Below are positions 1 through 52,954 of a stretch of 52,954 nucleotides of DNA, piece by piece (within the stretch, counting starts at the first letter, position 1; every line of letters starts with the position of its first letter). Source of the stretch: Salegentibacter salarius (GTDB lineage Bacteria > Bacteroidota > Bacteroidia > Flavobacteriales > Flavobacteriaceae). The stretch is from assembly GCF_900168265.1 (NCBI RefSeq), contig NZ_FVZF01000029.1, positions 1-52,954 on the forward strand, in the 5' to 3' direction. A program made the position numbers and the translations under genes. The notes under the pieces were generated by a model. That model saw only the letters and a program-made list of their open reading frames with translations, had not been told where the DNA came from and did no database searches.

Positions 1-419
1 CCGTTATCGATCTCCATAGCCGCTATGTATTAAACTGGTCGGTATCCAATTCCATGGATACCCATTGGTGCAAAGAAACTGTGGAAGAAGCTATCCGTCT
101 TCATGGGAAGCCGGAGATCTTTAATACCGACCAGGGCAGCCAATTTACCTCAGAGATCTTTACGGGTAGCATACGCTCTCGGGATATTAAGTTAAGTATG
201 GATGGTAAAGGAAGAGCTATCGATAATGTTTTTATAGAACGCTTATGGAGAAGTGTGAAATACGAAAACATCTATCTCAATCCTCCGGAATCCGGGGTAG
301 GTTTATACAGGCAACTCCGGGACTACTTTGATTTTTACAACCATAGAAGAAGGCACCAGGGAATAGAAAATGAAATACCAATCAATCGATATTTGCAACA
401 AGATAGAAAAGCTGCTTAA
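1..419 (+). CDS. IS3-family transposase OrfB, C-terminal part (5' end outside window)
   Basis: This is the catalytic core of a DDE (rve-type) integrase that cuts and joins the ends of its insertion sequence. The open frame runs in from base 3 without a start codon, so the gene is cut by the window edge. The first catalytic Asp lies in VIDLHSRYV, the second in FNTDQGSQFTS, and the Glu in NVFIERLWRSVKYE, so the full DDE triad is visible. The tail HRRRHQGI is the usual IS3 C-terminal signature. The protein looks intact as far as it can be seen, so the element may be active. The stop is followed by the putative terminal inverted repeat. Confidence 0.9.
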   Translation, partial: VIDLHSRYVLNWSVSNSMDTHWCKETVEEAIRLHGKPEIFNTDQGSQFTSEIFTGSIRSRDIKLSMDGKGRAIDNVFIERLWRSVKYENIYLNPPESGVGLYRQLRDYFDFYNHRRRHQGIENEIPINRYLQQDRKAA

Positions 420-479
420 AAAATGAAAAATAGAACTTAATTTAACAGCTAAGCTGTCCTAACAAATGGGGGTTCTTCA
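1..479 (+). mobile_element. Right end of an IS3-family insertion sequence (partial)
   Basis: The first 419 bases encode the C-terminal part of an IS3-family transposase. They are followed by about 60 noncoding bases that end in a sequence beginning TGTCCTAAC at 455 and closing with TTCA at 476-479. Read on the other strand this end starts TGAAGAACCCCCA, which fits the TG...CA ends and C-rich inverted repeats typical of the family. The left end and the rest of the element lie outside the window, so the exact boundary and any target duplication cannot be confirmed. Confidence 0.75.
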
Positions 480-815
480 GTCTATTCTAAAAAATTCGGT
501 TCCTCTTTCATCAAATAAAGTTTCATTATTAATAATTTCTCCGTCCAGAAATTCCTTTACTCTTACCACATAAAATTTACCTTTAATTGATTCACCACTA
601 AAGTTAAATTCAGATTGATCTATATTTTCAAATTCAAAAAGTGTTCGCAAATCTTCATTTTCAAGTGAACTATTTATTCTTACTTCAATGGTAGATTCAT
701 CTGTGGGAATAGACAATTTCCCGGTTTGACTTTCATCAATTCGATTGGTTTCAATTGCGTTTTGAGCAAATAATGTCACTCCCGATAAGTAAATAATAAA
801 TAGAATTCTTTTCAT
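477..815 (-). CDS. Small secreted protein of unknown function, possibly truncated by the IS
   Basis: I do not recognise this 112-residue protein. It starts with a clear signal peptide (MKRILFIIYLSGVTLFAQ), so it is probably exported. The mature part is polar and acidic. Its stop codon TGA (rc of 477-479) coincides with what appear to be the last three bases of the neighbouring insertion sequence, so the original C-terminus may have been longer and the stop may come from the IS end. The next gene upstream on this strand starts 77 bp away and is also a secreted unknown. Confidence 0.6.
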   Translation of the reverse strand: MKRILFIIYLSGVTLFAQNAIETNRIDESQTGKLSIPTDESTIEVRINSSLENEDLRTLFEFENIDQSEFNFSGESIKGKFYVVRVKEFLDGEIINNETLFDERGTEFFRID

Positions 816-892
816 TTTCCTGAGTTTCTTAAGTGTAATAATCCTTTTTTATTAAGATGTCCACAATTTCGAATATGTTTTGTCAGTAAACC

Positions 893-1525
893 TTAATTAG
901 TCATTTCTTCCGTTTTTTCCCAAACATTATACTTTCCATATTCCCCTAAACTATAGTAATATTTACCTTCAGGGTTTATTAGAATGTAATATCCATAAGT
1001 AGTTTCATGAGGGAAGAATATTTTTTTTATAATATTATCTTCATCCTTCTGCCAATTCACTTTATTACTATAGAAGTATTTCAACTTTTCCTTTTCTAAA
1101 GAAGAAATCCAAAAATGAGAAACATCGGTTATTTTATTTAACTTTCTTAAATAGTTTCTATCAAAAATATTCCAGGAAGTTTTAGATTTTTTAATCTGTT
1201 CAGCAAAAGGAACTCCAGTTAGGAAATTGATTACAATTATATCCTTAGAATTAATATGCTCGCTTTTTAAGGTATTCAGATAATTCTTTAATGATGTAAA
1301 TGTGGAATCGCTTAATACTCCTTTCTTTTCTCTGTGGAACAGCACACCAAATCTCACCGTATCATTCTCAAAATAAAGAGGAAAATTTTTAAAATTCTCT
1401 TTTTTATTATAAAATTCCTTCCTGCTTATTTGATAGCCTTCCTCATTGTAAAATTTATAGTCTTTATTCTGGCTATAACTATCAAAGGAATATATCATCA
1501 AAAAAATCAAAATTAATTTTTTCAT
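893..1525 (-). CDS. Secreted protein of unknown function
   Basis: This 210-residue protein has an N-terminal hydrophobic segment (residues 4-18) that ends in a plausible signal peptidase site after SYSQ. The mature part is rich in Lys, Asn, Phe and Tyr and ends in a hydrophilic stretch, with no motif I recognise. It lies in the accessory segment next to the insertion sequence, on the same strand as two other small unknown genes. It is highly AT-rich, more so than the housekeeping genes to the right, which would be compatible with acquisition by transfer. Confidence 0.65.
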   Translation of the reverse strand: MKKLILIFLMIYSFDSYSQNKDYKFYNEEGYQISRKEFYNKKENFKNFPLYFENDTVRFGVLFHREKKGVLSDSTFTSLKNYLNTLKSEHINSKDIIVINFLTGVPFAEQIKKSKTSWNIFDRNYLRKLNKITDVSHFWISSLEKEKLKYFYSNKVNWQKDEDNIIKKIFFPHETTYGYYILINPEGKYYYSLGEYGKYNVWEKTEEMTN

Positions 1526-1531
1526 TCTTGT

Positions 1532-1738
1532 TTACTGACTAATTATATAGCGTTGCCTGGCTTTACAAAACCAATCGCTTTTTGTATCAATTCCCCCAAT
1601 AGTCAATCGTATCGGATCATCTTGACCTTTTACAATCCTGGGCTGGTTAGGCCATATCTTTAAAAAAATATAATTGAGTTCCTTTCGAGTCTGCAAATGA
1701 AGTAGTTGCCCTGAATAAATTGCCTGTTCCGAATGCAT
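1532..1738 (-). CDS. Doubtful small ORF, possible gene remnant
   Basis: This 68-residue frame lies 6 bp upstream of the secreted-protein gene on the same strand. It has no signal peptide and no motif I recognise. Its residue composition (several Trp, Arg, Gln) differs from the neighbouring unknown genes. It could be a short real gene or the remnant of a longer one, because the 368 bases upstream hold no coding signal. Confidence 0.25.
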   Translation of the reverse strand: MHSEQAIYSGQLLHLQTRKELNYIFLKIWPNQPRIVKGQDDPIRLTIGGIDTKSDWFCKARQRYIISQ

Positions 1739-2106
1739 GGAGGTTATGAGGTTTATTAATTAGGTAAAAGTCTGTAGGGAGATACTTTAACCAACTATCT
1801 ATCAAAGAGATTTTAAAAATAGGAAAATTTCTGAAGTTCCCTAAAAAATTAAAAGATTGTTAAATTATTGAATCTTTTTTTAAAAGAATTGCATTTTCTC
1901 TAAAGAGTTCCAGATGTAATCCAGCTGGTTAGATAGGTTGTAAATATGTAGCCTTCTTTAATTGATTATTTCGCAAGAAATATTTTACCAACATTAAACC
2001 AATAAAATGTTTTTTCGACTGAGTTCGCCCTGGTACTCTTTAATTATTTTCGTGAATTTCTAGTAGAGGTATTGTTAGCGCCTGGCAAGTTCAGTTTGGT
2101 TAATTC
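1739..2106. other. Gene-free stretch in the accessory segment
   Basis: No open frame, hairpin terminator or recognisable promoter stands out here. The stretch is AT-rich, with a few oligo-T and oligo-A runs. Near its right side (2076-2086) it carries TAGCGCCTGGC, which resembles TAGCGTTGCCTGGC at 1548-1561. The match is too short to call a boundary repeat. Confidence 0.4.
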
Positions 2107-2559
2107 TCATTCTTCAGCGATGGTAGAATGAAGCAGTTGTAGCTTCCATCCTTCTTCCGTGAGAATTGCGGTTGCGCTTTCCAGCCAATTTAGCTCCCTT
2201 ACCACTTCTTCTCCCGATTTAAATTCGGCTTTATTATGATAAGCCACCCAGGCCATTTTTCCTTCAATTTTTATTTCTATAAAATCAAAAGAATTGAATC
2301 TTACTACTTTTGATTCTTGTTCACTGGCACGATCTAAATAATTTCTCATCCTTTTCATATCCCAAACCTCCCCGGTCTCCAGCAGGAGAAAATCCTGAGT
2401 GCAATAGGTGTCTAATGCCTCTGGATCCAAATCAGAAAATATCTTTTGAAAAGAGTTTGAAATAAGTTCTTTGATCTTATCTTCTTTGTTCAATTCTGAA
2501 TTCTGGCTCATCGCCGTAATTCCCATAAACATTATTAAAAACTGAAATATTCTCTTCAT
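2107..2559 (-). CDS. Secreted NTF2-like (DUF4440/SnoaL-type) protein
   Basis: The 150-residue protein begins with a signal peptide (about residues 1-18, ending in MSQ). The rest has the pattern of the NTF2-like cone fold. An N-terminal helix with repeated acidic residues (KELISNSFQKIFSDLD) is followed by a Tyr-Cys-Thr 'day of action' segment, then a beta region with the WVAYHNKAEF strand, and finally a WKLQLLHST strand that is typical of DUF4440/SnoaL-like proteins. Members of this fold include small enzymes and binding proteins, so no reaction can be assigned. Its location is probably periplasmic. It is a single gene with its promoter presumably in the 2560-2724 region, which it shares divergently with the membrane/XRE pair. 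Confidence 0.65.
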   Translation of the reverse strand: MKRIFQFLIMFMGITAMSQNSELNKEDKIKELISNSFQKIFSDLDPEALDTYCTQDFLLLETGEVWDMKRMRNYLDRASEQESKVVRFNSFDFIEIKIEGKMAWVAYHNKAEFKSGEEVVRELNWLESATAILTEEGWKLQLLHSTIAEE

Positions 2560-2652
2560 AACTATAGTTTAAATTAAGAGCCGTGCTTTCAAATTTATGA
2601 AACTAGAATAGTTATTTACTTCTCCTTCATCAATTTAATTTGTAAACAAAAA

Positions 2653-2708
2653 CTTTACATTTCAATTCTTTTGTTATATTTGTAAAGTAAACATTACATA
2701 AAGTAAAA
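2653..2708 (+). promoter_or_regulatory. Putative promoter and operator of the membrane protein/XRE pair
   Basis: A perfect Bacteroidota -7 box TATATTTG lies at 2675-2682. It is flanked by a perfect inverted repeat, CTTTACA at 2653-2659 and TGTAAAG at 2681-2687. Further GTAAA-type half sites follow at 2687-2692 and 2703-2708, and one precedes at 2641-2647. The arrangement suggests autoregulation by the downstream XRE protein. No good -33 TTG is present, and the operator role is inference. Confidence 0.45.
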
Positions 2709-2724
2709 CTTTAATTACATTAAA

Positions 2725-3117
2725 ATGAAAAAAGAACGAAAAAAGAATCTTTACACCCTTGCCGTATGGACCTGGAGTTGGGTGGCCACAATGGCAATTG
2801 CCACCTTTGGACCGAAATATATTTGGGATGGTCACTCCGTTTTAACGGCCTTAGCAGTTTCAGTAAATTTTGTTCACGGTATTCTTATGATTTTTGCAAA
2901 CAGGAAATTCTTTAATAATCTAGATGAGTTGCAACGTAAAATTCATTTAGAATCCCTGGCTTTAACCCTGGGTTTAGCAATTGTGGTGGGACTATCGTAT
3001 TCTCTTCTGGATGTTACCAACCTAATTAATTACGATGCAGAAATAAGCAATCTAGTAATATTTGTAAGCTTAAGTTATTTAGTTTTGGTCACGATAAATA
3101 CCAGACGCTACTTATGA
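2725..3117 (+). CDS. Four-helix membrane protein paired with an XRE regulator
   Basis: The 130-residue protein has a basic start and then four hydrophobic segments (about residues 9-27, 36-56, 75-95 and 106-124), so it should be an integral inner-membrane protein. The loop NRKFFNNLDELQRKIHLES between helices 2 and 3 is cytoplasmic-looking. I recognise no enzyme motif. The gene overlaps the XRE regulator by 4 bp (ATGA), and such two-gene units of a small membrane protein plus a short helix-turn-helix regulator are common in bacteria. The regulator probably controls this gene. The role of the membrane protein is unknown. Confidence 0.8.
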   Translation: MKKERKKNLYTLAVWTWSWVATMAIATFGPKYIWDGHSVLTALAVSVNFVHGILMIFANRKFFNNLDELQRKIHLESLALTLGLAIVVGLSYSLLDVTNLINYDAEISNLVIFVSLSYLVLVTINTRRYL

Positions 3118-3311
3118 AAAATAGGTTAAAAGTGCTTCGAGCCGAACATAGCTATACACAGGAAGACTTAGCGGAGATTATTGGTGTTTCGCGGCAAACG
3201 ATTAACGCCATAGAAAAAGAGAAGTTTGATCCTAGTTTACCCACTGCATTTAGGATTTCAAAACTCTTTAAACTTCCCATAGAAACTATTTTCTATTTTG
3301 AAGAAACCTAA
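3114..3311 (+). CDS. Short XRE-family helix-turn-helix regulator
   Basis: The 65-residue protein is little more than one Cro/C1-type helix-turn-helix. Its core reads TQEDLAEIIGVSRQTINAIE at about residues 14-33, with the conserved Q, A, G and SRQTI positions of DNA-recognition helices. The C-terminal tail FKLPIETIFYFEE is the usual dimer-forming end of this short subgroup. It overlaps the upstream membrane protein gene by 4 bp, so the two are translationally coupled. Inverted GTAAA-type repeats over the promoter at 2653-2708 are candidate binding sites, which suggests autoregulation. Confidence 0.92.
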   Translation: MKNRLKVLRAEHSYTQEDLAEIIGVSRQTINAIEKEKFDPSLPTAFRISKLFKLPIETIFYFEET

Positions 3312-3355
3312 ATTTTGGCAAGTGTAGATTAGGTTCTTAAATTCAGTTTTAGTTA

Positions 3356-4759
3356 TTACTTTCCGATGCAGAAATTAGAAAATATATTCCCTAATAATTC
3401 ATCATTGGTTACCTGGCCAGTGATCTCACCAAAGTATTCTAAAGCTTCTCGAATATCTATCGCTAATAAGTCGCCCGAAAGGTCAGTATTCAAACCTTCT
3501 TCTACCTTATTTATCTCTTCTAAAGCTTTTAAAAGGGCATTGTAATGACGGCTGTTGGTCACAATTGTATTGTTATTTCTAAGCGCACCGGTATTTACAA
3601 ATTCAAGTAATTTACTTTTTAGTTCCTCTACACCTTCTCCTGTTTTGGCAGAAATTAACTGCAAACTTGCGCCTTCCAGTTCGTTTAGATTTTCAAATAA
3701 ATTCTCTTTCTCTTTTTCCGTAAGTTGATCTACTTTATTTGCAATAACAACAAGGGGTTTTTGAGGAAATTGATTGCAGATTTTTTTAATTTCAACCTTA
3801 AACTTTGAACTTTGAACTTTGAACTTTTCTGCATTTAGAAGATAAACAACTACCTGCGCCTGACTTATTTTTTCAAAAGTTCGCTTTATTCCGATGCTTT
3901 CTACAACATCTTCAGTCTCTCTTATTCCTGCAGTATCAATAAATCTAAATCCAACGCCACCAATACTCATCTCGTCTTCTATAGAATCTCGCGTAGTTCC
4001 GGCTACTTCAGAAACAATGGCACGTTCTTCGTTTAAAAGTGAATTCAACAAAGTAGATTTTCCTACGTTTGGTTCACCTACAATTGCAACGGGAATTCCG
4101 TTTTTAAGCACGTTCCCGGTAGCGAAAGAATCTATTAAACGTTTTAATACCTGTTGAATTCTGGCTACCAATTCTTTAAATTGATCACGATTGGCAAACT
4201 CCACATCTTCTTCAGAAAAGTCTAATTCTAATTCAATTAAAGATGCAAAATCTAATAATTCCTGGCGTAACCTATGAATTTCATTAGAAAATCCGCCACG
4301 CATTTGCTGCATCGCCATTTGGTGAGAGGCCTGGTTTTCAGAAGAAATTAGATCGGCCACCGCTTCTGCCTGACTAAGATCCATTTTTCCGTTTAGGAAG
4401 GCTCGCATGGTAAACTCCCCGGCTTCGGCTGAGCGACAACCTTTTCTAATCATTAACTGTATAATCTCCTGCTGAATATACGGACTCCCGTGACAGGAAA
4501 TTTCTACCGTTTCTTCGCCGGTATAAGATTTAGGCGCTCTAAATATTGAAATTAAAACCTCATCTAAGGTACGATCATCGTCCATTAGATTTCCTAAATG
4601 CAAAGTATGGCTAGGCTGTTCGCTTAGCTTTTTTTTACTCTTTGCTTTAAAAAGTGGTGAAACAATATTAAATGCTTCGGGGCCGGAAACCCTAATAATC
4701 GCAATTGCACCTGCACCAGATGGTGTGGCAAGCGCTACAATAGTATCGTTTAATTTCAT
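3356..4759 (-). CDS. mnmE: tRNA modification GTPase MnmE
   Basis: MnmE works with MnmG to put the (carboxymethyl)aminomethyl group on U34 of certain tRNAs. The 467-residue protein has the N-terminal tetrahydrofolate-binding domain with the start NDTIVALATPSGAGAIAIIR and the all-alpha middle domain. The G domain carries GEPNVGKST (G1), GTTRDS (G2), DTAG (G3) and NKVD (G4), and the protein ends in the essential CIGK tail. A longer frame begins at 4801, but its extra 14 residues look unrelated, and a promoter box ends 5 bp before 4759, so I take 4759 as the start. A heptamer tandem repeat at 3794-3828 inserts KFKVQSSKFKV between G3 and G4. Confidence 0.97.
   Translation of the reverse strand: MKLNDTIVALATPSGAGAIAIIRVSGPEAFNIVSPLFKAKSKKKLSEQPSHTLHLGNLMDDDRTLDEVLISIFRAPKSYTGEETVEISCHGSPYIQQEIIQLMIRKGCRSAEAGEFTMRAFLNGKMDLSQAEAVADLISSENQASHQMAMQQMRGGFSNEIHRLRQELLDFASLIELELDFSEEDVEFANRDQFKELVARIQQVLKRLIDSFATGNVLKNGIPVAIVGEPNVGKSTLLNSLLNEERAIVSEVAGTTRDSIEDEMSIGGVGFRFIDTAGIRETEDVVESIGIKRTFEKISQAQVVVYLLNAEKFKVQSSKFKVEIKKICNQFPQKPLVVIANKVDQLTEKEKENLFENLNELEGASLQLISAKTGEGVEELKSKLLEFVNTGALRNNNTIVTNSRHYNALLKALEEINKVEEGLNTDLSGDLLAIDIREALEYFGEITGQVTNDELLGNIFSNFCIGK
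3794..3828. repeat. Heptamer tandem repeat inside mnmE
   Basis: Five adjoining 7-base units read aactttg or a close variant (aacctta, aactttg three times, aactttt). Three units equal 21 bases, so the repeat can be gained or lost in threes without a frameshift. In MnmE it encodes two copies of a KFKV(Q)SS-type unit between the G3 and G4 motifs of the GTPase domain. Confidence 0.85.
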
Positions 4760-4763
4760 AGCG

Positions 4764-4794
4764 CAAAGATAAACAACCTCGGCGCAAGCCCCAA
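4764..4794 (-). promoter_or_regulatory. mnmE promoter (TTG-N20-TATCTTTG)
   Basis: On the minus strand a -33 TTG (rc of 4792-4794) and a -7 box TATCTTTG (rc of 4764-4771) are separated by 20 bases, a full match to the Bacteroidota housekeeping promoter. The expected transcription start falls at about 4759, on the A of the mnmE start codon, so the mRNA may be leaderless. The -33 element sits inside a dispersed repeat (4778-4864). Confidence 0.65.
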
Positions 4795-4864
4795 GAGGCA
4801 TTATTGGAAAATATATCTTGATTTCTATAAAAGCCTCGGAGCATTTAAATCTCGATTATCGAGT
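4778..4864. repeat. Dispersed repeat copy A with CTCGATTATCGAG palindrome
   Basis: This intergenic segment matches two others, at 11688-11778 and within 33506-33606. The shared right part is CCTCGGAGCATTTAA followed by the palindrome CTCGATTATCGAG, here at 4851-4863. The left part (GCATTATTGGAAAATATA) is closest to the copy near 33.5 kb. Here it lies between the divergent mnmE and DUF4870 genes and supplies the mnmE -33 element. Confidence 0.8.
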
Positions 4865-4977
4865 AAAAAAATCAGTAGCTTGTGAGAAGGTTTTAATTTT
4901 AAGAACCAAAAGAATTTGCAACATCGTGTGAAAAAGATCGTCTATTAATAAAGAGACATCACATCAATCAAAGAAAA

Positions 4978-5316
4978 ATGAGAGAAGACAACCAAATGCT
5001 CGTTCTTACCCACTTAAGTCAGTTACTGGATTTAGTTACAGGAATTGGCGGCTTTATAGTTCCGTTAATCCTATGGCTTACCCAAAAAGATAAAGTTGCC
5101 GGAATGGACTTTCATGGAAAAATGATCATCAATTTTCAAATAAGTATGTTTATATACAGCTTATTATGTATTCCGCTAATCTTTTTATTTGGACTTGGGA
5201 TAATCGCTCTTGTTGGGATTGCTATCATTATGCTTATTTTACCAGTAATAAATGCCATTAAAGTAAGCAACGGGGAAATTCCAAATTATCCGCTAACTAT
5301 TGAAATTATAAAATAA
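4978..5316 (+). CDS. DUF4870 (Tic20-like) membrane protein
   Basis: The 112-residue protein has the layout of DUF4870. It starts with LTHLSQLLDLVTGIGGFIVP (first helix). Next comes the short polar loop WLTQKDKVAGMDFHGKMIINFQ, in which the conserved D-F-H-G-K precedes a second helix, then a long hydrophobic stretch with two helices, and a cytoplasmic end. It is probably an inner-membrane protein of unknown function. It stands alone, reading away from mnmE, and is followed directly by a strong intrinsic terminator. Confidence 0.88.
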   Translation: MREDNQMLVLTHLSQLLDLVTGIGGFIVPLILWLTQKDKVAGMDFHGKMIINFQISMFIYSLLCIPLIFLFGLGIIALVGIAIIMLILPVINAIKVSNGEIPNYPLTIEIIK

Positions 5317-5335
5317 ACTGGTGACATTTTCAAAC

Positions 5336-5364
5336 AAAAAGGCAGCTGATTGGCTGCCTTTTTT
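5336..5364 (+). terminator. Intrinsic terminator after the DUF4870 gene
   Basis: An 11-bp stem AAAAAGGCAGC / GCTGCCTTTTT with a 6-base loop is followed by a T run. It sits 20 bases after the stop codon at 5316. The A run on the left also gives a T run on the other strand, so it may work in both directions. Confidence 0.85.
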
Positions 5365-5394
5365 ATTATAATTTCATCCCCTACAAGTTAGAAT

Positions 5395-5432
5395 AAAAAA
5401 AACCTCACAGGTTTTGAAAACCTGTGAGGTTT
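5395..5432 (-). terminator. Perfect hairpin, probable dnaN terminator
   Basis: The 16-base arms AAACCTCACAGGTTTT (5400-5415) and its exact complement (5417-5432) are separated by one base. On the minus strand the right arm runs into eight T residues, as expected for an intrinsic terminator of dnaN. A second small hairpin CCCCC-TTC-GGGGG lies at 5470-5482, closer to the gene. Confidence 0.7.
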
Positions 5433-5491
5433 GAATTTTTAAAACTAGGTACGCTTTTATATTTAATTTCCCCCTTCGGGGGCAAGGGGGC

Positions 5492-6610
5492 TTAATTATT
5501 AAGCATAACCGGCATAACCAGCATCGTGATTTTTTCTCCCGGGTCTAAACCATCTACAGGAGTTAAAATTCCAGCTCGGTTAGGTAAACTCATTTCCAGT
5601 TGAACTTCATCGGAAGTTAAATTATTCAACATTTCAGTAAGAAAACGAGAGTTGAAACCAATTTGCATATCGTCTCCCTGGTAAGAACAGGTTAAACGCT
5701 CTTCAGCCTTATTGCTGTAATCTACATCTTCTGCAGAAATATTTAATTCGGCACCGGCAATTTTTAATCTCACCTGGTGCGTAGTTTTATTAGAGAAAAT
5801 AGAAACCCTACGAACTGAACTCAAAAACTGGTTGCGCTCTATGGTTAATTTATTCGGATTTTCTTTTGGAATTACCGCTTCGTAATTTGGATATTTTCCG
5901 TCAATAAGTCTACAAACCAACTGCGTATCATCAAAAGTGAATTTCGCATTAGAATCGTTGTATTCTATAAGCACTTCACTTTCACTACCGGCCAAAATTC
6001 CTTTTAAAAGATTTAGTGGCTTTTTCGGCATAATAAAGTCTGAAGCCTGTGAAGCAGTAACATCTTCACGCTGATACTTTACTAATTTATGCGCATCAGT
6101 TGCTACAAAAGTCAAACCTTCAGTAGTAAATTGAAAGAAAACTCCGCTCATTACCGGACGAAGATCGTCGTTTCCTGAAGCAAAAATCGTTTTGCTAATC
6201 GCAGTAGCCAAAATATCACCTTCTAAAACGGTGCTGCTAGGATCTTCCAATTCCACGGGATTTGGAAACTCCTCGCCATCGGCATAAGCAAGTGCATATT
6301 TACCGTGATTAGAGCTTAATTCTATAGTGTTGTTATCTTCAGCAACAAAAGTTAAGGGCTGCTCCGGGAAAGTTTTTAGCGTGTCTAAAAGCAATTTTGC
6401 AGGAACCGCTATTTTCCCTTCGGAATCTGATTCTACCTTAAGTTTAGCAGACATTGTAGTTTCAAGATCCGAGGCAGAAACCGTAAGCTCGTCCTGCTTA
6501 AGATCGAATAAAAAGTTGTCTAAAATTGGAAGGGTGTTGGTGTTGTTAATAACCCCACCCAATATCTGAAGCTGTTTCAGCAAATAACTGCTGGATACAA
6601 TAAATTTCAT
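5492..6610 (-). CDS. dnaN: DNA polymerase III beta subunit (sliding clamp)
   Basis: DnaN forms the ring that holds DNA polymerases on the template. The length of 372 residues is normal for the family, and three clamp domains can be followed. The start MKFIVSSSYLLKQLQILGGV and the segment FVATDAHKLVKY, followed by PKKPLNLL, are typical, and the C-terminal TPVDGLDPGEKITMLVMPVM carries the conserved pocket residues and the MPV/LxL-like end. It is a single gene with its own promoter box (6639-6646) and terminator. The translesion polymerase DinB encoded at 15968-17185 carries a clamp-binding motif and would be one of its partners. Confidence 0.98.
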   Translation of the reverse strand: MKFIVSSSYLLKQLQILGGVINNTNTLPILDNFLFDLKQDELTVSASDLETTMSAKLKVESDSEGKIAVPAKLLLDTLKTFPEQPLTFVAEDNNTIELSSNHGKYALAYADGEEFPNPVELEDPSSTVLEGDILATAISKTIFASGNDDLRPVMSGVFFQFTTEGLTFVATDAHKLVKYQREDVTASQASDFIMPKKPLNLLKGILAGSESEVLIEYNDSNAKFTFDDTQLVCRLIDGKYPNYEAVIPKENPNKLTIERNQFLSSVRRVSIFSNKTTHQVRLKIAGAELNISAEDVDYSNKAEERLTCSYQGDDMQIGFNSRFLTEMLNNLTSDEVQLEMSLPNRAGILTPVDGLDPGEKITMLVMPVMLNN

Positions 6611-6638
6611 CGGCTTTGTGATTAATTAGAAATCATTA

Positions 6639-6646
6639 CAAATATA
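6639..6646 (-). promoter_or_regulatory. -7 box of the dnaN promoter
   Basis: The minus strand reads TATATTTG, a perfect -7 box, 28 bases before the dnaN start codon. The -33 position has no TTG at the expected distance, so the promoter is only half supported. Confidence 0.5.
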
Positions 6647-6809
6647 TTTTAATCTGTTAAAAATAAAGCTTGTGCCGGCCAGTTTTTATTAACATCAAAA
6701 ACAAAAAAATATGAAGTAAATAATTAAAAAACAGACGCTTACAACGTATAATCTTTTTGAAATTGTTAATATGTTGATTTTATTTCCTGAAAATTGAAGT
6801 CTAAGAAAG

Positions 6810-8480
6810 CTATTTCAGGTATTTCCTTTTTCTGAAACAATTAAATCCGAAAGCGAAAAGTCCCAGGATAATTAAAGGAAGAATAATATTAATCACCTGC
6901 CATTTTTCGCGTTCATCAGCCGTTTTTTGATCGTCCAGGAAAGCGATATTTATTTCTTTACTGCGTATATCTATAAGTCCGCTGTCATCCAGCATATAAT
7001 TTACTGCATTTAGTAAAAATTCTTTATTTCCATAAGTATCCCCCGTGTAGCGTTCAAGCCCCAGTTCTAAAGGCTTTCCGTGCTGCACATCATTTTTAAT
7101 CACATCTCCATCTGAAATTACCAGCATTTTGGTTTCTTCACTTTGGTTTAAAGAGTTTTCAATTTCAAATGGCTTGATCCTGTTCTTATAAACCGAAGTA
7201 AATTCTCCTTCCAATAAAACTGCCAGTGGTTGCTCGCCATCTTTATAGGAAGCCAAATCCGGTTCCTTGCTTACCATCTCGAGGCTAATTTCCCGCGGCG
7301 TACCTTCTACCCTGGTTTGTGGAGAACTGCTTAATAAAATTGTTTTTTCAAGCTTATTTTGAAGCGTATCAATTTGATTGGCATATTCAAATTTCACTGC
7401 TTCAATATTATTAATGACAGGGTGATCATTTGGGGAAGTGGTCAACGGACTATAAAACCAGGGGTATGGATTAAACCGTGTATTATTTCCCTGCCCTGAA
7501 GCCAGAATAATGGGCGCTGAATAAATATCATTGATCAAAACCGGGTTGATCCTAATTCCATAAGAAAAGAAAAAATCGCCCAGATTAAGATCTCGCGGCA
7601 AAGCAAAAGCTTTACCTGAAGGATTCAGCAAACTATCGGTTTCCATGGCAACGGCTTCGGTTAGCCAAAGTGATTTACCACCGCTCATTGTATATTGATC
7701 TAAAATATACTTTTCATTTTCAGTAAAAGCCTCGGTAGGTTTTGCCTCGATAATTAAATCGTACTCTTTTAATTGCTTAAGTGTTTTTTGAGGATTTATC
7801 GGAGCAGAATCTAAAGTAAACGGCGCCATAAAATAATATTCCTGAAGCGTCTTTATAAAACTAGCTATTTGTGCATCAGGCAATTCCCCGTTACCACGCA
7901 TTACCGCGATTTTCTTTTTCCGTGGATAAACTAATTTATTCAATGCATTAGCAATAACATATTCCAACTGCTGCACCGAGCTGGAAACCCGTTCTTCATC
8001 GGTAGCGCCCAGTTTATTTTTTAATAGAGGAATTTGAACCTTTTTGTCTCCCATAGTGGCTACAGCCCATGGAAAAACTAAAGCTTCAGAACTCTTACCG
8101 TTCTCCTGAACACTTACCCTTGCCGGTGGCATTCCCTGCTTATAAAATTCCTGGGCGGTAGCTTCAGCATCTTTACTTTCTTCTAACGGATTGGTAAAAG
8201 TGAATTTTATATTACTGTTATAAGCTGAAAACTCTTCCAGCATTTGCCTGGTTTCGTTCCGAAGCCTTCTAAATTCTGAAGGAAAATTTCCTTCTAAAAA
8301 GACTTCAATAACAATGGGAGAATCAGCATCTGAAACAATTTCCATTGCCGCAGGAGACAGCGTATAACGTTGATCTCGGGTAAGGTCTATGCGCTCAAAA
8401 AAGTTAGCCGCCAGCAGGTTGATCGCTACAATTGCAACAAGCCACAGAAAAACGTTTTTATAGGTGTTTTGGTGTTTCAA
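6810..8480 (-). CDS. gldG: Gliding motility ABC transporter component GldG
   Basis: GldG is the extracytoplasmic-domain subunit of the GldA-GldF-GldG ABC transporter needed for gliding in many flavobacteria. The 556-residue protein has an N-terminal membrane helix (about 10-25), followed by FFERIDLTRDQRYTLSPAA, the signature of the GldG/ABC_transp_aux family. A large periplasmic domain follows, with the MRGNGELPDAQIASFIKTLQ segment, and then a C-terminal helix and a basic tail. It starts 3 bp after gldF ends, so the two form an operon. The ATPase gldA is not next to them, which is usual. I see no truncation. Confidence 0.95.
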   Translation of the reverse strand: MKHQNTYKNVFLWLVAIVAINLLAANFFERIDLTRDQRYTLSPAAMEIVSDADSPIVIEVFLEGNFPSEFRRLRNETRQMLEEFSAYNSNIKFTFTNPLEESKDAEATAQEFYKQGMPPARVSVQENGKSSEALVFPWAVATMGDKKVQIPLLKNKLGATDEERVSSSVQQLEYVIANALNKLVYPRKKKIAVMRGNGELPDAQIASFIKTLQEYYFMAPFTLDSAPINPQKTLKQLKEYDLIIEAKPTEAFTENEKYILDQYTMSGGKSLWLTEAVAMETDSLLNPSGKAFALPRDLNLGDFFFSYGIRINPVLINDIYSAPIILASGQGNNTRFNPYPWFYSPLTTSPNDHPVINNIEAVKFEYANQIDTLQNKLEKTILLSSSPQTRVEGTPREISLEMVSKEPDLASYKDGEQPLAVLLEGEFTSVYKNRIKPFEIENSLNQSEETKMLVISDGDVIKNDVQHGKPLELGLERYTGDTYGNKEFLLNAVNYMLDDSGLIDIRSKEINIAFLDDQKTADEREKWQVINIILPLIILGLFAFGFNCFRKRKYLK

Positions 8481-8483
8481 AGC

Positions 8484-9221
8484 CTAAGAATTTTTCTGAA
8501 TTGCTATTAACCTTAACTGCGTAAGTTTTAGAAAGAAAACTATAAAACTTAAAAAATAAATAATATCCCGCGTATCTATCACGCCTCTGCTTATACTTTG
8601 GTAATGAAAGCTGATCCCAAGATATTCTGCGCCATAATTAGTACTTCCAAAAAGGTCTAAATCTCCCAATCCTTCAAAAGCGAAATAACTTAGAAAACAT
8701 AAAAAAACTGCGATAATAAATGCGATGATCTGATTTTGAGAAAGCGAAGAAGCAAAAATGCCAATAGCAGTATAACAGCCTCCAAGAAAAATTAAACCAA
8801 AGTAAGAGCCAAGGGTCGCACCAAGGTCAAAATTCCCTACCGGACTTCCCAGTTGATAAATAGTAATTACATATAAAATACTTGGAAAAATAGCTAAAAG
8901 CACCAGAATTAAGGCGCCAAAATATTTTCCTAAAACAAGTTGTTTAAAACCAATGGGACGAGTTAGCAACAATTCCATAGTACCCTGTCGTTTCTCTTCA
9001 GAAAAACTCTTCATGGTAATTGCCGGAATAAGAAAAATAAAGATCCAGGGGGCAAGATTAAAGAAGGGTTTTACATCGGCAAAACCATTATCCAGGATAT
9101 TATAATCTCCAGTGAAGACAAATAGAAACAACCCGCAAACCACCAAAAAGATTCCAATAACCAGGTAACCTATTGGTGATGAAAAAAAAGAGTTTATTTC
9201 CTTATTTAATATGGCCAGCAT
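8484..9221 (-). CDS. gldF: Gliding motility ABC transporter permease GldF
   Basis: GldF is the permease subunit of the GldAFG transporter in the inner membrane. The 245-residue protein shows six hydrophobic segments. The N-terminus NKEINSFFSSPIGYLVIGIF and the ITMKSFSEEKRQGTMELLLT coupling motif are typical of ABC-2-type permeases of this family. It is the first gene of the pair and gldG follows after 3 bp. A degenerate heptamer repeat (9228-9276) lies just upstream, where the promoter should be, and I could not find a clear -7 box. Confidence 0.95.
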   Translation of the reverse strand: MLAILNKEINSFFSSPIGYLVIGIFLVVCGLFLFVFTGDYNILDNGFADVKPFFNLAPWIFIFLIPAITMKSFSEEKRQGTMELLLTRPIGFKQLVLGKYFGALILVLLAIFPSILYVITIYQLGSPVGNFDLGATLGSYFGLIFLGGCYTAIGIFASSLSQNQIIAFIIAVFLCFLSYFAFEGLGDLDLFGSTNYGAEYLGISFHYQSISRGVIDTRDIIYFLSFIVFFLKLTQLRLIAIQKNS

Positions 9222-9227
9222 TAATTT

Positions 9228-9276
9228 CGGTTATCGGTTATCAGTTGTGAGTTATGAATAATCGTTGTTGATTTGT
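9228..9276. repeat. Degenerate heptamer repeat upstream of gldF
   Basis: Seven adjoining 7-base units start with two copies of cggttat and continue as cagttgt, gagttat, gaataat, cgttgtt and gatttgt. The decay from left to right is gradual. The array begins 6 bases before the gldF start codon, so unit loss or gain would alter its leader or promoter. Confidence 0.6.
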
Positions 9277-9364
9277 TTGTAGGTTTAATTACAATTTAGG
9301 GTTTGGTGTGTTGATCTGCTGTAACTTTTTTCTAATCGAAACTCTAACAACATTTCCTTCGCTC

Positions 9365-9399
9365 CTCACTTTTCACCCTTCACTATTCACTATCCACTA
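9365..9399. repeat. Heptamer repeat overlapping the end of the ABM-like gene
   Basis: Five adjoining 7-base units of the type ttcacta (ctcactt, ttcaccc, ttcacta, ttcacta, tccacta) span the stop codon of the gene at 9383-9676. The last residues (about IVDSE) and the stop codon of that gene are made from the repeat. Confidence 0.75.
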
Positions 9400-9676
9400 T
9401 TTTAGTACTCCAGGCTACAGGTTTAGCATTAAAAAGCACCTTTGTTTTTGCCCAAACCCCTTTAAAAAGTTCAGAATTCCGGTAATTTTCTAGAGATTCG
9501 CTGTCTACCCAATCACTATACGTAAAAAAGATATTTGTATTGTGTTTATCTTGCAGCAATTTCAATTTATAACAACCTGCAAAAGCTCTTATTTTACTTT
9601 TATTTTCTTCAAAATTAGAAAGGAATTCTTCTACTTTTGAAGGATCAAATTCCATTTTCACAATTCTGTGTATCAT
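9383..9676 (-). CDS. ABM-fold (antibiotic biosynthesis monooxygenase-like) protein
   Basis: The 97-residue protein has the ferredoxin-like pattern of the ABM superfamily. It starts with a strand (MIHRIVKMEF), followed by the helix PSKVEEFLSNFEENKSKIRAF. After that come the strand GCYKLKLLQDKH and FFTYSDWVDSESLENYRNSE, which is the conserved W-x-(S/D)-x-E-x-(L/Y)-x-x-(Y/H)-R-x-S-x-x-F segment. Some relatives are quinol monooxygenases and others have no known role, so the substrate is unknown. It overlaps the upstream SAM hydrolase-like gene by 4 bp, so the two are co-translated. Its last residues come from a heptamer repeat, which suggests the natural C-terminus has been replaced. Confidence 0.8.
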   Translation of the reverse strand: MIHRIVKMEFDPSKVEEFLSNFEENKSKIRAFAGCYKLKLLQDKHNTNIFFTYSDWVDSESLENYRNSELFKGVWAKTKVLFNAKPVAWSTKIVDSE

Positions 9677-10512
9677 TTTTCGTCAAATTTAATAGTGATT
9701 GTATCGCGGTGCTCCAGGCCAAAAAGCGTTGAAGCGCTACCTACCGTAGATGGATTGCTTTTATAAATAGCAAGTTCGATATAACCGGCAGAGTTGAATA
9801 AGGCAAGTTTTTTACCATCTTCTTCTCCTCTTTGCTCTTTTTCAACATCAAAATTTATCCAGTCAGAATAAGCTTCATAAATTTTTGGAAAAGTAACCAT
9901 TCTTGCACTAATTATATAATTTCTTCCTTTTCCCACGCTCTCAAAAAGCTTCCGACTTATATTAGTTACCACATTTCCGTAATTGTCTACATAAATAACA
10001 AGGCCTATAATCTGGTTCTTTTCTGTATTTATTATAGGTTCAAACTGCTTAAGGTATTTAATTTCATTAATATTCTTACCTATCACTTCCAGGGTTCCGC
10101 CCCGCGCTAAATGGCAGGCTACTTTCACAAAAACATCTAAAACCGGAAAATTCGTTTCAATAGCCTCGTGAATATTGATCTCTACAATCTTCTCGGGTTT
10201 GATTTCTGAAGCCAACAAAGATAAAATTCCATTATTGGCGCAAATAAAATAATGGTCGTCCAACAAAACAGCCAAATGTTTATTCTCTGGGGTAAATTCT
10301 GAATCGATACCAATAATATGAATACTGCCTTTTGGAAAACTTTTATACGCGTTTTTAATAATGTAAGCGGCTTCGCTAATATGAAAGGGCGAAACCGAGT
10401 GCGAAATATCAACAATTCTCACATCGGGCAACTCGTTATAAATAGCTCCTTTAACCGCTCCCACAAAGTAATCTTTCTCTCCAAAATCGGTAGTTAAAGT
10501 AATAATTGCCAT
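9673..10512 (-). CDS. SAM hydroxide adenosyltransferase (DUF62) family protein
   Basis: Family members split S-adenosylmethionine with water to adenosine and methionine, or halogenate it in a few lineages. The 279-residue length is normal. The N-terminal ITLTTDFGEKDYFVGAVKGA is a strong family signature, with the conserved D-F-G and V-G-x-x-K-G. The Asp in HIIGIDSEF and the His in VKVACHLARGG match two members of the known Asp-Arg-His triad. The segment after the Asp reads TPENKH and does not show the common G-T-x-R-R pattern, so the Arg may be missing or replaced. NYGNVVTNIS begins the C-terminal domain. It is the first gene of a pair with the ABM-like protein. Confidence 0.9.
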   Translation of the reverse strand: MAIITLTTDFGEKDYFVGAVKGAIYNELPDVRIVDISHSVSPFHISEAAYIIKNAYKSFPKGSIHIIGIDSEFTPENKHLAVLLDDHYFICANNGILSLLASEIKPEKIVEINIHEAIETNFPVLDVFVKVACHLARGGTLEVIGKNINEIKYLKQFEPIINTEKNQIIGLVIYVDNYGNVVTNISRKLFESVGKGRNYIISARMVTFPKIYEAYSDWINFDVEKEQRGEEDGKKLALFNSAGYIELAIYKSNPSTVGSASTLFGLEHRDTITIKFDEK

Positions 10513-10574
10513 AGGTAATTGTTGATATTTTTTTAACTTTTAAGCGCTAATTTTATGTAAGTTTGTATAGAAGG

Positions 10575-10582
10575 CAAAGATA
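10575..10582 (-). promoter_or_regulatory. -7 box upstream of the SAM hydrolase-like gene
   Basis: The minus strand reads TATCTTTG, a perfect -7 box, 62 bases before the start codon at 10512. No TTG is found at the usual -33 distance, so only the -7 element is supported. Confidence 0.4.
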
Positions 10583-10731
10583 ATTTTATTTAAATTTTCA
10601 TTTAAAAATCAATGGCAATAAACTTAAAATTAGCCAGTCAAAATTAGCATTAAAACTTAGCAGCAACAAATAAAGAACCGCTATAAATAAAAATGTTTTG
10701 AACATCTTTTTTCAACTAAAACCATAAGCTT

Positions 10732-11685
10732 TTGAACGAAATTGTTATTGAACTTTCAGAGATTAATCCCCGCGAATTTTTTGGGCAAGGAAATGAACAT
10801 ATAGAACTATTAAAAAAATATTTTCCCAAGCTGAAGATTGTAGCTCGCGGAAATAAAATTAAAGTTTTTGGGGACGAAGAAATGCTGGAAGAATTTGATG
10901 AACGCATTACGATGCTCATGGATCACTTCGGAAAGTATAACAAATTGGATGAGAATGTGATTGAAAGAGTGCTTACCAGCGAGAAAAGTTCAGATTATCA
11001 AACTTCAGCCGAAAGTGGCGAAGTTTTGGTTCACGGGGTTGGCGGTCGTTTGGTAAAAGCCCAAACCGCAAACCAGAGAATACTGGTTGAGCTAATGCGC
11101 AAAAACGATATGGTATTTGCCATTGGCCCCGCGGGAACCGGAAAAACCTATACCGGTGTTGCCCTTGCCGTTAAGGCTTTAAAAGAAAAACAGGTTAGAA
11201 GAATTATACTTACCCGTCCCGCAGTTGAGGCTGGGGAAAACCTGGGTTTTCTTCCCGGCGATCTCAAGGAAAAACTAGATCCTTATATGCAGCCGCTTTA
11301 CGATGCACTTCGGGATATGATTCCGCAGGAAAGGCTTGATTCATTTATAGAAAAAGGAGTAATTCAAATTGCACCACTTGCTTTTATGCGTGGCCGAACC
11401 TTAGATAATGCATTTGTGATTTTGGATGAAGCTCAAAATACCACCCACGCGCAAATGAAAATGTTTCTTACCCGAATGGGAAAAAGTGCCAAGTTTATGA
11501 TTACCGGAGATCCCGGGCAAATAGATTTACCACGCAGGACGATTTCAGGTTTAAAAGAAGCTTTACTCGTGCTTAAAGAAGTTAAAGGCGTAGGAATAAT
11601 TTACCTTGATGATAAAGATGTGATTCGCCACAGACTGGTGAAAAAGATTATTTCTGCCTACAAAGAAATTGAACATACAGAATAA
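10732..11685 (+). CDS. phoH: PhoH family ATPase
   Basis: PhoH-like proteins are P-loop ATPases linked to RNA metabolism and phosphate stress. The 317-residue protein has an N-terminal KH-like segment (KLKIVARGNKIKVFGDEE), the Walker A GPAGTGKTYT at about residues 135-144 and Walker B FVILDEAQN near residue 230. TGDPGQIDLPRR follows, which is diagnostic for the family. The start codon is TTG: the in-frame stop at 10717-10719 leaves no other start before the conserved N-terminus. It stands alone, and a dispersed repeat separates it from purC. Confidence 0.95.
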   Translation: MNEIVIELSEINPREFFGQGNEHIELLKKYFPKLKIVARGNKIKVFGDEEMLEEFDERITMLMDHFGKYNKLDENVIERVLTSEKSSDYQTSAESGEVLVHGVGGRLVKAQTANQRILVELMRKNDMVFAIGPAGTGKTYTGVALAVKALKEKQVRRIILTRPAVEAGENLGFLPGDLKEKLDPYMQPLYDALRDMIPQERLDSFIEKGVIQIAPLAFMRGRTLDNAFVILDEAQNTTHAQMKMFLTRMGKSAKFMITGDPGQIDLPRRTISGLKEALLVLKEVKGVGIIYLDDKDVIRHRLVKKIISAYKEIEHTE

Positions 11686-11687
11686 GT

Positions 11688-11778
11688 TACTTCCGGGTAA
11701 ACCCAAGAAGCGTTAAGAAGAAATAATTTACATAGCGGGACAAGTCCCGGAACATTTAAATCTCGATTATCGAGTAAA
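11688..11778. repeat. Dispersed repeat copy B with CTCGATTATCGAG palindrome
   Basis: This segment between phoH and purC shares ACATTTAAATCTCGATTATC and the palindrome (11762-11774) with copies A and C. It begins directly after the phoH stop codon. Its left part (ACTTCCGGGTAAACCCAAGA) is a diverged form of the left part of copy C. Confidence 0.75.
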
Positions 11779-11831
11779 ATTCTTTTTCAATTTTAATAAA
11801 ATTCAATTTCAAAATTTCAGAATAGATTCTA

Positions 11832-12779
11832 ATGAACAATACCATTATAAAAACCGATTTCAATTTTCCCGGCCAAACCGATGTTTACAAAGGTAAAGTG
11901 CGGGATGTTTATACTTTAAAAAATAATAAACTTGTAATTGTAGCAACAGATAGGCTTTCGGCTTTTGATGTGGTGATGCCAAAAGGCATACCTTACAAAG
12001 GTCAGATCCTTAACCAAATTGCTACAAAAATGATGGAAGCCACACGCGATATTGTACCCAACTGGCTGGAAGCCACTCCAGATCCTAATGTTGCGGTAGG
12101 CCAGGCTTGTGAACCTTTTAAAATTGAAATGGTAATTCGCGGTTATCTTGCGGGCCACGCTGCTAGGGAATATAAAGCTGGAAAACGTATGCTTTGCGGG
12201 GTAGAAATGCCTAATGGAATGAAGGAAAATGATAAATTCCCGGAGCCAATTATTACTCCCGCAACCAAAGCAGAACAGGGCGATCACGATGAAGATATTG
12301 CTAAAGAGGAAATTCTAAAACGTGCTATTGTTTCTAAAGAAGATTACGAAATTCTTGAAAAATATACCCGAGATCTTTTTAAACGAGGAACCGAAATTGC
12401 AGCAAAGAGAGGATTGATTTTAGTTGATACCAAGTATGAATTTGGTAAAAATGCCGATGGGGAAATTGTCCTGATAGACGAAATTCACACTCCCGATTCT
12501 TCTCGATATTTTTATGCCGATGGTTACCGGGAAAGACAGGATAACGATGAACCACAAAAACAATTATCTAAAGAGTTTGTGAGACAATGGCTTATTGAAA
12601 ATAATTTCCAGGGAAAAGAAGGTCAAATTCTACCCGAAATGAGCGATGAATATATCGAATCGGTTTCTGAGCGGTATATTGAATTATACGAAAAGATCAC
12701 AGGAGAAGCTTTTGTAAAAAGCGATATTAGCAGTATTGAAACCCGTATTGAAAATAATTTAATGGAGTATTTGAAGTAA
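11832..12779 (+). CDS. purC: SAICAR synthase (purine biosynthesis)
   Basis: PurC joins CAIR and aspartate with ATP in the eighth step of IMP synthesis. The 315 residues fit the longer form found in Bacteroidota and yeast, not the roughly 240-residue E. coli type. Visible signatures are KVRDVYTL near the start, the segment [28 protein letters not shown] for nucleotide and substrate binding, and LVDTKYEFG with [13 protein letters not shown] for metal and substrate. The last purine gene of the window, purA, lies 39 kb away, so there is no local purine operon. Confidence 0.97.
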
Positions 12780-12810
12780 GGCTTCGGCAGGAAAGTTTGG
12801 TAAAATAGTT

Positions 12811-12985
12811 CCCGTCCCGAAGGCTCAGGATATTTCGGGGTCTAAACGAACATAAAATTGTTAAATTCACACTAGATGCTGAAATAAATTCAGCATGACC
12901 TAACTCTCGTCATCCTGAACTCGTTTCAGGATCTAATTAAATGATAATCAAATCATGTTAGACCCTGAAAAGGTTCAGGATGACG
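12811..12985. repeat. Cluster of four REP-like stem-loops between purC and dnaE2
   Basis: Four units of about 27-34 bases lie between convergent genes: 12811-12844 (CCCGTCCCGA type), 12873-12899 (TAGATGCTGAA type, ending CATGAC), 12909-12935 (GTCATCCTGAACTCG type, opposite orientation) and 12959-12985 (TAGACCCTGAA type, ending GATGACG). Each can fold into a short hairpin, and neighbouring units alternate in orientation. The same modules occur at 34.4, 39.2 and 42.1 kb. Confidence 0.85.
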
Positions 12986-12998
12986 TTTAGGTTAATCC

Positions 12999-15971
12999 CT
13001 ACGAAAACTGATAGCCAACCAACCGGGGATCAGTTAGGGTGTCCTGGCGTTGCAGCCATTTTATGCTAATAGAAATATAATCCAGCTCATTATTTACCTT
13101 GCCGTAGCATTTATAAATTCCTTTGCTACGCAACGGATATTCTTCTGCGGTAGCGGGGAATTGTACTGTATCGAAAACATCGCCCTCAACATCAAAAAAA
13201 GTCCCGAAATACATATATTTCCCATTAGAAGTGCCCGTTTTTTTAGCGGTAATCAGGGCGCCATAGATCAATATTTCCTTTCCAACATAATGTTTTAAAT
13301 CTTTTGCTCGTGCTGATTTTTCAATAGGATTTTTAAGCAATTTAAAATGGGAACAAAGCGGAAAACCCAATAATTCCATCTGGTCAAATGCTTCTATCAA
13401 TGCTGAATATTGAAACTGCGGAAGTTCAAAATCCCGGTGAGCGGTATTAAATAACTTTTCCTGTGTAGCTAACGGTTTGGAAGCATTCAGTTTAAAATGA
13501 GCTTTCCATAATAAATGATGTTTATCTGTTTGTGTGAATCTAAAAGCATCTATTTTCAGCAAAATACTTAGTTGTTCTATAGAAATAGAAACTCGATCTA
13601 TAAAATCATCAAACGACTTAAAAACACCAAAAAACTGCCGGTTTTCCAGGATTTCCTGAACGGTTTTAGTTTCTAATTCTTTGACATAGCCCAATCCCAG
13701 GTAAATATCTTTTCCAAAGATACTATTTGGATGATCGCTTTTATTGATACAGGGCGGATGCACTCTCCCACCGCATTTTCTAATTTCCTGAATATAAGTT
13801 TCTACATCATAAAATCCGCCGCCATTATTAAGCGCAGCCACCATAAATTCCAGCGGAAAATATTTCTTTAAATATAAACTCTGGTAGCTTTCTACCGCAT
13901 AAGAAGCCGAATGGCCCTTTGGAAATGCATACCCGGCAAAAGAGGAAATTTGCTCCCAAACCTCATCAATAATCTTTTCATTATAGCCTTTTTGCTTGCA
14001 ATTCTCCCTGAATTTAGCTTCAATACGCTGCATCTGACCTTTCGAAGTTTTCTTGCCACTCATTCCCCGCCGTAATACATCGGCATCTTCAAAACTAAGT
14101 CCGGCGAACTTATGGGCCACTTTCATCACATCCTCCTGATAGACCATAATCCCGTAAGTATCATCCATAATTTCAAGCATTACTGGATGGCCCTGCTTTC
14201 TTCTTGCGGGATCACGATGTCGCTTTATATATTCTTCTTTCATCCCGCCACTGGAAATGCCGGGTCTAATTATAGAACTTGCAGCTACGAGATTCAAATA
14301 ATTATCGGTTTGTAGTTTGGTGAGCAGGCCACGCATTGCAGGAGATTCTACGTAAAAGACACCCATACAATCCCCGGTTTTCAGTAACTCATTAATTTGT
14401 GGATCTTCCTTAAAAACAGCAATATTTTCAATATCCTCAATTTCAGCATCTGGCTGATTTTCCTTAATAATTTCAATGGCATCGGTGATCTTTGAAAGTC
14501 CGCGTTGGGCAAGAATATCGAATTTATGAATCCCAACTTCTTCCGCAATATTCATATCTATCTGGATCGTTTCGAAACCTTTAGGCGGTAAAAAAGTGGC
14601 GGCATAATTATAAACGCTGTCATTTAAAATTAGGATTCCGCCGGAATGTACGCTCAAATAATTGGGAAAACCTTCAATTAAACCGCTATAACGTAACACC
14701 AATTTTTCCAATTGATCCAGCTCATTTATACTAAAAAATCCTGCTGAAAGTTTATCGATATTTTCTTTAGGCAAACCAAAAACCTTCCCCAGCTCCCGGG
14801 CAACCGCGCGACGTTTAAAAGTTACGTAAGTTCCCATTAAAGCGGTAAACTCGTATTTTCTAAAAATAAAATCGGTTACTTCGTTACGATCTTTCCAGGA
14901 GAAATCGATATCAAAATCGGGGGGAGAACTTCGACTTTCATTAATAAAGCGTTCAAAATAAAGATCTAGCTCAACGGGATCTACATTGGTAATTCCAATA
15001 ATGTAAGCAATAATAGAATTGGCACCACTCCCCCGCCCTATAAACGGAAAATTCTGCGACCGGGCATAACTCACAATGTCATAATTAATTAAAAAATAGG
15101 AAACGAACCCAAGTTTTATGATGGCATTCAGTTCTTTTTCTACCCGCTCTAAAACTTTTTCATTTGCATCAGGATAACGTTTTGGCAGGTTATCCTCACA
15201 TAATTTTCTTAGACGGTCAACATCAGCTTCAGGGCTTTCACCTGAAACCAATAAATTTCGATTTTGGGTTTTTCCGAATTTGAAATCTACCCGGCAGGCA
15301 TTTACCAATTCCTGTGTGTTCTCTAAAATATAGGAGAAATCTTCAAATTCTGAAGTGATAATTTCTGAAGCTATCATCTGGTGAGAAAAAGAACCCTGCT
15401 CGCTTTCCGGAAGCTGGCTAAGTAAAACATTATTGTCTATGGCCCGCAACAACCGGTGCGCGTTATAGTCACGCTTATTCCTAAAACTCACGCTTTGTTG
15501 CAATACCAGCTTATCTTTAAATTCAAGGTATTTTGAGAATTTAAGCTTCCGCAGACTTTCTACTGAAACTCCAATGAATTCATTGCTTTTGAAATTCGTC
15601 TTTTTGTGCGCTACTACTTTTTCAAAAGGATAAATAATAAAACAATCAGGTAGTTCGGGAGCTTCAGGTTTAAAATCTTTCTTTGAATGAAGTTGCTGCG
15701 ATAAATGCTCGTTTAACTGCCTGAAACCTTCATTGTTTTTAGCGATCCCAATACATTGCTGTTCTGCTCCATTTCTAAAATCGATTCCCACAATTGGTTT
15801 TATACCATATTCTGAAGCGATTTTTATAAAATTAAGGCAGGCCGAAGTATTATTAATATCGGTAAGCGCTAAAGCTTCAACTTTAAATTCCCGGGCGAGT
15901 TCACAGAGTTTTTCTACCGAAAAAGTTCCGTAGCGCAGCGAATACCAGGTATGACAGTTTAAATAAATCAT
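12999..15971 (-). CDS. dnaE2: Short DnaE-type DNA polymerase (error-prone, DnaE2-like)
   Basis: This is a C-family polymerase alpha subunit of 990 residues, clearly shorter than replicative DnaE (about 1,160 or more). It has an N-terminal PHP domain (CHTWYSLRYGTFSVEKLCEL) in which some metal positions look degenerate (LTDINN in place of TDH). The polymerase core carries both catalytic aspartates in PDFDIDF and the third in HKFDILAQRGL. FIGRGSGANSII and FPKGHSASYAVESYQSLYLK are further polymerase signatures, and an OB-fold-like region lies at the end. The gene overlaps dinB by 4 bp. Pairing of a Y-family polymerase with a short DnaE indicates damage-tolerant synthesis. The symbol follows this context, since direct proof of mutagenic function is lacking. 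Confidence 0.88.
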   Translation of the reverse strand: MIYLNCHTWYSLRYGTFSVEKLCELAREFKVEALALTDINNTSACLNFIKIASEYGIKPIVGIDFRNGAEQQCIGIAKNNEGFRQLNEHLSQQLHSKKDFKPEAPELPDCFIIYPFEKVVAHKKTNFKSNEFIGVSVESLRKLKFSKYLEFKDKLVLQQSVSFRNKRDYNAHRLLRAIDNNVLLSQLPESEQGSFSHQMIASEIITSEFEDFSYILENTQELVNACRVDFKFGKTQNRNLLVSGESPEADVDRLRKLCEDNLPKRYPDANEKVLERVEKELNAIIKLGFVSYFLINYDIVSYARSQNFPFIGRGSGANSIIAYIIGITNVDPVELDLYFERFINESRSSPPDFDIDFSWKDRNEVTDFIFRKYEFTALMGTYVTFKRRAVARELGKVFGLPKENIDKLSAGFFSINELDQLEKLVLRYSGLIEGFPNYLSVHSGGILILNDSVYNYAATFLPPKGFETIQIDMNIAEEVGIHKFDILAQRGLSKITDAIEIIKENQPDAEIEDIENIAVFKEDPQINELLKTGDCMGVFYVESPAMRGLLTKLQTDNYLNLVAASSIIRPGISSGGMKEEYIKRHRDPARRKQGHPVMLEIMDDTYGIMVYQEDVMKVAHKFAGLSFEDADVLRRGMSGKKTSKGQMQRIEAKFRENCKQKGYNEKIIDEVWEQISSFAGYAFPKGHSASYAVESYQSLYLKKYFPLEFMVAALNNGGGFYDVETYIQEIRKCGGRVHPPCINKSDHPNSIFGKDIYLGLGYVKELETKTVQEILENRQFFGVFKSFDDFIDRVSISIEQLSILLKIDAFRFTQTDKHHLLWKAHFKLNASKPLATQEKLFNTAHRDFELPQFQYSALIEAFDQMELLGFPLCSHFKLLKNPIEKSARAKDLKHYVGKEILIYGALITAKKTGTSNGKYMYFGTFFDVEGDVFDTVQFPATAEEYPLRSKGIYKCYGKVNNELDYISISIKWLQRQDTLTDPRLVGYQFS

Positions 15972-17185
15972 TGTTTTCTATGCGCCAACACAATTGGCGG
16001 TTCGCCGTTAAACGGATTTCCCATTCGGCCAATGGTTTTTGTGCCCATGGTTACCGCGCGCATCACACTGTGTTCTCCGAAACGCTCCTTAATTTTATCT
16101 ATAGAATTATATAAATTCAGCATTTCTTCAGAATCATCAAACAGGTTAATTTGGTAATTTCCACCTACAAACCCGCTGAATTTCACACCGATTAACCTAA
16201 TCAATAACCTACGCGAATAAAGTTGCTTAAACAGCATTTCGACTTTAGGAATCAGAATATGATCGGCGCTGGTGTAGGAAATTTTCACCTGCTTCGAATG
16301 CGTCTGATAATCTGAATACCTGATCTTTACACTTACCACGCTGGTAAGTTTATTGCCTCGCCGTAACTGGTAAGCCAGGCTCTCTGCCATCGCTACCAAA
16401 GTGGCGTGCAGGCGTACCATATCTATAGTATCTCGCCCAAAAGTGCGTTCGGTAGAAATAGATTTTCTTTCGTGATAAGGGATAATTGGTGTATCGTCCA
16501 GACCGTTAGCACGTTTCCAAATAGTTCGTCCGGCTTTTCCTAAAACGCTTTCCAACATTTCCACCGGCATTTCCTGTATGGTTTTTATTTCCCTAACACC
16601 TAAACTCAATAACTTTTGAAAAGTTTTATTTCCCACCATCGGGATCTTATTCACGCTTAATGGTGCAAGAAAAATTTTCTCATTTCCATGCGGAATTACA
16701 ATTTCGGCATTGGGCTTGGCTTCTCCCGTAGCGATCTTGGAAACCACCTTATTTTGTGATAAGCCGAAAGAAATTGGCAATCCACTTTCTTTTATAATAG
16801 TTTGTCTTAGCTCACTGGCAAATTGATTGATCCCGAAAAATTTATCCATCCCACTCAAATCGGCATAAAACTCGTCTACACTGGCTTTTTCAAAACTGGG
16901 CACCTGGCTTTTAATAATTTCTGTAACTTCTTTCGAATGTTGGGTGTAAGTACTGGCATTCCCTTTAATTACGGTAGCCTGCGGACAAAGCTGCCGGGCT
17001 ACTTTCATCGCCATCCCCGAGTGTACTCCAAACTTTCGCGTTTCATAACTACAGGCCGCCACCACCCCACGATCGCCCATTCCACCTACAATAAGCGGTT
17101 TACCATTCAATTCAGAATTTTGTTTACGTTCTACCGAAACAAAAAATGCATCGAGATCCAGATGTAAAATAGACTTATTCTTCAT
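15968..17185 (-). CDS. dinB: Y-family DNA polymerase IV
   Basis: DinB copies damaged DNA by translesion synthesis. The 405-residue protein shows HLDLDAFFVSVE (first catalytic Asp), CSYETRKFGVHSGM (finger segment) and SVDEFYADLSG (second Asp-Glu pair), so the active site is complete. A helix-hairpin-helix (NKIPMVGNKTFQKLLSLGV) and a little-finger domain follow. QINLF at about residues 344-348 is a likely beta-clamp-binding motif. The catalytic residues distinguish it from inactive ImuB partners. It overlaps the short DnaE gene downstream by 4 bp, so both are made together. A palindrome over the promoter at 17211-17236 may make the unit damage-inducible. Confidence 0.95.
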   Translation of the reverse strand: MKNKSILHLDLDAFFVSVERKQNSELNGKPLIVGGMGDRGVVAACSYETRKFGVHSGMAMKVARQLCPQATVIKGNASTYTQHSKEVTEIIKSQVPSFEKASVDEFYADLSGMDKFFGINQFASELRQTIIKESGLPISFGLSQNKVVSKIATGEAKPNAEIVIPHGNEKIFLAPLSVNKIPMVGNKTFQKLLSLGVREIKTIQEMPVEMLESVLGKAGRTIWKRANGLDDTPIIPYHERKSISTERTFGRDTIDMVRLHATLVAMAESLAYQLRRGNKLTSVVSVKIRYSDYQTHSKQVKISYTSADHILIPKVEMLFKQLYSRRLLIRLIGVKFSGFVGGNYQINLFDDSEEMLNLYNSIDKIKERFGEHSVMRAVTMGTKTIGRMGNPFNGEPPIVLAHRKQ

Positions 17186-17210
17186 TATTTGGATTATTTC
17201 CTTTTTATAG

Positions 17211-17236
17211 GATATTTTCCAAATTTATAAAATATC
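17211..17236 (-). promoter_or_regulatory. Palindrome over the dinB-dnaE2 promoter
   Basis: GATATTTT (17211-17218) and its exact complement AAAATATC (17229-17236) flank 10 bases that contain most of a perfect minus-strand -7 box TAAATTTG (17220-17227). The centre lies about 38 bases before the dinB start codon. A repressor bound here would cover the -7 element. A TTG exists upstream, but at 15 bases it is closer than the usual 19-20. The operator role is inference. Confidence 0.5.
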
Positions 17237-17354
17237 TGAGCTCAAAATAATTCTGCTTCGTTAAATTTTGAAAAGAATTTTTAGCTTGATTATTCTAGAA
17301 AATGAGTCCTATTGATTCCTTGAAAATTCAATAGCCTAAACCTTATAGTTTTAG

Positions 17355-17362
17355 TAATTTTG
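17355..17362 (+). promoter_or_regulatory. -7 box upstream of the tandem membrane proteins
   Basis: TAATTTTG is a perfect -7 box 31 bases before the start codon at 17394. No TTG is present at the usual distance, so the support is partial. Confidence 0.4.
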
Positions 17363-17393
17363 GCGACTTAAAAAATAGCCCACAAGTCTAGGT

Positions 17394-17945
17394 ATGACTA
17401 AAATATTCAGAAGATTATCTTTCTTTATTCTAATCCTGGTGCAGTTTACATTTCTCCTGGCCATATTTTTTGATAAAATGAATGCACCGCTGGTGCTAAT
17501 TTTTATCGGGGTAATTTCGGTATTGGTAAGCATCGCCTATTTTAAAGCACCCCGGGAAGAAGAACGTTTTTTTATAAAAGACTTTTATCTTATTTTATTT
17601 GCAGTAACCGGAGCAATAACTACTTTCTACATAAACACCGGACTCAAATTAGGCCCGGTGATCGCCGCAGGATTTATAGGAACACTGGCTTCTTTTGTGC
17701 CTTCAATAAATAAAAAATCAAAACTTTTAAAAGAGTTGCCGCCAGCCGTTTATTGCGGAGCTTTTGTAGGAATGACATCGGCTAATGTAGCGCCCAATCT
17801 AAAGTTTATTTTATTCGCGGAATTTATAGCGGGTAGTATTCTTATTCTCTCTAAAAACATTTTTAACGGCTTTGGTGGCAAACTTGGAACTATCGCTTTT
17901 ACCAGTATTGCGATTTCTTCAATAATTTTATATACCCTCTTTTAG
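17394..17945 (+). CDS. Membrane protein of unknown function, first of a tandem pair
   Basis: The 183-residue protein has six hydrophobic segments and no charged catalytic motif. I do not recognise the family. The C-terminal half holds PPAVYCGAFVGMTSANV, then a helix, and later FNGFGGKLGTIAFTS, both of which have counterparts in the next gene (IGATFIGMVSSKIL and FKGYGGALGTTAAIS). The repeated Gly-rich motifs between helices suggest a small transporter or channel-like fold. The stop codon is followed directly by the ATG of the second gene, so the two are co-translated and may form a heterodimer. Confidence 0.75.
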   Translation: MTKIFRRLSFFILILVQFTFLLAIFFDKMNAPLVLIFIGVISVLVSIAYFKAPREEERFFIKDFYLILFAVTGAITTFYINTGLKLGPVIAAGFIGTLASFVPSINKKSKLLKELPPAVYCGAFVGMTSANVAPNLKFILFAEFIAGSILILSKNIFNGFGGKLGTIAFTSIAISSIILYTLF

Positions 17946-18377
17946 ATGGAAACCAGTATTCTTTTTCTCACCGGGATTATTTCTGCCTTGCTCACATATA
18001 TTGTGAATAACAAATATGGTCAGGGTGCTGTTCGTGCTTCAGCAGGTCTTTCGCTTTTGGTGGGCTTATTTTTCTATTTCTTTCCGGAAATCTTTAGTCT
18101 GTATTTAACCAAAAACATTCCTATTGTTTTTATTGGAGCCACTTTTATAGGAATGGTCTCCTCCAAAATACTTTCCAGCTATTTATTGGTCGGTTTTTCG
18201 GGGTTTATCTTTTCTATTATCTACCTAAATGCGAGTCCGTTTTTTAAAGGTTATGGTGGTGCTTTGGGTACTACGGCAGCTATTTCTGTATTGGTTTCTT
18301 TGAGCCTGGCGGTGATTTCAAAAAGTGAAAAGCTGAAGAAAATTAAAAATTATAGACCTTCCCGAAAGAAGAAATAA
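17946..18377 (+). CDS. Membrane protein of unknown function, second of a tandem pair
   Basis: The 143-residue protein has about five hydrophobic segments and a strongly basic tail (KSEKLKKIKNYRPSRKKK), which should be cytoplasmic. It shares the motifs GA(T/F)-F-(I/V)-G-M-x-S and F-x-G-(F/Y)-G-G-x-L-G-T with the gene before it, at similar spacing, so the two look like ancient duplicates. The start codon touches the upstream stop codon. The function is unknown. The gene ends a two-gene operon that faces the esterase gene. Confidence 0.75.
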   Translation: METSILFLTGIISALLTYIVNNKYGQGAVRASAGLSLLVGLFFYFFPEIFSLYLTKNIPIVFIGATFIGMVSSKILSSYLLVGFSGFIFSIIYLNASPFFKGYGGALGTTAAISVLVSLSLAVISKSEKLKKIKNYRPSRKKK

Positions 18378-18484
18378 GTTTTTACAACTTGGGTTCCAGC
18401 AAGAAGGGAATGAATTCGGCTTAGCTGAAGAAAGAGATGGTTGAGAACCCTGGCAGATGTGAAATAACATATAATTCTAATAAA

Positions 18485-18532
18485 GTACCCCTCCGGCCTA
18501 CGGCCACCTCCCCTTAATAAGGGAAGAATCTG
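18485..18532. repeat. GC-rich hairpin repeat between convergent genes
   Basis: The segment from ACCCCTCCGGCC onward contains GGCC-TAC-GGCC and CCCTTAATAAGGG and is much richer in G+C than its surroundings. A related C-rich/G-rich hairpin lies after dnaN (5470-5490). Such elements recur between genes in Bacteroidota. It sits between the convergent membrane-protein operon and esterase gene and may help to end both transcripts. Confidence 0.55.
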
Positions 18533-18558
18533 TAATTGTTAAAAAACTGAAATAAATA

Positions 18559-19251
18559 CTACTCCTTCTCTACCACATCTTCCAAAACACTCCACACATT
18601 GTCGGCTACAATTTCATAACCTTCGGCGGTTGGATGAATACCGTCTTGCTGGTTTAATTCGGGATCTCCCGCAACACCTTCAAGAAGAAAAGGAATGAGT
18701 TCCACATTGTTTTCTTCGGCAAGTTCAGGGAAAATATTTCTGAATTCGGTGGTATATTCTTCTCCCATATTTGGAGGAATTTGCATTCCGGCCAGGACTA
18801 TTTTAGTATCAGGATTTTTCTCCTTTACAGTGTTAATAATATCCTGAAGATTCTTCCTGGTTTCCTCTAAAGGAATTCCGCGTAAACCATCATTGGCTCC
18901 AAGTTCTAAAACAAAAACATCTACATCCTGGTTTAAAACCCAGTTGATCCTGTTTTTTCCACTGGCGGTGGTTTCCCCACTTAATCCGGCGTTTATCACT
19001 TCATAATCGTAATCCAAAGAATCCAACCTATTTTGAATAAGAGCCGGAAAAGCTTCAGAAGGATCTAAACCCATTCCTGCAGTAAGACTATTTCCGAAGA
19101 AAAGAATCACGTCTTTTTCACTCTCCTGAGTTTCGGTTTCAGTTTGAGCTTCTTCAGTGTTATTTTTCTCTGATTTCTTTACGGCATTTTCTCCGCAGGA
19201 AAACATTATAAATACTGAAAAAATCACACAATAGCAGACTAAGTTTCTCAT
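18559..19251 (-). CDS. SGNH/GDSL esterase lipoprotein (TesA-like arylesterase)
   Basis: This hydrolase is expected to split ester or thioester bonds of acyl compounds in the periplasm. Block I FFGNSLTAGMGL contains the nucleophile Ser, block III ELGANDGLRG contains the Asn, and DGIHPTAEGYEIVA carries the Asp-x-x-His pair. The N-terminus MRNLVCYCVIFSVFIMFSC ends in a lipobox, so it should be a lipoprotein. An upstream ATG at 19272 would add seven residues, and I chose 19251 because it gives a standard signal sequence. It is divergent from an ABC transporter pair, the same neighbourhood as tesA / ybbA-ybbP in E. coli, which hints at work on related lipids. Confidence 0.9.
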   Translation of the reverse strand: MRNLVCYCVIFSVFIMFSCGENAVKKSEKNNTEEAQTETETQESEKDVILFFGNSLTAGMGLDPSEAFPALIQNRLDSLDYDYEVINAGLSGETTASGKNRINWVLNQDVDVFVLELGANDGLRGIPLEETRKNLQDIINTVKEKNPDTKIVLAGMQIPPNMGEEYTTEFRNIFPELAEENNVELIPFLLEGVAGDPELNQQDGIHPTAEGYEIVADNVWSVLEDVVEKE

Positions 19252-19324
19252 AGCAACAGGGTTTATAATCAAATGATTTGCTTATTTTGCCTTAATTCAA
19301 AAAAGACATTAAGCAAGTTATAAG

Positions 19325-20011
19325 ATGGCAAAGATATTAAACGTTCGCAACCTGGAGAAAAGCTATTCCAGCGGATCCAAAAAACTAAAAGTATTACAGG
19401 ATATCAACTTTGAAGTTGAGGAACAAAAAACCTTTGCTATTGTGGGACCTTCGGGAAGTGGAAAAACAACCCTTCTTGGACTTTGTGCCGGATTAGACAG
19501 GCCCGATTCCGGTTCTATTAATTTATGCGGAAGCGAACTGAGCACGCTAGGAGAAGACAAAAGAGCTCTTCTTCGTAATAAACATATTGGATTTGTATTC
19601 CAGGATTTTCAATTACTACCTACGCTTACGGCTTTAGAAAATGTGGCCGTGCCACTAGAACTGCAAGGCAACCAAGATGCTTCTAAAATAGGAAAAGAAT
19701 TATTGACAAAAGTAGGATTGGGAAATCGTATTCATCATTATCCTTCCCAACTTTCTGGTGGAGAACAACAAAGAGTTGCTTTAGCCCGTGCTTTTTCTAC
19801 CCGACCTTCAGTTTTATTTGCAGATGAACCTACCGGAAACCTCGATACCGAAACCGGTGAGAAAGTAGAACAATTACTTTTTGATCTAAATAAGGAAGCA
19901 GGAACTACGCTAATTATCGTTACCCACGATCTTGAACTAGCCGAAAAAACTCAGCATATTCTTAGACTCAAAGGCGGTCGAATTGTTGAAAACCAGGAAA
20001 AGCACGTATAA
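19325..20011 (+). CDS. ABC transporter ATP-binding protein (YbbA/LolD type)
   Basis: This 228-residue ATPase drives a MacB/LolCDE-type transporter. Walker A is GPSGSGKTTLL, the Q-loop is FVFQDFQLLPTLTALENV, the signature is LSGGEQQRVALARAF, and Walker B is VLFADEPTGNLD, followed by the switch His in VTHD. LPTLTALENVAVPLEL is typical of the LolD/YbbA group. The stop overlaps the start of the permease gene by one base (TAATG), so the two proteins are coupled. The esterase gene next door is divergent, as in the tesA-ybbAP layout. Confidence 0.95.
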   Translation: MAKILNVRNLEKSYSSGSKKLKVLQDINFEVEEQKTFAIVGPSGSGKTTLLGLCAGLDRPDSGSINLCGSELSTLGEDKRALLRNKHIGFVFQDFQLLPTLTALENVAVPLELQGNQDASKIGKELLTKVGLGNRIHHYPSQLSGGEQQRVALARAFSTRPSVLFADEPTGNLDTETGEKVEQLLFDLNKEAGTTLIIVTHDLELAEKTQHILRLKGGRIVENQEKHV

Positions 20012-22560
20012 TGAGCAGTAACAAAACTTTTAAACCGGGCTTCTCCTGGCTCTTTAAAATGGCGTGGCGTGACGGAAAAGCCAGTGGCAAGAAGCTAACG
20101 CTTTTTATGGCTTCTATCGTGCTGGGAATCGCCGCGGTAGTTTCTATTCAATCTTTTGGAGAAAATTTAAAAGACAATATCTCACTGCAGTCTAAAGCCT
20201 TAATGGGCGCAGATTATAAAATAGACAGCGACGATGCTCCCAATGAACGCGTAATGCAAATTATGGATTCACTGGGCGGTGCTGAAGCCCGGGAAATCAA
20301 ATTTGCCTCTATGGCTGCTTTTCCTCAAAGCCAAGCCACAAAATTAATGCAGGTAAGAGGAATTGAAGGCGGGTTTCCTTTTTACGGGGAATTAGGAACT
20401 CAGCCTGCAAATGCTGCAAAAAGGTATCAGGAAGAAGGAGCTGCTTTGGTTGATGCAACCGTAATGCTTCAATTAGGAATAAAACCGGGAGATAGCATCA
20501 AGATCGGAAAAGTCACTTTACCAATTGCCGGCGCTTTGAATGAAGTACCTGGTAGCACCGCTATATTTAGTTCGATAGCACCACCGGTACTTATTCCATA
20601 TAGATTTATTGAAGAATCTGGTCTTGTACAAACCGGAAGCCGCATAGATTATGAATTCTATTTTACGGCGCCCTCCAATACCGATATGGAAAAACTGGAT
20701 GAAACTCTGGATCCCATTCTTGATACTGAAGACGCCGATTTAGATACCCATACCTCTACCAGCGACAGGCTGGGAAGACGATACGAAAATTTCGGTAAAT
20801 TTCTTAACCTGGTGGCTTTTATTGCGCTGCTTCTTGGTTGTGTTGGTATTGCTAGTGCCATTCATATTTATATTAAAGAGAAATTACGTGCCATAGCAGT
20901 TTTAAAATGTTTGGGCGCCAGTAAAAAACAAACTTTTCTAATCTACCTTATCCAGGTAGCGTTTATGGGCTTAATTGGAGGCATTATAGGAACCGCCCTT
21001 GGCTTGATACTTCAGCAATTATTCCCCTGGCTTTTGGAAGGTTTACTCCCGGTAGATGTACAGATCAATTTTTCCTTACCGGTAATTTTTATGGGAATTT
21101 TACTGGGTATTTTAATGTCGGTTTTATTTGCTCTTTACCCTTTAATCGGGACGCTTTATATCTCTCCCCTACAAGCATTACGAGTAATAAAAGAAGAAAC
21201 AAAAAAATCGCGAAAGGCAATTATCCTGGTTTCGGCAGGCATCTTTCTATTCATCTTTTTGTTTTCGCTTTGGTTATTAGAAGACTGGAGATATTCCCTG
21301 GCATTTGTAGGTGGAATTATAGTCACTTTCTCTATCCTGGCGGGAGTAGCTTATTTGTTTATGCAAGCGCTACGGAAATATTTCCCGCACAACTGGGAAT
21401 TTGTTGCAAGGCAAAGTTTGCTAAATCTCTTTAGGCCGCAAAATCAAACACTAACCCTTGTGCTGGCTATTGGAGTGGGCACTTTTTTAATAAGTACGTT
21501 ATATTTTAGTAAAGACCTTTTACTGGCCCAGGCTTCTATAGAATCCCAGGCTAATAGCCCTAATATGATTCTTTTAGATGTGCAAAGTGACCAGCAGGAA
21601 GCTGTAGCTAAAACTATAAAAACTAACGATTTACCGGTTCTGGACAATATTCCTATTGTGACCATGCGAGTACAAAACATAGCAGGCAAACCGGTTATTG
21701 AAATAAGAAAAGACACCACTTCCCAAATTAACGGATGGGTTTTAAACCACGAATTCCGCGTTACATACCGTGATTCTTTAATTGCTTCTGAAAGTATTGA
21801 AAGTGGAGAATGGACGGCTGAAGCGGGTGATATTAATCCCGTGCCGATTTCTATAAGTAATAATTTTGCGGAAGATGCTAAAGTTGGTGTTGGAGATGAG
21901 TTGATCTTCAATGTGCAGGGTGTTTTGCTAAATACGGTTGTTGGCAGTGTTAGAACAGTTGACTGGTCACGAATGCAGTTGAACTTCTCTCTGGTATTCC
22001 CAAAAGGTGTATTAGAGGACGCCCCACAATTTCACGTATTAACAACTAAAGTTCCGGGAGAAGGAAAGTCGGCTAAATTACAGCAGGAACTGGTTAAAGA
22101 ATTTCCCAATGTTTCTATCATAGATCTTCGGCAGGTGCTAAGCGTTATAGAAGATATTCTAGGCAGAATTTCCTGGATCATTAATTTTATGGCTTTTTTC
22201 AGCATTCTCACAGGAGTTATTGTGCTTTTAGGCGCCATAAGAACCAGTAAATACCAGCGAATCAGGGAAAGCGTTTTACTGCGCACACTGGGTGCAAAAG
22301 GCAAACAAATATTAAATATTAACGCTTTAGAATATATTTATTTAGGAGTGCTTGGAGGTCTTTCTGGCGTTTTATTATCATTAATAAGCAGTCAGTTACT
22401 CGCCTGGTTGGTTTTTGAATCGCCGTTTACCCCATCATTAATTCCATTTTTAGTTTTATTCCCGGCAATTGTGCTGTTAGTGCTAATTATTGGACTAAGC
22501 AATAGTTTAAGTGTAATTAGAAAACCACCATTAGAAGTTCTAAGAAAAGAAGTGACATAA
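20011..22560 (+). CDS. FtsX-like ABC permease (YbbP type)
   Basis: This 849-residue inner-membrane protein is a long FtsX/MacB-type permease of the YbbP group. Two FtsX domains can be seen. The first has helices at about residues 265-390 with IKEKLRAIAVLKCLGASKKQ, and the second lies near the end, with IRTSKYQRIRESVLLRTLGA. Both stretches are the cytoplasmic coupling segments before a helix. A signal-anchor helix follows the N-terminal basic patch, and the loops between helices are large and extracytoplasmic. The partner ATPase is the gene just before it. The substrate is unknown, though the esterase next door suggests a lipid or lipoprotein role. Confidence 0.93.
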   Translation: MSSNKTFKPGFSWLFKMAWRDGKASGKKLTLFMASIVLGIAAVVSIQSFGENLKDNISLQSKALMGADYKIDSDDAPNERVMQIMDSLGGAEAREIKFASMAAFPQSQATKLMQVRGIEGGFPFYGELGTQPANAAKRYQEEGAALVDATVMLQLGIKPGDSIKIGKVTLPIAGALNEVPGSTAIFSSIAPPVLIPYRFIEESGLVQTGSRIDYEFYFTAPSNTDMEKLDETLDPILDTEDADLDTHTSTSDRLGRRYENFGKFLNLVAFIALLLGCVGIASAIHIYIKEKLRAIAVLKCLGASKKQTFLIYLIQVAFMGLIGGIIGTALGLILQQLFPWLLEGLLPVDVQINFSLPVIFMGILLGILMSVLFALYPLIGTLYISPLQALRVIKEETKKSRKAIILVSAGIFLFIFLFSLWLLEDWRYSLAFVGGIIVTFSILAGVAYLFMQALRKYFPHNWEFVARQSLLNLFRPQNQTLTLVLAIGVGTFLISTLYFSKDLLLAQASIESQANSPNMILLDVQSDQQEAVAKTIKTNDLPVLDNIPIVTMRVQNIAGKPVIEIRKDTTSQINGWVLNHEFRVTYRDSLIASESIESGEWTAEAGDINPVPISISNNFAEDAKVGVGDELIFNVQGVLLNTVVGSVRTVDWSRMQLNFSLVFPKGVLEDAPQFHVLTTKVPGEGKSAKLQQELVKEFPNVSIIDLRQVLSVIEDILGRISWIINFMAFFSILTGVIVLLGAIRTSKYQRIRESVLLRTLGAKGKQILNINALEYIYLGVLGGLSGVLLSLISSQLLAWLVFESPFTPSLIPFLVLFPAIVLLVLIIGLSNSLSVIRKPPLEVLRKEVT

Positions 22561-22607
22561 AATAAGTAACTTTATCTAAAAGGATTACGAATTAAAATCA
22601 ATTTAAA

Positions 22608-23201
22608 ATGAAAAATGCAATTTATAGTTTAATGATTCTGGCTTTTAGTTTTAGCGGAATAGCACAGGAAGAGTTTATTTATGAAGAAACCCAGATAAAA
22701 ATGGCAAGCATGGCTGCGCCCGAAGAAGATAGAGATGCCGTGACAGTTTATGGCTATGATAAAAATGGGAAAGTAGTTCTACTAAAAGAAGGTACCAATA
22801 ACCTGGTTTGCATTGCTGACGACCCTGGTATGAATGGTATTTCGGTAAGTTGTTATAATAAAAAACTTGAGCCTTTTATGTCTCGCGGAAGGGAATTAAA
22901 AGCTGAAGGCAAAGATATGATGGAAACCCGCGCAGTTCGTAAACAGGAAGTAGAAAGCGGAAAACTAAAAATGCCCGATGCACCTAGTATGACCTATATT
23001 CTTTCAGGAAAAGAAGAAAACTTAAATCGTGAAACTGGCGAGCTTAAAGATGCAAAGTTACGTTACGTAATTTATATGCCCTATGCCACCACAGAGGAAA
23101 CAGGACTACCCGACAAGCCACATACTCCCGGAATGCCCTGGCTTATGGATCCAGGCACACACCGCGCACATATTATGATTACTCCGGCTGATAAAAATTA
23201 G
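22608..23201 (+). CDS. Secreted protein of unknown function
   Basis: The 197-residue protein has a signal peptide (about residues 1-19, ending in IAQ) and a mature region without membrane helices. Conspicuous segments are EDRDAVTVYGYDKNGKVVLL, NNLVCIADDPGMNGISVSCY with two Cys that may form a disulfide, and a C-terminal HTPGMPWLMDPGTHRAHIMI. I do not recognise a family name. It starts 48 bp after the permease gene on the same strand, so it may be the last gene of that operon. Confidence 0.8.
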   Translation: MKNAIYSLMILAFSFSGIAQEEFIYEETQIKMASMAAPEEDRDAVTVYGYDKNGKVVLLKEGTNNLVCIADDPGMNGISVSCYNKKLEPFMSRGRELKAEGKDMMETRAVRKQEVESGKLKMPDAPSMTYILSGKEENLNRETGELKDAKLRYVIYMPYATTEETGLPDKPHTPGMPWLMDPGTHRAHIMITPADKN

Positions 23202-23221
23202 CCATTTTTTATTGAAAAAAG

Positions 23222-24370
23222 TTATTCCTGAATATTCTCTTTTTTCTGTTTAAAGAAAAGCTGCGAAATAGGGATTAGCATTAATGCTGAAGTAAAAAAG
23301 AGTATAAAAGATATTTTTAAATTAAAAATATGGGCTAGGTATCCAATAAGTGGCGGCCCTAAAAGCATTCCTACAATAGCGTAGGTAGTAATTATAGAAA
23401 TGGCCATTCCCGGGGAATATTTTGTTGAAGAACCCGCGAGAAGAAAGGTCATGGGAATTACAGCCGCCACTCCAATGCCTACTAAACAACACCCGATTAT
23501 TGCCGGCCAGAAATAAGGAAACACAATCATAAGTAAAACACCTAAACACACCAGGGAGGCACTTATAATGTAATTTCTTTCCATTCCTATTCTTTCCACA
23601 ATTCTATCTGAAAAGAAACGGGAAAGGGCCATAAAAACCATAAAGATCAAGTATCCCAGCGTAAAAACATCTTCATTTACCACTTCTTTAAAATAAACAC
23701 CACTCCAATCAAACATCCCGCCTTCGGTAATTGCGGCAAGAAAAACTATAAAACCAAGATACATAGTAGGTTTATCTGGTTTTCCAAGCCTAAGTTTATT
23801 TCCCTGGTTAGAACGATCTTTTTTCAGTAAAAATGAAAAAGCGGCAAAGGCTAGAATAAGAGTGAAAATAGCTACCGCCGGCAGATGTTGGTAAATAGGA
23901 ATATTTAATTTTACGAGTAAGGTAGAAAGTGCCACCCCCAGAAGGCCGCCGGTACTCCAAAGACCGTGAAAAGAACCAATAATCTTTCTTTTAAAGGCTT
24001 TTTGTAATGTTATGGATTGGGTATTCATTGCGATATTGAAAATTCGCATAGAAAAAGCGAAAGAAAAGATCCCTACTATAAGTAAGATAAGATTATCGGC
24101 TAGTCCAATAAGGCTTAAGGAAACAGCTAAAAGTATAAAGGAGACGATTAGAGGATGTCTACTTTCAAAACGGGAAACCAACCAGCCTGAAACCGGAAGT
24201 CCTATAAGAGAACTTATAGGCATTACCATCAGCAAGTTTCCCAACTCTGCTTCGTTGAGATCAAAAGCTATTTTGATGTTGGGAATTCGCGAAGCCCAGG
24301 TAGAAAAGCAAAACCCCGATAAGAAAAAGTAGGTGCTTAAAGCAATTCTTTGTTGCGTTTCAGTCTTCAT
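23222..24370 (-). CDS. MFS transporter (YbjJ-like)
   Basis: The 382-residue protein has about 12 hydrophobic segments and belongs to the major facilitator superfamily. FSTWASRIPNIKIAFDLNEA near the start and GNLLMVMPISSLIGLPVSGW with the following R-F-E-S-R loop are typical of the YbjJ-like group of small-molecule exporters or permeases. FHGLWSTGGLLGVALSTLLV is a second signature in helix 5. The substrate is not known. It is separated by 63 bp from the MATE exporter gene on the same strand and faces the secreted protein gene. Confidence 0.9.
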   Translation of the reverse strand: MKTETQQRIALSTYFFLSGFCFSTWASRIPNIKIAFDLNEAELGNLLMVMPISSLIGLPVSGWLVSRFESRHPLIVSFILLAVSLSLIGLADNLILLIVGIFSFAFSMRIFNIAMNTQSITLQKAFKRKIIGSFHGLWSTGGLLGVALSTLLVKLNIPIYQHLPAVAIFTLILAFAAFSFLLKKDRSNQGNKLRLGKPDKPTMYLGFIVFLAAITEGGMFDWSGVYFKEVVNEDVFTLGYLIFMVFMALSRFFSDRIVERIGMERNYIISASLVCLGVLLMIVFPYFWPAIIGCCLVGIGVAAVIPMTFLLAGSSTKYSPGMAISIITTYAIVGMLLGPPLIGYLAHIFNLKISFILFFTSALMLIPISQLFFKQKKENIQE

Positions 24371-24433
24371 TCTTCAAAACTTTCAGATCAATAAAATTGA
24401 GAATTACTAATTCAGTAATAAGATAAATCATTA

Positions 24434-25825
24434 TTAAAGTTGACGATGGCGATAACGAATAGTTCTTAGCTTCCAATAACCCATTTTATAATAGGCAAAA
24501 GCTACAATTGCAGCAATAAGGTTAGAAATAGGAAAAGCCCACCAGATACCTTCAAAAGAAAGATCGGTATTATTAGATAAAACAAATGCGGTGGGAAAAC
24601 GAATAATCCAAAGAGCAAAAACTGAAATTAGCAAAGAAGCTTTTGTAAATCCGGCGCCATTAAAAACTCCATTTAAAACCTGCTGCACTCCAAGTACGCC
24701 AAAACTGGGTGCCATAATTTTAATAAATAAGGATCCGTCTCTAATCACGCTGGGATCGTTGGGAACAAAAAAGGCAGTAATAGGTTCGGCGAAAGCAAAT
24801 AACAGAAGCCCTACCGCGGTTAGTCCAAAGAAAGCGATCTTAGTACTTAAGTTTCCAATTCTTTCGGCACGTTTTATTTTACCCGCACCAATATTCTGAC
24901 CCACCAGGGTGGTGGTAGCCATAGCGAAACCAAGGGCTGGAACTACTATTAGGCTTAAAATCCTACTTCCAATCCCGTAGGCCGCCACAACTTCGCTTCC
25001 AAAACTAGTTACCAGCATCACCATAACCGTCATTCCCGCTGCCCTGGTAGACATCTCCATACTGGAAGGAATGCCAATCTTGAACATTTTTCTTGTCCAG
25101 GGGAAATCGAATTTCATCCTGCTGAAGTTAATTTTAATCCCTTTATTTCCTCTGAAAAGAATAATTAAACCGGTTAGAGCAGATAATCCCTGGGTAATTA
25201 CACTTGCTACTGCGGCGCCCGCAACTCCAAATCCCGGGATAGGTCCAAAACCAAAAATAAAAAGTGGATCTAGTATCAAGTTCAAAAAAACAGTTGCTAA
25301 AACTATATACATTGGCAGCAGCACATTCCCAATCCCCCGCATTAAAGACTGAAATACGTAAAACATAAACAGGAAAATGAAGCCGAATGAGGAAACTTGA
25401 AAATAGCTTACCGAATCACTCAAAATTTCAGGACCCGCCCCAATTAGTTTCATCAATGGCTCGGAAGAAAAATAGCCCACGATAGCCAGCAAAACCGAGA
25501 TAAAAAAGATCACAAAAACAGTTTGTGAAGAGCTATAATTCACCTGATCCTGGTTTTCTGCTCCTTTATATTGTGAAACTATCACAGTTCCTGCAAGCGT
25601 TAACCCCGCACCAAGCGAAAGAATTAGAAAAAGAATAGGAAAACTTATACTTACTGCCGCAACAGCATCGGCCCCTAATCTACCCAACCAAAAAGTATCT
25701 ATTAACTGGTAGGCAGTTTGCAGAATATTAGCCAGGATAATTGGCCAGGCCAAATTAGCCAGAGAGCTAAAGATCTTCCCTTCGGTATATTTTATGGGCT
25801 GTTTTTTCTTTCGCAATTTCTTCAA
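24434..25825 (-). CDS. MATE family multidrug/sodium antiporter
   Basis: The 463-residue protein shows the 12-helix MATE fold. The N-terminus contains WPIILANILQTAYQLIDTFW, with the conserved G-R-L-G-A-D-A-V-A-A stretch just after it, and the second half repeats the pattern with ALGFAMATTTLVGQNIGAG. MATE proteins export cationic drugs or metabolites in exchange for Na+ or H+. It lies upstream of the MFS gene on the same strand, and the two may be co-transcribed. The gene before it is divergent. Confidence 0.94.
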   Translation of the reverse strand: MKKLRKKKQPIKYTEGKIFSSLANLAWPIILANILQTAYQLIDTFWLGRLGADAVAAVSISFPILFLILSLGAGLTLAGTVIVSQYKGAENQDQVNYSSSQTVFVIFFISVLLAIVGYFSSEPLMKLIGAGPEILSDSVSYFQVSSFGFIFLFMFYVFQSLMRGIGNVLLPMYIVLATVFLNLILDPLFIFGFGPIPGFGVAGAAVASVITQGLSALTGLIILFRGNKGIKINFSRMKFDFPWTRKMFKIGIPSSMEMSTRAAGMTVMVMLVTSFGSEVVAAYGIGSRILSLIVVPALGFAMATTTLVGQNIGAGKIKRAERIGNLSTKIAFFGLTAVGLLLFAFAEPITAFFVPNDPSVIRDGSLFIKIMAPSFGVLGVQQVLNGVFNGAGFTKASLLISVFALWIIRFPTAFVLSNNTDLSFEGIWWAFPISNLIAAIVAFAYYKMGYWKLRTIRYRHRQL

Positions 25826-26038
25826 AATTTAAGCTTTGCAAGTAAAGAAAAATATATCCTAACTTCGTGTACCAGCTTACTTTTAACCATTCCTTAAAAG
25901 TATTTGATAAAAGTAACAAACAACTGCTATTTTCTATCGGAAATATGTGGTAAACTGATCTTCCTCATAAATATTCTAAAGCTTTACTGTTAATTTTACA
26001 GCAATATAGAATCACAGAGAATTAAAAATCAAAGAATT

Positions 26039-26260
26039 ATGAAAGCTAGTATCTCATTAGAAGAACTTAATTGTGGAAATTGTATAACATACATTACCCA
26101 GAAACTCTCTAAAATTAAGGATATCTATGAAATTTCGGCTGATGAAAAAGAGTCTAGGATCTCGTTTATTTATAAATCTGAAGTTGCTGCTTTGGAGGCG
26201 GTGGGAATTCTAACTTCATTTCGTAAATTCGACAAAGAAGAAGACCTTAAAATTGCCTAA
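26039..26260 (+). CDS. HMA-like small metal-binding protein
   Basis: The 73-residue protein fits a heavy-metal-associated (ferredoxin-like) domain: a strand (KASISLEELNC), the CGNC motif at Cys12 and Cys15, a helix, two strands and a last helix. In typical members the motif is MxCxxC. Here the Met position is a Leu, which may alter metal selectivity or reflect loss of metal binding. No P-type ATPase or copper regulator is nearby. The next gene starts 18 bp downstream on the same strand, so the two may be co-transcribed. Confidence 0.65.
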   Translation: MKASISLEELNCGNCITYITQKLSKIKDIYEISADEKESRISFIYKSEVAALEAVGILTSFRKFDKEEDLKIA

Positions 26261-26278
26261 TTTCAAAAACAAAAGAAT

Positions 26279-26962
26279 ATGAATTTACTGGGAATGATTG
26301 GAGGTACCTCCTGGCACTCCACTATAGAATATTACCGACTTTTAAACGAGCTGGTAGGTGATAAAATTGGAACGCAACAAAATCCGCCTTTACTTTTGTA
26401 CAGCCTAAATGTAAAGTTGATGCGCGAAAACGATTCCGAAAAGATCAAAAATTCATATTTAGAAATTGCCCGGAAATTGGAAAGTGCAGGCGCCAAAGCA
26501 ATAATAATTTGCGCCAACACACCACATATGGTCTATGATTTTGTGCAACCAAAAATTAATGTATCAATACTTCATATAGCTGATGCAGTTGCCAGGGAAG
26601 CAAAACAAAAATCCTATAAAAAATTAGGCCTTTTAGGAACCAGGCCAACAATGCAGGGAGATTTCCTACAGGGAAGATTACGGGACAAACATCAAATAGA
26701 GACCTTGATCCCCGCTGATAATTTTATTGATGAAACCCACAGGTTTATTTCAGAAGAACTTACCCAGGGAAAATTTAGCGATGCGGCAAAGAGTTTCTAT
26801 TTAGAACAAATGCAATTACTAAAAGAGCGAGGAGCTGAAGCCATTATTTTAGGATGCACTGAACTTCCCATGCTTATTCAAGAAAAAGATACCGAAATCT
26901 CGCTTCTAGATACCACAAAACTGCACGCGGAAATGGCTACTGAATTTATTCTAAAAGATTGA
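26279..26962 (+). CDS. Aspartate/glutamate racemase family protein
   Basis: This 227-residue enzyme belongs to the PLP-independent racemases that use two Cys residues as acid and base. LLGMIGGTSWHSTIEYYRLL at the N-terminus, IICANTPHMV with the first Cys, and LGCTELPMLI with the second Cys are all visible, so the active site is complete. The closest relatives are aspartate racemases (RacD/YgeA type). A role in D-amino acid supply or recycling is likely, but the substrate is not certain. It follows the HMA-like gene by 18 bp and ends before a hairpin terminator. Confidence 0.9.
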   Translation: MNLLGMIGGTSWHSTIEYYRLLNELVGDKIGTQQNPPLLLYSLNVKLMRENDSEKIKNSYLEIARKLESAGAKAIIICANTPHMVYDFVQPKINVSILHIADAVAREAKQKSYKKLGLLGTRPTMQGDFLQGRLRDKHQIETLIPADNFIDETHRFISEELTQGKFSDAAKSFYLEQMQLLKERGAEAIILGCTELPMLIQEKDTEISLLDTTKLHAEMATEFILKD

Positions 26963-27019
26963 GAAACTCTCTAACATTCCACTTTCAGCAGAGCTTTTTG
27001 GGCTTAACATTTATTAAAT

Positions 27020-27073
27020 AAAAAAGGCGACAACCTAGTTTACCCCTACCTAAACCAGGCCATAGCCTTTTTA
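27020..27073 (+). terminator. Two-part hairpin terminator after the racemase gene
   Basis: AAAAAAGGC at 27020-27028 can pair with GCCTTTTT around 27065-27072, and an inner stem CCTAGTTTA / TAAACCAGG (one G-U pair) closes the loop. The T run follows the outer stem. It lies 57 bases after the racemase stop codon. Confidence 0.6.
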
Positions 27074-27193
27074 CCCCAAACGAAATATTTAACCAAATAT
27101 ATTTATAAGCCAAACTAATCACAATACCTAAATAAGGGTATATTTCATTTTTTCACTAAAAATCTTCTTATTTTAGTTCTTAAAAATTGAGTT

Positions 27194-27718
27194 ATGAAGA
27201 AATCTATCGCAATAGATATGGACGGTGTTCTGGCCGATGTAGAAGCACATTTTATTACCTGGTATGAAAAAGAATACGGGGAAAGATTCAGCAAAAGCGA
27301 CCTGAAAGGAAAAACCGAAGAAAATGCATTTCCTAAAAAGGGAATGGTAAAAAAGTTTGCTTCAACAAAAAATTTCTTTAGCACGGCTCCGGTTATGAAT
27401 GGTGCGGTAGAAGCAGTAAAAGAACTTCAGAAAAATTACGAGGTCTATATTGTTTCAGCGGCAATGGAATTTCCGTAGAGTTTAGTCGAAAAACGAACTT
27501 GGTTAAGTGAACATTTCCCTTTTATTCACTGGAAGAATATTATATTTTGTGGTGATAAAAGTGTGATTGGCACAGATATTATGATAGACGACCACCTCAA
27601 AAACCTCGATTATTTTAAAGGAGAAACGATTATGTTTAGCGCCTTTCATAATATAGATTTTGATAATCACCAACGTGCCGAAAACTGGCAGGAAGTTTTA
27701 GAGATTTTAAACCAATAG
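27194..27718 (+). pseudogene. 5'(3')-deoxyribonucleotidase (NT5C type) interrupted by an in-frame amber codon
   Basis: The frame encodes a small HAD phosphatase that dephosphorylates deoxynucleoside monophosphates. Motif I, AIDMDGVLADVEAHF, begins at residue 6. Codon 95 (27476-27478) is TAG. The same frame then continues for 79 more codons, with FCGDKSV (motif III Lys) and TDIMIDDH (motif IV acidic residues) intact, and ends at 27716-27718 directly against the next start codon. The full length of 174 residues is normal for the family, so nothing is missing except the one codon. A point mutation, a sequencing error or readthrough are all possible. No frameshift is needed to explain the interruption. 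Confidence 0.85.
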
Positions 27719-28342
27719 ATGATGAGTATTGCAGAAGCATATAATAACTGGGCCAACACTTACAATGAAGTTCCCAATAAAACTCGAGATCTGGAAGCCA
27801 GGGCGATAAGAAAATCTTTAGAAAATGGAGGGTTTGAGCATAGCCTGGAATTAGGCTGCGGAACCGGGAAAAATACTTTTTGGCTGGCAGAGCATTCTAA
27901 AAACCTAACAGCATTAGATTTTTCAGAAAAAATGCTGGAAAAAGCAAAACAACTTGACCCGGAAAATAAAATCAATTTTCAGCAAACCGATCTTAATAAA
28001 ACCTGGCCGGTACCTGGCGAAAACTTTGATTTAATAAGTTGCAGTTTAGTACTGGAACATATAAAAAACCTTGATTTTATTTTTGCTGAAGCCAACAGAA
28101 CACTAAAGAAAAATGGATCGTTTTATCTTTGTGAACTGCACCCATTTAAACAATACCTGGGCAGTAAAGCCCGCTTCGAAACCAAAGATGGCACTAAAGA
28201 ACTGGAGGTATACTTACACCACGTTTCTGATTATATTGGCGCCGCTGAGAAATCGGGTTTTCGTCTTAAGAAAATAAACGAATGGTTTGATAAAGACCAA
28301 AAAGAAATCCCAAGACTTATTTCTTTTATTTTTAAGAAATGA
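27719..28342 (+). CDS. Class I SAM-dependent methyltransferase
   Basis: The 207-residue protein has the Rossmann-type SAM site. Motif I is LELGCGTGKNTFWLA at about residues 40-54, motif II is LTALDFSEKMLEKAKQ, and FDLISCSLVLEHI is motif IV. It is a small methyltransferase of the UbiE/Methyltransf_11-25 group. The substrate cannot be told from the sequence. The gene starts with ATGATG right after the stop codon of the nucleotidase frame, so it was probably translated together with it. A hairpin begins inside its last codons. Confidence 0.88.
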   Translation: MMSIAEAYNNWANTYNEVPNKTRDLEARAIRKSLENGGFEHSLELGCGTGKNTFWLAEHSKNLTALDFSEKMLEKAKQLDPENKINFQQTDLNKTWPVPGENFDLISCSLVLEHIKNLDFIFAEANRTLKKNGSFYLCELHPFKQYLGSKARFETKDGTKELEVYLHHVSDYIGAAEKSGFRLKKINEWFDKDQKEIPRLISFIFKK

Positions 28343-28360
28343 ATCCTGGGATTTCTTTTT
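28301..28360 (+). terminator. Hairpin terminator overlapping the end of the methyltransferase gene
   Basis: A perfect 12-bp stem AAAGAAATCCCA (28301-28312) / TGGGATTTCTTT (28347-28358) is followed by further T residues. The left arm is within the coding sequence. The loop of 34 bases is long, so the call is moderate. Confidence 0.5.
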
Positions 28361-28373
28361 AGAAATAAGGTTC

Positions 28374-30266
28374 CTAGTATAAAACTCTAAAACGAATAGT
28401 TCCTTTTAGTCCTTTTAAATCTTTTATAACGGCTTTATCGTAGCGTTTATCAATATCTGTAATTACATATCCAATGGTCTCATTGGTTTTTAAATACTGC
28501 CCTTCAATATTAATATCGTGTTCGGCAAGAATCCTGTTGATTTCTGCCAGAATCCCCGGCCTGTTTTCGTGAATATGAATAAGCCTGTGGGCCTTATTTA
28601 GTACCGGTAACTGCAAATTAGGGAAGTTCACCGAGTTGGTAGTACTTCCGGTATTGATGTATTCAATAATCTTACCCGGAACAAAGTTCCCTATGTTTTC
28701 CTGGGCTTCCAGGGTGCTCCCTCCAATGTGGGGAGTTAAGATCACATTTGGTAGGTTCCTTAATTCAGAAACAAATTCTTCATTATTGGTTTTAGGTTCT
28801 TGCGGATAAACATCTATCCCAGCTCCCATAATTTTACCGGATTCTATATTCTTTTTTAGGGCTTTAATATCTACCACGTGGCCCCTGCTTAAATTCAGGA
28901 AGATCACGTTATCCTTCATATAACCAAACTCCTTTTCGCCAATAATATCTTTGTTTTCCTTTCTTCCGTCTACATGAAGGGTAACAATATCTACGGTTTC
29001 TAAAAGCTCTTTAAGAGAATTACATTTGGTAACATTTCCCATTGGCAATTTTTCTTCAACATCATAATAATAAACATCAAAACCAACAGATTCTGCCATT
29101 ACAGAAAGTTGGGCGCCAATATTCCCATAGCCAATAATCCCCAGTTTCTTCCCACGGGTTTCAAAACTGTTATTAGCAGATTTCTCCCATTTGCCCTCGT
29201 GCATTAAGCGCATTTTATCAGGAAGATTACGCATCAGTAAAATTATCTCTCCAATGGCAAGTTCTACTACTGAACGGGTATTGCTATAAGGCGCATTAAA
29301 AACCGCAACGCCTTTCTTTAAACAGGCCTGCAGATCTATTTGGTTAGTACCAATACAAAATGCTCCCACCGCAATTAAGCGATTTGCATTTTCAAGCACC
29401 TTTTCGGTTAAATGGGTTTTAGATCTAATCCCTATTACCGAAACATCTTTAATTTTTTCGCAAAGTTCATCTTCATCCATTGCGCCGGGATGTACGGTTA
29501 CATTATATCCTTCTTTTTTCATAATGTCTATCGCGTCCTGGTGAACATTTTCTAGAAGAAGAACATTAATTCGGTTTTTGGGATAAGAGATCGCTTTGTT
29601 CATATTGTGTACAAATAAAAATTCATCTAAACTTGGTGTGATATGGTCTGCCTTTTCAAGAATATTTGCCCTTTCTACATTTTCTGTAAAGGCATAAAAT
29701 TTATTGGCTAGTCCGGCGGCTTTAATTTCATAATCGGTATAACCATCGCCAATTACATAAACATCGCCTTTTAGGTTTAATTTCTTTAACTGCTCTACTT
29801 TACCGTTGTTGGAGGATAATACATTATCGTGATCAAAACTTACAATATTTCCTTCCGCATCATACTCAAAAGTATTGGCAAAGACATTCTTGGGCTTAAC
29901 TCCGTATGGTTCTACAATAGGCACTATAAATTCCTTAAAACCATTGGATACAATATAGATATTTTCGTGATGATCGTTGAAGAACTCCCGGTTTCTAACA
30001 AAAGAAAAAGATACCCTTTCGCTTAAACTCTCTACCAGTGCCGGCAAATCATTTTTATTAGCCTTTAAAAGTCTTAAGCGTTCAACCAGGGATTCCCTGA
30101 AAGACATTTCTCCTTTCATCCCCTTATCGGTTAAGGCTTCTACCTCAGCAAGGTTCTTTTTTTTATCGGGATCGTTTGCCAGGGAAATTTCGCCCAAAAC
30201 ATCAAGGGCTTCAACCTGGGTAAACGTACTATCAAAATCTATTACAAAGTGCTTGTTTTCACTCAT
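28374..30266 (-). CDS. serA: SerB-like HAD phosphatase fused to phosphoglycerate dehydrogenase and ACT domain
   Basis: The 630-residue protein combines two steps of serine synthesis. Residues 1 to about 225 form a HAD phosphatase (VIDFDSTFTQ with Asp10 and Asp12, then YIVSNGFKEF and IGDGYTDYEIKAAG), resembling phosphoserine phosphatase. Residues of about 230-545 form 3-phosphoglycerate dehydrogenase, with GIIGYGNIGAQ binding NAD, VVELAIGEIILLMRNLPDK, and HIGGSTLEAQENIG containing the catalytic His. Residues of about 560-630 form an ACT domain (ENRPGILAEINRILAEHDIN), which in relatives senses serine. SerC is not in the window. Whether the HAD part acts on phosphoserine is inference. The gene stands alone. 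Confidence 0.93.
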   Translation of the reverse strand: MSENKHFVIDFDSTFTQVEALDVLGEISLANDPDKKKNLAEVEALTDKGMKGEMSFRESLVERLRLLKANKNDLPALVESLSERVSFSFVRNREFFNDHHENIYIVSNGFKEFIVPIVEPYGVKPKNVFANTFEYDAEGNIVSFDHDNVLSSNNGKVEQLKKLNLKGDVYVIGDGYTDYEIKAAGLANKFYAFTENVERANILEKADHITPSLDEFLFVHNMNKAISYPKNRINVLLLENVHQDAIDIMKKEGYNVTVHPGAMDEDELCEKIKDVSVIGIRSKTHLTEKVLENANRLIAVGAFCIGTNQIDLQACLKKGVAVFNAPYSNTRSVVELAIGEIILLMRNLPDKMRLMHEGKWEKSANNSFETRGKKLGIIGYGNIGAQLSVMAESVGFDVYYYDVEEKLPMGNVTKCNSLKELLETVDIVTLHVDGRKENKDIIGEKEFGYMKDNVIFLNLSRGHVVDIKALKKNIESGKIMGAGIDVYPQEPKTNNEEFVSELRNLPNVILTPHIGGSTLEAQENIGNFVPGKIIEYINTGSTTNSVNFPNLQLPVLNKAHRLIHIHENRPGILAEINRILAEHDINIEGQYLKTNETIGYVITDIDKRYDKAVIKDLKGLKGTIRFRVLY

Positions 30267-30589
30267 AGTTAAGGTACTCTAAAATGAGCCCTAAAACTAC
30301 TATTTTTAGGAATCTTAAGGCACTTATTTCAATAAAAATACAGGCAGGAAAATCTTACTCCTTATAGATTTTTAATATTTGACAAAATGAAGTAGCATAA
30401 AATAAAAAGCTGATAAAATCCCTTAAATTTTAGGTTCTAAAAATGAAGTTTTCTCGGTTTTTAAAATAAAAAAGTCTTTTCAACAAAAACTGGAGTATTT
30501 AAAATTTCTTAATATCCGCCCATAAAAAATGCCTTTAGCAAACGGGTTTTCCGCAGTAAAGGCATTTTAAAAATAGTATTATAAAAGCT
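30267..30589. other. Gene-free stretch between serA-serB fusion and azurin
   Basis: This AT-rich interval lies between two minus-strand genes. The part near 30590 holds the azurin terminator (30526-30568). I see no clear promoter for the SerA fusion, no leader peptide and no riboswitch-like set of hairpins upstream of it. Confidence 0.4.
30526..30568 (-). terminator. Azurin terminator
   Basis: The stem AAAATGCCTTTA (30526-30537) pairs perfectly with TAAAGGCATTTT (30557-30568). On the minus strand the left arm ends in a T run. The hairpin begins 21 bases after the azurin stop codon. Confidence 0.85.
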
Positions 30590-31135
30590 CTATTCTTCTA
30601 CAATAAACTTACCATTCATAACAGAATAATGACCAGGGAAACTACAAATAAAATCGTATTCACCGGCTGCAGGAGCTTCAAATTCAATAGTTACTTCTTC
30701 TCCACCACCAATCATTTTGGTATGAGTGATCACGGCATCAGTTCCTTCAGGAATATAATCGTTATCCTTAGCCTGAACTGCCTTCTGACCAAATTCATTA
30801 ATCACGGTTCCTTGTTTTAATAAAACCCAGTTATGACCCATTACGCTTTTTTCCATCTCTCCAACGTGTTTTAAAGTAAGACGCACGGTTTGCCCGGCTT
30901 TTACTTTAATTTCGTCTTTATTAAAACGCATTTGGTCGTTTCCTTCTATGCTCACTTCCACTACATTTTCATCGGCAGAATCACTGCTTGCAGAAGACTT
31001 TTCAGTAGTCGTTTCAGCTTGTGGGCTGTTACCGTCACCAATTGTTATTTTATCTTCTTTTTCTTCTTTCTTATCTCCGCAGGCAATCATCGCCACGGCT
31101 CCTAAAATTAAAACAGATTTACTTAAAAATTTCAT
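30590..31135 (-). CDS. Azurin-like cupredoxin lipoprotein
   Basis: Azurin is a small blue-copper electron carrier. The 181-residue protein has a lipoprotein signal ending in AMIACGDKK, a low-complexity acidic/Ser linker (about residues 20-60), and one cupredoxin domain with all copper ligands: His in MGHNWVLL, then Cys, His and Met in FICSFPGHYSVMNGKF. It should be anchored in an envelope membrane and pass electrons in the periplasm. It is a single gene with its own -7 box and strong terminator. The partner reductase is not in the window. Confidence 0.95.
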   Translation of the reverse strand: MKFLSKSVLILGAVAMIACGDKKEEKEDKITIGDGNSPQAETTTEKSSASSDSADENVVEVSIEGNDQMRFNKDEIKVKAGQTVRLTLKHVGEMEKSVMGHNWVLLKQGTVINEFGQKAVQAKDNDYIPEGTDAVITHTKMIGGGEEVTIEFEAPAAGEYDFICSFPGHYSVMNGKFIVEE

Positions 31136-31176
31136 TCTTAATTATTTAATGTTTGTATTTAATTTTTATACTCTCT

Positions 31177-31184
31177 CAAAGATA
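31177..31184 (-). promoter_or_regulatory. -7 box of the azurin gene
   Basis: The minus strand reads TATCTTTG, a perfect -7 box 41 bases before the start codon. No TTG stands at the -33 position, so activation by another factor is possible. Confidence 0.45.
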
Positions 31185-31314
31185 AATTAATTTTAATTGC
31201 TAAAAGATTTCCGTAAAGCTTTTTTTGCGGAATCAATTAGATATACAAGCTCTGCGAGGTGCTTATTTTGCCAAAATCCCTTATCTTCATAGATTGAAAA
31301 TAAAACCACAATCA

Positions 31315-33468
31315 ATGAAAAAAGGAATTATAAAAAGCTTGGGGATTTTTGCACTGGTCGCAGGATTTCAAGCCCATTCTCAGGAACAAAACGAAGAGAA
31401 GAAAACTATGGATAATATTTTACTTGCCGAGTGGAGCGGACCCTACGCAGGAGTTCCCGCTTTTGACGAAATGAAAGTAGAGCTCGTAAAACCCGCAATG
31501 CTAAAAGCGATGGATACGCATCTTGCTGAGATCGATAAAATTACCGAAAATCCAGAATCGGCAACTTTTGAGAATACTATTGTGCCATTCGAAGATTCTG
31601 GTGATCTTTTAAACCGTGTGTTTACCTACTACGGAATTTTTAGCAGTAATATTTCCAGCCCAGAATTTAGAGAAGTACAGCGAGAACTTTCTCCGGAAAT
31701 TTCTGAATACAGCTCAAAGATTTCCCAAAACACAGCATTATTCGAAAGGATTAAAACTGTATATGAGAATTCTCAGGAAAATCCGCTACCGGCTCCGGAG
31801 CAAAGAGTAATCGATCTTATTTACGAAGAATTTGCAATGGAAGGTGCCAATTTGAATAAAGAAGACAAAGAGCGCTATGCTAAGATAAACAAAGAGTTGT
31901 CTGAACTATATACTAAATTCTCTAATAATGTGCTCGCAGAAGAAGAAAACTACATTGTTTATTTAACCGAAGATCAACTTAGCGGCCTTCCGGAATCTTA
32001 TGTGAAAGCTGCAGCCAGCACTGCTGAAGCCAATGGTGAAAGCGGAAAATATGCCGTAACCAACACGCGTTCTTCTATGGATCCTTTTTTGACGTATTCA
32101 GATGAAAGAGAATTACGTGAAAAAGTATGGCGAAATTATTATTCCCGTGGTGATAACAACGATGAGTTTGATAATAATGACGTGATTAAAAAAATCCTGA
32201 AACTTAGAGATGAACGTGTAGAATTGCTAGGCTACGATAATTTTGCTCAATGGCGTTTACAAAACCGAATGGCCAAAAATCCGGAAAACGCCATGGAACT
32301 TATGGAAGCTGTTTGGCCGGCTGCACTTGCCCGTGTTGAAGAAGAGGTGGAAGATATGCAGGCCGTTGCAGATCGTGAAGGTGCAGATATCACTATTGAG
32401 CCCTGGGATTATCGCTATTATGCTGAAAAAGTAAGAAAAGAAAAATATGATCTTGATAGTGAAGAAGTAAAACAATACCTGGAATTAGGTAATCTTACCC
32501 AGGCTTTATTTTTTACCGCAGGTGAACTTTTTAATTTCGACTTTAAACCGGTAAAAGAAGGCAGCGTTCCTGTTTTTCATGAAGATGTAAACGTATGGGA
32601 AGTAACCGATAAAGATTCCGGGGAACTTATTGGGCTATGGTATTTAGATTCTTTTGCGCGCCAGGGAAAACGTTCAGGTGCCTGGGCAACTACCTATAGA
32701 AGTTATTCTGAATTAGAAGGTGCTAAACCCGTTTTAGCTTCCAATAATTCTAACTTTATAAAACCTGCTCCTGGAGAATCTGTTTTGGTTTCATGGGATG
32801 ATGCCGAGACTTTTTTCCACGAATTTGGCCACGCGCTACACTTTTTGGCGGCAGACATTAAATATCCAACTCTAAACAGCGGTGTTCGTGACTATACCGA
32901 ATTTCAATCGCAGTTATTAGAGCGTTGGTTATCTACAGATAAAGTGATAAATCGTTATTTAAAACATCACGAAACAGGAGAAGTTATTCCTGATGAACTG
33001 GTAGCTAAAATTAAAAAAGCGGCGACCTTTAACCAGGGATTTGCCACTACCGAATTTTTAGCTTCGGCTTTGATGGATATGAAATACCATACCACAGATC
33101 CGGATAAAATTGAACCGAGAAAATTTGAAAAAGAAACATTAGACGAATTAGGGATGCCAGATGAAATTGTGATGCGTCACCGTTCTCCACATTTTGGTCA
33201 CGTATTTTCCGGGGAAGGTTATGCTACCGGATATTACGGATATTTATGGGCAGATGTGTTAACCTCTGATGCTTCGGAAGCTTTTGCAGAAGCTCCCGGC
33301 GGATTTTATGATGCAAACCTTGCCGAAAAGTTGGTAAAATATCTTTTTGCGCCAAGAAATGCTATGGATCCTGCTGAAGCTTACCGAAAGTTTAGAGGTA
33401 GGGATGCTAAGATTGACGCACTAATGCGTGATCGTGGTTTCCCTGTTCCGGAAGATGCAGAAGAATAG
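31315..33468 (+). CDS. M3 family peptidase (peptidyl-dipeptidase Dcp-like), secreted
   Basis: The 717-residue zinc peptidase cuts dipeptides from the C-termini of short peptides. The zinc site FFHEFGHALH is at about residues 500-509, followed by the downstream Glu region. SPHFGHVFSGEGYATGYYGY near the end is the conserved substrate-binding segment of the M3 family. I chose the ATG at 31315 because it gives a proper signal peptide (MKKGIIKSLGIFALVAGFQA). An in-frame TTG at 31225 would add 30 residues that would hide it. Periplasmic location is therefore likely. A composite hairpin follows the gene. Confidence 0.94.
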   Translation: MKKGIIKSLGIFALVAGFQAHSQEQNEEKKTMDNILLAEWSGPYAGVPAFDEMKVELVKPAMLKAMDTHLAEIDKITENPESATFENTIVPFEDSGDLLNRVFTYYGIFSSNISSPEFREVQRELSPEISEYSSKISQNTALFERIKTVYENSQENPLPAPEQRVIDLIYEEFAMEGANLNKEDKERYAKINKELSELYTKFSNNVLAEEENYIVYLTEDQLSGLPESYVKAAASTAEANGESGKYAVTNTRSSMDPFLTYSDERELREKVWRNYYSRGDNNDEFDNNDVIKKILKLRDERVELLGYDNFAQWRLQNRMAKNPENAMELMEAVWPAALARVEEEVEDMQAVADREGADITIEPWDYRYYAEKVRKEKYDLDSEEVKQYLELGNLTQALFFTAGELFNFDFKPVKEGSVPVFHEDVNVWEVTDKDSGELIGLWYLDSFARQGKRSGAWATTYRSYSELEGAKPVLASNNSNFIKPAPGESVLVSWDDAETFFHEFGHALHFLAADIKYPTLNSGVRDYTEFQSQLLERWLSTDKVINRYLKHHETGEVIPDELVAKIKKAATFNQGFATTEFLASALMDMKYHTTDPDKIEPRKFEKETLDELGMPDEIVMRHRSPHFGHVFSGEGYATGYYGYLWADVLTSDASEAFAEAPGGFYDANLAEKLVKYLFAPRNAMDPAEAYRKFRGRDAKIDALMRDRGFPVPEDAEE

Positions 33469-33494
33469 ATCTTTTATATTTAATAATTAAACAG

Positions 33495-33623
33495 AAACTG
33501 TCTGAGAAGTAAACTACTTCGGAGCAAGCTCACGAAGCATTATGATTGGAAAATATAATTCCATATCGAAGCACGCCTCGGAGCATTTAATCTCGATTAT
33601 CGAGTCAACTTTTCAGACAGTTT
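33495..33623 (+). terminator. Composite terminator with repeat copy C in its loop
   Basis: The outer stem is a perfect 11-bp pair AAACTGTCTGA (33495-33505) / TCAGACAGTTT (33613-33623) followed by a T run, 26 bases after the M3 peptidase stop codon. The loop of about 107 bases contains dispersed repeat copy C, with CTCGATTATCGAG at 33592-33604. The same outer stem core encloses other modules at 34384-34546 and 39155-39288. Confidence 0.75.
33506..33606. repeat. Dispersed repeat copy C with CTCGATTATCGAG palindrome
   Basis: The segment reads through ACTTCGGAGCAAGCTC, GCATTATGATTGGAAAATAT and CCTCGGAGCATTTAA to the palindrome. It aligns along its whole length with copy A at 4778-4864 and less closely with copy B at 11688-11778. 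It fills the loop of the terminator at 33495-33623. Confidence 0.85.
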
Positions 33624-33642
33624 TTTATGGCTCAAATTTAAA

Positions 33643-34242
33643 TTACTCCACTGCCGAAGCAACCAATTTATTGGGACCAGCCATAAAACCATATAAATGC
33701 ATTTTTTCCTGAGTGATTTTTTCAATAGGTACAGCAGTAATTGGATTACCGTGGCGATGAATTACCAAAAAGAAGGTGTCATCAACTTTCTTCAAGTAAG
33801 ACTCCATTATTTTTCCATCAGCGTGATCCTGAAAGTCGATGATAAAGTTTTTCCCTCCTCGGACTAAATCATATTTTATTTTTCTAATTTCCTCAGTGCT
33901 CAGATTGGTTTCGGTAGGAACCAAACGTATATAATCTACTGGTTTCTCTAACCTCGGGGAAGCAATACTTAGCCTATTGGGATTTTTAAAGCTGAATTCA
34001 GCAAAAGCGAGCGTATCAATTTTCAACTTGTTATCTTCAGTTTCATAGGAAGTTTTAGTCACAAACTGATCAAAATTATAATGGGATAAGGAGTCTTCAC
34101 TTACTTCCATTAAATGTATTCCGGGAAAACCACCAAAACTTTTATTTCCTGAAATAACCCATTTCCCTTCTAATTCCTGCGCGGTAATTGAAGTGCTTAA
34201 TAACAAAGTAAAAAAGACAAAATAGCTATCAATAAATTTCAT
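33643..34242 (-). CDS. Secreted protein of unknown function
   Basis: The 199-residue protein starts with a signal peptide when translated from 34242 (MKFIDSYFVFFTLLLSTSIT). A start at 34266 would put eight extra residues in front, so I prefer the shorter form. The mature part begins with LEGKWVISGNKSFGG and has alternating beta-type segments (HLMEVSEDSLSHYNFDQF, LAFAEFSFKNPNRLSI), similar in outline to lipocalin-like 'W-x-I/V-S-G' proteins. I do not assign a family. It is a single gene that converges with the M3 peptidase. Confidence 0.7.
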   Translation of the reverse strand: MKFIDSYFVFFTLLLSTSITAQELEGKWVISGNKSFGGFPGIHLMEVSEDSLSHYNFDQFVTKTSYETEDNKLKIDTLAFAEFSFKNPNRLSIASPRLEKPVDYIRLVPTETNLSTEEIRKIKYDLVRGGKNFIIDFQDHADGKIMESYLKKVDDTFFLVIHRHGNPITAVPIEKITQEKMHLYGFMAGPNKLVASAVE

Positions 34243-34568
34243 AATTCTACTTTTTAAGTTGAACAATAATTTAAAAAATAGCCGGCTAAAAACCTTATTT
34301 ATTCGATAGCGTTCTTATTATTTAGATGAAAAACGGAATTATAAGTGTTGGTAGGGCAATATACTAAGCTTATACCCTAAAATAAAAAGAGACTATATGA
34401 AAAGTTTTGAAAATCGTCTTCCTGAATTTATTTCAGAGCTTGCTCCGAAATTTATTCGGAGATCTAAGATGTAATCGTTAAAAAACATGTTAGAAGCTGA
34501 ACCAAGTTCAGCTTGACGAGATCAGACCTTTCAGACAGCCTCTTTTATATAAACTTAAAAAGTTCTGC
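34243..34568. other. Gene-free stretch with a REP-containing terminator
   Basis: The half next to the secreted-protein gene (34243-34383) shows no clear promoter box. The other half holds a long composite hairpin downstream of ndk (34384-34546). Confidence 0.5.
34384..34546 (-). terminator. Composite hairpin with REP modules after ndk
   Basis: The ends AAAAAGAGACTATATGAAAAG (34384-34404) and CTTTCAGACAGCCTCTTTT (34528-34546) are diverged inverted copies of the outer stem seen at 33495-33623 and 39155-39288. Inside are two REP-like units, 34415-34468 (with a TGCTCCGAAAT / TTCGGAG sub-hairpin) and 34491-34518 (TAGAAGCTGAA type). The element starts 23 bases after the ndk stop codon and may end its transcript. 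Confidence 0.6.
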
Positions 34569-34988
34569 TTAGAACATCTCTCTACCTGAAAAATGGAAAG
34601 CAGCTTCAATCTGTGCGTTTTCATCGCTATCACTTCCGTGAACAGCATTTTCACCAACAGATTTCGCGTATTTTTTTCTTATAGTTCCTTCAGCAGCATC
34701 TTCTGGATTTGTTGCTCCTATTAAAGCTCTAAAATCTTCTACGGCATTTTCTTTTTCTAACACAGCCGATACGATTGGCCCACGAGTCATAAACTCTACC
34801 AACTCTCCAAAGAAAGGACGTTCGTTGTGTACTGCATAAAATTCTTCAGCATCAGCAGTAGTCATTTGAGTCATTTTCAAAGCTACAATTCTAAATCCTG
34901 AAGTAGTAATTTGTTCTAATATCGCACCTACATTCCCGGCTTCAACTGCATCGGGCTTTATCATGGTGAATGTTCTTTTTCCTGCCAT
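34569..34988 (-). CDS. ndk: Nucleoside diphosphate kinase
   Basis: Ndk balances nucleoside triphosphate pools by moving the terminal phosphate through a histidine. The 139-residue length and the whole family pattern are present: [10 protein letters not shown] at the start, [20 protein letters not shown] in the middle, and [12 protein letters not shown] around the active-site His. There is no extension or missing residue. The gene stands alone and has one of the best promoters in the window at 35011-35040. Confidence 0.98.
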
Positions 34989-35010
34989 TGTATGGTTTTT
35001 AAAATTTTGG

Positions 35011-35040
35011 CAAAAATAATTAAATAAGCTGCATTTACAA
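35011..35040 (-). promoter_or_regulatory. ndk promoter (TTG-N19-TATTTTTG)
   Basis: On the minus strand TTG (rc of 35038-35040), 19 bases and TATTTTTG (rc of 35011-35018) form a complete Bacteroidota housekeeping promoter. The -7 box ends 22 bases before the ndk start codon. Confidence 0.75.
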
Positions 35041-35095
35041 GTTCCTTTTGGTTTTATATGAATTTAGCTTTCAGGGAGCTGCATTATTAAAGCTC

Positions 35096-36136
35096 TTAAT
35101 CCTTATACTTTACCAGGTATTCCTGTTGAAGTTTATTTCCAACACCGCGCATTTGCATCTTTACTTCCCCTGAATTGAAATCGAATTTCAACAAACCATA
35201 ACTTAAATCGCTCACCACCTCGCCTACTCTATATTGATTGGGTTCACCGCTAAAATCTGAATAGGAATGCGTCATCCCGCTGGAAGTAAAATCTACAAGC
35301 GGATAATCCAGTTCTTCAATATTTTTTTCTGAAAATTCTGAAATATGGCGGTCACCACTAAGAAGAATTACATTTTTTGCTTTAGAAGTTTCTAAAAGCT
35401 TTTCCAGTTTCTCTATTTCTGATGGAAAATTATCCCAGGTTTCAAAATCGTGTTCCGCAGATAGTATTTGAATTGAACTTAAGATCACATTATAATCGGC
35501 AGTGCTATTCTTCAATTGGTTTTCCAACCATTCCCATTGGTTTGTTCCCAAGATGGTGCCGTTATAATCTGGTTCATAACGCTTTCCTTTTTCTTTGCTT
35601 TTTTGCAATTCAGACCTAAAATATCTGGTGTCTAAAACTATTACTTTTATGGTCTTCCCGTCCTCACTAAAATTTTTAGCGTGGTAAACGCCTTCTCTTT
35701 CCCGGCGAGGATCGTCTTCAGCAACATCAAAAAAATCGAGAAACAACTGCTGACTTTCCTCTTTATATTCCCAATTTCTCCCGGCATCGTTCTTACCGTA
35801 ATCATGATCGTCCCAGGTGCCTAAAATTGGTGTGGTTTCCATTAATTTTTGATAATCGGGCTGGTTTTTCTGGATTTGGTAATCGGCTTCCAGTTCATCC
35901 ATATCATCGGTATCAGCATAAATATTATCACCTCCCCAAAGAAATAGATCTGGCTTTTCCTGTAAAATAGCATTCCATAATGGCTGGGCTTCATCCTGGC
36001 GGTTACAACTTCCAAAAGCAATTACATAATCGTAATTTTCAGCAGATGTTTCAATTTCATTTTTGATAGTTTCTGCATTACTTCCGCAGGAAATAAAAAG
36101 AAAAAAGCTTATTAAGAGCGATAAAATTACCTTCAT
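35096..36136 (-). CDS. PhoD-like alkaline phosphatase lipoprotein
   Basis: PhoD-type metallophosphatases release phosphate from organic esters outside the cytoplasm. The 346-residue protein starts with a lipoprotein signal when read from 36136 (MKVILSLLISFFLFISCGS). Eight further residues upstream would spoil it. IAFGSCNRQDEAQPLW, LFLWGGDNIYADTDD, GTWDDHDYGKNDAGRNW and LLSGDRHISEF hold the metal-binding Asp, Asn and His residues. The segment DDHDYGKNDAG is diagnostic for PhoD/phospholipase D-like members. A strong promoter precedes it. The gene is divergent from the nrnA-gldI operon. Confidence 0.93.
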   Translation of the reverse strand: MKVILSLLISFFLFISCGSNAETIKNEIETSAENYDYVIAFGSCNRQDEAQPLWNAILQEKPDLFLWGGDNIYADTDDMDELEADYQIQKNQPDYQKLMETTPILGTWDDHDYGKNDAGRNWEYKEESQQLFLDFFDVAEDDPRREREGVYHAKNFSEDGKTIKVIVLDTRYFRSELQKSKEKGKRYEPDYNGTILGTNQWEWLENQLKNSTADYNVILSSIQILSAEHDFETWDNFPSEIEKLEKLLETSKAKNVILLSGDRHISEFSEKNIEELDYPLVDFTSSGMTHSYSDFSGEPNQYRVGEVVSDLSYGLLKFDFNSGEVKMQMRGVGNKLQQEYLVKYKD

Positions 36137-36157
36137 TTTTCGTTGATTTGTTGAGTA

Positions 36158-36186
36158 CAAAAATACAGATTGGTTTTTTAAGCCAA
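36158..36186 (-). promoter_or_regulatory. PhoD-like gene promoter (TTG-N18-TATTTTTG)
   Basis: On the minus strand TTG (rc of 36184-36186) and TATTTTTG (rc of 36158-36165) are 18 bases apart. The -7 box ends 21 bases before the start at 36136. Confidence 0.65.
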
Positions 36187-36211
36187 TATTAATAAATTGT
36201 ATCTTTACTCG

Positions 36212-36346
36212 CTTCCCGCTAAATGGGAATTAAAATAGTCTATGCATTGTTTACAAATGTTATGACTATTTAAAAAAATCTTAGGCTTAACCTAAGTAAA
36301 TGAGATTGGAAATGTTCAGCATTAAGGTAGAACATTTCTATTTTTT
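36212..36346 (+). ncRNA. Candidate small RNA or leader with four hairpins and a terminator
   Basis: Four hairpins follow in series: TTCCC/GGGAA (36213-36229), AAATAGTC/GACTATTT (36233-36271), CTTAGG/CCTAAG (36280-36296) and GAAATGTTC/GAACATTTC (36309-36338). The last is followed by TATTTTTTC, so it looks like an intrinsic terminator. The near -7 box TATCTTTA (36200-36207) would start a transcript at about 36212. The element ends 48 bases before the nrnA-like start codon. It may be a free RNA or an attenuator. I know no family that it matches. Confidence 0.4.
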
Positions 36347-36393
36347 CAACATAATACCTTGTAGGATTGCTTCAGGGTATTTTATTTTACACT

Positions 36394-37407
36394 ATGATAG
36401 AACAAGCAATTTTAGAGATTACCGCCGAACTTTCCCAGGCCAGAAATATAGTAATTGTTCCGCATAAAGGACCCGATGGCGATGCCATAGGATCTTCTTT
36501 AGGACTTATGCACTTTTTAAAGAATAAAGGCCATAATGTAGATGTGATTGCACCAAATGATTATCCGAAATTTTTAAAATGGCTTCCCGGTAACGAAGAA
36601 GTGATGATCTACGAAAAAGATAAATCTAATGCCGATCAACTTATTGAAAATGCAGATATAGTTTTTGCCTTAGATTTTAATCATTTAAACCGCTCGGGCG
36701 ATATGCAGGAAGTATTAACTGCGTCACAGGCTGTTTTTATTATGATAGACCATCACCGTGAACCCTCTGACTTTGCTAATTATACTTATAGCGATGCTGA
36801 AATGAGTTCTACCTGTGAGATGGTTTATCACTTTATAGATAAACTGCGTGCTGTAGAAAAAATCACACCAGAGATCGCGACCTGTCTTTATTCAGGAATT
36901 ATGACCGATACCGGTTCATTTAGATTTAGCGCTACCAGCGCCGAAACACACCGGGTTATCGCACAACTAATAGATAAAGGTGCCGTTAACCATGAAATAC
37001 ACAACAATATTTTTGATACGTTTAATGAAAACCGGTTACAGCTTTTAGGAACAGCTTTACAAAACCTACGCGTATTACCTGAATATAAAACGGCTTACAT
37101 TACTTTATCACAGGAAGAACTGGATAAACATAATTTTCAAAAAGGAGATACAGAAGGTTTTGTGAATTATGGCCTTGCTATAGAAGATGTTATTTTCGCC
37201 CTGATTTTTATTGAAAACAAACAGGAAGGAATCATTAAAATCTCGTTTAGATCAAAAGGTGATTTTAATGTGAATGAATTCGCAAGGGCACATTTTGAAG
37301 GTGGCGGGCATAATAATGCCGCTGGTGGAAAAAGTGAACTTTCTATGGAAGACACCGTTACTAAATTAAACAGCATTCTTCCCGATTATAAACAATTAAA
37401 AGGATGA
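36394..37407 (+). CDS. nrnA: DHH/DHHA1 phosphoesterase (NrnA-like oligoribonuclease/pAp phosphatase)
   Basis: NrnA-type enzymes degrade very short RNAs and dephosphorylate 3'-phosphoadenosine 5'-phosphate. The 337-residue protein has IVIVPHKGPDGDAIGSSLGL, the Asp in FALDFNHLNR and the DHH motif in MIDHHREPSDF. The Asp in SGIMTDTGSFRF completes the manganese site, and the DHHA1 GGGHNNAAGG motif closes the protein. I chose the ATG at 36394. A TTG at 36367 would add nine residues not typical for the family. The stop overlaps gldI by 4 bp, so the two are coupled. Confidence 0.92.
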   Translation: MIEQAILEITAELSQARNIVIVPHKGPDGDAIGSSLGLMHFLKNKGHNVDVIAPNDYPKFLKWLPGNEEVMIYEKDKSNADQLIENADIVFALDFNHLNRSGDMQEVLTASQAVFIMIDHHREPSDFANYTYSDAEMSSTCEMVYHFIDKLRAVEKITPEIATCLYSGIMTDTGSFRFSATSAETHRVIAQLIDKGAVNHEIHNNIFDTFNENRLQLLGTALQNLRVLPEYKTAYITLSQEELDKHNFQKGDTEGFVNYGLAIEDVIFALIFIENKQEGIIKISFRSKGDFNVNEFARAHFEGGGHNNAAGGKSELSMEDTVTKLNSILPDYKQLKG

Positions 37408-37964
37408 AAAAAGCTTTAATCCTTATAGTCATATTAGCATTAGCGGCCTGTAAATCTCCAGAGGCCAGGTATCCTGTTACACAAAAATCGGGCTCGCATA
37501 TTAGTGAATCTATAGTTAAAAACCAGGAACTCCTGGAAAAGGAAATAGCACAAATTAAAGCCATAATCGCCAAAGATTCTACCAGCGAATACCAATCTTC
37601 ACAAGACGGTTTCTGGTATACTTACAACCAAAAAAGTAAAGATACTGCTAACGTGGTTAAACCTGAATTTGGAGATGTTGTAGAGTTCGATTATAGTATA
37701 AAAACTTTAGATGGGCAGGTAATTTATGCCGAAGGCGAAAAAGCAACCAGAACTTATGCAATAGACCAGGAGAAGTTATTTAGCGGTTTAAGACAGGGAC
37801 TTAAACTTATGAAAGAAGGAGAAACGGTCACTTTTTTGTTTCCGTCTTATAAAGCTTATGGTTATTATGGCGATAAAAATAAAATAGGCACTAACTGGCC
37901 TTTAAAAACAAAAGTTACCTTAAATAAGATCATAGAAAAGGAAGAAACTCAAAATCAACAATAA
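37404..37964 (+). CDS. gldI: Gliding motility lipoprotein GldI (FKBP-type PPIase)
   Basis: GldI is an envelope lipoprotein with a peptidyl-prolyl isomerase domain that is needed for gliding in flavobacteria. The 186-residue protein has a lipobox (ALAACKS) and a charged spacer of about 60 residues. An FKBP domain then follows (VVEFDYSIKTLDGQVIYAEG, FSGLRQGLKLMKEGETVTFL, FPSYKAYGYYG). It overlaps the nrnA-like gene by 4 bp, and a second PPIase gene follows 43 bp downstream. gldF and gldG lie 28 kb away in the same window. Confidence 0.9.
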   Translation: MKKALILIVILALAACKSPEARYPVTQKSGSHISESIVKNQELLEKEIAQIKAIIAKDSTSEYQSSQDGFWYTYNQKSKDTANVVKPEFGDVVEFDYSIKTLDGQVIYAEGEKATRTYAIDQEKLFSGLRQGLKLMKEGETVTFLFPSYKAYGYYGDKNKIGTNWPLKTKVTLNKIIEKEETQNQQ

Positions 37965-38007
37965 GTTAAACCCAGGGCCATAATGGGCCTTTTAATTTTT
38001 ATACTAA

Positions 38008-39135
38008 ATGAGAACCAGTAAATTTTTATTACTTTTTGCCGTGGTATTTACCATGTTTGCGTGTAACGACGAATATCCAGATCTAGAAGATGGGATGTAC
38101 GCAGAATTTAAAACCAATTACGGAACTTTTGTAGCCGAACTCTATTATGAAGCTACGCCAATTACCGTATCCAGTTTTGTTTCCCTTGCAGAAGGCACAA
38201 ACAAAATGGTAGACAGTACACACAAAGGGAAAAATTATTACGACGGACTTACTTTTCACAGAATTATAGATGGATTTGTAATTCAGGGTGGTGATCCTAC
38301 CGGAACCGGTAGCGGTGGCCCGGGTTACAAGTTTCCAGACGAAATTGTAGACAGCTTAAGCCACGATTCTAAAGGTATTCTTTCTATGGCCAATGCCGGT
38401 CCCGGGACAAACGGAAGCCAGTTTTTTGTAACCCTTGGTCCAACCCAAAACCTTGATGGCAGACATACCGTTTTTGGTAAAGTTATTAAAGGCCAGGATG
38501 TTGTTGATGCTATTGGGAAAGTAGAAACCGCAGAGCGTGATAAGCCTGTAAAAACGGTTACTATGGAAGAAGTAAACATCGTAAGAAAGGGCAAATCGGC
38601 TAAGAATTTTGAAGCTCCCAAGGTTTTTGAAGAAGAACTGCAGGCTATAAAAGACAAGGAAGAAGCCGAAGCCAAAAAACGCCAGGAAGCAAAAAATGAA
38701 AATGTTGAATATTTTAGCAGCAATAAAGAAAAAGCTGAAACTTTAGACAGTGGCCTAAAGATCTACTTTGAAGAAAAAGGAGATGGTGAAACGCCAAAAA
38801 CAGGTCAGATGGTAGAAGTTTGGTACGAAGGCTATTTTGAAGATGGTGATATTTTTGACACCAATAAAAAAGAGCTTGCAGAAGAAATGGGACTTTTTAA
38901 CCCAACTCGCGAAGCCCAGGGTGGTTATGCCAATCCAATGGTAGTGCCTTACGGTCCTGATGCTCCAATGATCCCAGGTTTTAAGGAAGGTATTCAACAA
39001 ATGAGTGTTGGCGATACCGCTTTACTTTATATCCCAAGTCATTTAGGATATGGTGAGCGTGGTGCCGGTGGCGGTGTTATTCCTCCAAACACAGACCTTG
39101 TATTTAGGGTTGAATTAGCAGGGATTAAAAAGTAA
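38008..39135 (+). CDS. Cyclophilin-FKBP fusion lipoprotein (dual PPIase)
   Basis: The 375-residue protein joins two unrelated isomerase folds. After a lipobox (FTMFACND), residues of about 30-195 form a cyclophilin domain: FHRIIDGFVIQGGDPTGTGS, SMANAGPGTNGSQFFVTLG and LDGRHTVFGKV are all complete. A charged linker (about 205-245, rich in Glu, Lys and Ala) leads to an FKBP domain (about 250-375) with VEVWYEGYFEDGDIFDTN, MIPGFKEGIQQMSVGD and YGERGAGGGVIPPNTDLVF. It should act in the periplasm or outer envelope on folding of secreted proteins. It lies downstream of gldI and may share its transcript. Confidence 0.94.
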   Translation: MRTSKFLLLFAVVFTMFACNDEYPDLEDGMYAEFKTNYGTFVAELYYEATPITVSSFVSLAEGTNKMVDSTHKGKNYYDGLTFHRIIDGFVIQGGDPTGTGSGGPGYKFPDEIVDSLSHDSKGILSMANAGPGTNGSQFFVTLGPTQNLDGRHTVFGKVIKGQDVVDAIGKVETAERDKPVKTVTMEEVNIVRKGKSAKNFEAPKVFEEELQAIKDKEEAEAKKRQEAKNENVEYFSSNKEKAETLDSGLKIYFEEKGDGETPKTGQMVEVWYEGYFEDGDIFDTNKKELAEEMGLFNPTREAQGGYANPMVVPYGPDAPMIPGFKEGIQQMSVGDTALLYIPSHLGYGERGAGGGVIPPNTDLVFRVELAGIKK

Positions 39136-39154
39136 TTTCCCTGAATAAAATAAG

Positions 39155-39288
39155 AAAGGCTGTTTGAAAATATTTCTTTTCGTTAAGCTGTCCCGAAGCT
39201 TCGGGATTATTTCAGCTTCTAAGTTTAATTGAAACTAGATCCTGAAACCAGTTCAGGATGACGAAAGATTATTAATCAAACAGCCTTT
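39155..39288. terminator. Composite bidirectional terminator with REP modules
   Basis: A perfect 13-bp stem AAAGGCTGTTTGA (39155-39167) / TCAAACAGCCTTT (39276-39288) with a T run follows the PPIase gene and faces the pepD gene. The loop of 108 bases contains two REP-like units, 39181-39223 (with CCCGAAGCTTCGGG) and 39236-39263 (TAGATCCTGAA type). It sits between convergent genes, so it may stop both. Confidence 0.8.
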
Positions 39289-39309
39289 TTACTTTTCAAT
39301 ATTTCCGAA

Positions 39310-40770
39310 TTATTTCTTCGGAATATTCTTTAAAACTTCTAATAAGAATTTCCAGTATTTCTGAGCTGAAGAAATGCCAGCTCTTTCATCTGGGGAATGC
39401 GCACCTCTAATTGTTGGCCCAAAAGAGATCATATCCATTTCAGGATAATGATTACCAATTATTCCACATTCCAATCCTGCGTGGCAGGCTGCAACATCAG
39501 CCTTCTCATTATGCAAGTTTTGATATAATCCATCTACAACTTTTAAAATAGCTGAATTAGGGTTTGGCGCCCATCCCGGATATTCTCCGGAAAGTTTCAC
39601 TTTAAACTTCGCCAGTTCAAATGTAGCTTCCAAACTATTAGCCAGATCGTCTTTAGAAGATTCTACCGATGATCTTGTTAGGCAATTAATCTTCACCTTC
39701 CCCTCCCCTACTTTTACGCTGGCGATATTGTTAGAAGCTTCCACTAAACCATCAATATCAGGGCTCATTCTATAAACTCCGTTATGCGCCGCAGAAATTG
39801 CTTTTACTACTTCCTGCTGATCTTCAACCTTCATAACATTATTAGGAACTTCGGTTTCAGAAATTTCAATATCCATATTAGGTTCCAGAGAAGCAAATTC
39901 AGTTTTAATCTCACGAACCTGCTGAATAATTTCAGTTAAAAAAGTTTCGGTATTCGATTTATCTACCACTACAATAGCTTCGCTTTCTCGAGGAATGGCG
40001 TTTCTTAATCCGCCACCATTAAAGCTGGAAACACGCAAGCCAAAATCGCGATTAGCATCAAAAAGTACGCGGGCCATTATTTTATTAGCATTAGCCAGGC
40101 CTTTTATAATATCCATCCCGGAATGACCACCTCGTAACCCTTTAACTTTAATAAGGTATCCTACCGAATTATCTGGAGTATGCTCTTCTTCATAATCTCT
40201 TACCGCGGTAATGTCTACTCCACCGGCACAACCAATACCTATTTCATCGTCTTCCTCAGTATCTAAATTTAAAAGAATATCACCCTGAAGTAAACTAGGA
40301 TCTAAACCTTTGGCACCTGTCATTCCCGTTTCTTCGTCTATAGTAAACAAAGCTTCAAGGGCAGGATGCTCAATCTCTTTACTTTCTAGAATTGCCATCA
40401 TACTGGCAACGCCCAAACCGTTATCGGCTCCAAGTGTTGTTCCTTTAGCTTTTACCCAATCTCCATCTACATACATATTGATCCCGCTGGTTTCAAAATC
40501 AAAGTCGGTATCATTATTTTTTTGGTGCACCATATCTAAATGCGCCTGCAGTACGATTGGCTTTCTATCTTCCATCCCGGCAGTAGCTGGTTTTCTAATC
40601 ACCACGTTCCCGGTTTCATCCACCAGGGTTTCCAGGTTAAGATTATTACCAAATTTTTTCATAAACTCAATTACCCGTTCTTCTTTTTTTGAAGGTCGTG
40701 GCACTTCGTTTAGATCGGCAAATTTATTCCATAAGATTTTCGGCTCTAATTCCCTTATTTCTTCGTTCAT
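39310..40770 (-). CDS. pepD: Aminoacyl-histidine dipeptidase (PepD, M20C family)
   Basis: PepD cleaves dipeptides such as Xaa-His (carnosine-like substrates) with two metal ions. The 486 residues match the family. VLQAHLDMVHQKN brings the first His and Asp, then GADNGLGVASMMAIL, IDEETGMTGAKGL with the Glu pair, NLDTEEDDEIGIGCAGG, and HSGMDIIKGLANANKIMAR from the lid domain. CHAGLECGIIGNHYPEMDMI is the C-terminal signature. It has no signal peptide, so it is cytoplasmic. It is a single gene, divergent from the DUF3810 gene. Confidence 0.96.
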   Translation of the reverse strand: MNEEIRELEPKILWNKFADLNEVPRPSKKEERVIEFMKKFGNNLNLETLVDETGNVVIRKPATAGMEDRKPIVLQAHLDMVHQKNNDTDFDFETSGINMYVDGDWVKAKGTTLGADNGLGVASMMAILESKEIEHPALEALFTIDEETGMTGAKGLDPSLLQGDILLNLDTEEDDEIGIGCAGGVDITAVRDYEEEHTPDNSVGYLIKVKGLRGGHSGMDIIKGLANANKIMARVLFDANRDFGLRVSSFNGGGLRNAIPRESEAIVVVDKSNTETFLTEIIQQVREIKTEFASLEPNMDIEISETEVPNNVMKVEDQQEVVKAISAAHNGVYRMSPDIDGLVEASNNIASVKVGEGKVKINCLTRSSVESSKDDLANSLEATFELAKFKVKLSGEYPGWAPNPNSAILKVVDGLYQNLHNEKADVAACHAGLECGIIGNHYPEMDMISFGPTIRGAHSPDERAGISSAQKYWKFLLEVLKNIPKK

Positions 40771-40792
40771 TGTTTTATATTTTGGTCTTTCA

Positions 40793-40800
40793 CAAAGGTA
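40793..40800 (-). promoter_or_regulatory. -7 box of pepD
   Basis: The minus strand reads TACCTTTG, which fits TAnnTTTG, 22 bases before the start codon at 40770. The -33 position shows TTT in place of TTG. Confidence 0.4.
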
Positions 40801-40915
40801 TTGGTAATTAGCAAAGAAGGAAAATTTACAGGATTTTTAAAACTAATTTAACCAATACAGGATGAGCTGATTAAGATTTTAAGCCGTGTTTTGCTATTAA
40901 TTGTATTTTTAGATC

Positions 40916-41989
40916 GTGAAGAAAAAAGGACTTTATATTCTAGCTTTTCTGCTGCCGGTGCAGATAGTCTTTATCATTTTCCTGGCCGGTTATCCCGAGC
41001 TGGTGGAAACCTGGTACAGCCGACTTTTATATCCGGAAATCTCAAAGTTAATGCGTTACGGGCTCGGTTTTTTGCCATTTTCGCTCGGGGATCTTTTATA
41101 TACTTTCTTCGGAATTTTAATAGTCCTTTGGATAATAAGACGTTTTAAACAGAAGTTTAGAAATCCAAGGTTTTGGATAATAGACGCCATGGCGAGCTTA
41201 TCTATAGTGTATGCCTGTTTTCATATTTTCTGGGGTTTTAATTATTACCGCCTACCCCTTCACGAAGCTCTAGAAATTGAAAAGGATTATACTACCGAAG
41301 AGCTTTATTCTCTTTCTGAAATTTTAATTACTGAATCTAATAAGCTCCATAATCAGCTTACCGAAAATGATTCGGTTAGCGTGGTGATTCCCTATTCTAA
41401 AGATGAAATCTTTAAAAAAACTATCGACGGGTACGCTAATATTAGCAAAGATTATCCTGAATTAACTTATAAAGGAGAATCGCTAAAACGTTCATTATAC
41501 AGCATTCCGCTTTCCTATATGGGTTTTAACGGCTACCTGAACCCGCTTACCGGCGAGGCACAGGTAAATACCCAAATTGTTTCTTATAAAATACCCACCA
41601 CTGCCAGTCACGAAATTGGGCATCAATTAGGATTTGCTAAAGAAAACGAAGCAAATTTTATTGCCTGTCTAAGCACTATGAACCATCCCGATGCTTATTT
41701 TAGATACTCGGGCTACACCTTTGCTTTGCGCTACTGCCTAAGTGAATTATACCGAAGAGATCCCGAAAAGTTTAAAACTTTAAAAGCTAAGATCAACCTG
41801 GGGATATTAGAAAACTACCGCGAAGTAGAAGACTTTTGGCTGGCTCATCAAAATCCATTTGAACCGCTTTTTCAGGCTTTTTACAATCGTTTTCTAATAG
41901 TGAACAATCAGGCCGACGGAATGAAAAGCTACAGTTACGTGGTCGCACTCTTGGTTAATTACTTTTCAGAAGAAAAGAACAGACTTTAA
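40916..41989 (+). CDS. DUF3810 membrane protein with a HExxH motif
   Basis: The 357-residue protein belongs to DUF3810, a Bacteroidota/Firmicutes family without a known reaction. It has three N-terminal helices (about 5-25, 50-75 and 85-110) with FLPFSLGDLLYTFFGILIV. A soluble part contains TTASHEIGHQLGFAKENEAN, which is a HExxH plus downstream Glu pattern like that of zinc peptidases, so it may be a membrane-bound protease. The start codon is GTG. It is divergent from pepD and is followed by a repeat-containing gap. Confidence 0.9.
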   Translation: MKKKGLYILAFLLPVQIVFIIFLAGYPELVETWYSRLLYPEISKLMRYGLGFLPFSLGDLLYTFFGILIVLWIIRRFKQKFRNPRFWIIDAMASLSIVYACFHIFWGFNYYRLPLHEALEIEKDYTTEELYSLSEILITESNKLHNQLTENDSVSVVIPYSKDEIFKKTIDGYANISKDYPELTYKGESLKRSLYSIPLSYMGFNGYLNPLTGEAQVNTQIVSYKIPTTASHEIGHQLGFAKENEANFIACLSTMNHPDAYFRYSGYTFALRYCLSELYRRDPEKFKTLKAKINLGILENYREVEDFWLAHQNPFEPLFQAFYNRFLIVNNQADGMKSYSYVVALLVNYFSEEKNRL

Positions 41990-42314
41990 CCTAATAATTA
42001 TTTAGGATGGAGAAAATAAATTAAATATCCGCAAACAGTGATACTTTAAAATTTGAACGTCACCCTGTCCCGACGCTTTGGGATTTTTCAGAGCCTGCTC
42101 CGATTTCTATCGGAGGTCTAAGTTAAATGTATAGACTGTTCGTGTTAGATGCTGAAACAAGTTCAGCATGACGATTTATTCATAATTTTAATTTAATGAG
42201 TAAACAGACATAAATAAAATCTCACATAGTTTTAAAACCAATTTCAGCTTTGTTATAATTTTCTTAATTTACGGCACTTTAAGTGCTAAACCACATTTAA
42301 TCCAACTACAATTT
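41990..42314. other. Gene-free stretch with REP modules before the amidohydrolase operon
   Basis: REP-like modules occupy 42058-42122 (with TGCTCCGATTT / ATCGGAG) and 42146-42173 (TAGATGCTGAA type). The outer terminator stem seen at other copies is not present. The last 120 bases before the start codon should hold the promoter of the amidohydrolase operon, but I find no full -7 box. Confidence 0.5.
42058..42173. repeat. REP-like modules between the DUF3810 and amidohydrolase genes
   Basis: Two units of the same kinds as in the terminators at 34384-34546 and 39155-39288 lie in opposite orientation, with the first starting CGTCACCCTGTCCCG. This copy is between two genes of the same direction and lacks the outer stem. 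Confidence 0.75.
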
Positions 42315-45300
42315 ATGAAATTAAGACTTTTACTATGTCTGGTATTTCTGGTCAATCTACAAAGTAAGGCGCAGGAATACTTCCCCAAAAATGATGGGGT
42401 AAAAAATCCCCAAACCAACCACACGGTATTTAAAAACGCCAAAATTCACGTAAGTCCGCAGGAAATTATTGAAAGCGGAAGTTTCGTGGTAAAAGATGGT
42501 AAAATTAGCACCATCGGTAAATCGGTTAACGAACCTGCTAATAGTATAGTGATAGATCTGCAAGGAAAAGAAGTATATCCTTCTTTTATTGATCTTTACA
42601 GCAGCTTTGGAATAAAAGAACCTAAGGAAGTTGAAGGAGGAAATGGCCAGCCGCAATATGAGGCTAGCCGGGAAGGGTATTACTGGAACGACCATATTAG
42701 GCCTGAAACTGAAGCTGTAGCAGCTTTTAATTACGATGAAAAAGCCGCCACTTCTCTTCACAAAGCAGGATTTAGCGTGGTAAACACACACGTTCCCGAT
42801 GGTATTATTCGTGGCACCGGAATGCTTGTAGCTTTAAATCCCGACGGAACCGAGGGAGATCGTATTCTTAAAGATCGTTCGGCACAATACCTTTCTTTAG
42901 ACAAAAGCAAATTGTCCAGACAATCTTACCCTACCTCAACAATGGGCGCCATGGCTTTAATTCGCCAAACTTATTTAGATGCAGAATGGTATGGAAAAGG
43001 AAAGTCTGAAAACAAAGATTTAGCCCTGGAAGCACTAAACCGAAATAAAAATCTAACGCAAATATTTGCTACCGATAATCTTTTGGATGCTTTAAGAGCC
43101 GGAAAATTAGGCAACGAATTCAGCGTTGATTATGTGATTTTAGGTGACGGAAAAGAATATCAACGCCTTCAGGAAATTAAAGAAATCGGAAGCACCTTTA
43201 TTGTTCCCCTTAATTTCCCTGATGCTTACGATGTGGAAGATCCTTTTATGGCCGAACACGTGACTTTAGAAGAAATGAAAACCTGGAACCAGGCACCTGC
43301 AAACTTAAAAATGCTTGCAGAAAATAACATTCCGTTTACCATAACTACACACGACCTGGATGTTGAAAAAGATTTTAGAAACAACTTATTAAAAGCGGTT
43401 AAATACGGTTTAAGCAAAGAAGATGCACTTGCCGCTTTAACCACCACTCCGGCAAAAATTTTAGGTGAGGAAAATCGTTTGGGAACTTTAAAGGAAGGCG
43501 CCTGGGCGAATTTCATAATTACTTCAGGAGATTATTTTGATAAAGAAACCAGTGTTTATGAAAACTGGATCCAGGGAAAAAAGGCAGTGATCACTGAAAT
43601 GAAGACTACCGATATTACTGGAACTTACACTCTTAAAGTAGATGGAAAAGATTACGAACTTAAAATAACCGGGAAACCGGAAGCGCCAAAAGCAAGTGTA
43701 AAGTCTGGTGACACAAAATTGGGCGCAAAGCTTAGTTTTTCTAATAACTGGATGAATTTATTACTTTCTTCGGCAGATACTACAAAAACAGGCTTCACCC
43801 GTTTAGTCGCCAAAACCGATGAAAATACTGAGGATATTTCCGGAACAGCTTATTTAAGTGATGGTTCAGAAACATCTTTTAGCGCTGTTAAAAATTCTTC
43901 CGCAGAAATCACCGAAACAACTGAAGAGGAAGAAGAAAACGGTGAGAAAGATGATGATAAAGAGGAAGAAATCCGTGAAATTATGCCGGTAAGTTTTCCG
44001 AATAAAGCTTACGGATTTTCGGAAATGCCTAAAGAGGAAACCATTCTTTTTCAAAATGCTACGGTATGGACCAATGAAGAAGAAGGAATTATAGAAAACA
44101 CCGATGTTTTAGTAAAAGATGGAAAAATTTCCAGGATTGGAGAAAACCTTAAGGCCGGAAATGCCCGGGTAATTGACGCAACCGGAAAACACCTTACTTC
44201 GGGAATTATAGACGAGCATTCCCATATTGCAGCATCTGCCATTAACGAGGCCGGCCACAATTCTACCGCCGAAGTAAGTATGGAAGATGTGGTAGATCCT
44301 ACCGATATGAATATTTACCGAAACCTTGCCGGTGGAGTAACTACCGTGCAGTTATTACACGGTTCGGCGAATCCCATTGGAGGGCGTTCTGCGATTTTGA
44401 GGTTAAAATGGGGGGAAAATGCTGAAGACTTAATTTTTGAAAATTCCCCTAAATTTATAAAATTCGCATTAGGTGAAAATGTAAAGCAATCTAACTGGGG
44501 AAGCCGCTCCAGGTTTCCACAAACCCGTATGGGTGTAGAGCAGGTTTTTACCGATTATTTCACCAGGGCAAGAGAATATGAAGAGGCCAGAAAAAACGAT
44601 AAGGATTTTAGAAAAGACCTTGAAATGGAAACGCTCGTTGAAATTCTTAACAGCGAACGCTTTGTTTCAGCGCATTCTTATATTCAGAGCGAGATTAATA
44701 TGTTGATGAAAGTTGCGGAAAGTTTTGATTTCAGAATTAATACTTTTACGCATATTTTAGAAGGTTATAAAGTAGCCGATAAAATGAAAGAACACGGTGC
44801 CGGCGGTTCTACTTTTTCTGACTGGTGGGCTTATAAGTATGAAGTGAATGATGCCATTCCATTTAACGCGCCAATTATGCATAGCCAGGGAATTGTAACG
44901 GCAATTAATAGTGACGATGCAGAAATGAGCAGAAGATTAAACCAGGAGGCAGCAAAATCTGTAAAATACGGAGGAGTTTCTGAAGAAGATGCCTGGAAAT
45001 TTGTAACATTGAACCCGGCAAAATTATTGCATATAGATGATAGAGTTGGAAGCATAAAAACAGGAAAAGACGCCGATCTTGTGCTATGGTCAGATAATCC
45101 ATTATCTATTTACGCTAAAGCAGAAAAAACGCTGATTCAGGGAAAAGTTTTCTTTGATATTGAAAAAGACAAAAAACTACGGGAAGAGATTCAGCAACAA
45201 AGAAGTGCACTTATCACGCAAATGCTGCAAGCCAAAAATAAAGGTTTGAGAACGCAGCCGGTGACTAAGAAAGAAGAACAAAATATCCATTGTAACCTAT

Positions 45301-45317
45301 TGGAGGAAATACATTAA
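42315..45317 (+). CDS. Secreted protein with one intact and one degenerate amidohydrolase domain
   Basis: The 1,000-residue protein has a signal peptide (MKLRLLLCLVFLVNLQSKAQ) and two amidohydrolase-like halves. The N-terminal half (about 30-430) has the urease-type beta-sandwich and GTLKEGAWANFIITSGDYF, but the usual metal-binding HxH is replaced by FIDLYSSFG (about residue 90). An acidic linker (about 536-556) separates the halves. The C-terminal half (about 575-985) shows GIIDEHSH (about 633-638), His in VSAHSYIQ (about 786) and FTHILEG (about 812), and Asp in INSDDAE (about 865), a complete site. Imidazolonepropionase- or prolidase-like relatives exist, but the substrate is unknown. Confidence 0.9.
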   Translation: MKLRLLLCLVFLVNLQSKAQEYFPKNDGVKNPQTNHTVFKNAKIHVSPQEIIESGSFVVKDGKISTIGKSVNEPANSIVIDLQGKEVYPSFIDLYSSFGIKEPKEVEGGNGQPQYEASREGYYWNDHIRPETEAVAAFNYDEKAATSLHKAGFSVVNTHVPDGIIRGTGMLVALNPDGTEGDRILKDRSAQYLSLDKSKLSRQSYPTSTMGAMALIRQTYLDAEWYGKGKSENKDLALEALNRNKNLTQIFATDNLLDALRAGKLGNEFSVDYVILGDGKEYQRLQEIKEIGSTFIVPLNFPDAYDVEDPFMAEHVTLEEMKTWNQAPANLKMLAENNIPFTITTHDLDVEKDFRNNLLKAVKYGLSKEDALAALTTTPAKILGEENRLGTLKEGAWANFIITSGDYFDKETSVYENWIQGKKAVITEMKTTDITGTYTLKVDGKDYELKITGKPEAPKASVKSGDTKLGAKLSFSNNWMNLLLSSADTTKTGFTRLVAKTDENTEDISGTAYLSDGSETSFSAVKNSSAEITETTEEEEENGEKDDDKEEEIREIMPVSFPNKAYGFSEMPKEETILFQNATVWTNEEEGIIENTDVLVKDGKISRIGENLKAGNARVIDATGKHLTSGIIDEHSHIAASAINEAGHNSTAEVSMEDVVDPTDMNIYRNLAGGVTTVQLLHGSANPIGGRSAILRLKWGENAEDLIFENSPKFIKFALGENVKQSNWGSRSRFPQTRMGVEQVFTDYFTRAREYEEARKNDKDFRKDLEMETLVEILNSERFVSAHSYIQSEINMLMKVAESFDFRINTFTHILEGYKVADKMKEHGAGGSTFSDWWAYKYEVNDAIPFNAPIMHSQGIVTAINSDDAEMSRRLNQEAAKSVKYGGVSEEDAWKFVTLNPAKLLHIDDRVGSIKTGKDADLVLWSDNPLSIYAKAEKTLIQGKVFFDIEKDKKLREEIQQQRSALITQMLQAKNKGLRTQPVTKKEEQNIHCNLLEEIH

Positions 45318-45324
45318 AAGACAA

Positions 45325-46632
45325 ATGAAGATGAAATATTTAGTAATACTTGCGCTATTTACCTGCATAGGAAATTCTTTTGCCCAGCAAACCCCGGCTT
45401 CTAAACAAACTGAAGCAGTAACTATTGTTGGGGCTACCGCTCACCTGGGGAACGGAGAAGTGATTGAAAATAGTTTAATAATTTTCGAAGACGGCAAGAT
45501 CACCCAGGTGATGGATGCTACCGCTACAAAAATGCAATACCGCGGCCGAATTATTGAAGCCGAAGGAAAACACGTATACCCGGGCTTTATTGCGCCAAAC
45601 GCCACTTTAGGTTTAGTAGAGATCGACGCTGTTCGTGCTACAGACGATGAAGATGAAATAGGTTCTATGCTTCCGCACATTAGAAGTTTAATTGCCTACA
45701 ATGCCGAGAGTAAGATCGTTGAAAGCATGCGCCCAAATGGCGTGCTCATGGGGCAAATTGTTCCTCGTGGCGGCAGGATTTCAGGAACTTCTTCTATTGT
45801 GCAGTTTGATGCCTGGAATTGGGAAGACGCAGTAATTAAAGAAGACGATGGTTTACACATTAACTGGCCAAGTAGTTTTACAAGAGGACGCTGGTGGGCC
45901 GGTGAAGATCCCGGAATAAAAGTGAGTGATGACTACCAGGATGAAATTTTAAAACTGGAAGAATTTTTCGCTTCGGCTAAAGCTTATTTAAAAGGTAGCA
46001 AAGAGAAAACTAACCTGGCTTATGATGCGATGCAAAACGTTTTTACAGGGGATAAAAGGGTTTATGTTCACGTTGATGGAAAAAAGGAGATCCTGGACGT
46101 TATTGAATTTAAAAAAGACCAGAAACTGGAACATTTAGTTATTGTTGGCGGCTACGAGGCACATAAAACAATTCAGGATTTAAAGGAAAATAATATTCCG
46201 GTATTGGTGCAACGCCCTCACGACACGCCAAACAGCGAAGATCACGATTATGATTTTCCATATAAATTAGCCGGAATTTTACATAACCAGGGAGTTTTGG
46301 TTGCCCTGGAAAGTAGCGGTAGTATGGAAAGAATGAACACCAGGAATCTTCCGTTTTATGCTGGTACAGCAGGTGCTTATGGTTTAGGAAAAGAAGAAGC
46401 CCTTAAATTGATCACTTCGAATACGGCGAAAATACTTGGGATAGATAATATGCTTGGAACCCTGGAAAAAGGAAAAACCGCTACCTTATTTATAAGTGAA
46501 GGAGACGCATTAGATATGAGGGGAAATATTCTAACCCACGCTTTTATACAAGGCCGCCAGGTAAGTTTAGATACTCACCAAACAGAACTTTACGAACGTT
46601 ATATGAAGAAATACGATAGCGCGAGTAAGTAG
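45325..46632 (+). CDS. Secreted degenerate amidohydrolase-like protein
   Basis: The 435-residue protein begins with a signal peptide (ending in SFAQQ) and has the amidohydrolase composite beta-sandwich and barrel (GNGEVIENSLIIFEDGKI, KILGIDNMLGTLEKGKTATL). The HxH motif is missing, with FIAPNATLG (about residue 88) at its place. It resembles the N-terminal half of the preceding 1,000-residue protein more than the catalytic half. The gene follows that one by 7 bp, so the two are co-transcribed. It may be a non-catalytic partner subunit. Confidence 0.88.
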   Translation: MKMKYLVILALFTCIGNSFAQQTPASKQTEAVTIVGATAHLGNGEVIENSLIIFEDGKITQVMDATATKMQYRGRIIEAEGKHVYPGFIAPNATLGLVEIDAVRATDDEDEIGSMLPHIRSLIAYNAESKIVESMRPNGVLMGQIVPRGGRISGTSSIVQFDAWNWEDAVIKEDDGLHINWPSSFTRGRWWAGEDPGIKVSDDYQDEILKLEEFFASAKAYLKGSKEKTNLAYDAMQNVFTGDKRVYVHVDGKKEILDVIEFKKDQKLEHLVIVGGYEAHKTIQDLKENNIPVLVQRPHDTPNSEDHDYDFPYKLAGILHNQGVLVALESSGSMERMNTRNLPFYAGTAGAYGLGKEEALKLITSNTAKILGIDNMLGTLEKGKTATLFISEGDALDMRGNILTHAFIQGRQVSLDTHQTELYERYMKKYDSASK

Positions 46633-46737
46633 CCGTATTTCTCTAACTTTTATCTAGAGGTTAACAATTTTACCAGCACAGGTATTTTGTTGACCTCTTT
46701 TCTTTGCAATAGGTTTAAACTCTCTATTTTTACACTC

Positions 46738-47532
46738 ATGGTTAAGCAAATTAGCAGTACACAGAACAAAGAAATAAAACACCTGCTCCAACTGCAGGAA
46801 AAATCCCGGCTACGCCGAAAAGAAGGTGTTTTCCTGGTAGAAGGCCAACGGGAAATTCAATTGGCTTTGAAGGGAGATTTTGAACTGCAATCAATATATT
46901 TTTGTGGAGATTTGATCGATTTTCAAGCAATTGAAGAACTTATTTCAAACCAAGTTTTAATTACTGAAATCTCTGCCGAAGTTTATGAAAAAATAGCCTA
47001 CCGAAGCAGTACCGAAGGTGTTTTAGCAATTTTTAAAGTAAAAGAAAACAATTTGCAAAGCATTAAATTTGAAACTAAAAATCCTTTAATTCTTATCGCT
47101 GAAGCCCCTGAAAAACCGGGAAATATAGGAGCGATATTAAGAACTGCCGATGCTGCAAAAGTAGATGCTGTTTTTATCGCGAATCCAAAAACCGATCTTT
47201 ATAATCCCAATATAATCCGCTCGAGCGTTGGCTGTGTATTCACCAATCCAATCGCCACGGGAAGCACTTCAGAAATCATTGATTTTCTAAAGAAAAATAA
47301 TATTTCAATTTACGCTGCGGCATTGCAAGCTTCTAAACCATATCATCAAATAGATTTCACCCAATCGGCAGCTATTGTAGTGGGAACTGAAGCAACCGGA
47401 TTAAGTCAGGAATGGCGCGAAAATTCAACGCAAAATATTATTATTCCAATGAGCGGTGAAATTGATTCTATGAATGTTTCTGTTGCGGCAGGAATACTTA
47501 TTTTTGAAGCCAAAAGACAACGCGGTTTTTAA
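46738..47532 (+). CDS. SpoU-type RNA 2'-O-ribose methyltransferase (TrmH/RlmB-like)
   Basis: The 264-residue enzyme transfers a methyl group to a ribose 2'-OH, probably of 23S rRNA. The N-terminal MVKQISSTQNKEIKHLLQLQ and the 'GVFLVEG' segment form the substrate-binding domain. The SPOUT knot is marked by PEKPGNIGAILRTADAA (motif 1), IVVGTEATGLSQ (motif 2) and IPMSGEIDSMNVSVAAGILI (motif 3). I chose the ATG at 46738, because the earlier start at 46687 adds residues unlike the family. It has 50 bases to the next gene on the same strand. Confidence 0.9.
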   Translation: MVKQISSTQNKEIKHLLQLQEKSRLRRKEGVFLVEGQREIQLALKGDFELQSIYFCGDLIDFQAIEELISNQVLITEISAEVYEKIAYRSSTEGVLAIFKVKENNLQSIKFETKNPLILIAEAPEKPGNIGAILRTADAAKVDAVFIANPKTDLYNPNIIRSSVGCVFTNPIATGSTSEIIDFLKKNNISIYAAALQASKPYHQIDFTQSAAIVVGTEATGLSQEWRENSTQNIIIPMSGEIDSMNVSVAAGILIFEAKRQRGF

Positions 47533-47582
47533 AGAAAAAAGACCGAAGGCCTTAAGTATAATTCAGCATTAAATAAAAGCCT

Positions 47583-48818
47583 TTGAATCCCCAAACCTTA
47601 TTTTATATCATCATAGCCATTATTATTATCGACTTTATCGTCGATAAAATTTTGGATACTTTAAACGCGAAACATTTTGATGACCCCGTTCCGCAGGAAC
47701 TCAATGATGTTTACGATAAGGAGGAATACGAGAAGTCACAACGCTATAAGAAAGAGCGTTTTCGCTTTGGAATCTTTACTTCCACATTTTCCGTCTTGCT
47801 CACTTTAGGTTTTATCATTTTCGACGGATTCGCCTGGGTAAATGATATTGCCAGAAATTTTACCGATAACGCAATCCTGGTAGCTCTAATTTTCTTCGGA
47901 ATAATTATGATTGGTAGCGATATCCTTACCACACCATTTTCCTGGTATAGCACTTTTGTGATCGAAGAAAAATATGGCTTTAATAAAACTACCAAAAAAA
48001 CATTCTTCCTGGATAAAATAAAAGGCTGGTTAATGATGGCTGTTCTTGGCGGTGGAATCCTGGCTCTTATCGTTTGGTTTTATCAATTTGCCGGCAACGA
48101 TTTCTGGTGGTATGCCTGGATCCTCGTAGCCGTTTTTTCTGTATTTCTCAATATGTTCTACGCCAAACTTATTGTGCCATTATTCAATAAACAAAGCCCG
48201 TTGGAAGAAGGTTCACTAAGAACTAAAATTGAAACTTACGCCAAAAGTGTAGGCTTTACGCTAGATAATATTTTTATTATAGATGGCTCTAAAAGAAGTA
48301 CCAAAGCCAATGCTTATTTTTCAGGATTTGGAAAAGAAAAGCGTATCACACTTTTTGATACTTTGGTAAAAGATCTGGAAGAAGAGGAAATTGTTGCAGT
48401 ACTGGCACACGAAGTTGGTCATTATAAAAAGAATCATATCATCGTAAATTTGGCCGCTTCCATTTTAACCACAGGTTTCACCTTGTGGCTTCTTTCGTTA
48501 TTTGTAGGCAGCCCTGTCCTATCGCAAGCCCTGGGAGTAGAAGAACCCAGTTTTCATATTGGTTTAATTGCTTTCGGGATACTTTACAGTCCTATTTCAG
48601 AAATTACAGGGTTATTAATGAATTATTTATCTCGAAAATTTGAATACCAGGCAGATAACTATGCGAAGAAAACTTATGGTGCAGCCCCTTTAATTTCAAG
48701 TTTAAAGAAACTTACCAAAAACAGTCTAAGCAATCTTACGCCGCATAAAGCTTATGTTTTTATGCATTTTTCTCATCCTACGCTTCTGCAAAGGTTCAGG
48801 AACTTAAAGCGCAGTTAG
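47583..48818 (+). CDS. M48 family metalloprotease (Ste24/CAAX protease-like)
   Basis: The 411-residue membrane protease has helices at the N-terminus, near residues 65-130 and 150-190, and around the active site. LAHEVGHYKKNHI carries the HExxH zinc site, and FEYQADNYAKKTYG gives the third ligand Glu, so the site is complete. The closest layout is Ste24-type CAAX prenyl protease. Bacterial members probably degrade or process membrane proteins. The start codon is TTG: an in-frame stop at 47574-47576 leaves no earlier start. It continues the run of same-strand genes from the methyltransferase to purA. Confidence 0.94.
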   Translation: MNPQTLFYIIIAIIIIDFIVDKILDTLNAKHFDDPVPQELNDVYDKEEYEKSQRYKKERFRFGIFTSTFSVLLTLGFIIFDGFAWVNDIARNFTDNAILVALIFFGIIMIGSDILTTPFSWYSTFVIEEKYGFNKTTKKTFFLDKIKGWLMMAVLGGGILALIVWFYQFAGNDFWWYAWILVAVFSVFLNMFYAKLIVPLFNKQSPLEEGSLRTKIETYAKSVGFTLDNIFIIDGSKRSTKANAYFSGFGKEKRITLFDTLVKDLEEEEIVAVLAHEVGHYKKNHIIVNLAASILTTGFTLWLLSLFVGSPVLSQALGVEEPSFHIGLIAFGILYSPISEITGLLMNYLSRKFEYQADNYAKKTYGAAPLISSLKKLTKNSLSNLTPHKAYVFMHFSHPTLLQRFRNLKRS

Positions 48819-48821
48819 TAG

Positions 48822-48852
48822 TTGTTTCTTTATAATCTTAATTGTACTTTTA
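48822..48852 (+). promoter_or_regulatory. Promoter of the relA/spoT gene
   Basis: TTG (48822-48824), 20 bases and TACTTTTA (48845-48852) fit the promoter type except for the last base of the -7 box. The predicted start lies at about the ATG (48857), so a leaderless transcript is possible. Confidence 0.45.
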
Positions 48853-48856
48853 ATTT

Positions 48857-51067
48857 ATGACAGAAGCTGCTATAGAGAAAGAAAATAAGCAAATTGCAAG
48901 GCAGTATAAAGAACTGCTGCGCATAAGTTACCGAAGCTTAAGTGACGAAGATAAAAAGCAAATTAGAAAAGCTTTTGATACTGCTGTAGAGGCACATAAA
49001 GACCAGCGCAGAAAATCTGGTGAAGCCTATATTTTTCACCCAATTGCGGTGGCAAAAATCGTGGCTTCAGAAATTGGTTTGGATGCCACTTCTATTGTTG
49101 CTGCGCTCTTGCACGATGTGGTTGAAGATACGATCTATACGCTTGAGGATATCGAAAAGATGTTCGGAAAGACCGTGGCGACCATCGTTGACGGACTTAC
49201 AAAAATCTCCAGCTTAAAAAAAGATAAGGATGTTTCGCTGCAAGCAGAGAACTTCCGTAAAATGCTGCTCACTTTAAATGATGATATTCGAGTAATTATC
49301 ATCAAAATTGCCGATAGGTTGCACAATATGCAAACTATGGATGCGATGCGCCGTGATAAGCAAGAAAAGATCGCTTCAGAAACACTTTATATTTATGCTC
49401 CGCTGGCTCACAGGATAGGGCTTTATAATATTAAAACCGAACTTGAAGATCTTGGTCTAAAATATACCGAACCCGAAGTATATCACGAAATTCACACCAA
49501 AATAAAGGAAAGCAAGGAAGAGCAGGATGCTTATATTAAGGAATTCTCGCGGATAATTGAAGATTCACTAAACCAGGAAGATCTTAAATACGATATAAAG
49601 GGAAGACCAAAATCTATCTATTCCATAAATCGTAAAATGAAAGCTCAAAACGTGAGTTTCGATGAGGTTTACGATAAATTTGCTATTCGAATTATTTATA
49701 AAAGTGACCCGGCGAACGAAAAATTCCTCGCCTGGAAAATATATTCCATAGTTACCGACCATTTTAGACCCAACCCTACCCGACTTCGGGATTGGATCTC
49801 TTCGCCTAAATCTACAGGCTATGAAGCCTTGCATATTACCGTAATGGGGCCAAAAGGCCGATGGGTAGAAGTACAAATTAGGAGTCAGCGAATGAATGAA
49901 ATCGCTGAAAAAGGTTATGCAGCACACTATAAATATAAACAAGGCGATGCCCAGGAAGAACGTGGCATTGAAGAATGGTTGAACAGGCTTCAGGAAGCTT
50001 TGGAAAACCCCGATGTAAACGCGGTAGATTTCGTAGAGCAGTTCAAGCTCAACCTCTATTCAAAAGAGATCTTTATTTTTACACCGCAGGGTGATCTAAA
50101 ATCTTTACCCAAAGGCTCTACGCCTTTAGATTTTGCATTTAGCATTCATACCGAAATTGGTTTAAAAACCCGTGGAGCCCGCGTTAATAATAAATTGGTT
50201 CCTTTAAGTCACGAATTAAAAAGCGGAGACCAGGTTGAAATAATTACTTCTGAAAATGCACAGCCAAATGTAAACTGGCTTGATTATGCAACCACTGCGA
50301 GAGCTCGCGCCAAAATAAAATCTTCTTTAAAAGACGAAAAACGCGAAATAGCAGAAGAAGGAAAAGCAATTCTTACCCGAAAATTACGGGCTCAGAAAAT
50401 ACCTTTTAATGAAAAGGTAATTAATGAGTTGGTGGTTCACTTTAACCTTAAAACCAGCCTGGATCTATTTTACCGCGTTGGCATTGGTAAAATAGATAAT
50501 CAGAAACTCAAAGAATTTGCTTCTTCCAGGAGTAATGCGCTGGTAAGTTACATTAAGCGAAAGATCACCAAGCCTGTTATTGCTGAAGATCTTAATAAAG
50601 ATGAGATCACTTCTAAATACGACCAGCTTGTCTTTGGAAGAGATGAAGATGAAACCTTAGAATATAAACTGGCCAATTGTTGTAATCCAATTCCGGGTGA
50701 CCAGGTTTTTGGTTTTGTAACGGTAAATGATGGAATTAAAGTTCATAAGAAAAACTGCCCAAATGCGCTTCAGCTTCAAAGTAATTATGCGTACAGAATT
50801 ATTCCGGCTAAATGGATAGATTCTTCCCAACAAGATTTTAAAGCAGTAGTAAAATTAACCGGAATTGATAATTTAGGACTTGTAAGCGAAGTTACTAAAG
50901 AGATCTCCAGCAACCTGAACGTGAACATGCAAAAGGTGAGTTTTGAAAGTGTAGACGGGGTTTTTAGCGGGCAAATAACGCTTAAGGTAAAGAACAATGC
51001 CATACTCACAAAAATCATTAATCGCCTCAAAAAAATTAACGGCATCGATAAGGTTAGCCGTGAATAA
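48857..51067 (+). CDS. Bifunctional (p)ppGpp synthetase/hydrolase RelA/SpoT
   Basis: This Rel-type enzyme makes and degrades ppGpp, the alarm signal of starvation. The 736-residue protein contains an HD hydrolase domain with [12 protein letters not shown] at about residue 80, so hydrolysis is likely intact. The synthetase domain has [28 protein letters not shown] and [20 protein letters not shown]. It also has a TGS domain ([24 protein letters not shown]), a zinc-finger-like region ([12 protein letters not shown]) and a C-terminal ACT domain. The Fur-family gene follows by 29 bp and purA after that, so the three may form an operon that links ppGpp to purine supply. Confidence 0.97.
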
Positions 51068-51096
51068 TCCTATACCTTTGTAAGCTACAAAGAACT

Positions 51097-51552
51097 ATGA
51101 GCAAAAAAGTTGTAAATAAGAACGATCAGGCAGTAGTTAAGAACGTTTTCACCAAGTATTTGGAAGAAAAAGGGCATAGAAAAACCCCCGAACGTTTTGC
51201 GATACTTCAGGAAATCTATAATAACGACGATCATTTTGATATTGAATCACTTTATATCAAAATGAAAAACAAAAAATACCGGGTAAGTCGTGCAACCCTC
51301 TATAATACCATCGATCTATTACTGGAATGCGGACTTGTAAGAAAGCACCAGTTTGGGCAAAACCAGGCACAGTACGAGAAATCGTATTTTGACCGGCAGC
51401 ACGATCACGTTATTTTAACTGATACCGGTGAGGTTATAGAATTCTGTGATCCACGTATTCAGTCTATTAAAAAAACAATCGAAGAAGTGTTTGACATAGA
51501 AATTACCAAACATTCTTTATATTTTTACGGTAATAAAAAAACAACCAATTAA
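51097..51552 (+). CDS. Fur-family metal or peroxide regulator
   Basis: The 151-residue protein has the winged-helix domain of Fur ([21 protein letters not shown], then [20 protein letters not shown]) and the dimer part with [18 protein letters not shown]. The His and Asp residues of the regulatory metal site are present. The CxxC that binds structural zinc in many Fur proteins is not seen; the segment there reads [13 protein letters not shown]. So it may be a Fur or PerR variant without that zinc site. It lies between relA/spoT and purA with small gaps on both sides, so it is probably co-transcribed with them. Confidence 0.9.
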
Positions 51553-51564
51553 CTTAAGATTTCA

Positions 51565-52836
51565 ATGGCGGTAGATTTACTACTCGGTCTCCAATGGGGT
51601 GACGAAGGCAAAGGAAAAATTGTTGATGTACTCACCTCTAAATACGATATTATTGCTAGATTTCAGGGAGGACCAAACGCAGGGCACACCCTCGAATTCG
51701 ACGGGCAAAAACACGTACTCCACACTATTCCTTCCGGAATTTTTCACGATGAAACTATAAACCTTGTAGGTAATGGCGTGGTGATAGATCCCGTGATCTT
51801 TAAAAAGGAACTGGACAACCTTAGCAAGAACAATGTAGATTATAAATCTAAATTGCTTATTTCACGAAAAGCTCATTTAATCCTGCCAACACACAGGTTA
51901 TTAGATGCGGCTTCTGAGGCTTCAAAAGGAAAAGCAAAAATTGGTTCTACTCTTAAAGGTATTGGCCCCACTTATATGGACAAAACCGGGAGAAACGGAA
52001 TTCGTGTAGGTGACCTGGAATTGGAAAACTGGAAAGAGAAATACAGAACCCTTGCCGATAAGCACGAGAAAATGATCAAATTCTACGATGTAGATGTACA
52101 ATATGATCTTGCTGAATTGGAAAAGGAATTTTTTAATGCAGTAAAAACACTTAAATCACTAACCTTTATAGATAGTGAAGCTTATTTGCACAAAGCGCAA
52201 AAAGAAGGAAAAACCATTTTAGCTGAAGGTGCGCAGGGCTCTTTACTTGATATAGATTTTGGAACTTACCCCTTTGTAACTTCTTCTACCACTACAGCTG
52301 CCGGAGCCTGCACAGGCCTTGGCGTTGCACCAAACAAAATTGGCGAAGCTTATGGGATTTTTAAAGCTTACACTACTAGAGTTGGAAGCGGTCCCTTCCC
52401 TACCGAACTTTTTGATGAAGATGGAGAAACTATGGGCCGTGTTGGCAATGAATTTGGTGCTACTACCGGACGTGCACGTAGATGTGGCTGGTTAGATTTA
52501 GTAGCCTTAAAATATGCCGTACAGGTAAACGGAATTACCCAGTTAATTATGATGAAAGGTGACGTACTTAGCGGATTTAAAACCCTAAAAGTATGTACAG
52601 CCTATAATTATAAGGGAAAGGAAATTCAGCATTTGCCATATAATATCGAAGCAGAAAATGTAACACCCGTTTATACCGAAATTAAAGGTTGGGCTGCCGA
52701 TCTTACCGGAATGACGAAAGTAGACCAACTTCCTAAAGAGTTTAATGACTATGTAGAGTTTTTGGAGAAAGAACTGGAAATCCCGATTAAGGTGGTTTCA
52801 GTAGGTCCCGATAGAACTCAAACAATAGAGCGTTAA
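51565..52836 (+). CDS. purA: Adenylosuccinate synthetase
   Basis: PurA joins IMP and aspartate with GTP in the first step from IMP to AMP. The 423-residue protein matches the family. LLGLQWGDEGKGKIVDVL near the start holds the P-loop and catalytic Asp, followed by FQGGPNAGHTLEFDG with the catalytic His. GSTLKGIGPTYMDK, LAEGAQGSLLDIDFGTYPFV and EFGATTGRARRCGW complete the site. The gene follows the Fur-family regulator by 12 bp and ends in a compact terminator. ppGpp is a known inhibitor of PurA, so its place downstream of relA/spoT is suggestive. Confidence 0.98.
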   Translation: MAVDLLLGLQWGDEGKGKIVDVLTSKYDIIARFQGGPNAGHTLEFDGQKHVLHTIPSGIFHDETINLVGNGVVIDPVIFKKELDNLSKNNVDYKSKLLISRKAHLILPTHRLLDAASEASKGKAKIGSTLKGIGPTYMDKTGRNGIRVGDLELENWKEKYRTLADKHEKMIKFYDVDVQYDLAELEKEFFNAVKTLKSLTFIDSEAYLHKAQKEGKTILAEGAQGSLLDIDFGTYPFVTSSTTTAAGACTGLGVAPNKIGEAYGIFKAYTTRVGSGPFPTELFDEDGETMGRVGNEFGATTGRARRCGWLDLVALKYAVQVNGITQLIMMKGDVLSGFKTLKVCTAYNYKGKEIQHLPYNIEAENVTPVYTEIKGWAADLTGMTKVDQLPKEFNDYVEFLEKELEIPIKVVSVGPDRTQTIER

Positions 52837-52864
52837 GAAGTTTCAATCTTTATAAAATCAGAAG

Positions 52865-52897
52865 AGGCCGTCTAAAAAGTATTTAGATGGCCTTTTT
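52865..52897 (+). terminator. Compact terminator after purA with the shared stem
   Basis: A 12-bp stem AGGCCGTCTAAA (52865-52876) / TTTAGATGGCCT (52882-52893, one G-U pair) with a loop of only five bases is followed by a T run. The stem resembles the outer stems at 33495, 34384 and 39155, but no REP modules are inserted in the loop. Confidence 0.8.
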
Positions 52898-52954
52898 TAT
52901 TGATAAAAGTTTTTGTGAGAGAAGCGCTTCTTCTTTTGTAGATATTCTTAATGA

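Follow-up and report, generated by a model that had tools for sequence, protein, structure and literature searches.

The window, by which we mean the whole 52,954-nucleotide stretch of DNA analyzed here, carries genes for an M3 peptidase, Ndk, a cyclophilin-FKBP (PPIase) fusion and PurA, each followed by a hairpin; the gene names given in a preliminary description of the locus proved correct (Peptidase_M3, NDK, cyclophilin-FKBP fusion and PurA). Behind the M3 peptidase gene (33495..33623, + strand), arms at 33495-33510 and 33608-33623 form a stem of 16 base pairs (G-U allowed) around a 97-base loop that contains a dispersed repeat, termed repeat C; a T run follows, and the fold has an energy of -44.7 kcal/mol (z -5.4). 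The hairpin behind ndk (34384..34546, - strand) has an imperfect outer stem, GAGGCTGTCTGAAAGG opposite CTTTTCATATAGTCTC on the minus strand, that encloses two REP-like units; an inner hairpin lengthens one of the two. Despite the imperfect stem it still adopts the described fold (-60.1 kcal/mol, z -7.4), and the same arms enclose simpler fillings in two related genomes, G010 and G012. Judged by ndk, G012 is nearest to the genome of the window (G000) and G010 is more distant. The hairpin behind the PPIase fusion gene (39155..39288, + strand) has an outer stem AAAGGCTGTTTGA/TCAAACAGCCTTT of 13 pairs and a 108-base loop holding a REP pair with a nested GTCCCGAAGCTTCGGGA hairpin (fold z -8.6); its interior is inverted in G010. 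REP-like units also stand alone, as had been described, at two places for which no strand is assigned. At 12811..12985, 3' of a gene with a SAICAR synthetase domain, a profile finds three units (12873-12985) in an arrangement that is the same in G012. At 42058..42173, a pair without the GGCTGTYTGA stem comprises one unit found by the profile (42143-42173) and a partner recognized by eye; this pair is absent from the corresponding place in G012 and G010. No Rfam family reached its gathering score anywhere in the window, and within 33000-43000 none appeared at E values up to 1.

The preliminary description had placed all four hairpins in one stem family, with the purA hairpin as its empty member. 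The M3, ndk (with its imperfect stem) and PPIase hairpins do share a family stem, and the purA hairpin falls outside it: judged from its sequence, it represents one end of an insertion sequence of the IS1182 family (52863..52954, + strand; the contig stops inside it) whose terminal inverted repeat (TIR) forms the short hairpin, and the repeated sequence runs into an IS1182 transposase. From 52863 to the contig end, all 92 bases are shared without a difference (92/92) by L197, L198 and L199, three of the five other stretches compared; for the remaining two, the count in L201 was out of register and L133 had no seed match. L133 holds a diverged copy that leads into an IS1182-family transposase fragment, which was read from that copy. 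In G005 and G011, IS1182 copies with a full-length frame likewise terminate in a TIR hairpin of this kind, and an unrelated short terminator lies downstream of purA in G012 and G010. The purA hairpin had no match in plasmid records. The stem pattern with a 5-base loop occurs nowhere in the genome, and a looser short-loop pattern occurs at three places; the one that was read (L001) precedes an open frame, presumably that of a transposase.

The hairpins behind ndk and the PPIase fusion gene are members of a dispersed composite repeat of ~125 bp, in which outer arms GAGGCTGTYTGAAAAG and A/T-rich spacers surround two inverted REP-like units. The arms match the TIR GAGGCTGTCTGAAAAG of the resident IS1182. 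With at most two mismatches, GGCTGTCTGAAAAG is found at 51+40 places in the genome versus 9+7 for a reversed control. In an 837-kb sample, 40 of 70 REP clusters are inverted pairs, the other 30 being excluded as not a simple inverted pair, and 20 of the 40 pairs lack a strong outer stem. Fifteen non-orthologous G000 copies align over 148 columns with a mean column identity of 81%, spacers included. When 17 stemmed copies were oriented by REP polarity, their flanks held 44.9 bits, versus at most 43.7 in 500 random flips and 18.7 with shuffled letters; the same test on 11 weak-stem copies gave 29.4 bits, within the random-flip range (up to 31.3). Since unrelated sites conserve the arms together with the spacers and the units, the composite has probably spread as one unit. 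Hits to a model (R1), which REP pairs without a stem also match so that the counts are not of composites only, number at least 81 in G012, at least 81 in G010 and at least 78 in G014, with no more than 81 candidates scored per genome. None of these three genomes matched the N-terminus of the IS1182 transposase, a search that an IS with another N-terminus would escape. Among the 38 (G012) and 37 (G010) orthologues located, no clean empty target with a target duplication was seen by eye.

The outer stem and the inner modules had been regarded as separate building blocks, brought together by a REP element that prefers terminator loops or by module insertion. Insertion of REP modules into the loops of pre-existing terminators, with stem and filling independent of one another, appears quite unlikely to us. 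By eye, some 17 of the 20 strong filled stems belong to one family; short-loop terminators are diverse, and the family stem is matched by 6 of 141 such calls (strands counted apart; the 60 calls listed include an IS end and a hairpin counted once per strand). Stem, spacer and REP pair are moreover co-conserved with polarity. At L147:1120 and L174:17523 (G012 and G010) and at L182:9169 (G010), the whole composite stands where the relatives hold an unrelated short hairpin. What survives of the building-block proposal is that loop content can change separately from the stem. The suggested comparison of empty and filled loops at orthologous positions yielded two sites at which G012 has an empty loop and G000 a filled one on the same stem, namely the M3 site, with repeat C inside, and L182:8348, with a REP pair inside. 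Both pairs support insertion, as do repeat C's presence in a loop that G012 has empty and the few filled stems that deviate from the family, e.g. AAAGGCCTGGAAAG...CTTTCCAGGCCTTTT at L183:13519. Both empty loops have the family stem, however, and L182:8348 is also filled in the more distant G010, which makes loss of the interior no less likely than insertion.

Repeat C, ~94 bp long, is a dispersed block in its own right, a mobile repeat unlike the REP pair. The copy in the M3 loop lies at 33512..33605 (+ strand; profile match 1-94) and further profile matches at 4772..4864 and 11687..11775 (both + strand); at the M3 site of G012 the repeat is absent and the same stem has a short loop. The profile also matches 3 of 12 IS200-like loci. 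We rejected the idea that repeat C is the end of a resident IS200-like element, since at the two loci read closely (L185 and L194) it lies beyond the IS end.

Nineteen of the 20 stemmed copies could be placed relative to genes, 13 in tandem, 6 in convergent and none in divergent gaps, against 182 tandem, 52 convergent and 81 divergent gaps in the intergenic reference. Under a loose rule, 17 of the 20 copies have a T run past their + side arm, and all 20 have one on one side or both. The composite thereby shows the GC-containing stem and subsequent T run typical of an intrinsic terminator, and we read it as a predicted one. In the few cases available, REP polarity relative to transcription was 7 versus 3. 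It seems unlikely that the composite is just a transposon-like or chromosome-structure repeat tolerated in 3' regions, with no role in termination. Such a repeat would agree with the avoidance of divergent regions by REP pairs without a strong stem (1 of 19 placed), and its arms could be matched by template switching without selection, a process described in PMC8604942; it would leave the T runs unaccounted for, as well as the replacement by the element of the relatives' plain short hairpin at several sites.

Between species, the interior is turned and the stem kept at 4 of 25 callable sites versus G012 and at 13 of 29 versus G010. Of 38 sites located in G012, 21 have the same orientation, 4 are inverted, 3 are ambiguous and 10 are without REP in one or both genomes; for the 37 located in G010 the numbers are 16, 13, 1 and 7, and the REP-absent rows also count the M3 site, where neither genome has a REP. 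The calls shift slightly with the flank used: scored without flank, G012 gives 19 same, 5 inverted and 4 ambiguous, and G010 gives 15, 13 and 2. In 11 of the 18 inverted cases of the flank-free scoring, the spacers favor the inverted reading by at least 3 points; 6 are undecided on spacers, and L153 (weak stem) retains its spacers. Because spacers beyond the REP units turn too, the breakpoints in these 11 cases would lie at the outer arms, which speaks against a site-specific IS200-like or RAYT-like enzyme that acts on the REP units. An enzyme of this kind, in place of template switching, strikes us as very improbable. Candidates do exist, as one RAYT-like gene in G000 (51 bits, below the cut-off of 80), others in G012, G013 and G009, weaker relatives in G005, G003 and G011, and one IS200-type Y1_Tnp gene in G010; yet the RAYT-like protein has no match in G010, the genome with the most inversions versus G000, nor in G004, G002 or G014.

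Inversion is commoner at sites with an outer stem, mainly in G010 (Fisher tests in several groupings, uncorrected: stem versus none, pooled p 0.06, G010 alone 0.015; stem or one stem versus none 0.014, the class 'one stem' including some misparsed copies); in G012 it is alike at stem (2/11) and no-stem (1/9) sites. The orthologue is the best match among all copies compared for 5 of 13 inverted interiors in G010 and 1 of 4 in G012, and for 7 of 16 and 12 of 21, respectively, of those in the same orientation. As few inverted orthologues are the best match, some apparent flips could be replacements by another copy. Ordinary short-loop terminators, used as a flip control, gave 14 comparisons, too few to serve as one: 8 had no matching stem, 4 were the same, 1 was inverted (3-base loop) and 1 was a tie.

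The arms also covary. In alignment A1, which comprises 15 of the 20 stemmed copies and from which L145:16499, L163:12895, L174:8336, L181:12810 and L183:13519 were omitted by hand for core length or stem, a choice that favors pairing, 93.8% of outer-stem cells are paired versus 86.7% in shuffles, and both sides have changed in 8 of 14 pairs versus 2.9; neither value was reached in 500 shuffles, and a third measure, further pair types, was attained by 29 of 500. For the 40 REP pairs, which were not chosen on their stems, cognate arms give -17.5 kcal/mol, non-cognate arms -13.6 and shuffled arms -9.5. Of the 352 cells in 22 copies selected by duplex energy, 306 are paired versus 269 with arms permuted. 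The covariation could be of mutational instead of selective origin.

Many genes in a group of Flavobacteriaceae-like bacteria end in a ~125-base terminator-like repeat with palindromic repeats inside. We consider it rather probable that the ndk and PPIase hairpins are an IS1182-ended composite that spread as a unit, terminates genes and is flipped by template switching. IS1182-type terminal repeats, A/T-rich spacers and an inverted REP-like pair would have been dispersed together, in the past perhaps through mobilization by an IS1182 transposase. A transcript from either direction would fold into a long rod, of which the outer 14-16 pairs and the T run would form an intrinsic terminator, and copies would therefore be retained behind genes. 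The palindromic arms would allow replication to switch template between them, matching the arms, turning the interior and occasionally losing it to leave an 'empty' short-loop terminator, whose loop other mobile repeats such as repeat C might later enter. Template switching between inverted-repeat arms would account for both the inverted interiors and the arm covariation. More tentatively, we can imagine a self-spreading terminator, an IS1182-derived miniature element that supplies bidirectional terminators across a bacterial clade, with arm template switching that maintains the stem and turns the ~100-bp interior until orientation between species nears randomness. Dozens of orthologous long hairpins would then be at hand in which flipping, arm homogenization and loop loss could be counted against divergence. 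Such a case would suggest that a transposon end can be co-opted wholesale as a terminator, and would warn that covarying stems behind genes do not necessarily reflect selection on RNA.

The composite resembles several known systems. SPRITEs, as described in PMC3049150, are likewise small dispersed non-coding repeats that have a terminator-like stem, are concentrated near the 3' ends of genes and can be nested in one another; they have an 18-bp duplex, a long T-rich tract and AAAA/TTTT ends, a combination that the composite consensus lacks relative to that description. In the composite, by contrast, the arms correspond to an IS1182 TIR, and a REP pair, in either orientation between species, fills the loop. 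With REP doublets, BIMEs and REPINs the composite shares an inverted pair of short palindromic intergenic units in high copy (240, 233 and 251 matches to the REP-pair pattern in G000, G012 and G010, respectively), but its units are without the GT(A/G)G head of described REPs. RAYT genes are always flanked by two REPs according to PMC2817692; no REP adjoins the G000 RAYT-like gene within the 4-kb stretches read, and the linkage expected of REPINs was not seen. Correia elements are MITEs of <200 bp with terminal inverted repeats, as stated in PMC3049150, and the composite is also <200 bp with terminal inverted repeats equal to the arms of a resident IS; it differs in that some genomes rich in model hits yielded no IS partner. 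Template switching is reported to homogenize inverted-repeat arms and invert spacers, and earlier work cited there argued that it often occurs at short inverted repeats in the non-coding DNA of proteobacteria (PMC8604942); inverted loops left by it are reported in RNA genes (PMC8794818). A loop turned with its stem kept, as here, is described for rRNA, microRNA and yeast genes, and hairpin-loop inversions are also reported for chloroplast spacers; here the ~100 bp turned are themselves a dispersed repeat behind bacterial genes. Among the papers retrieved by our literature search, in the portions available, we recognized none that deals with REP pairs lodged within terminator stems or with bacterial terminators that flip. 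We read the composite as one of the terminator-like MITE/REP-doublet kind, with a REP pair that stands in either orientation inside IS1182-like arms.

The three long hairpins of the preliminary description are present in the sequence at 33495-33623, 34384-34546 (minus strand) and 39155-39288, fold far better than shuffled sequences (z -5.4, -7.4 and -8.6, respectively), and follow the genes named for them, which encode Peptidase_M3, NDK and a cyclophilin-FKBP fusion (PPIase). At ndk the outer stem is there, yet imperfect. The stem core recurs in the 3.33-Mb S. salarius genome (G000), where GGCTGTCTGAAAAG was found with at most two mismatches at 91 places, versus 16 with a reversed control. Of the 30 best places, 16 were IS1182 ends, 12 were ends of eight composites (a dispersed repeat of ~125 bp comprising outer arms, A/T-rich spacers and two inverted REP-like units), and two were others. 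G000 was compared with 14 further genomes of the genus, among which G012 was nearest by ndk identity (100%) and G010 shared 96%; the nearest named loci, e.g. Christiangramia at 85%, belong mostly to Flavobacteriaceae genera.

The purA hairpin, previously counted as a fourth family member, is different. The sequence from 52863 to the contig end recurs elsewhere (92/92 bases identical in three of the five further stretches examined), and a diverged relative (stretch L133) continues into a transposase fragment matching IS1182 (NF033551; 234 bits, 249 residues). The score stays below the 270 required for the whole protein, probably owing to truncation of the fragment by the contig end. In G005 and G011, IS1182 copies that have a full-length frame (L286, L287) carry the terminal inverted repeat (TIR) at both ends, where by eye it forms a short, terminator-like fold-back hairpin. 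After purA, G012 and G010 have a short terminator unrelated to the window's hairpin.

A profile search of 41 stretches (837 kb, including the window) detected 124 REP-like units, grouped into 70 clusters, of which 40 are simple inverted pairs. Of these pairs, 20 have an outer duplex at least as stable as -17 kcal/mol, and about 17 of the 20 show, by eye, GRCTGTYTGA or a variant. The consensus from 15 aligned stemmed composites reads TAAAAGAGGCTGTTTGAAAAG, spacer, CGTCAAGCTGAACTTGTTTCAGCTTCTAACATG, centre, inverted unit ending GGATGACG, ATTT-rich spacer and CTTTTCAAACAGCCTCTTTT. Flank information was highest when copies were oriented by REP polarity (44.9 bits, versus at most 43.7 in 500 random flips), so that stem, spacer and REP units have probably moved jointly. 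Repeat C and the turnover of loops bear out the proposal that the building blocks are separate; the main family, in which stem, spacer and units are co-conserved, does not. With at most 81 candidates scored per genome, covariance-model matches, which can include stemless REP pairs, numbered at least 71 to 81 in ten of 15 genus genomes, 0 to 7 in the remaining five, and 0 to 9 in 25 genomes outside the genus.

Orthologous positions of 45 sites were compared, 38 being located in G012 and 37 in G010. REP-pair orientation relative to G000 was the same at 21, inverted at four and ambiguous at three sites in G012 (ten absent from one or both genomes), and the same at 16, inverted at 13 and ambiguous at one in G010 (seven absent from one or both); between G012 and G010, nine were the same, eight inverted and four ambiguous. 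For the stem-to-REP spacers of 18 inverted cases, the inverted reading led by 3 points or more in 11, most clearly at L165:6429 (stretch and position), L151, L183:13519 and, in the window, the site at 39155, thereby placing the breakpoints of those 11 at the outer arms; six were undecided, and L153, with a weak stem, was the sole case with spacers staying in place. Sites with a stem in both genomes were inverted in six and the same in two cases in G010, versus one and eight without a stem (Fisher p 0.015). The corresponding counts in G012, two and nine versus one and eight, do not differ, and the effect of the stem on inversion therefore comes from G010. When all compared copies were ranked by match, the inverted orthologue came first in 5/13 (G010) and 1/4 cases (G012), and the same-orientation orthologue in 7/16 and 12/21; these counts support flipping by descent of one copy for part of the cases only.

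PMC8604942 describes template switching between inverted-repeat arms that homogenises the arms and inverts the spacer, and PMC8794818 describes inverted loops so produced in RNA genes. Arm-to-arm switching of this kind would yield matched arms and turned interiors, would need no special enzyme and, through slippage, could perhaps leave empty loops. Both sides of the outer stem changed in 8/14 pairs, a covariation that may reflect either mutational homogenisation or selection acting on the stem. Downstream of ndk, G014 and G005 (L006, L007) share an ordinary short terminator with an unchanged stem, but its 7-base loop is the reverse complement in one of what it is in the other (CGAATAA versus TTATTCG).

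Empty and filled loops do occupy orthologous positions: the same stem is empty in G012 and filled in G000 at two sites. At M3, AAACTGTCTGAGAAGT is followed directly by CAACTTTTCAGACAGTTT in G012, and repeat C lies between them in G000; at L182:8348, the family stem of G012 encloses just a short loop, and the fillings present in G000 and G010 run in opposite orientations. By eye, unrelated short terminators occupy the ndk site in the other 12 genus members and the M3 site in ten other readable members, and relatives have one in the composite's place at L147:1120, L174:17523 and L182:9169. Turnover therefore seems to affect whole composites and to include loss of the loop and fresh insertions. 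Repeat C, a ~94-bp dispersed repeat, matches its profile at 4772-4864, 11687-11775 and 33512-33605 in the window, with 36 hits in the G000 sample. By eye it usually has AGTA in front and ends in ATTATCGAGT, then AAA. Its presence differs between G000 and G012 at M3 (G000 only) and at L174:8336 and L181:897 (G012 only).

The match between the TIR and the composite arms suggests mobilisation by IS1182, against which count the lack of a match to the IS1182 transposase N-terminus in three genomes rich in covariance-model matches and of any target duplication seen at composites. A single RAYT-like gene (L196, 1728-2294; G000 C15:153227-153793) holds a syntenic place in G012; no REPs flank it within the 4 kb read, and several relatives rich in REPs gave no match to it. 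The stem, T run and position of the composite point to it as a putative transcription terminator. Stemmed copies lay between divergent genes in 0/19 cases, versus 81/315 gaps that are divergent.

Some copies carry a nested hairpin, GTCCCGAAGCTTCGGGA, inside the REP loops, a third nesting level; the one at 39190-39206 is missing from the G012 orthologue. A second kind of REP composite, at 42020-42200 and L181:4468, has the common left flank ATATCCGNAAACAGTNATACTTT, which at L181:4468 is able to pair with a GGATATA to its right, and may be another miniature element.

The main composite is real and fairly unusual; the description that suits it best is a miniature element that resembles a terminator and whose interior, a REP pair, can be inverted. 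Among described kinds, SPRITE, REP doublets and IS-derived MITEs come closest to it. The composite departs from SPRITE in the single test made, and agrees with REP doublets and with IS-derived MITEs in some of the tests for each but not in others.
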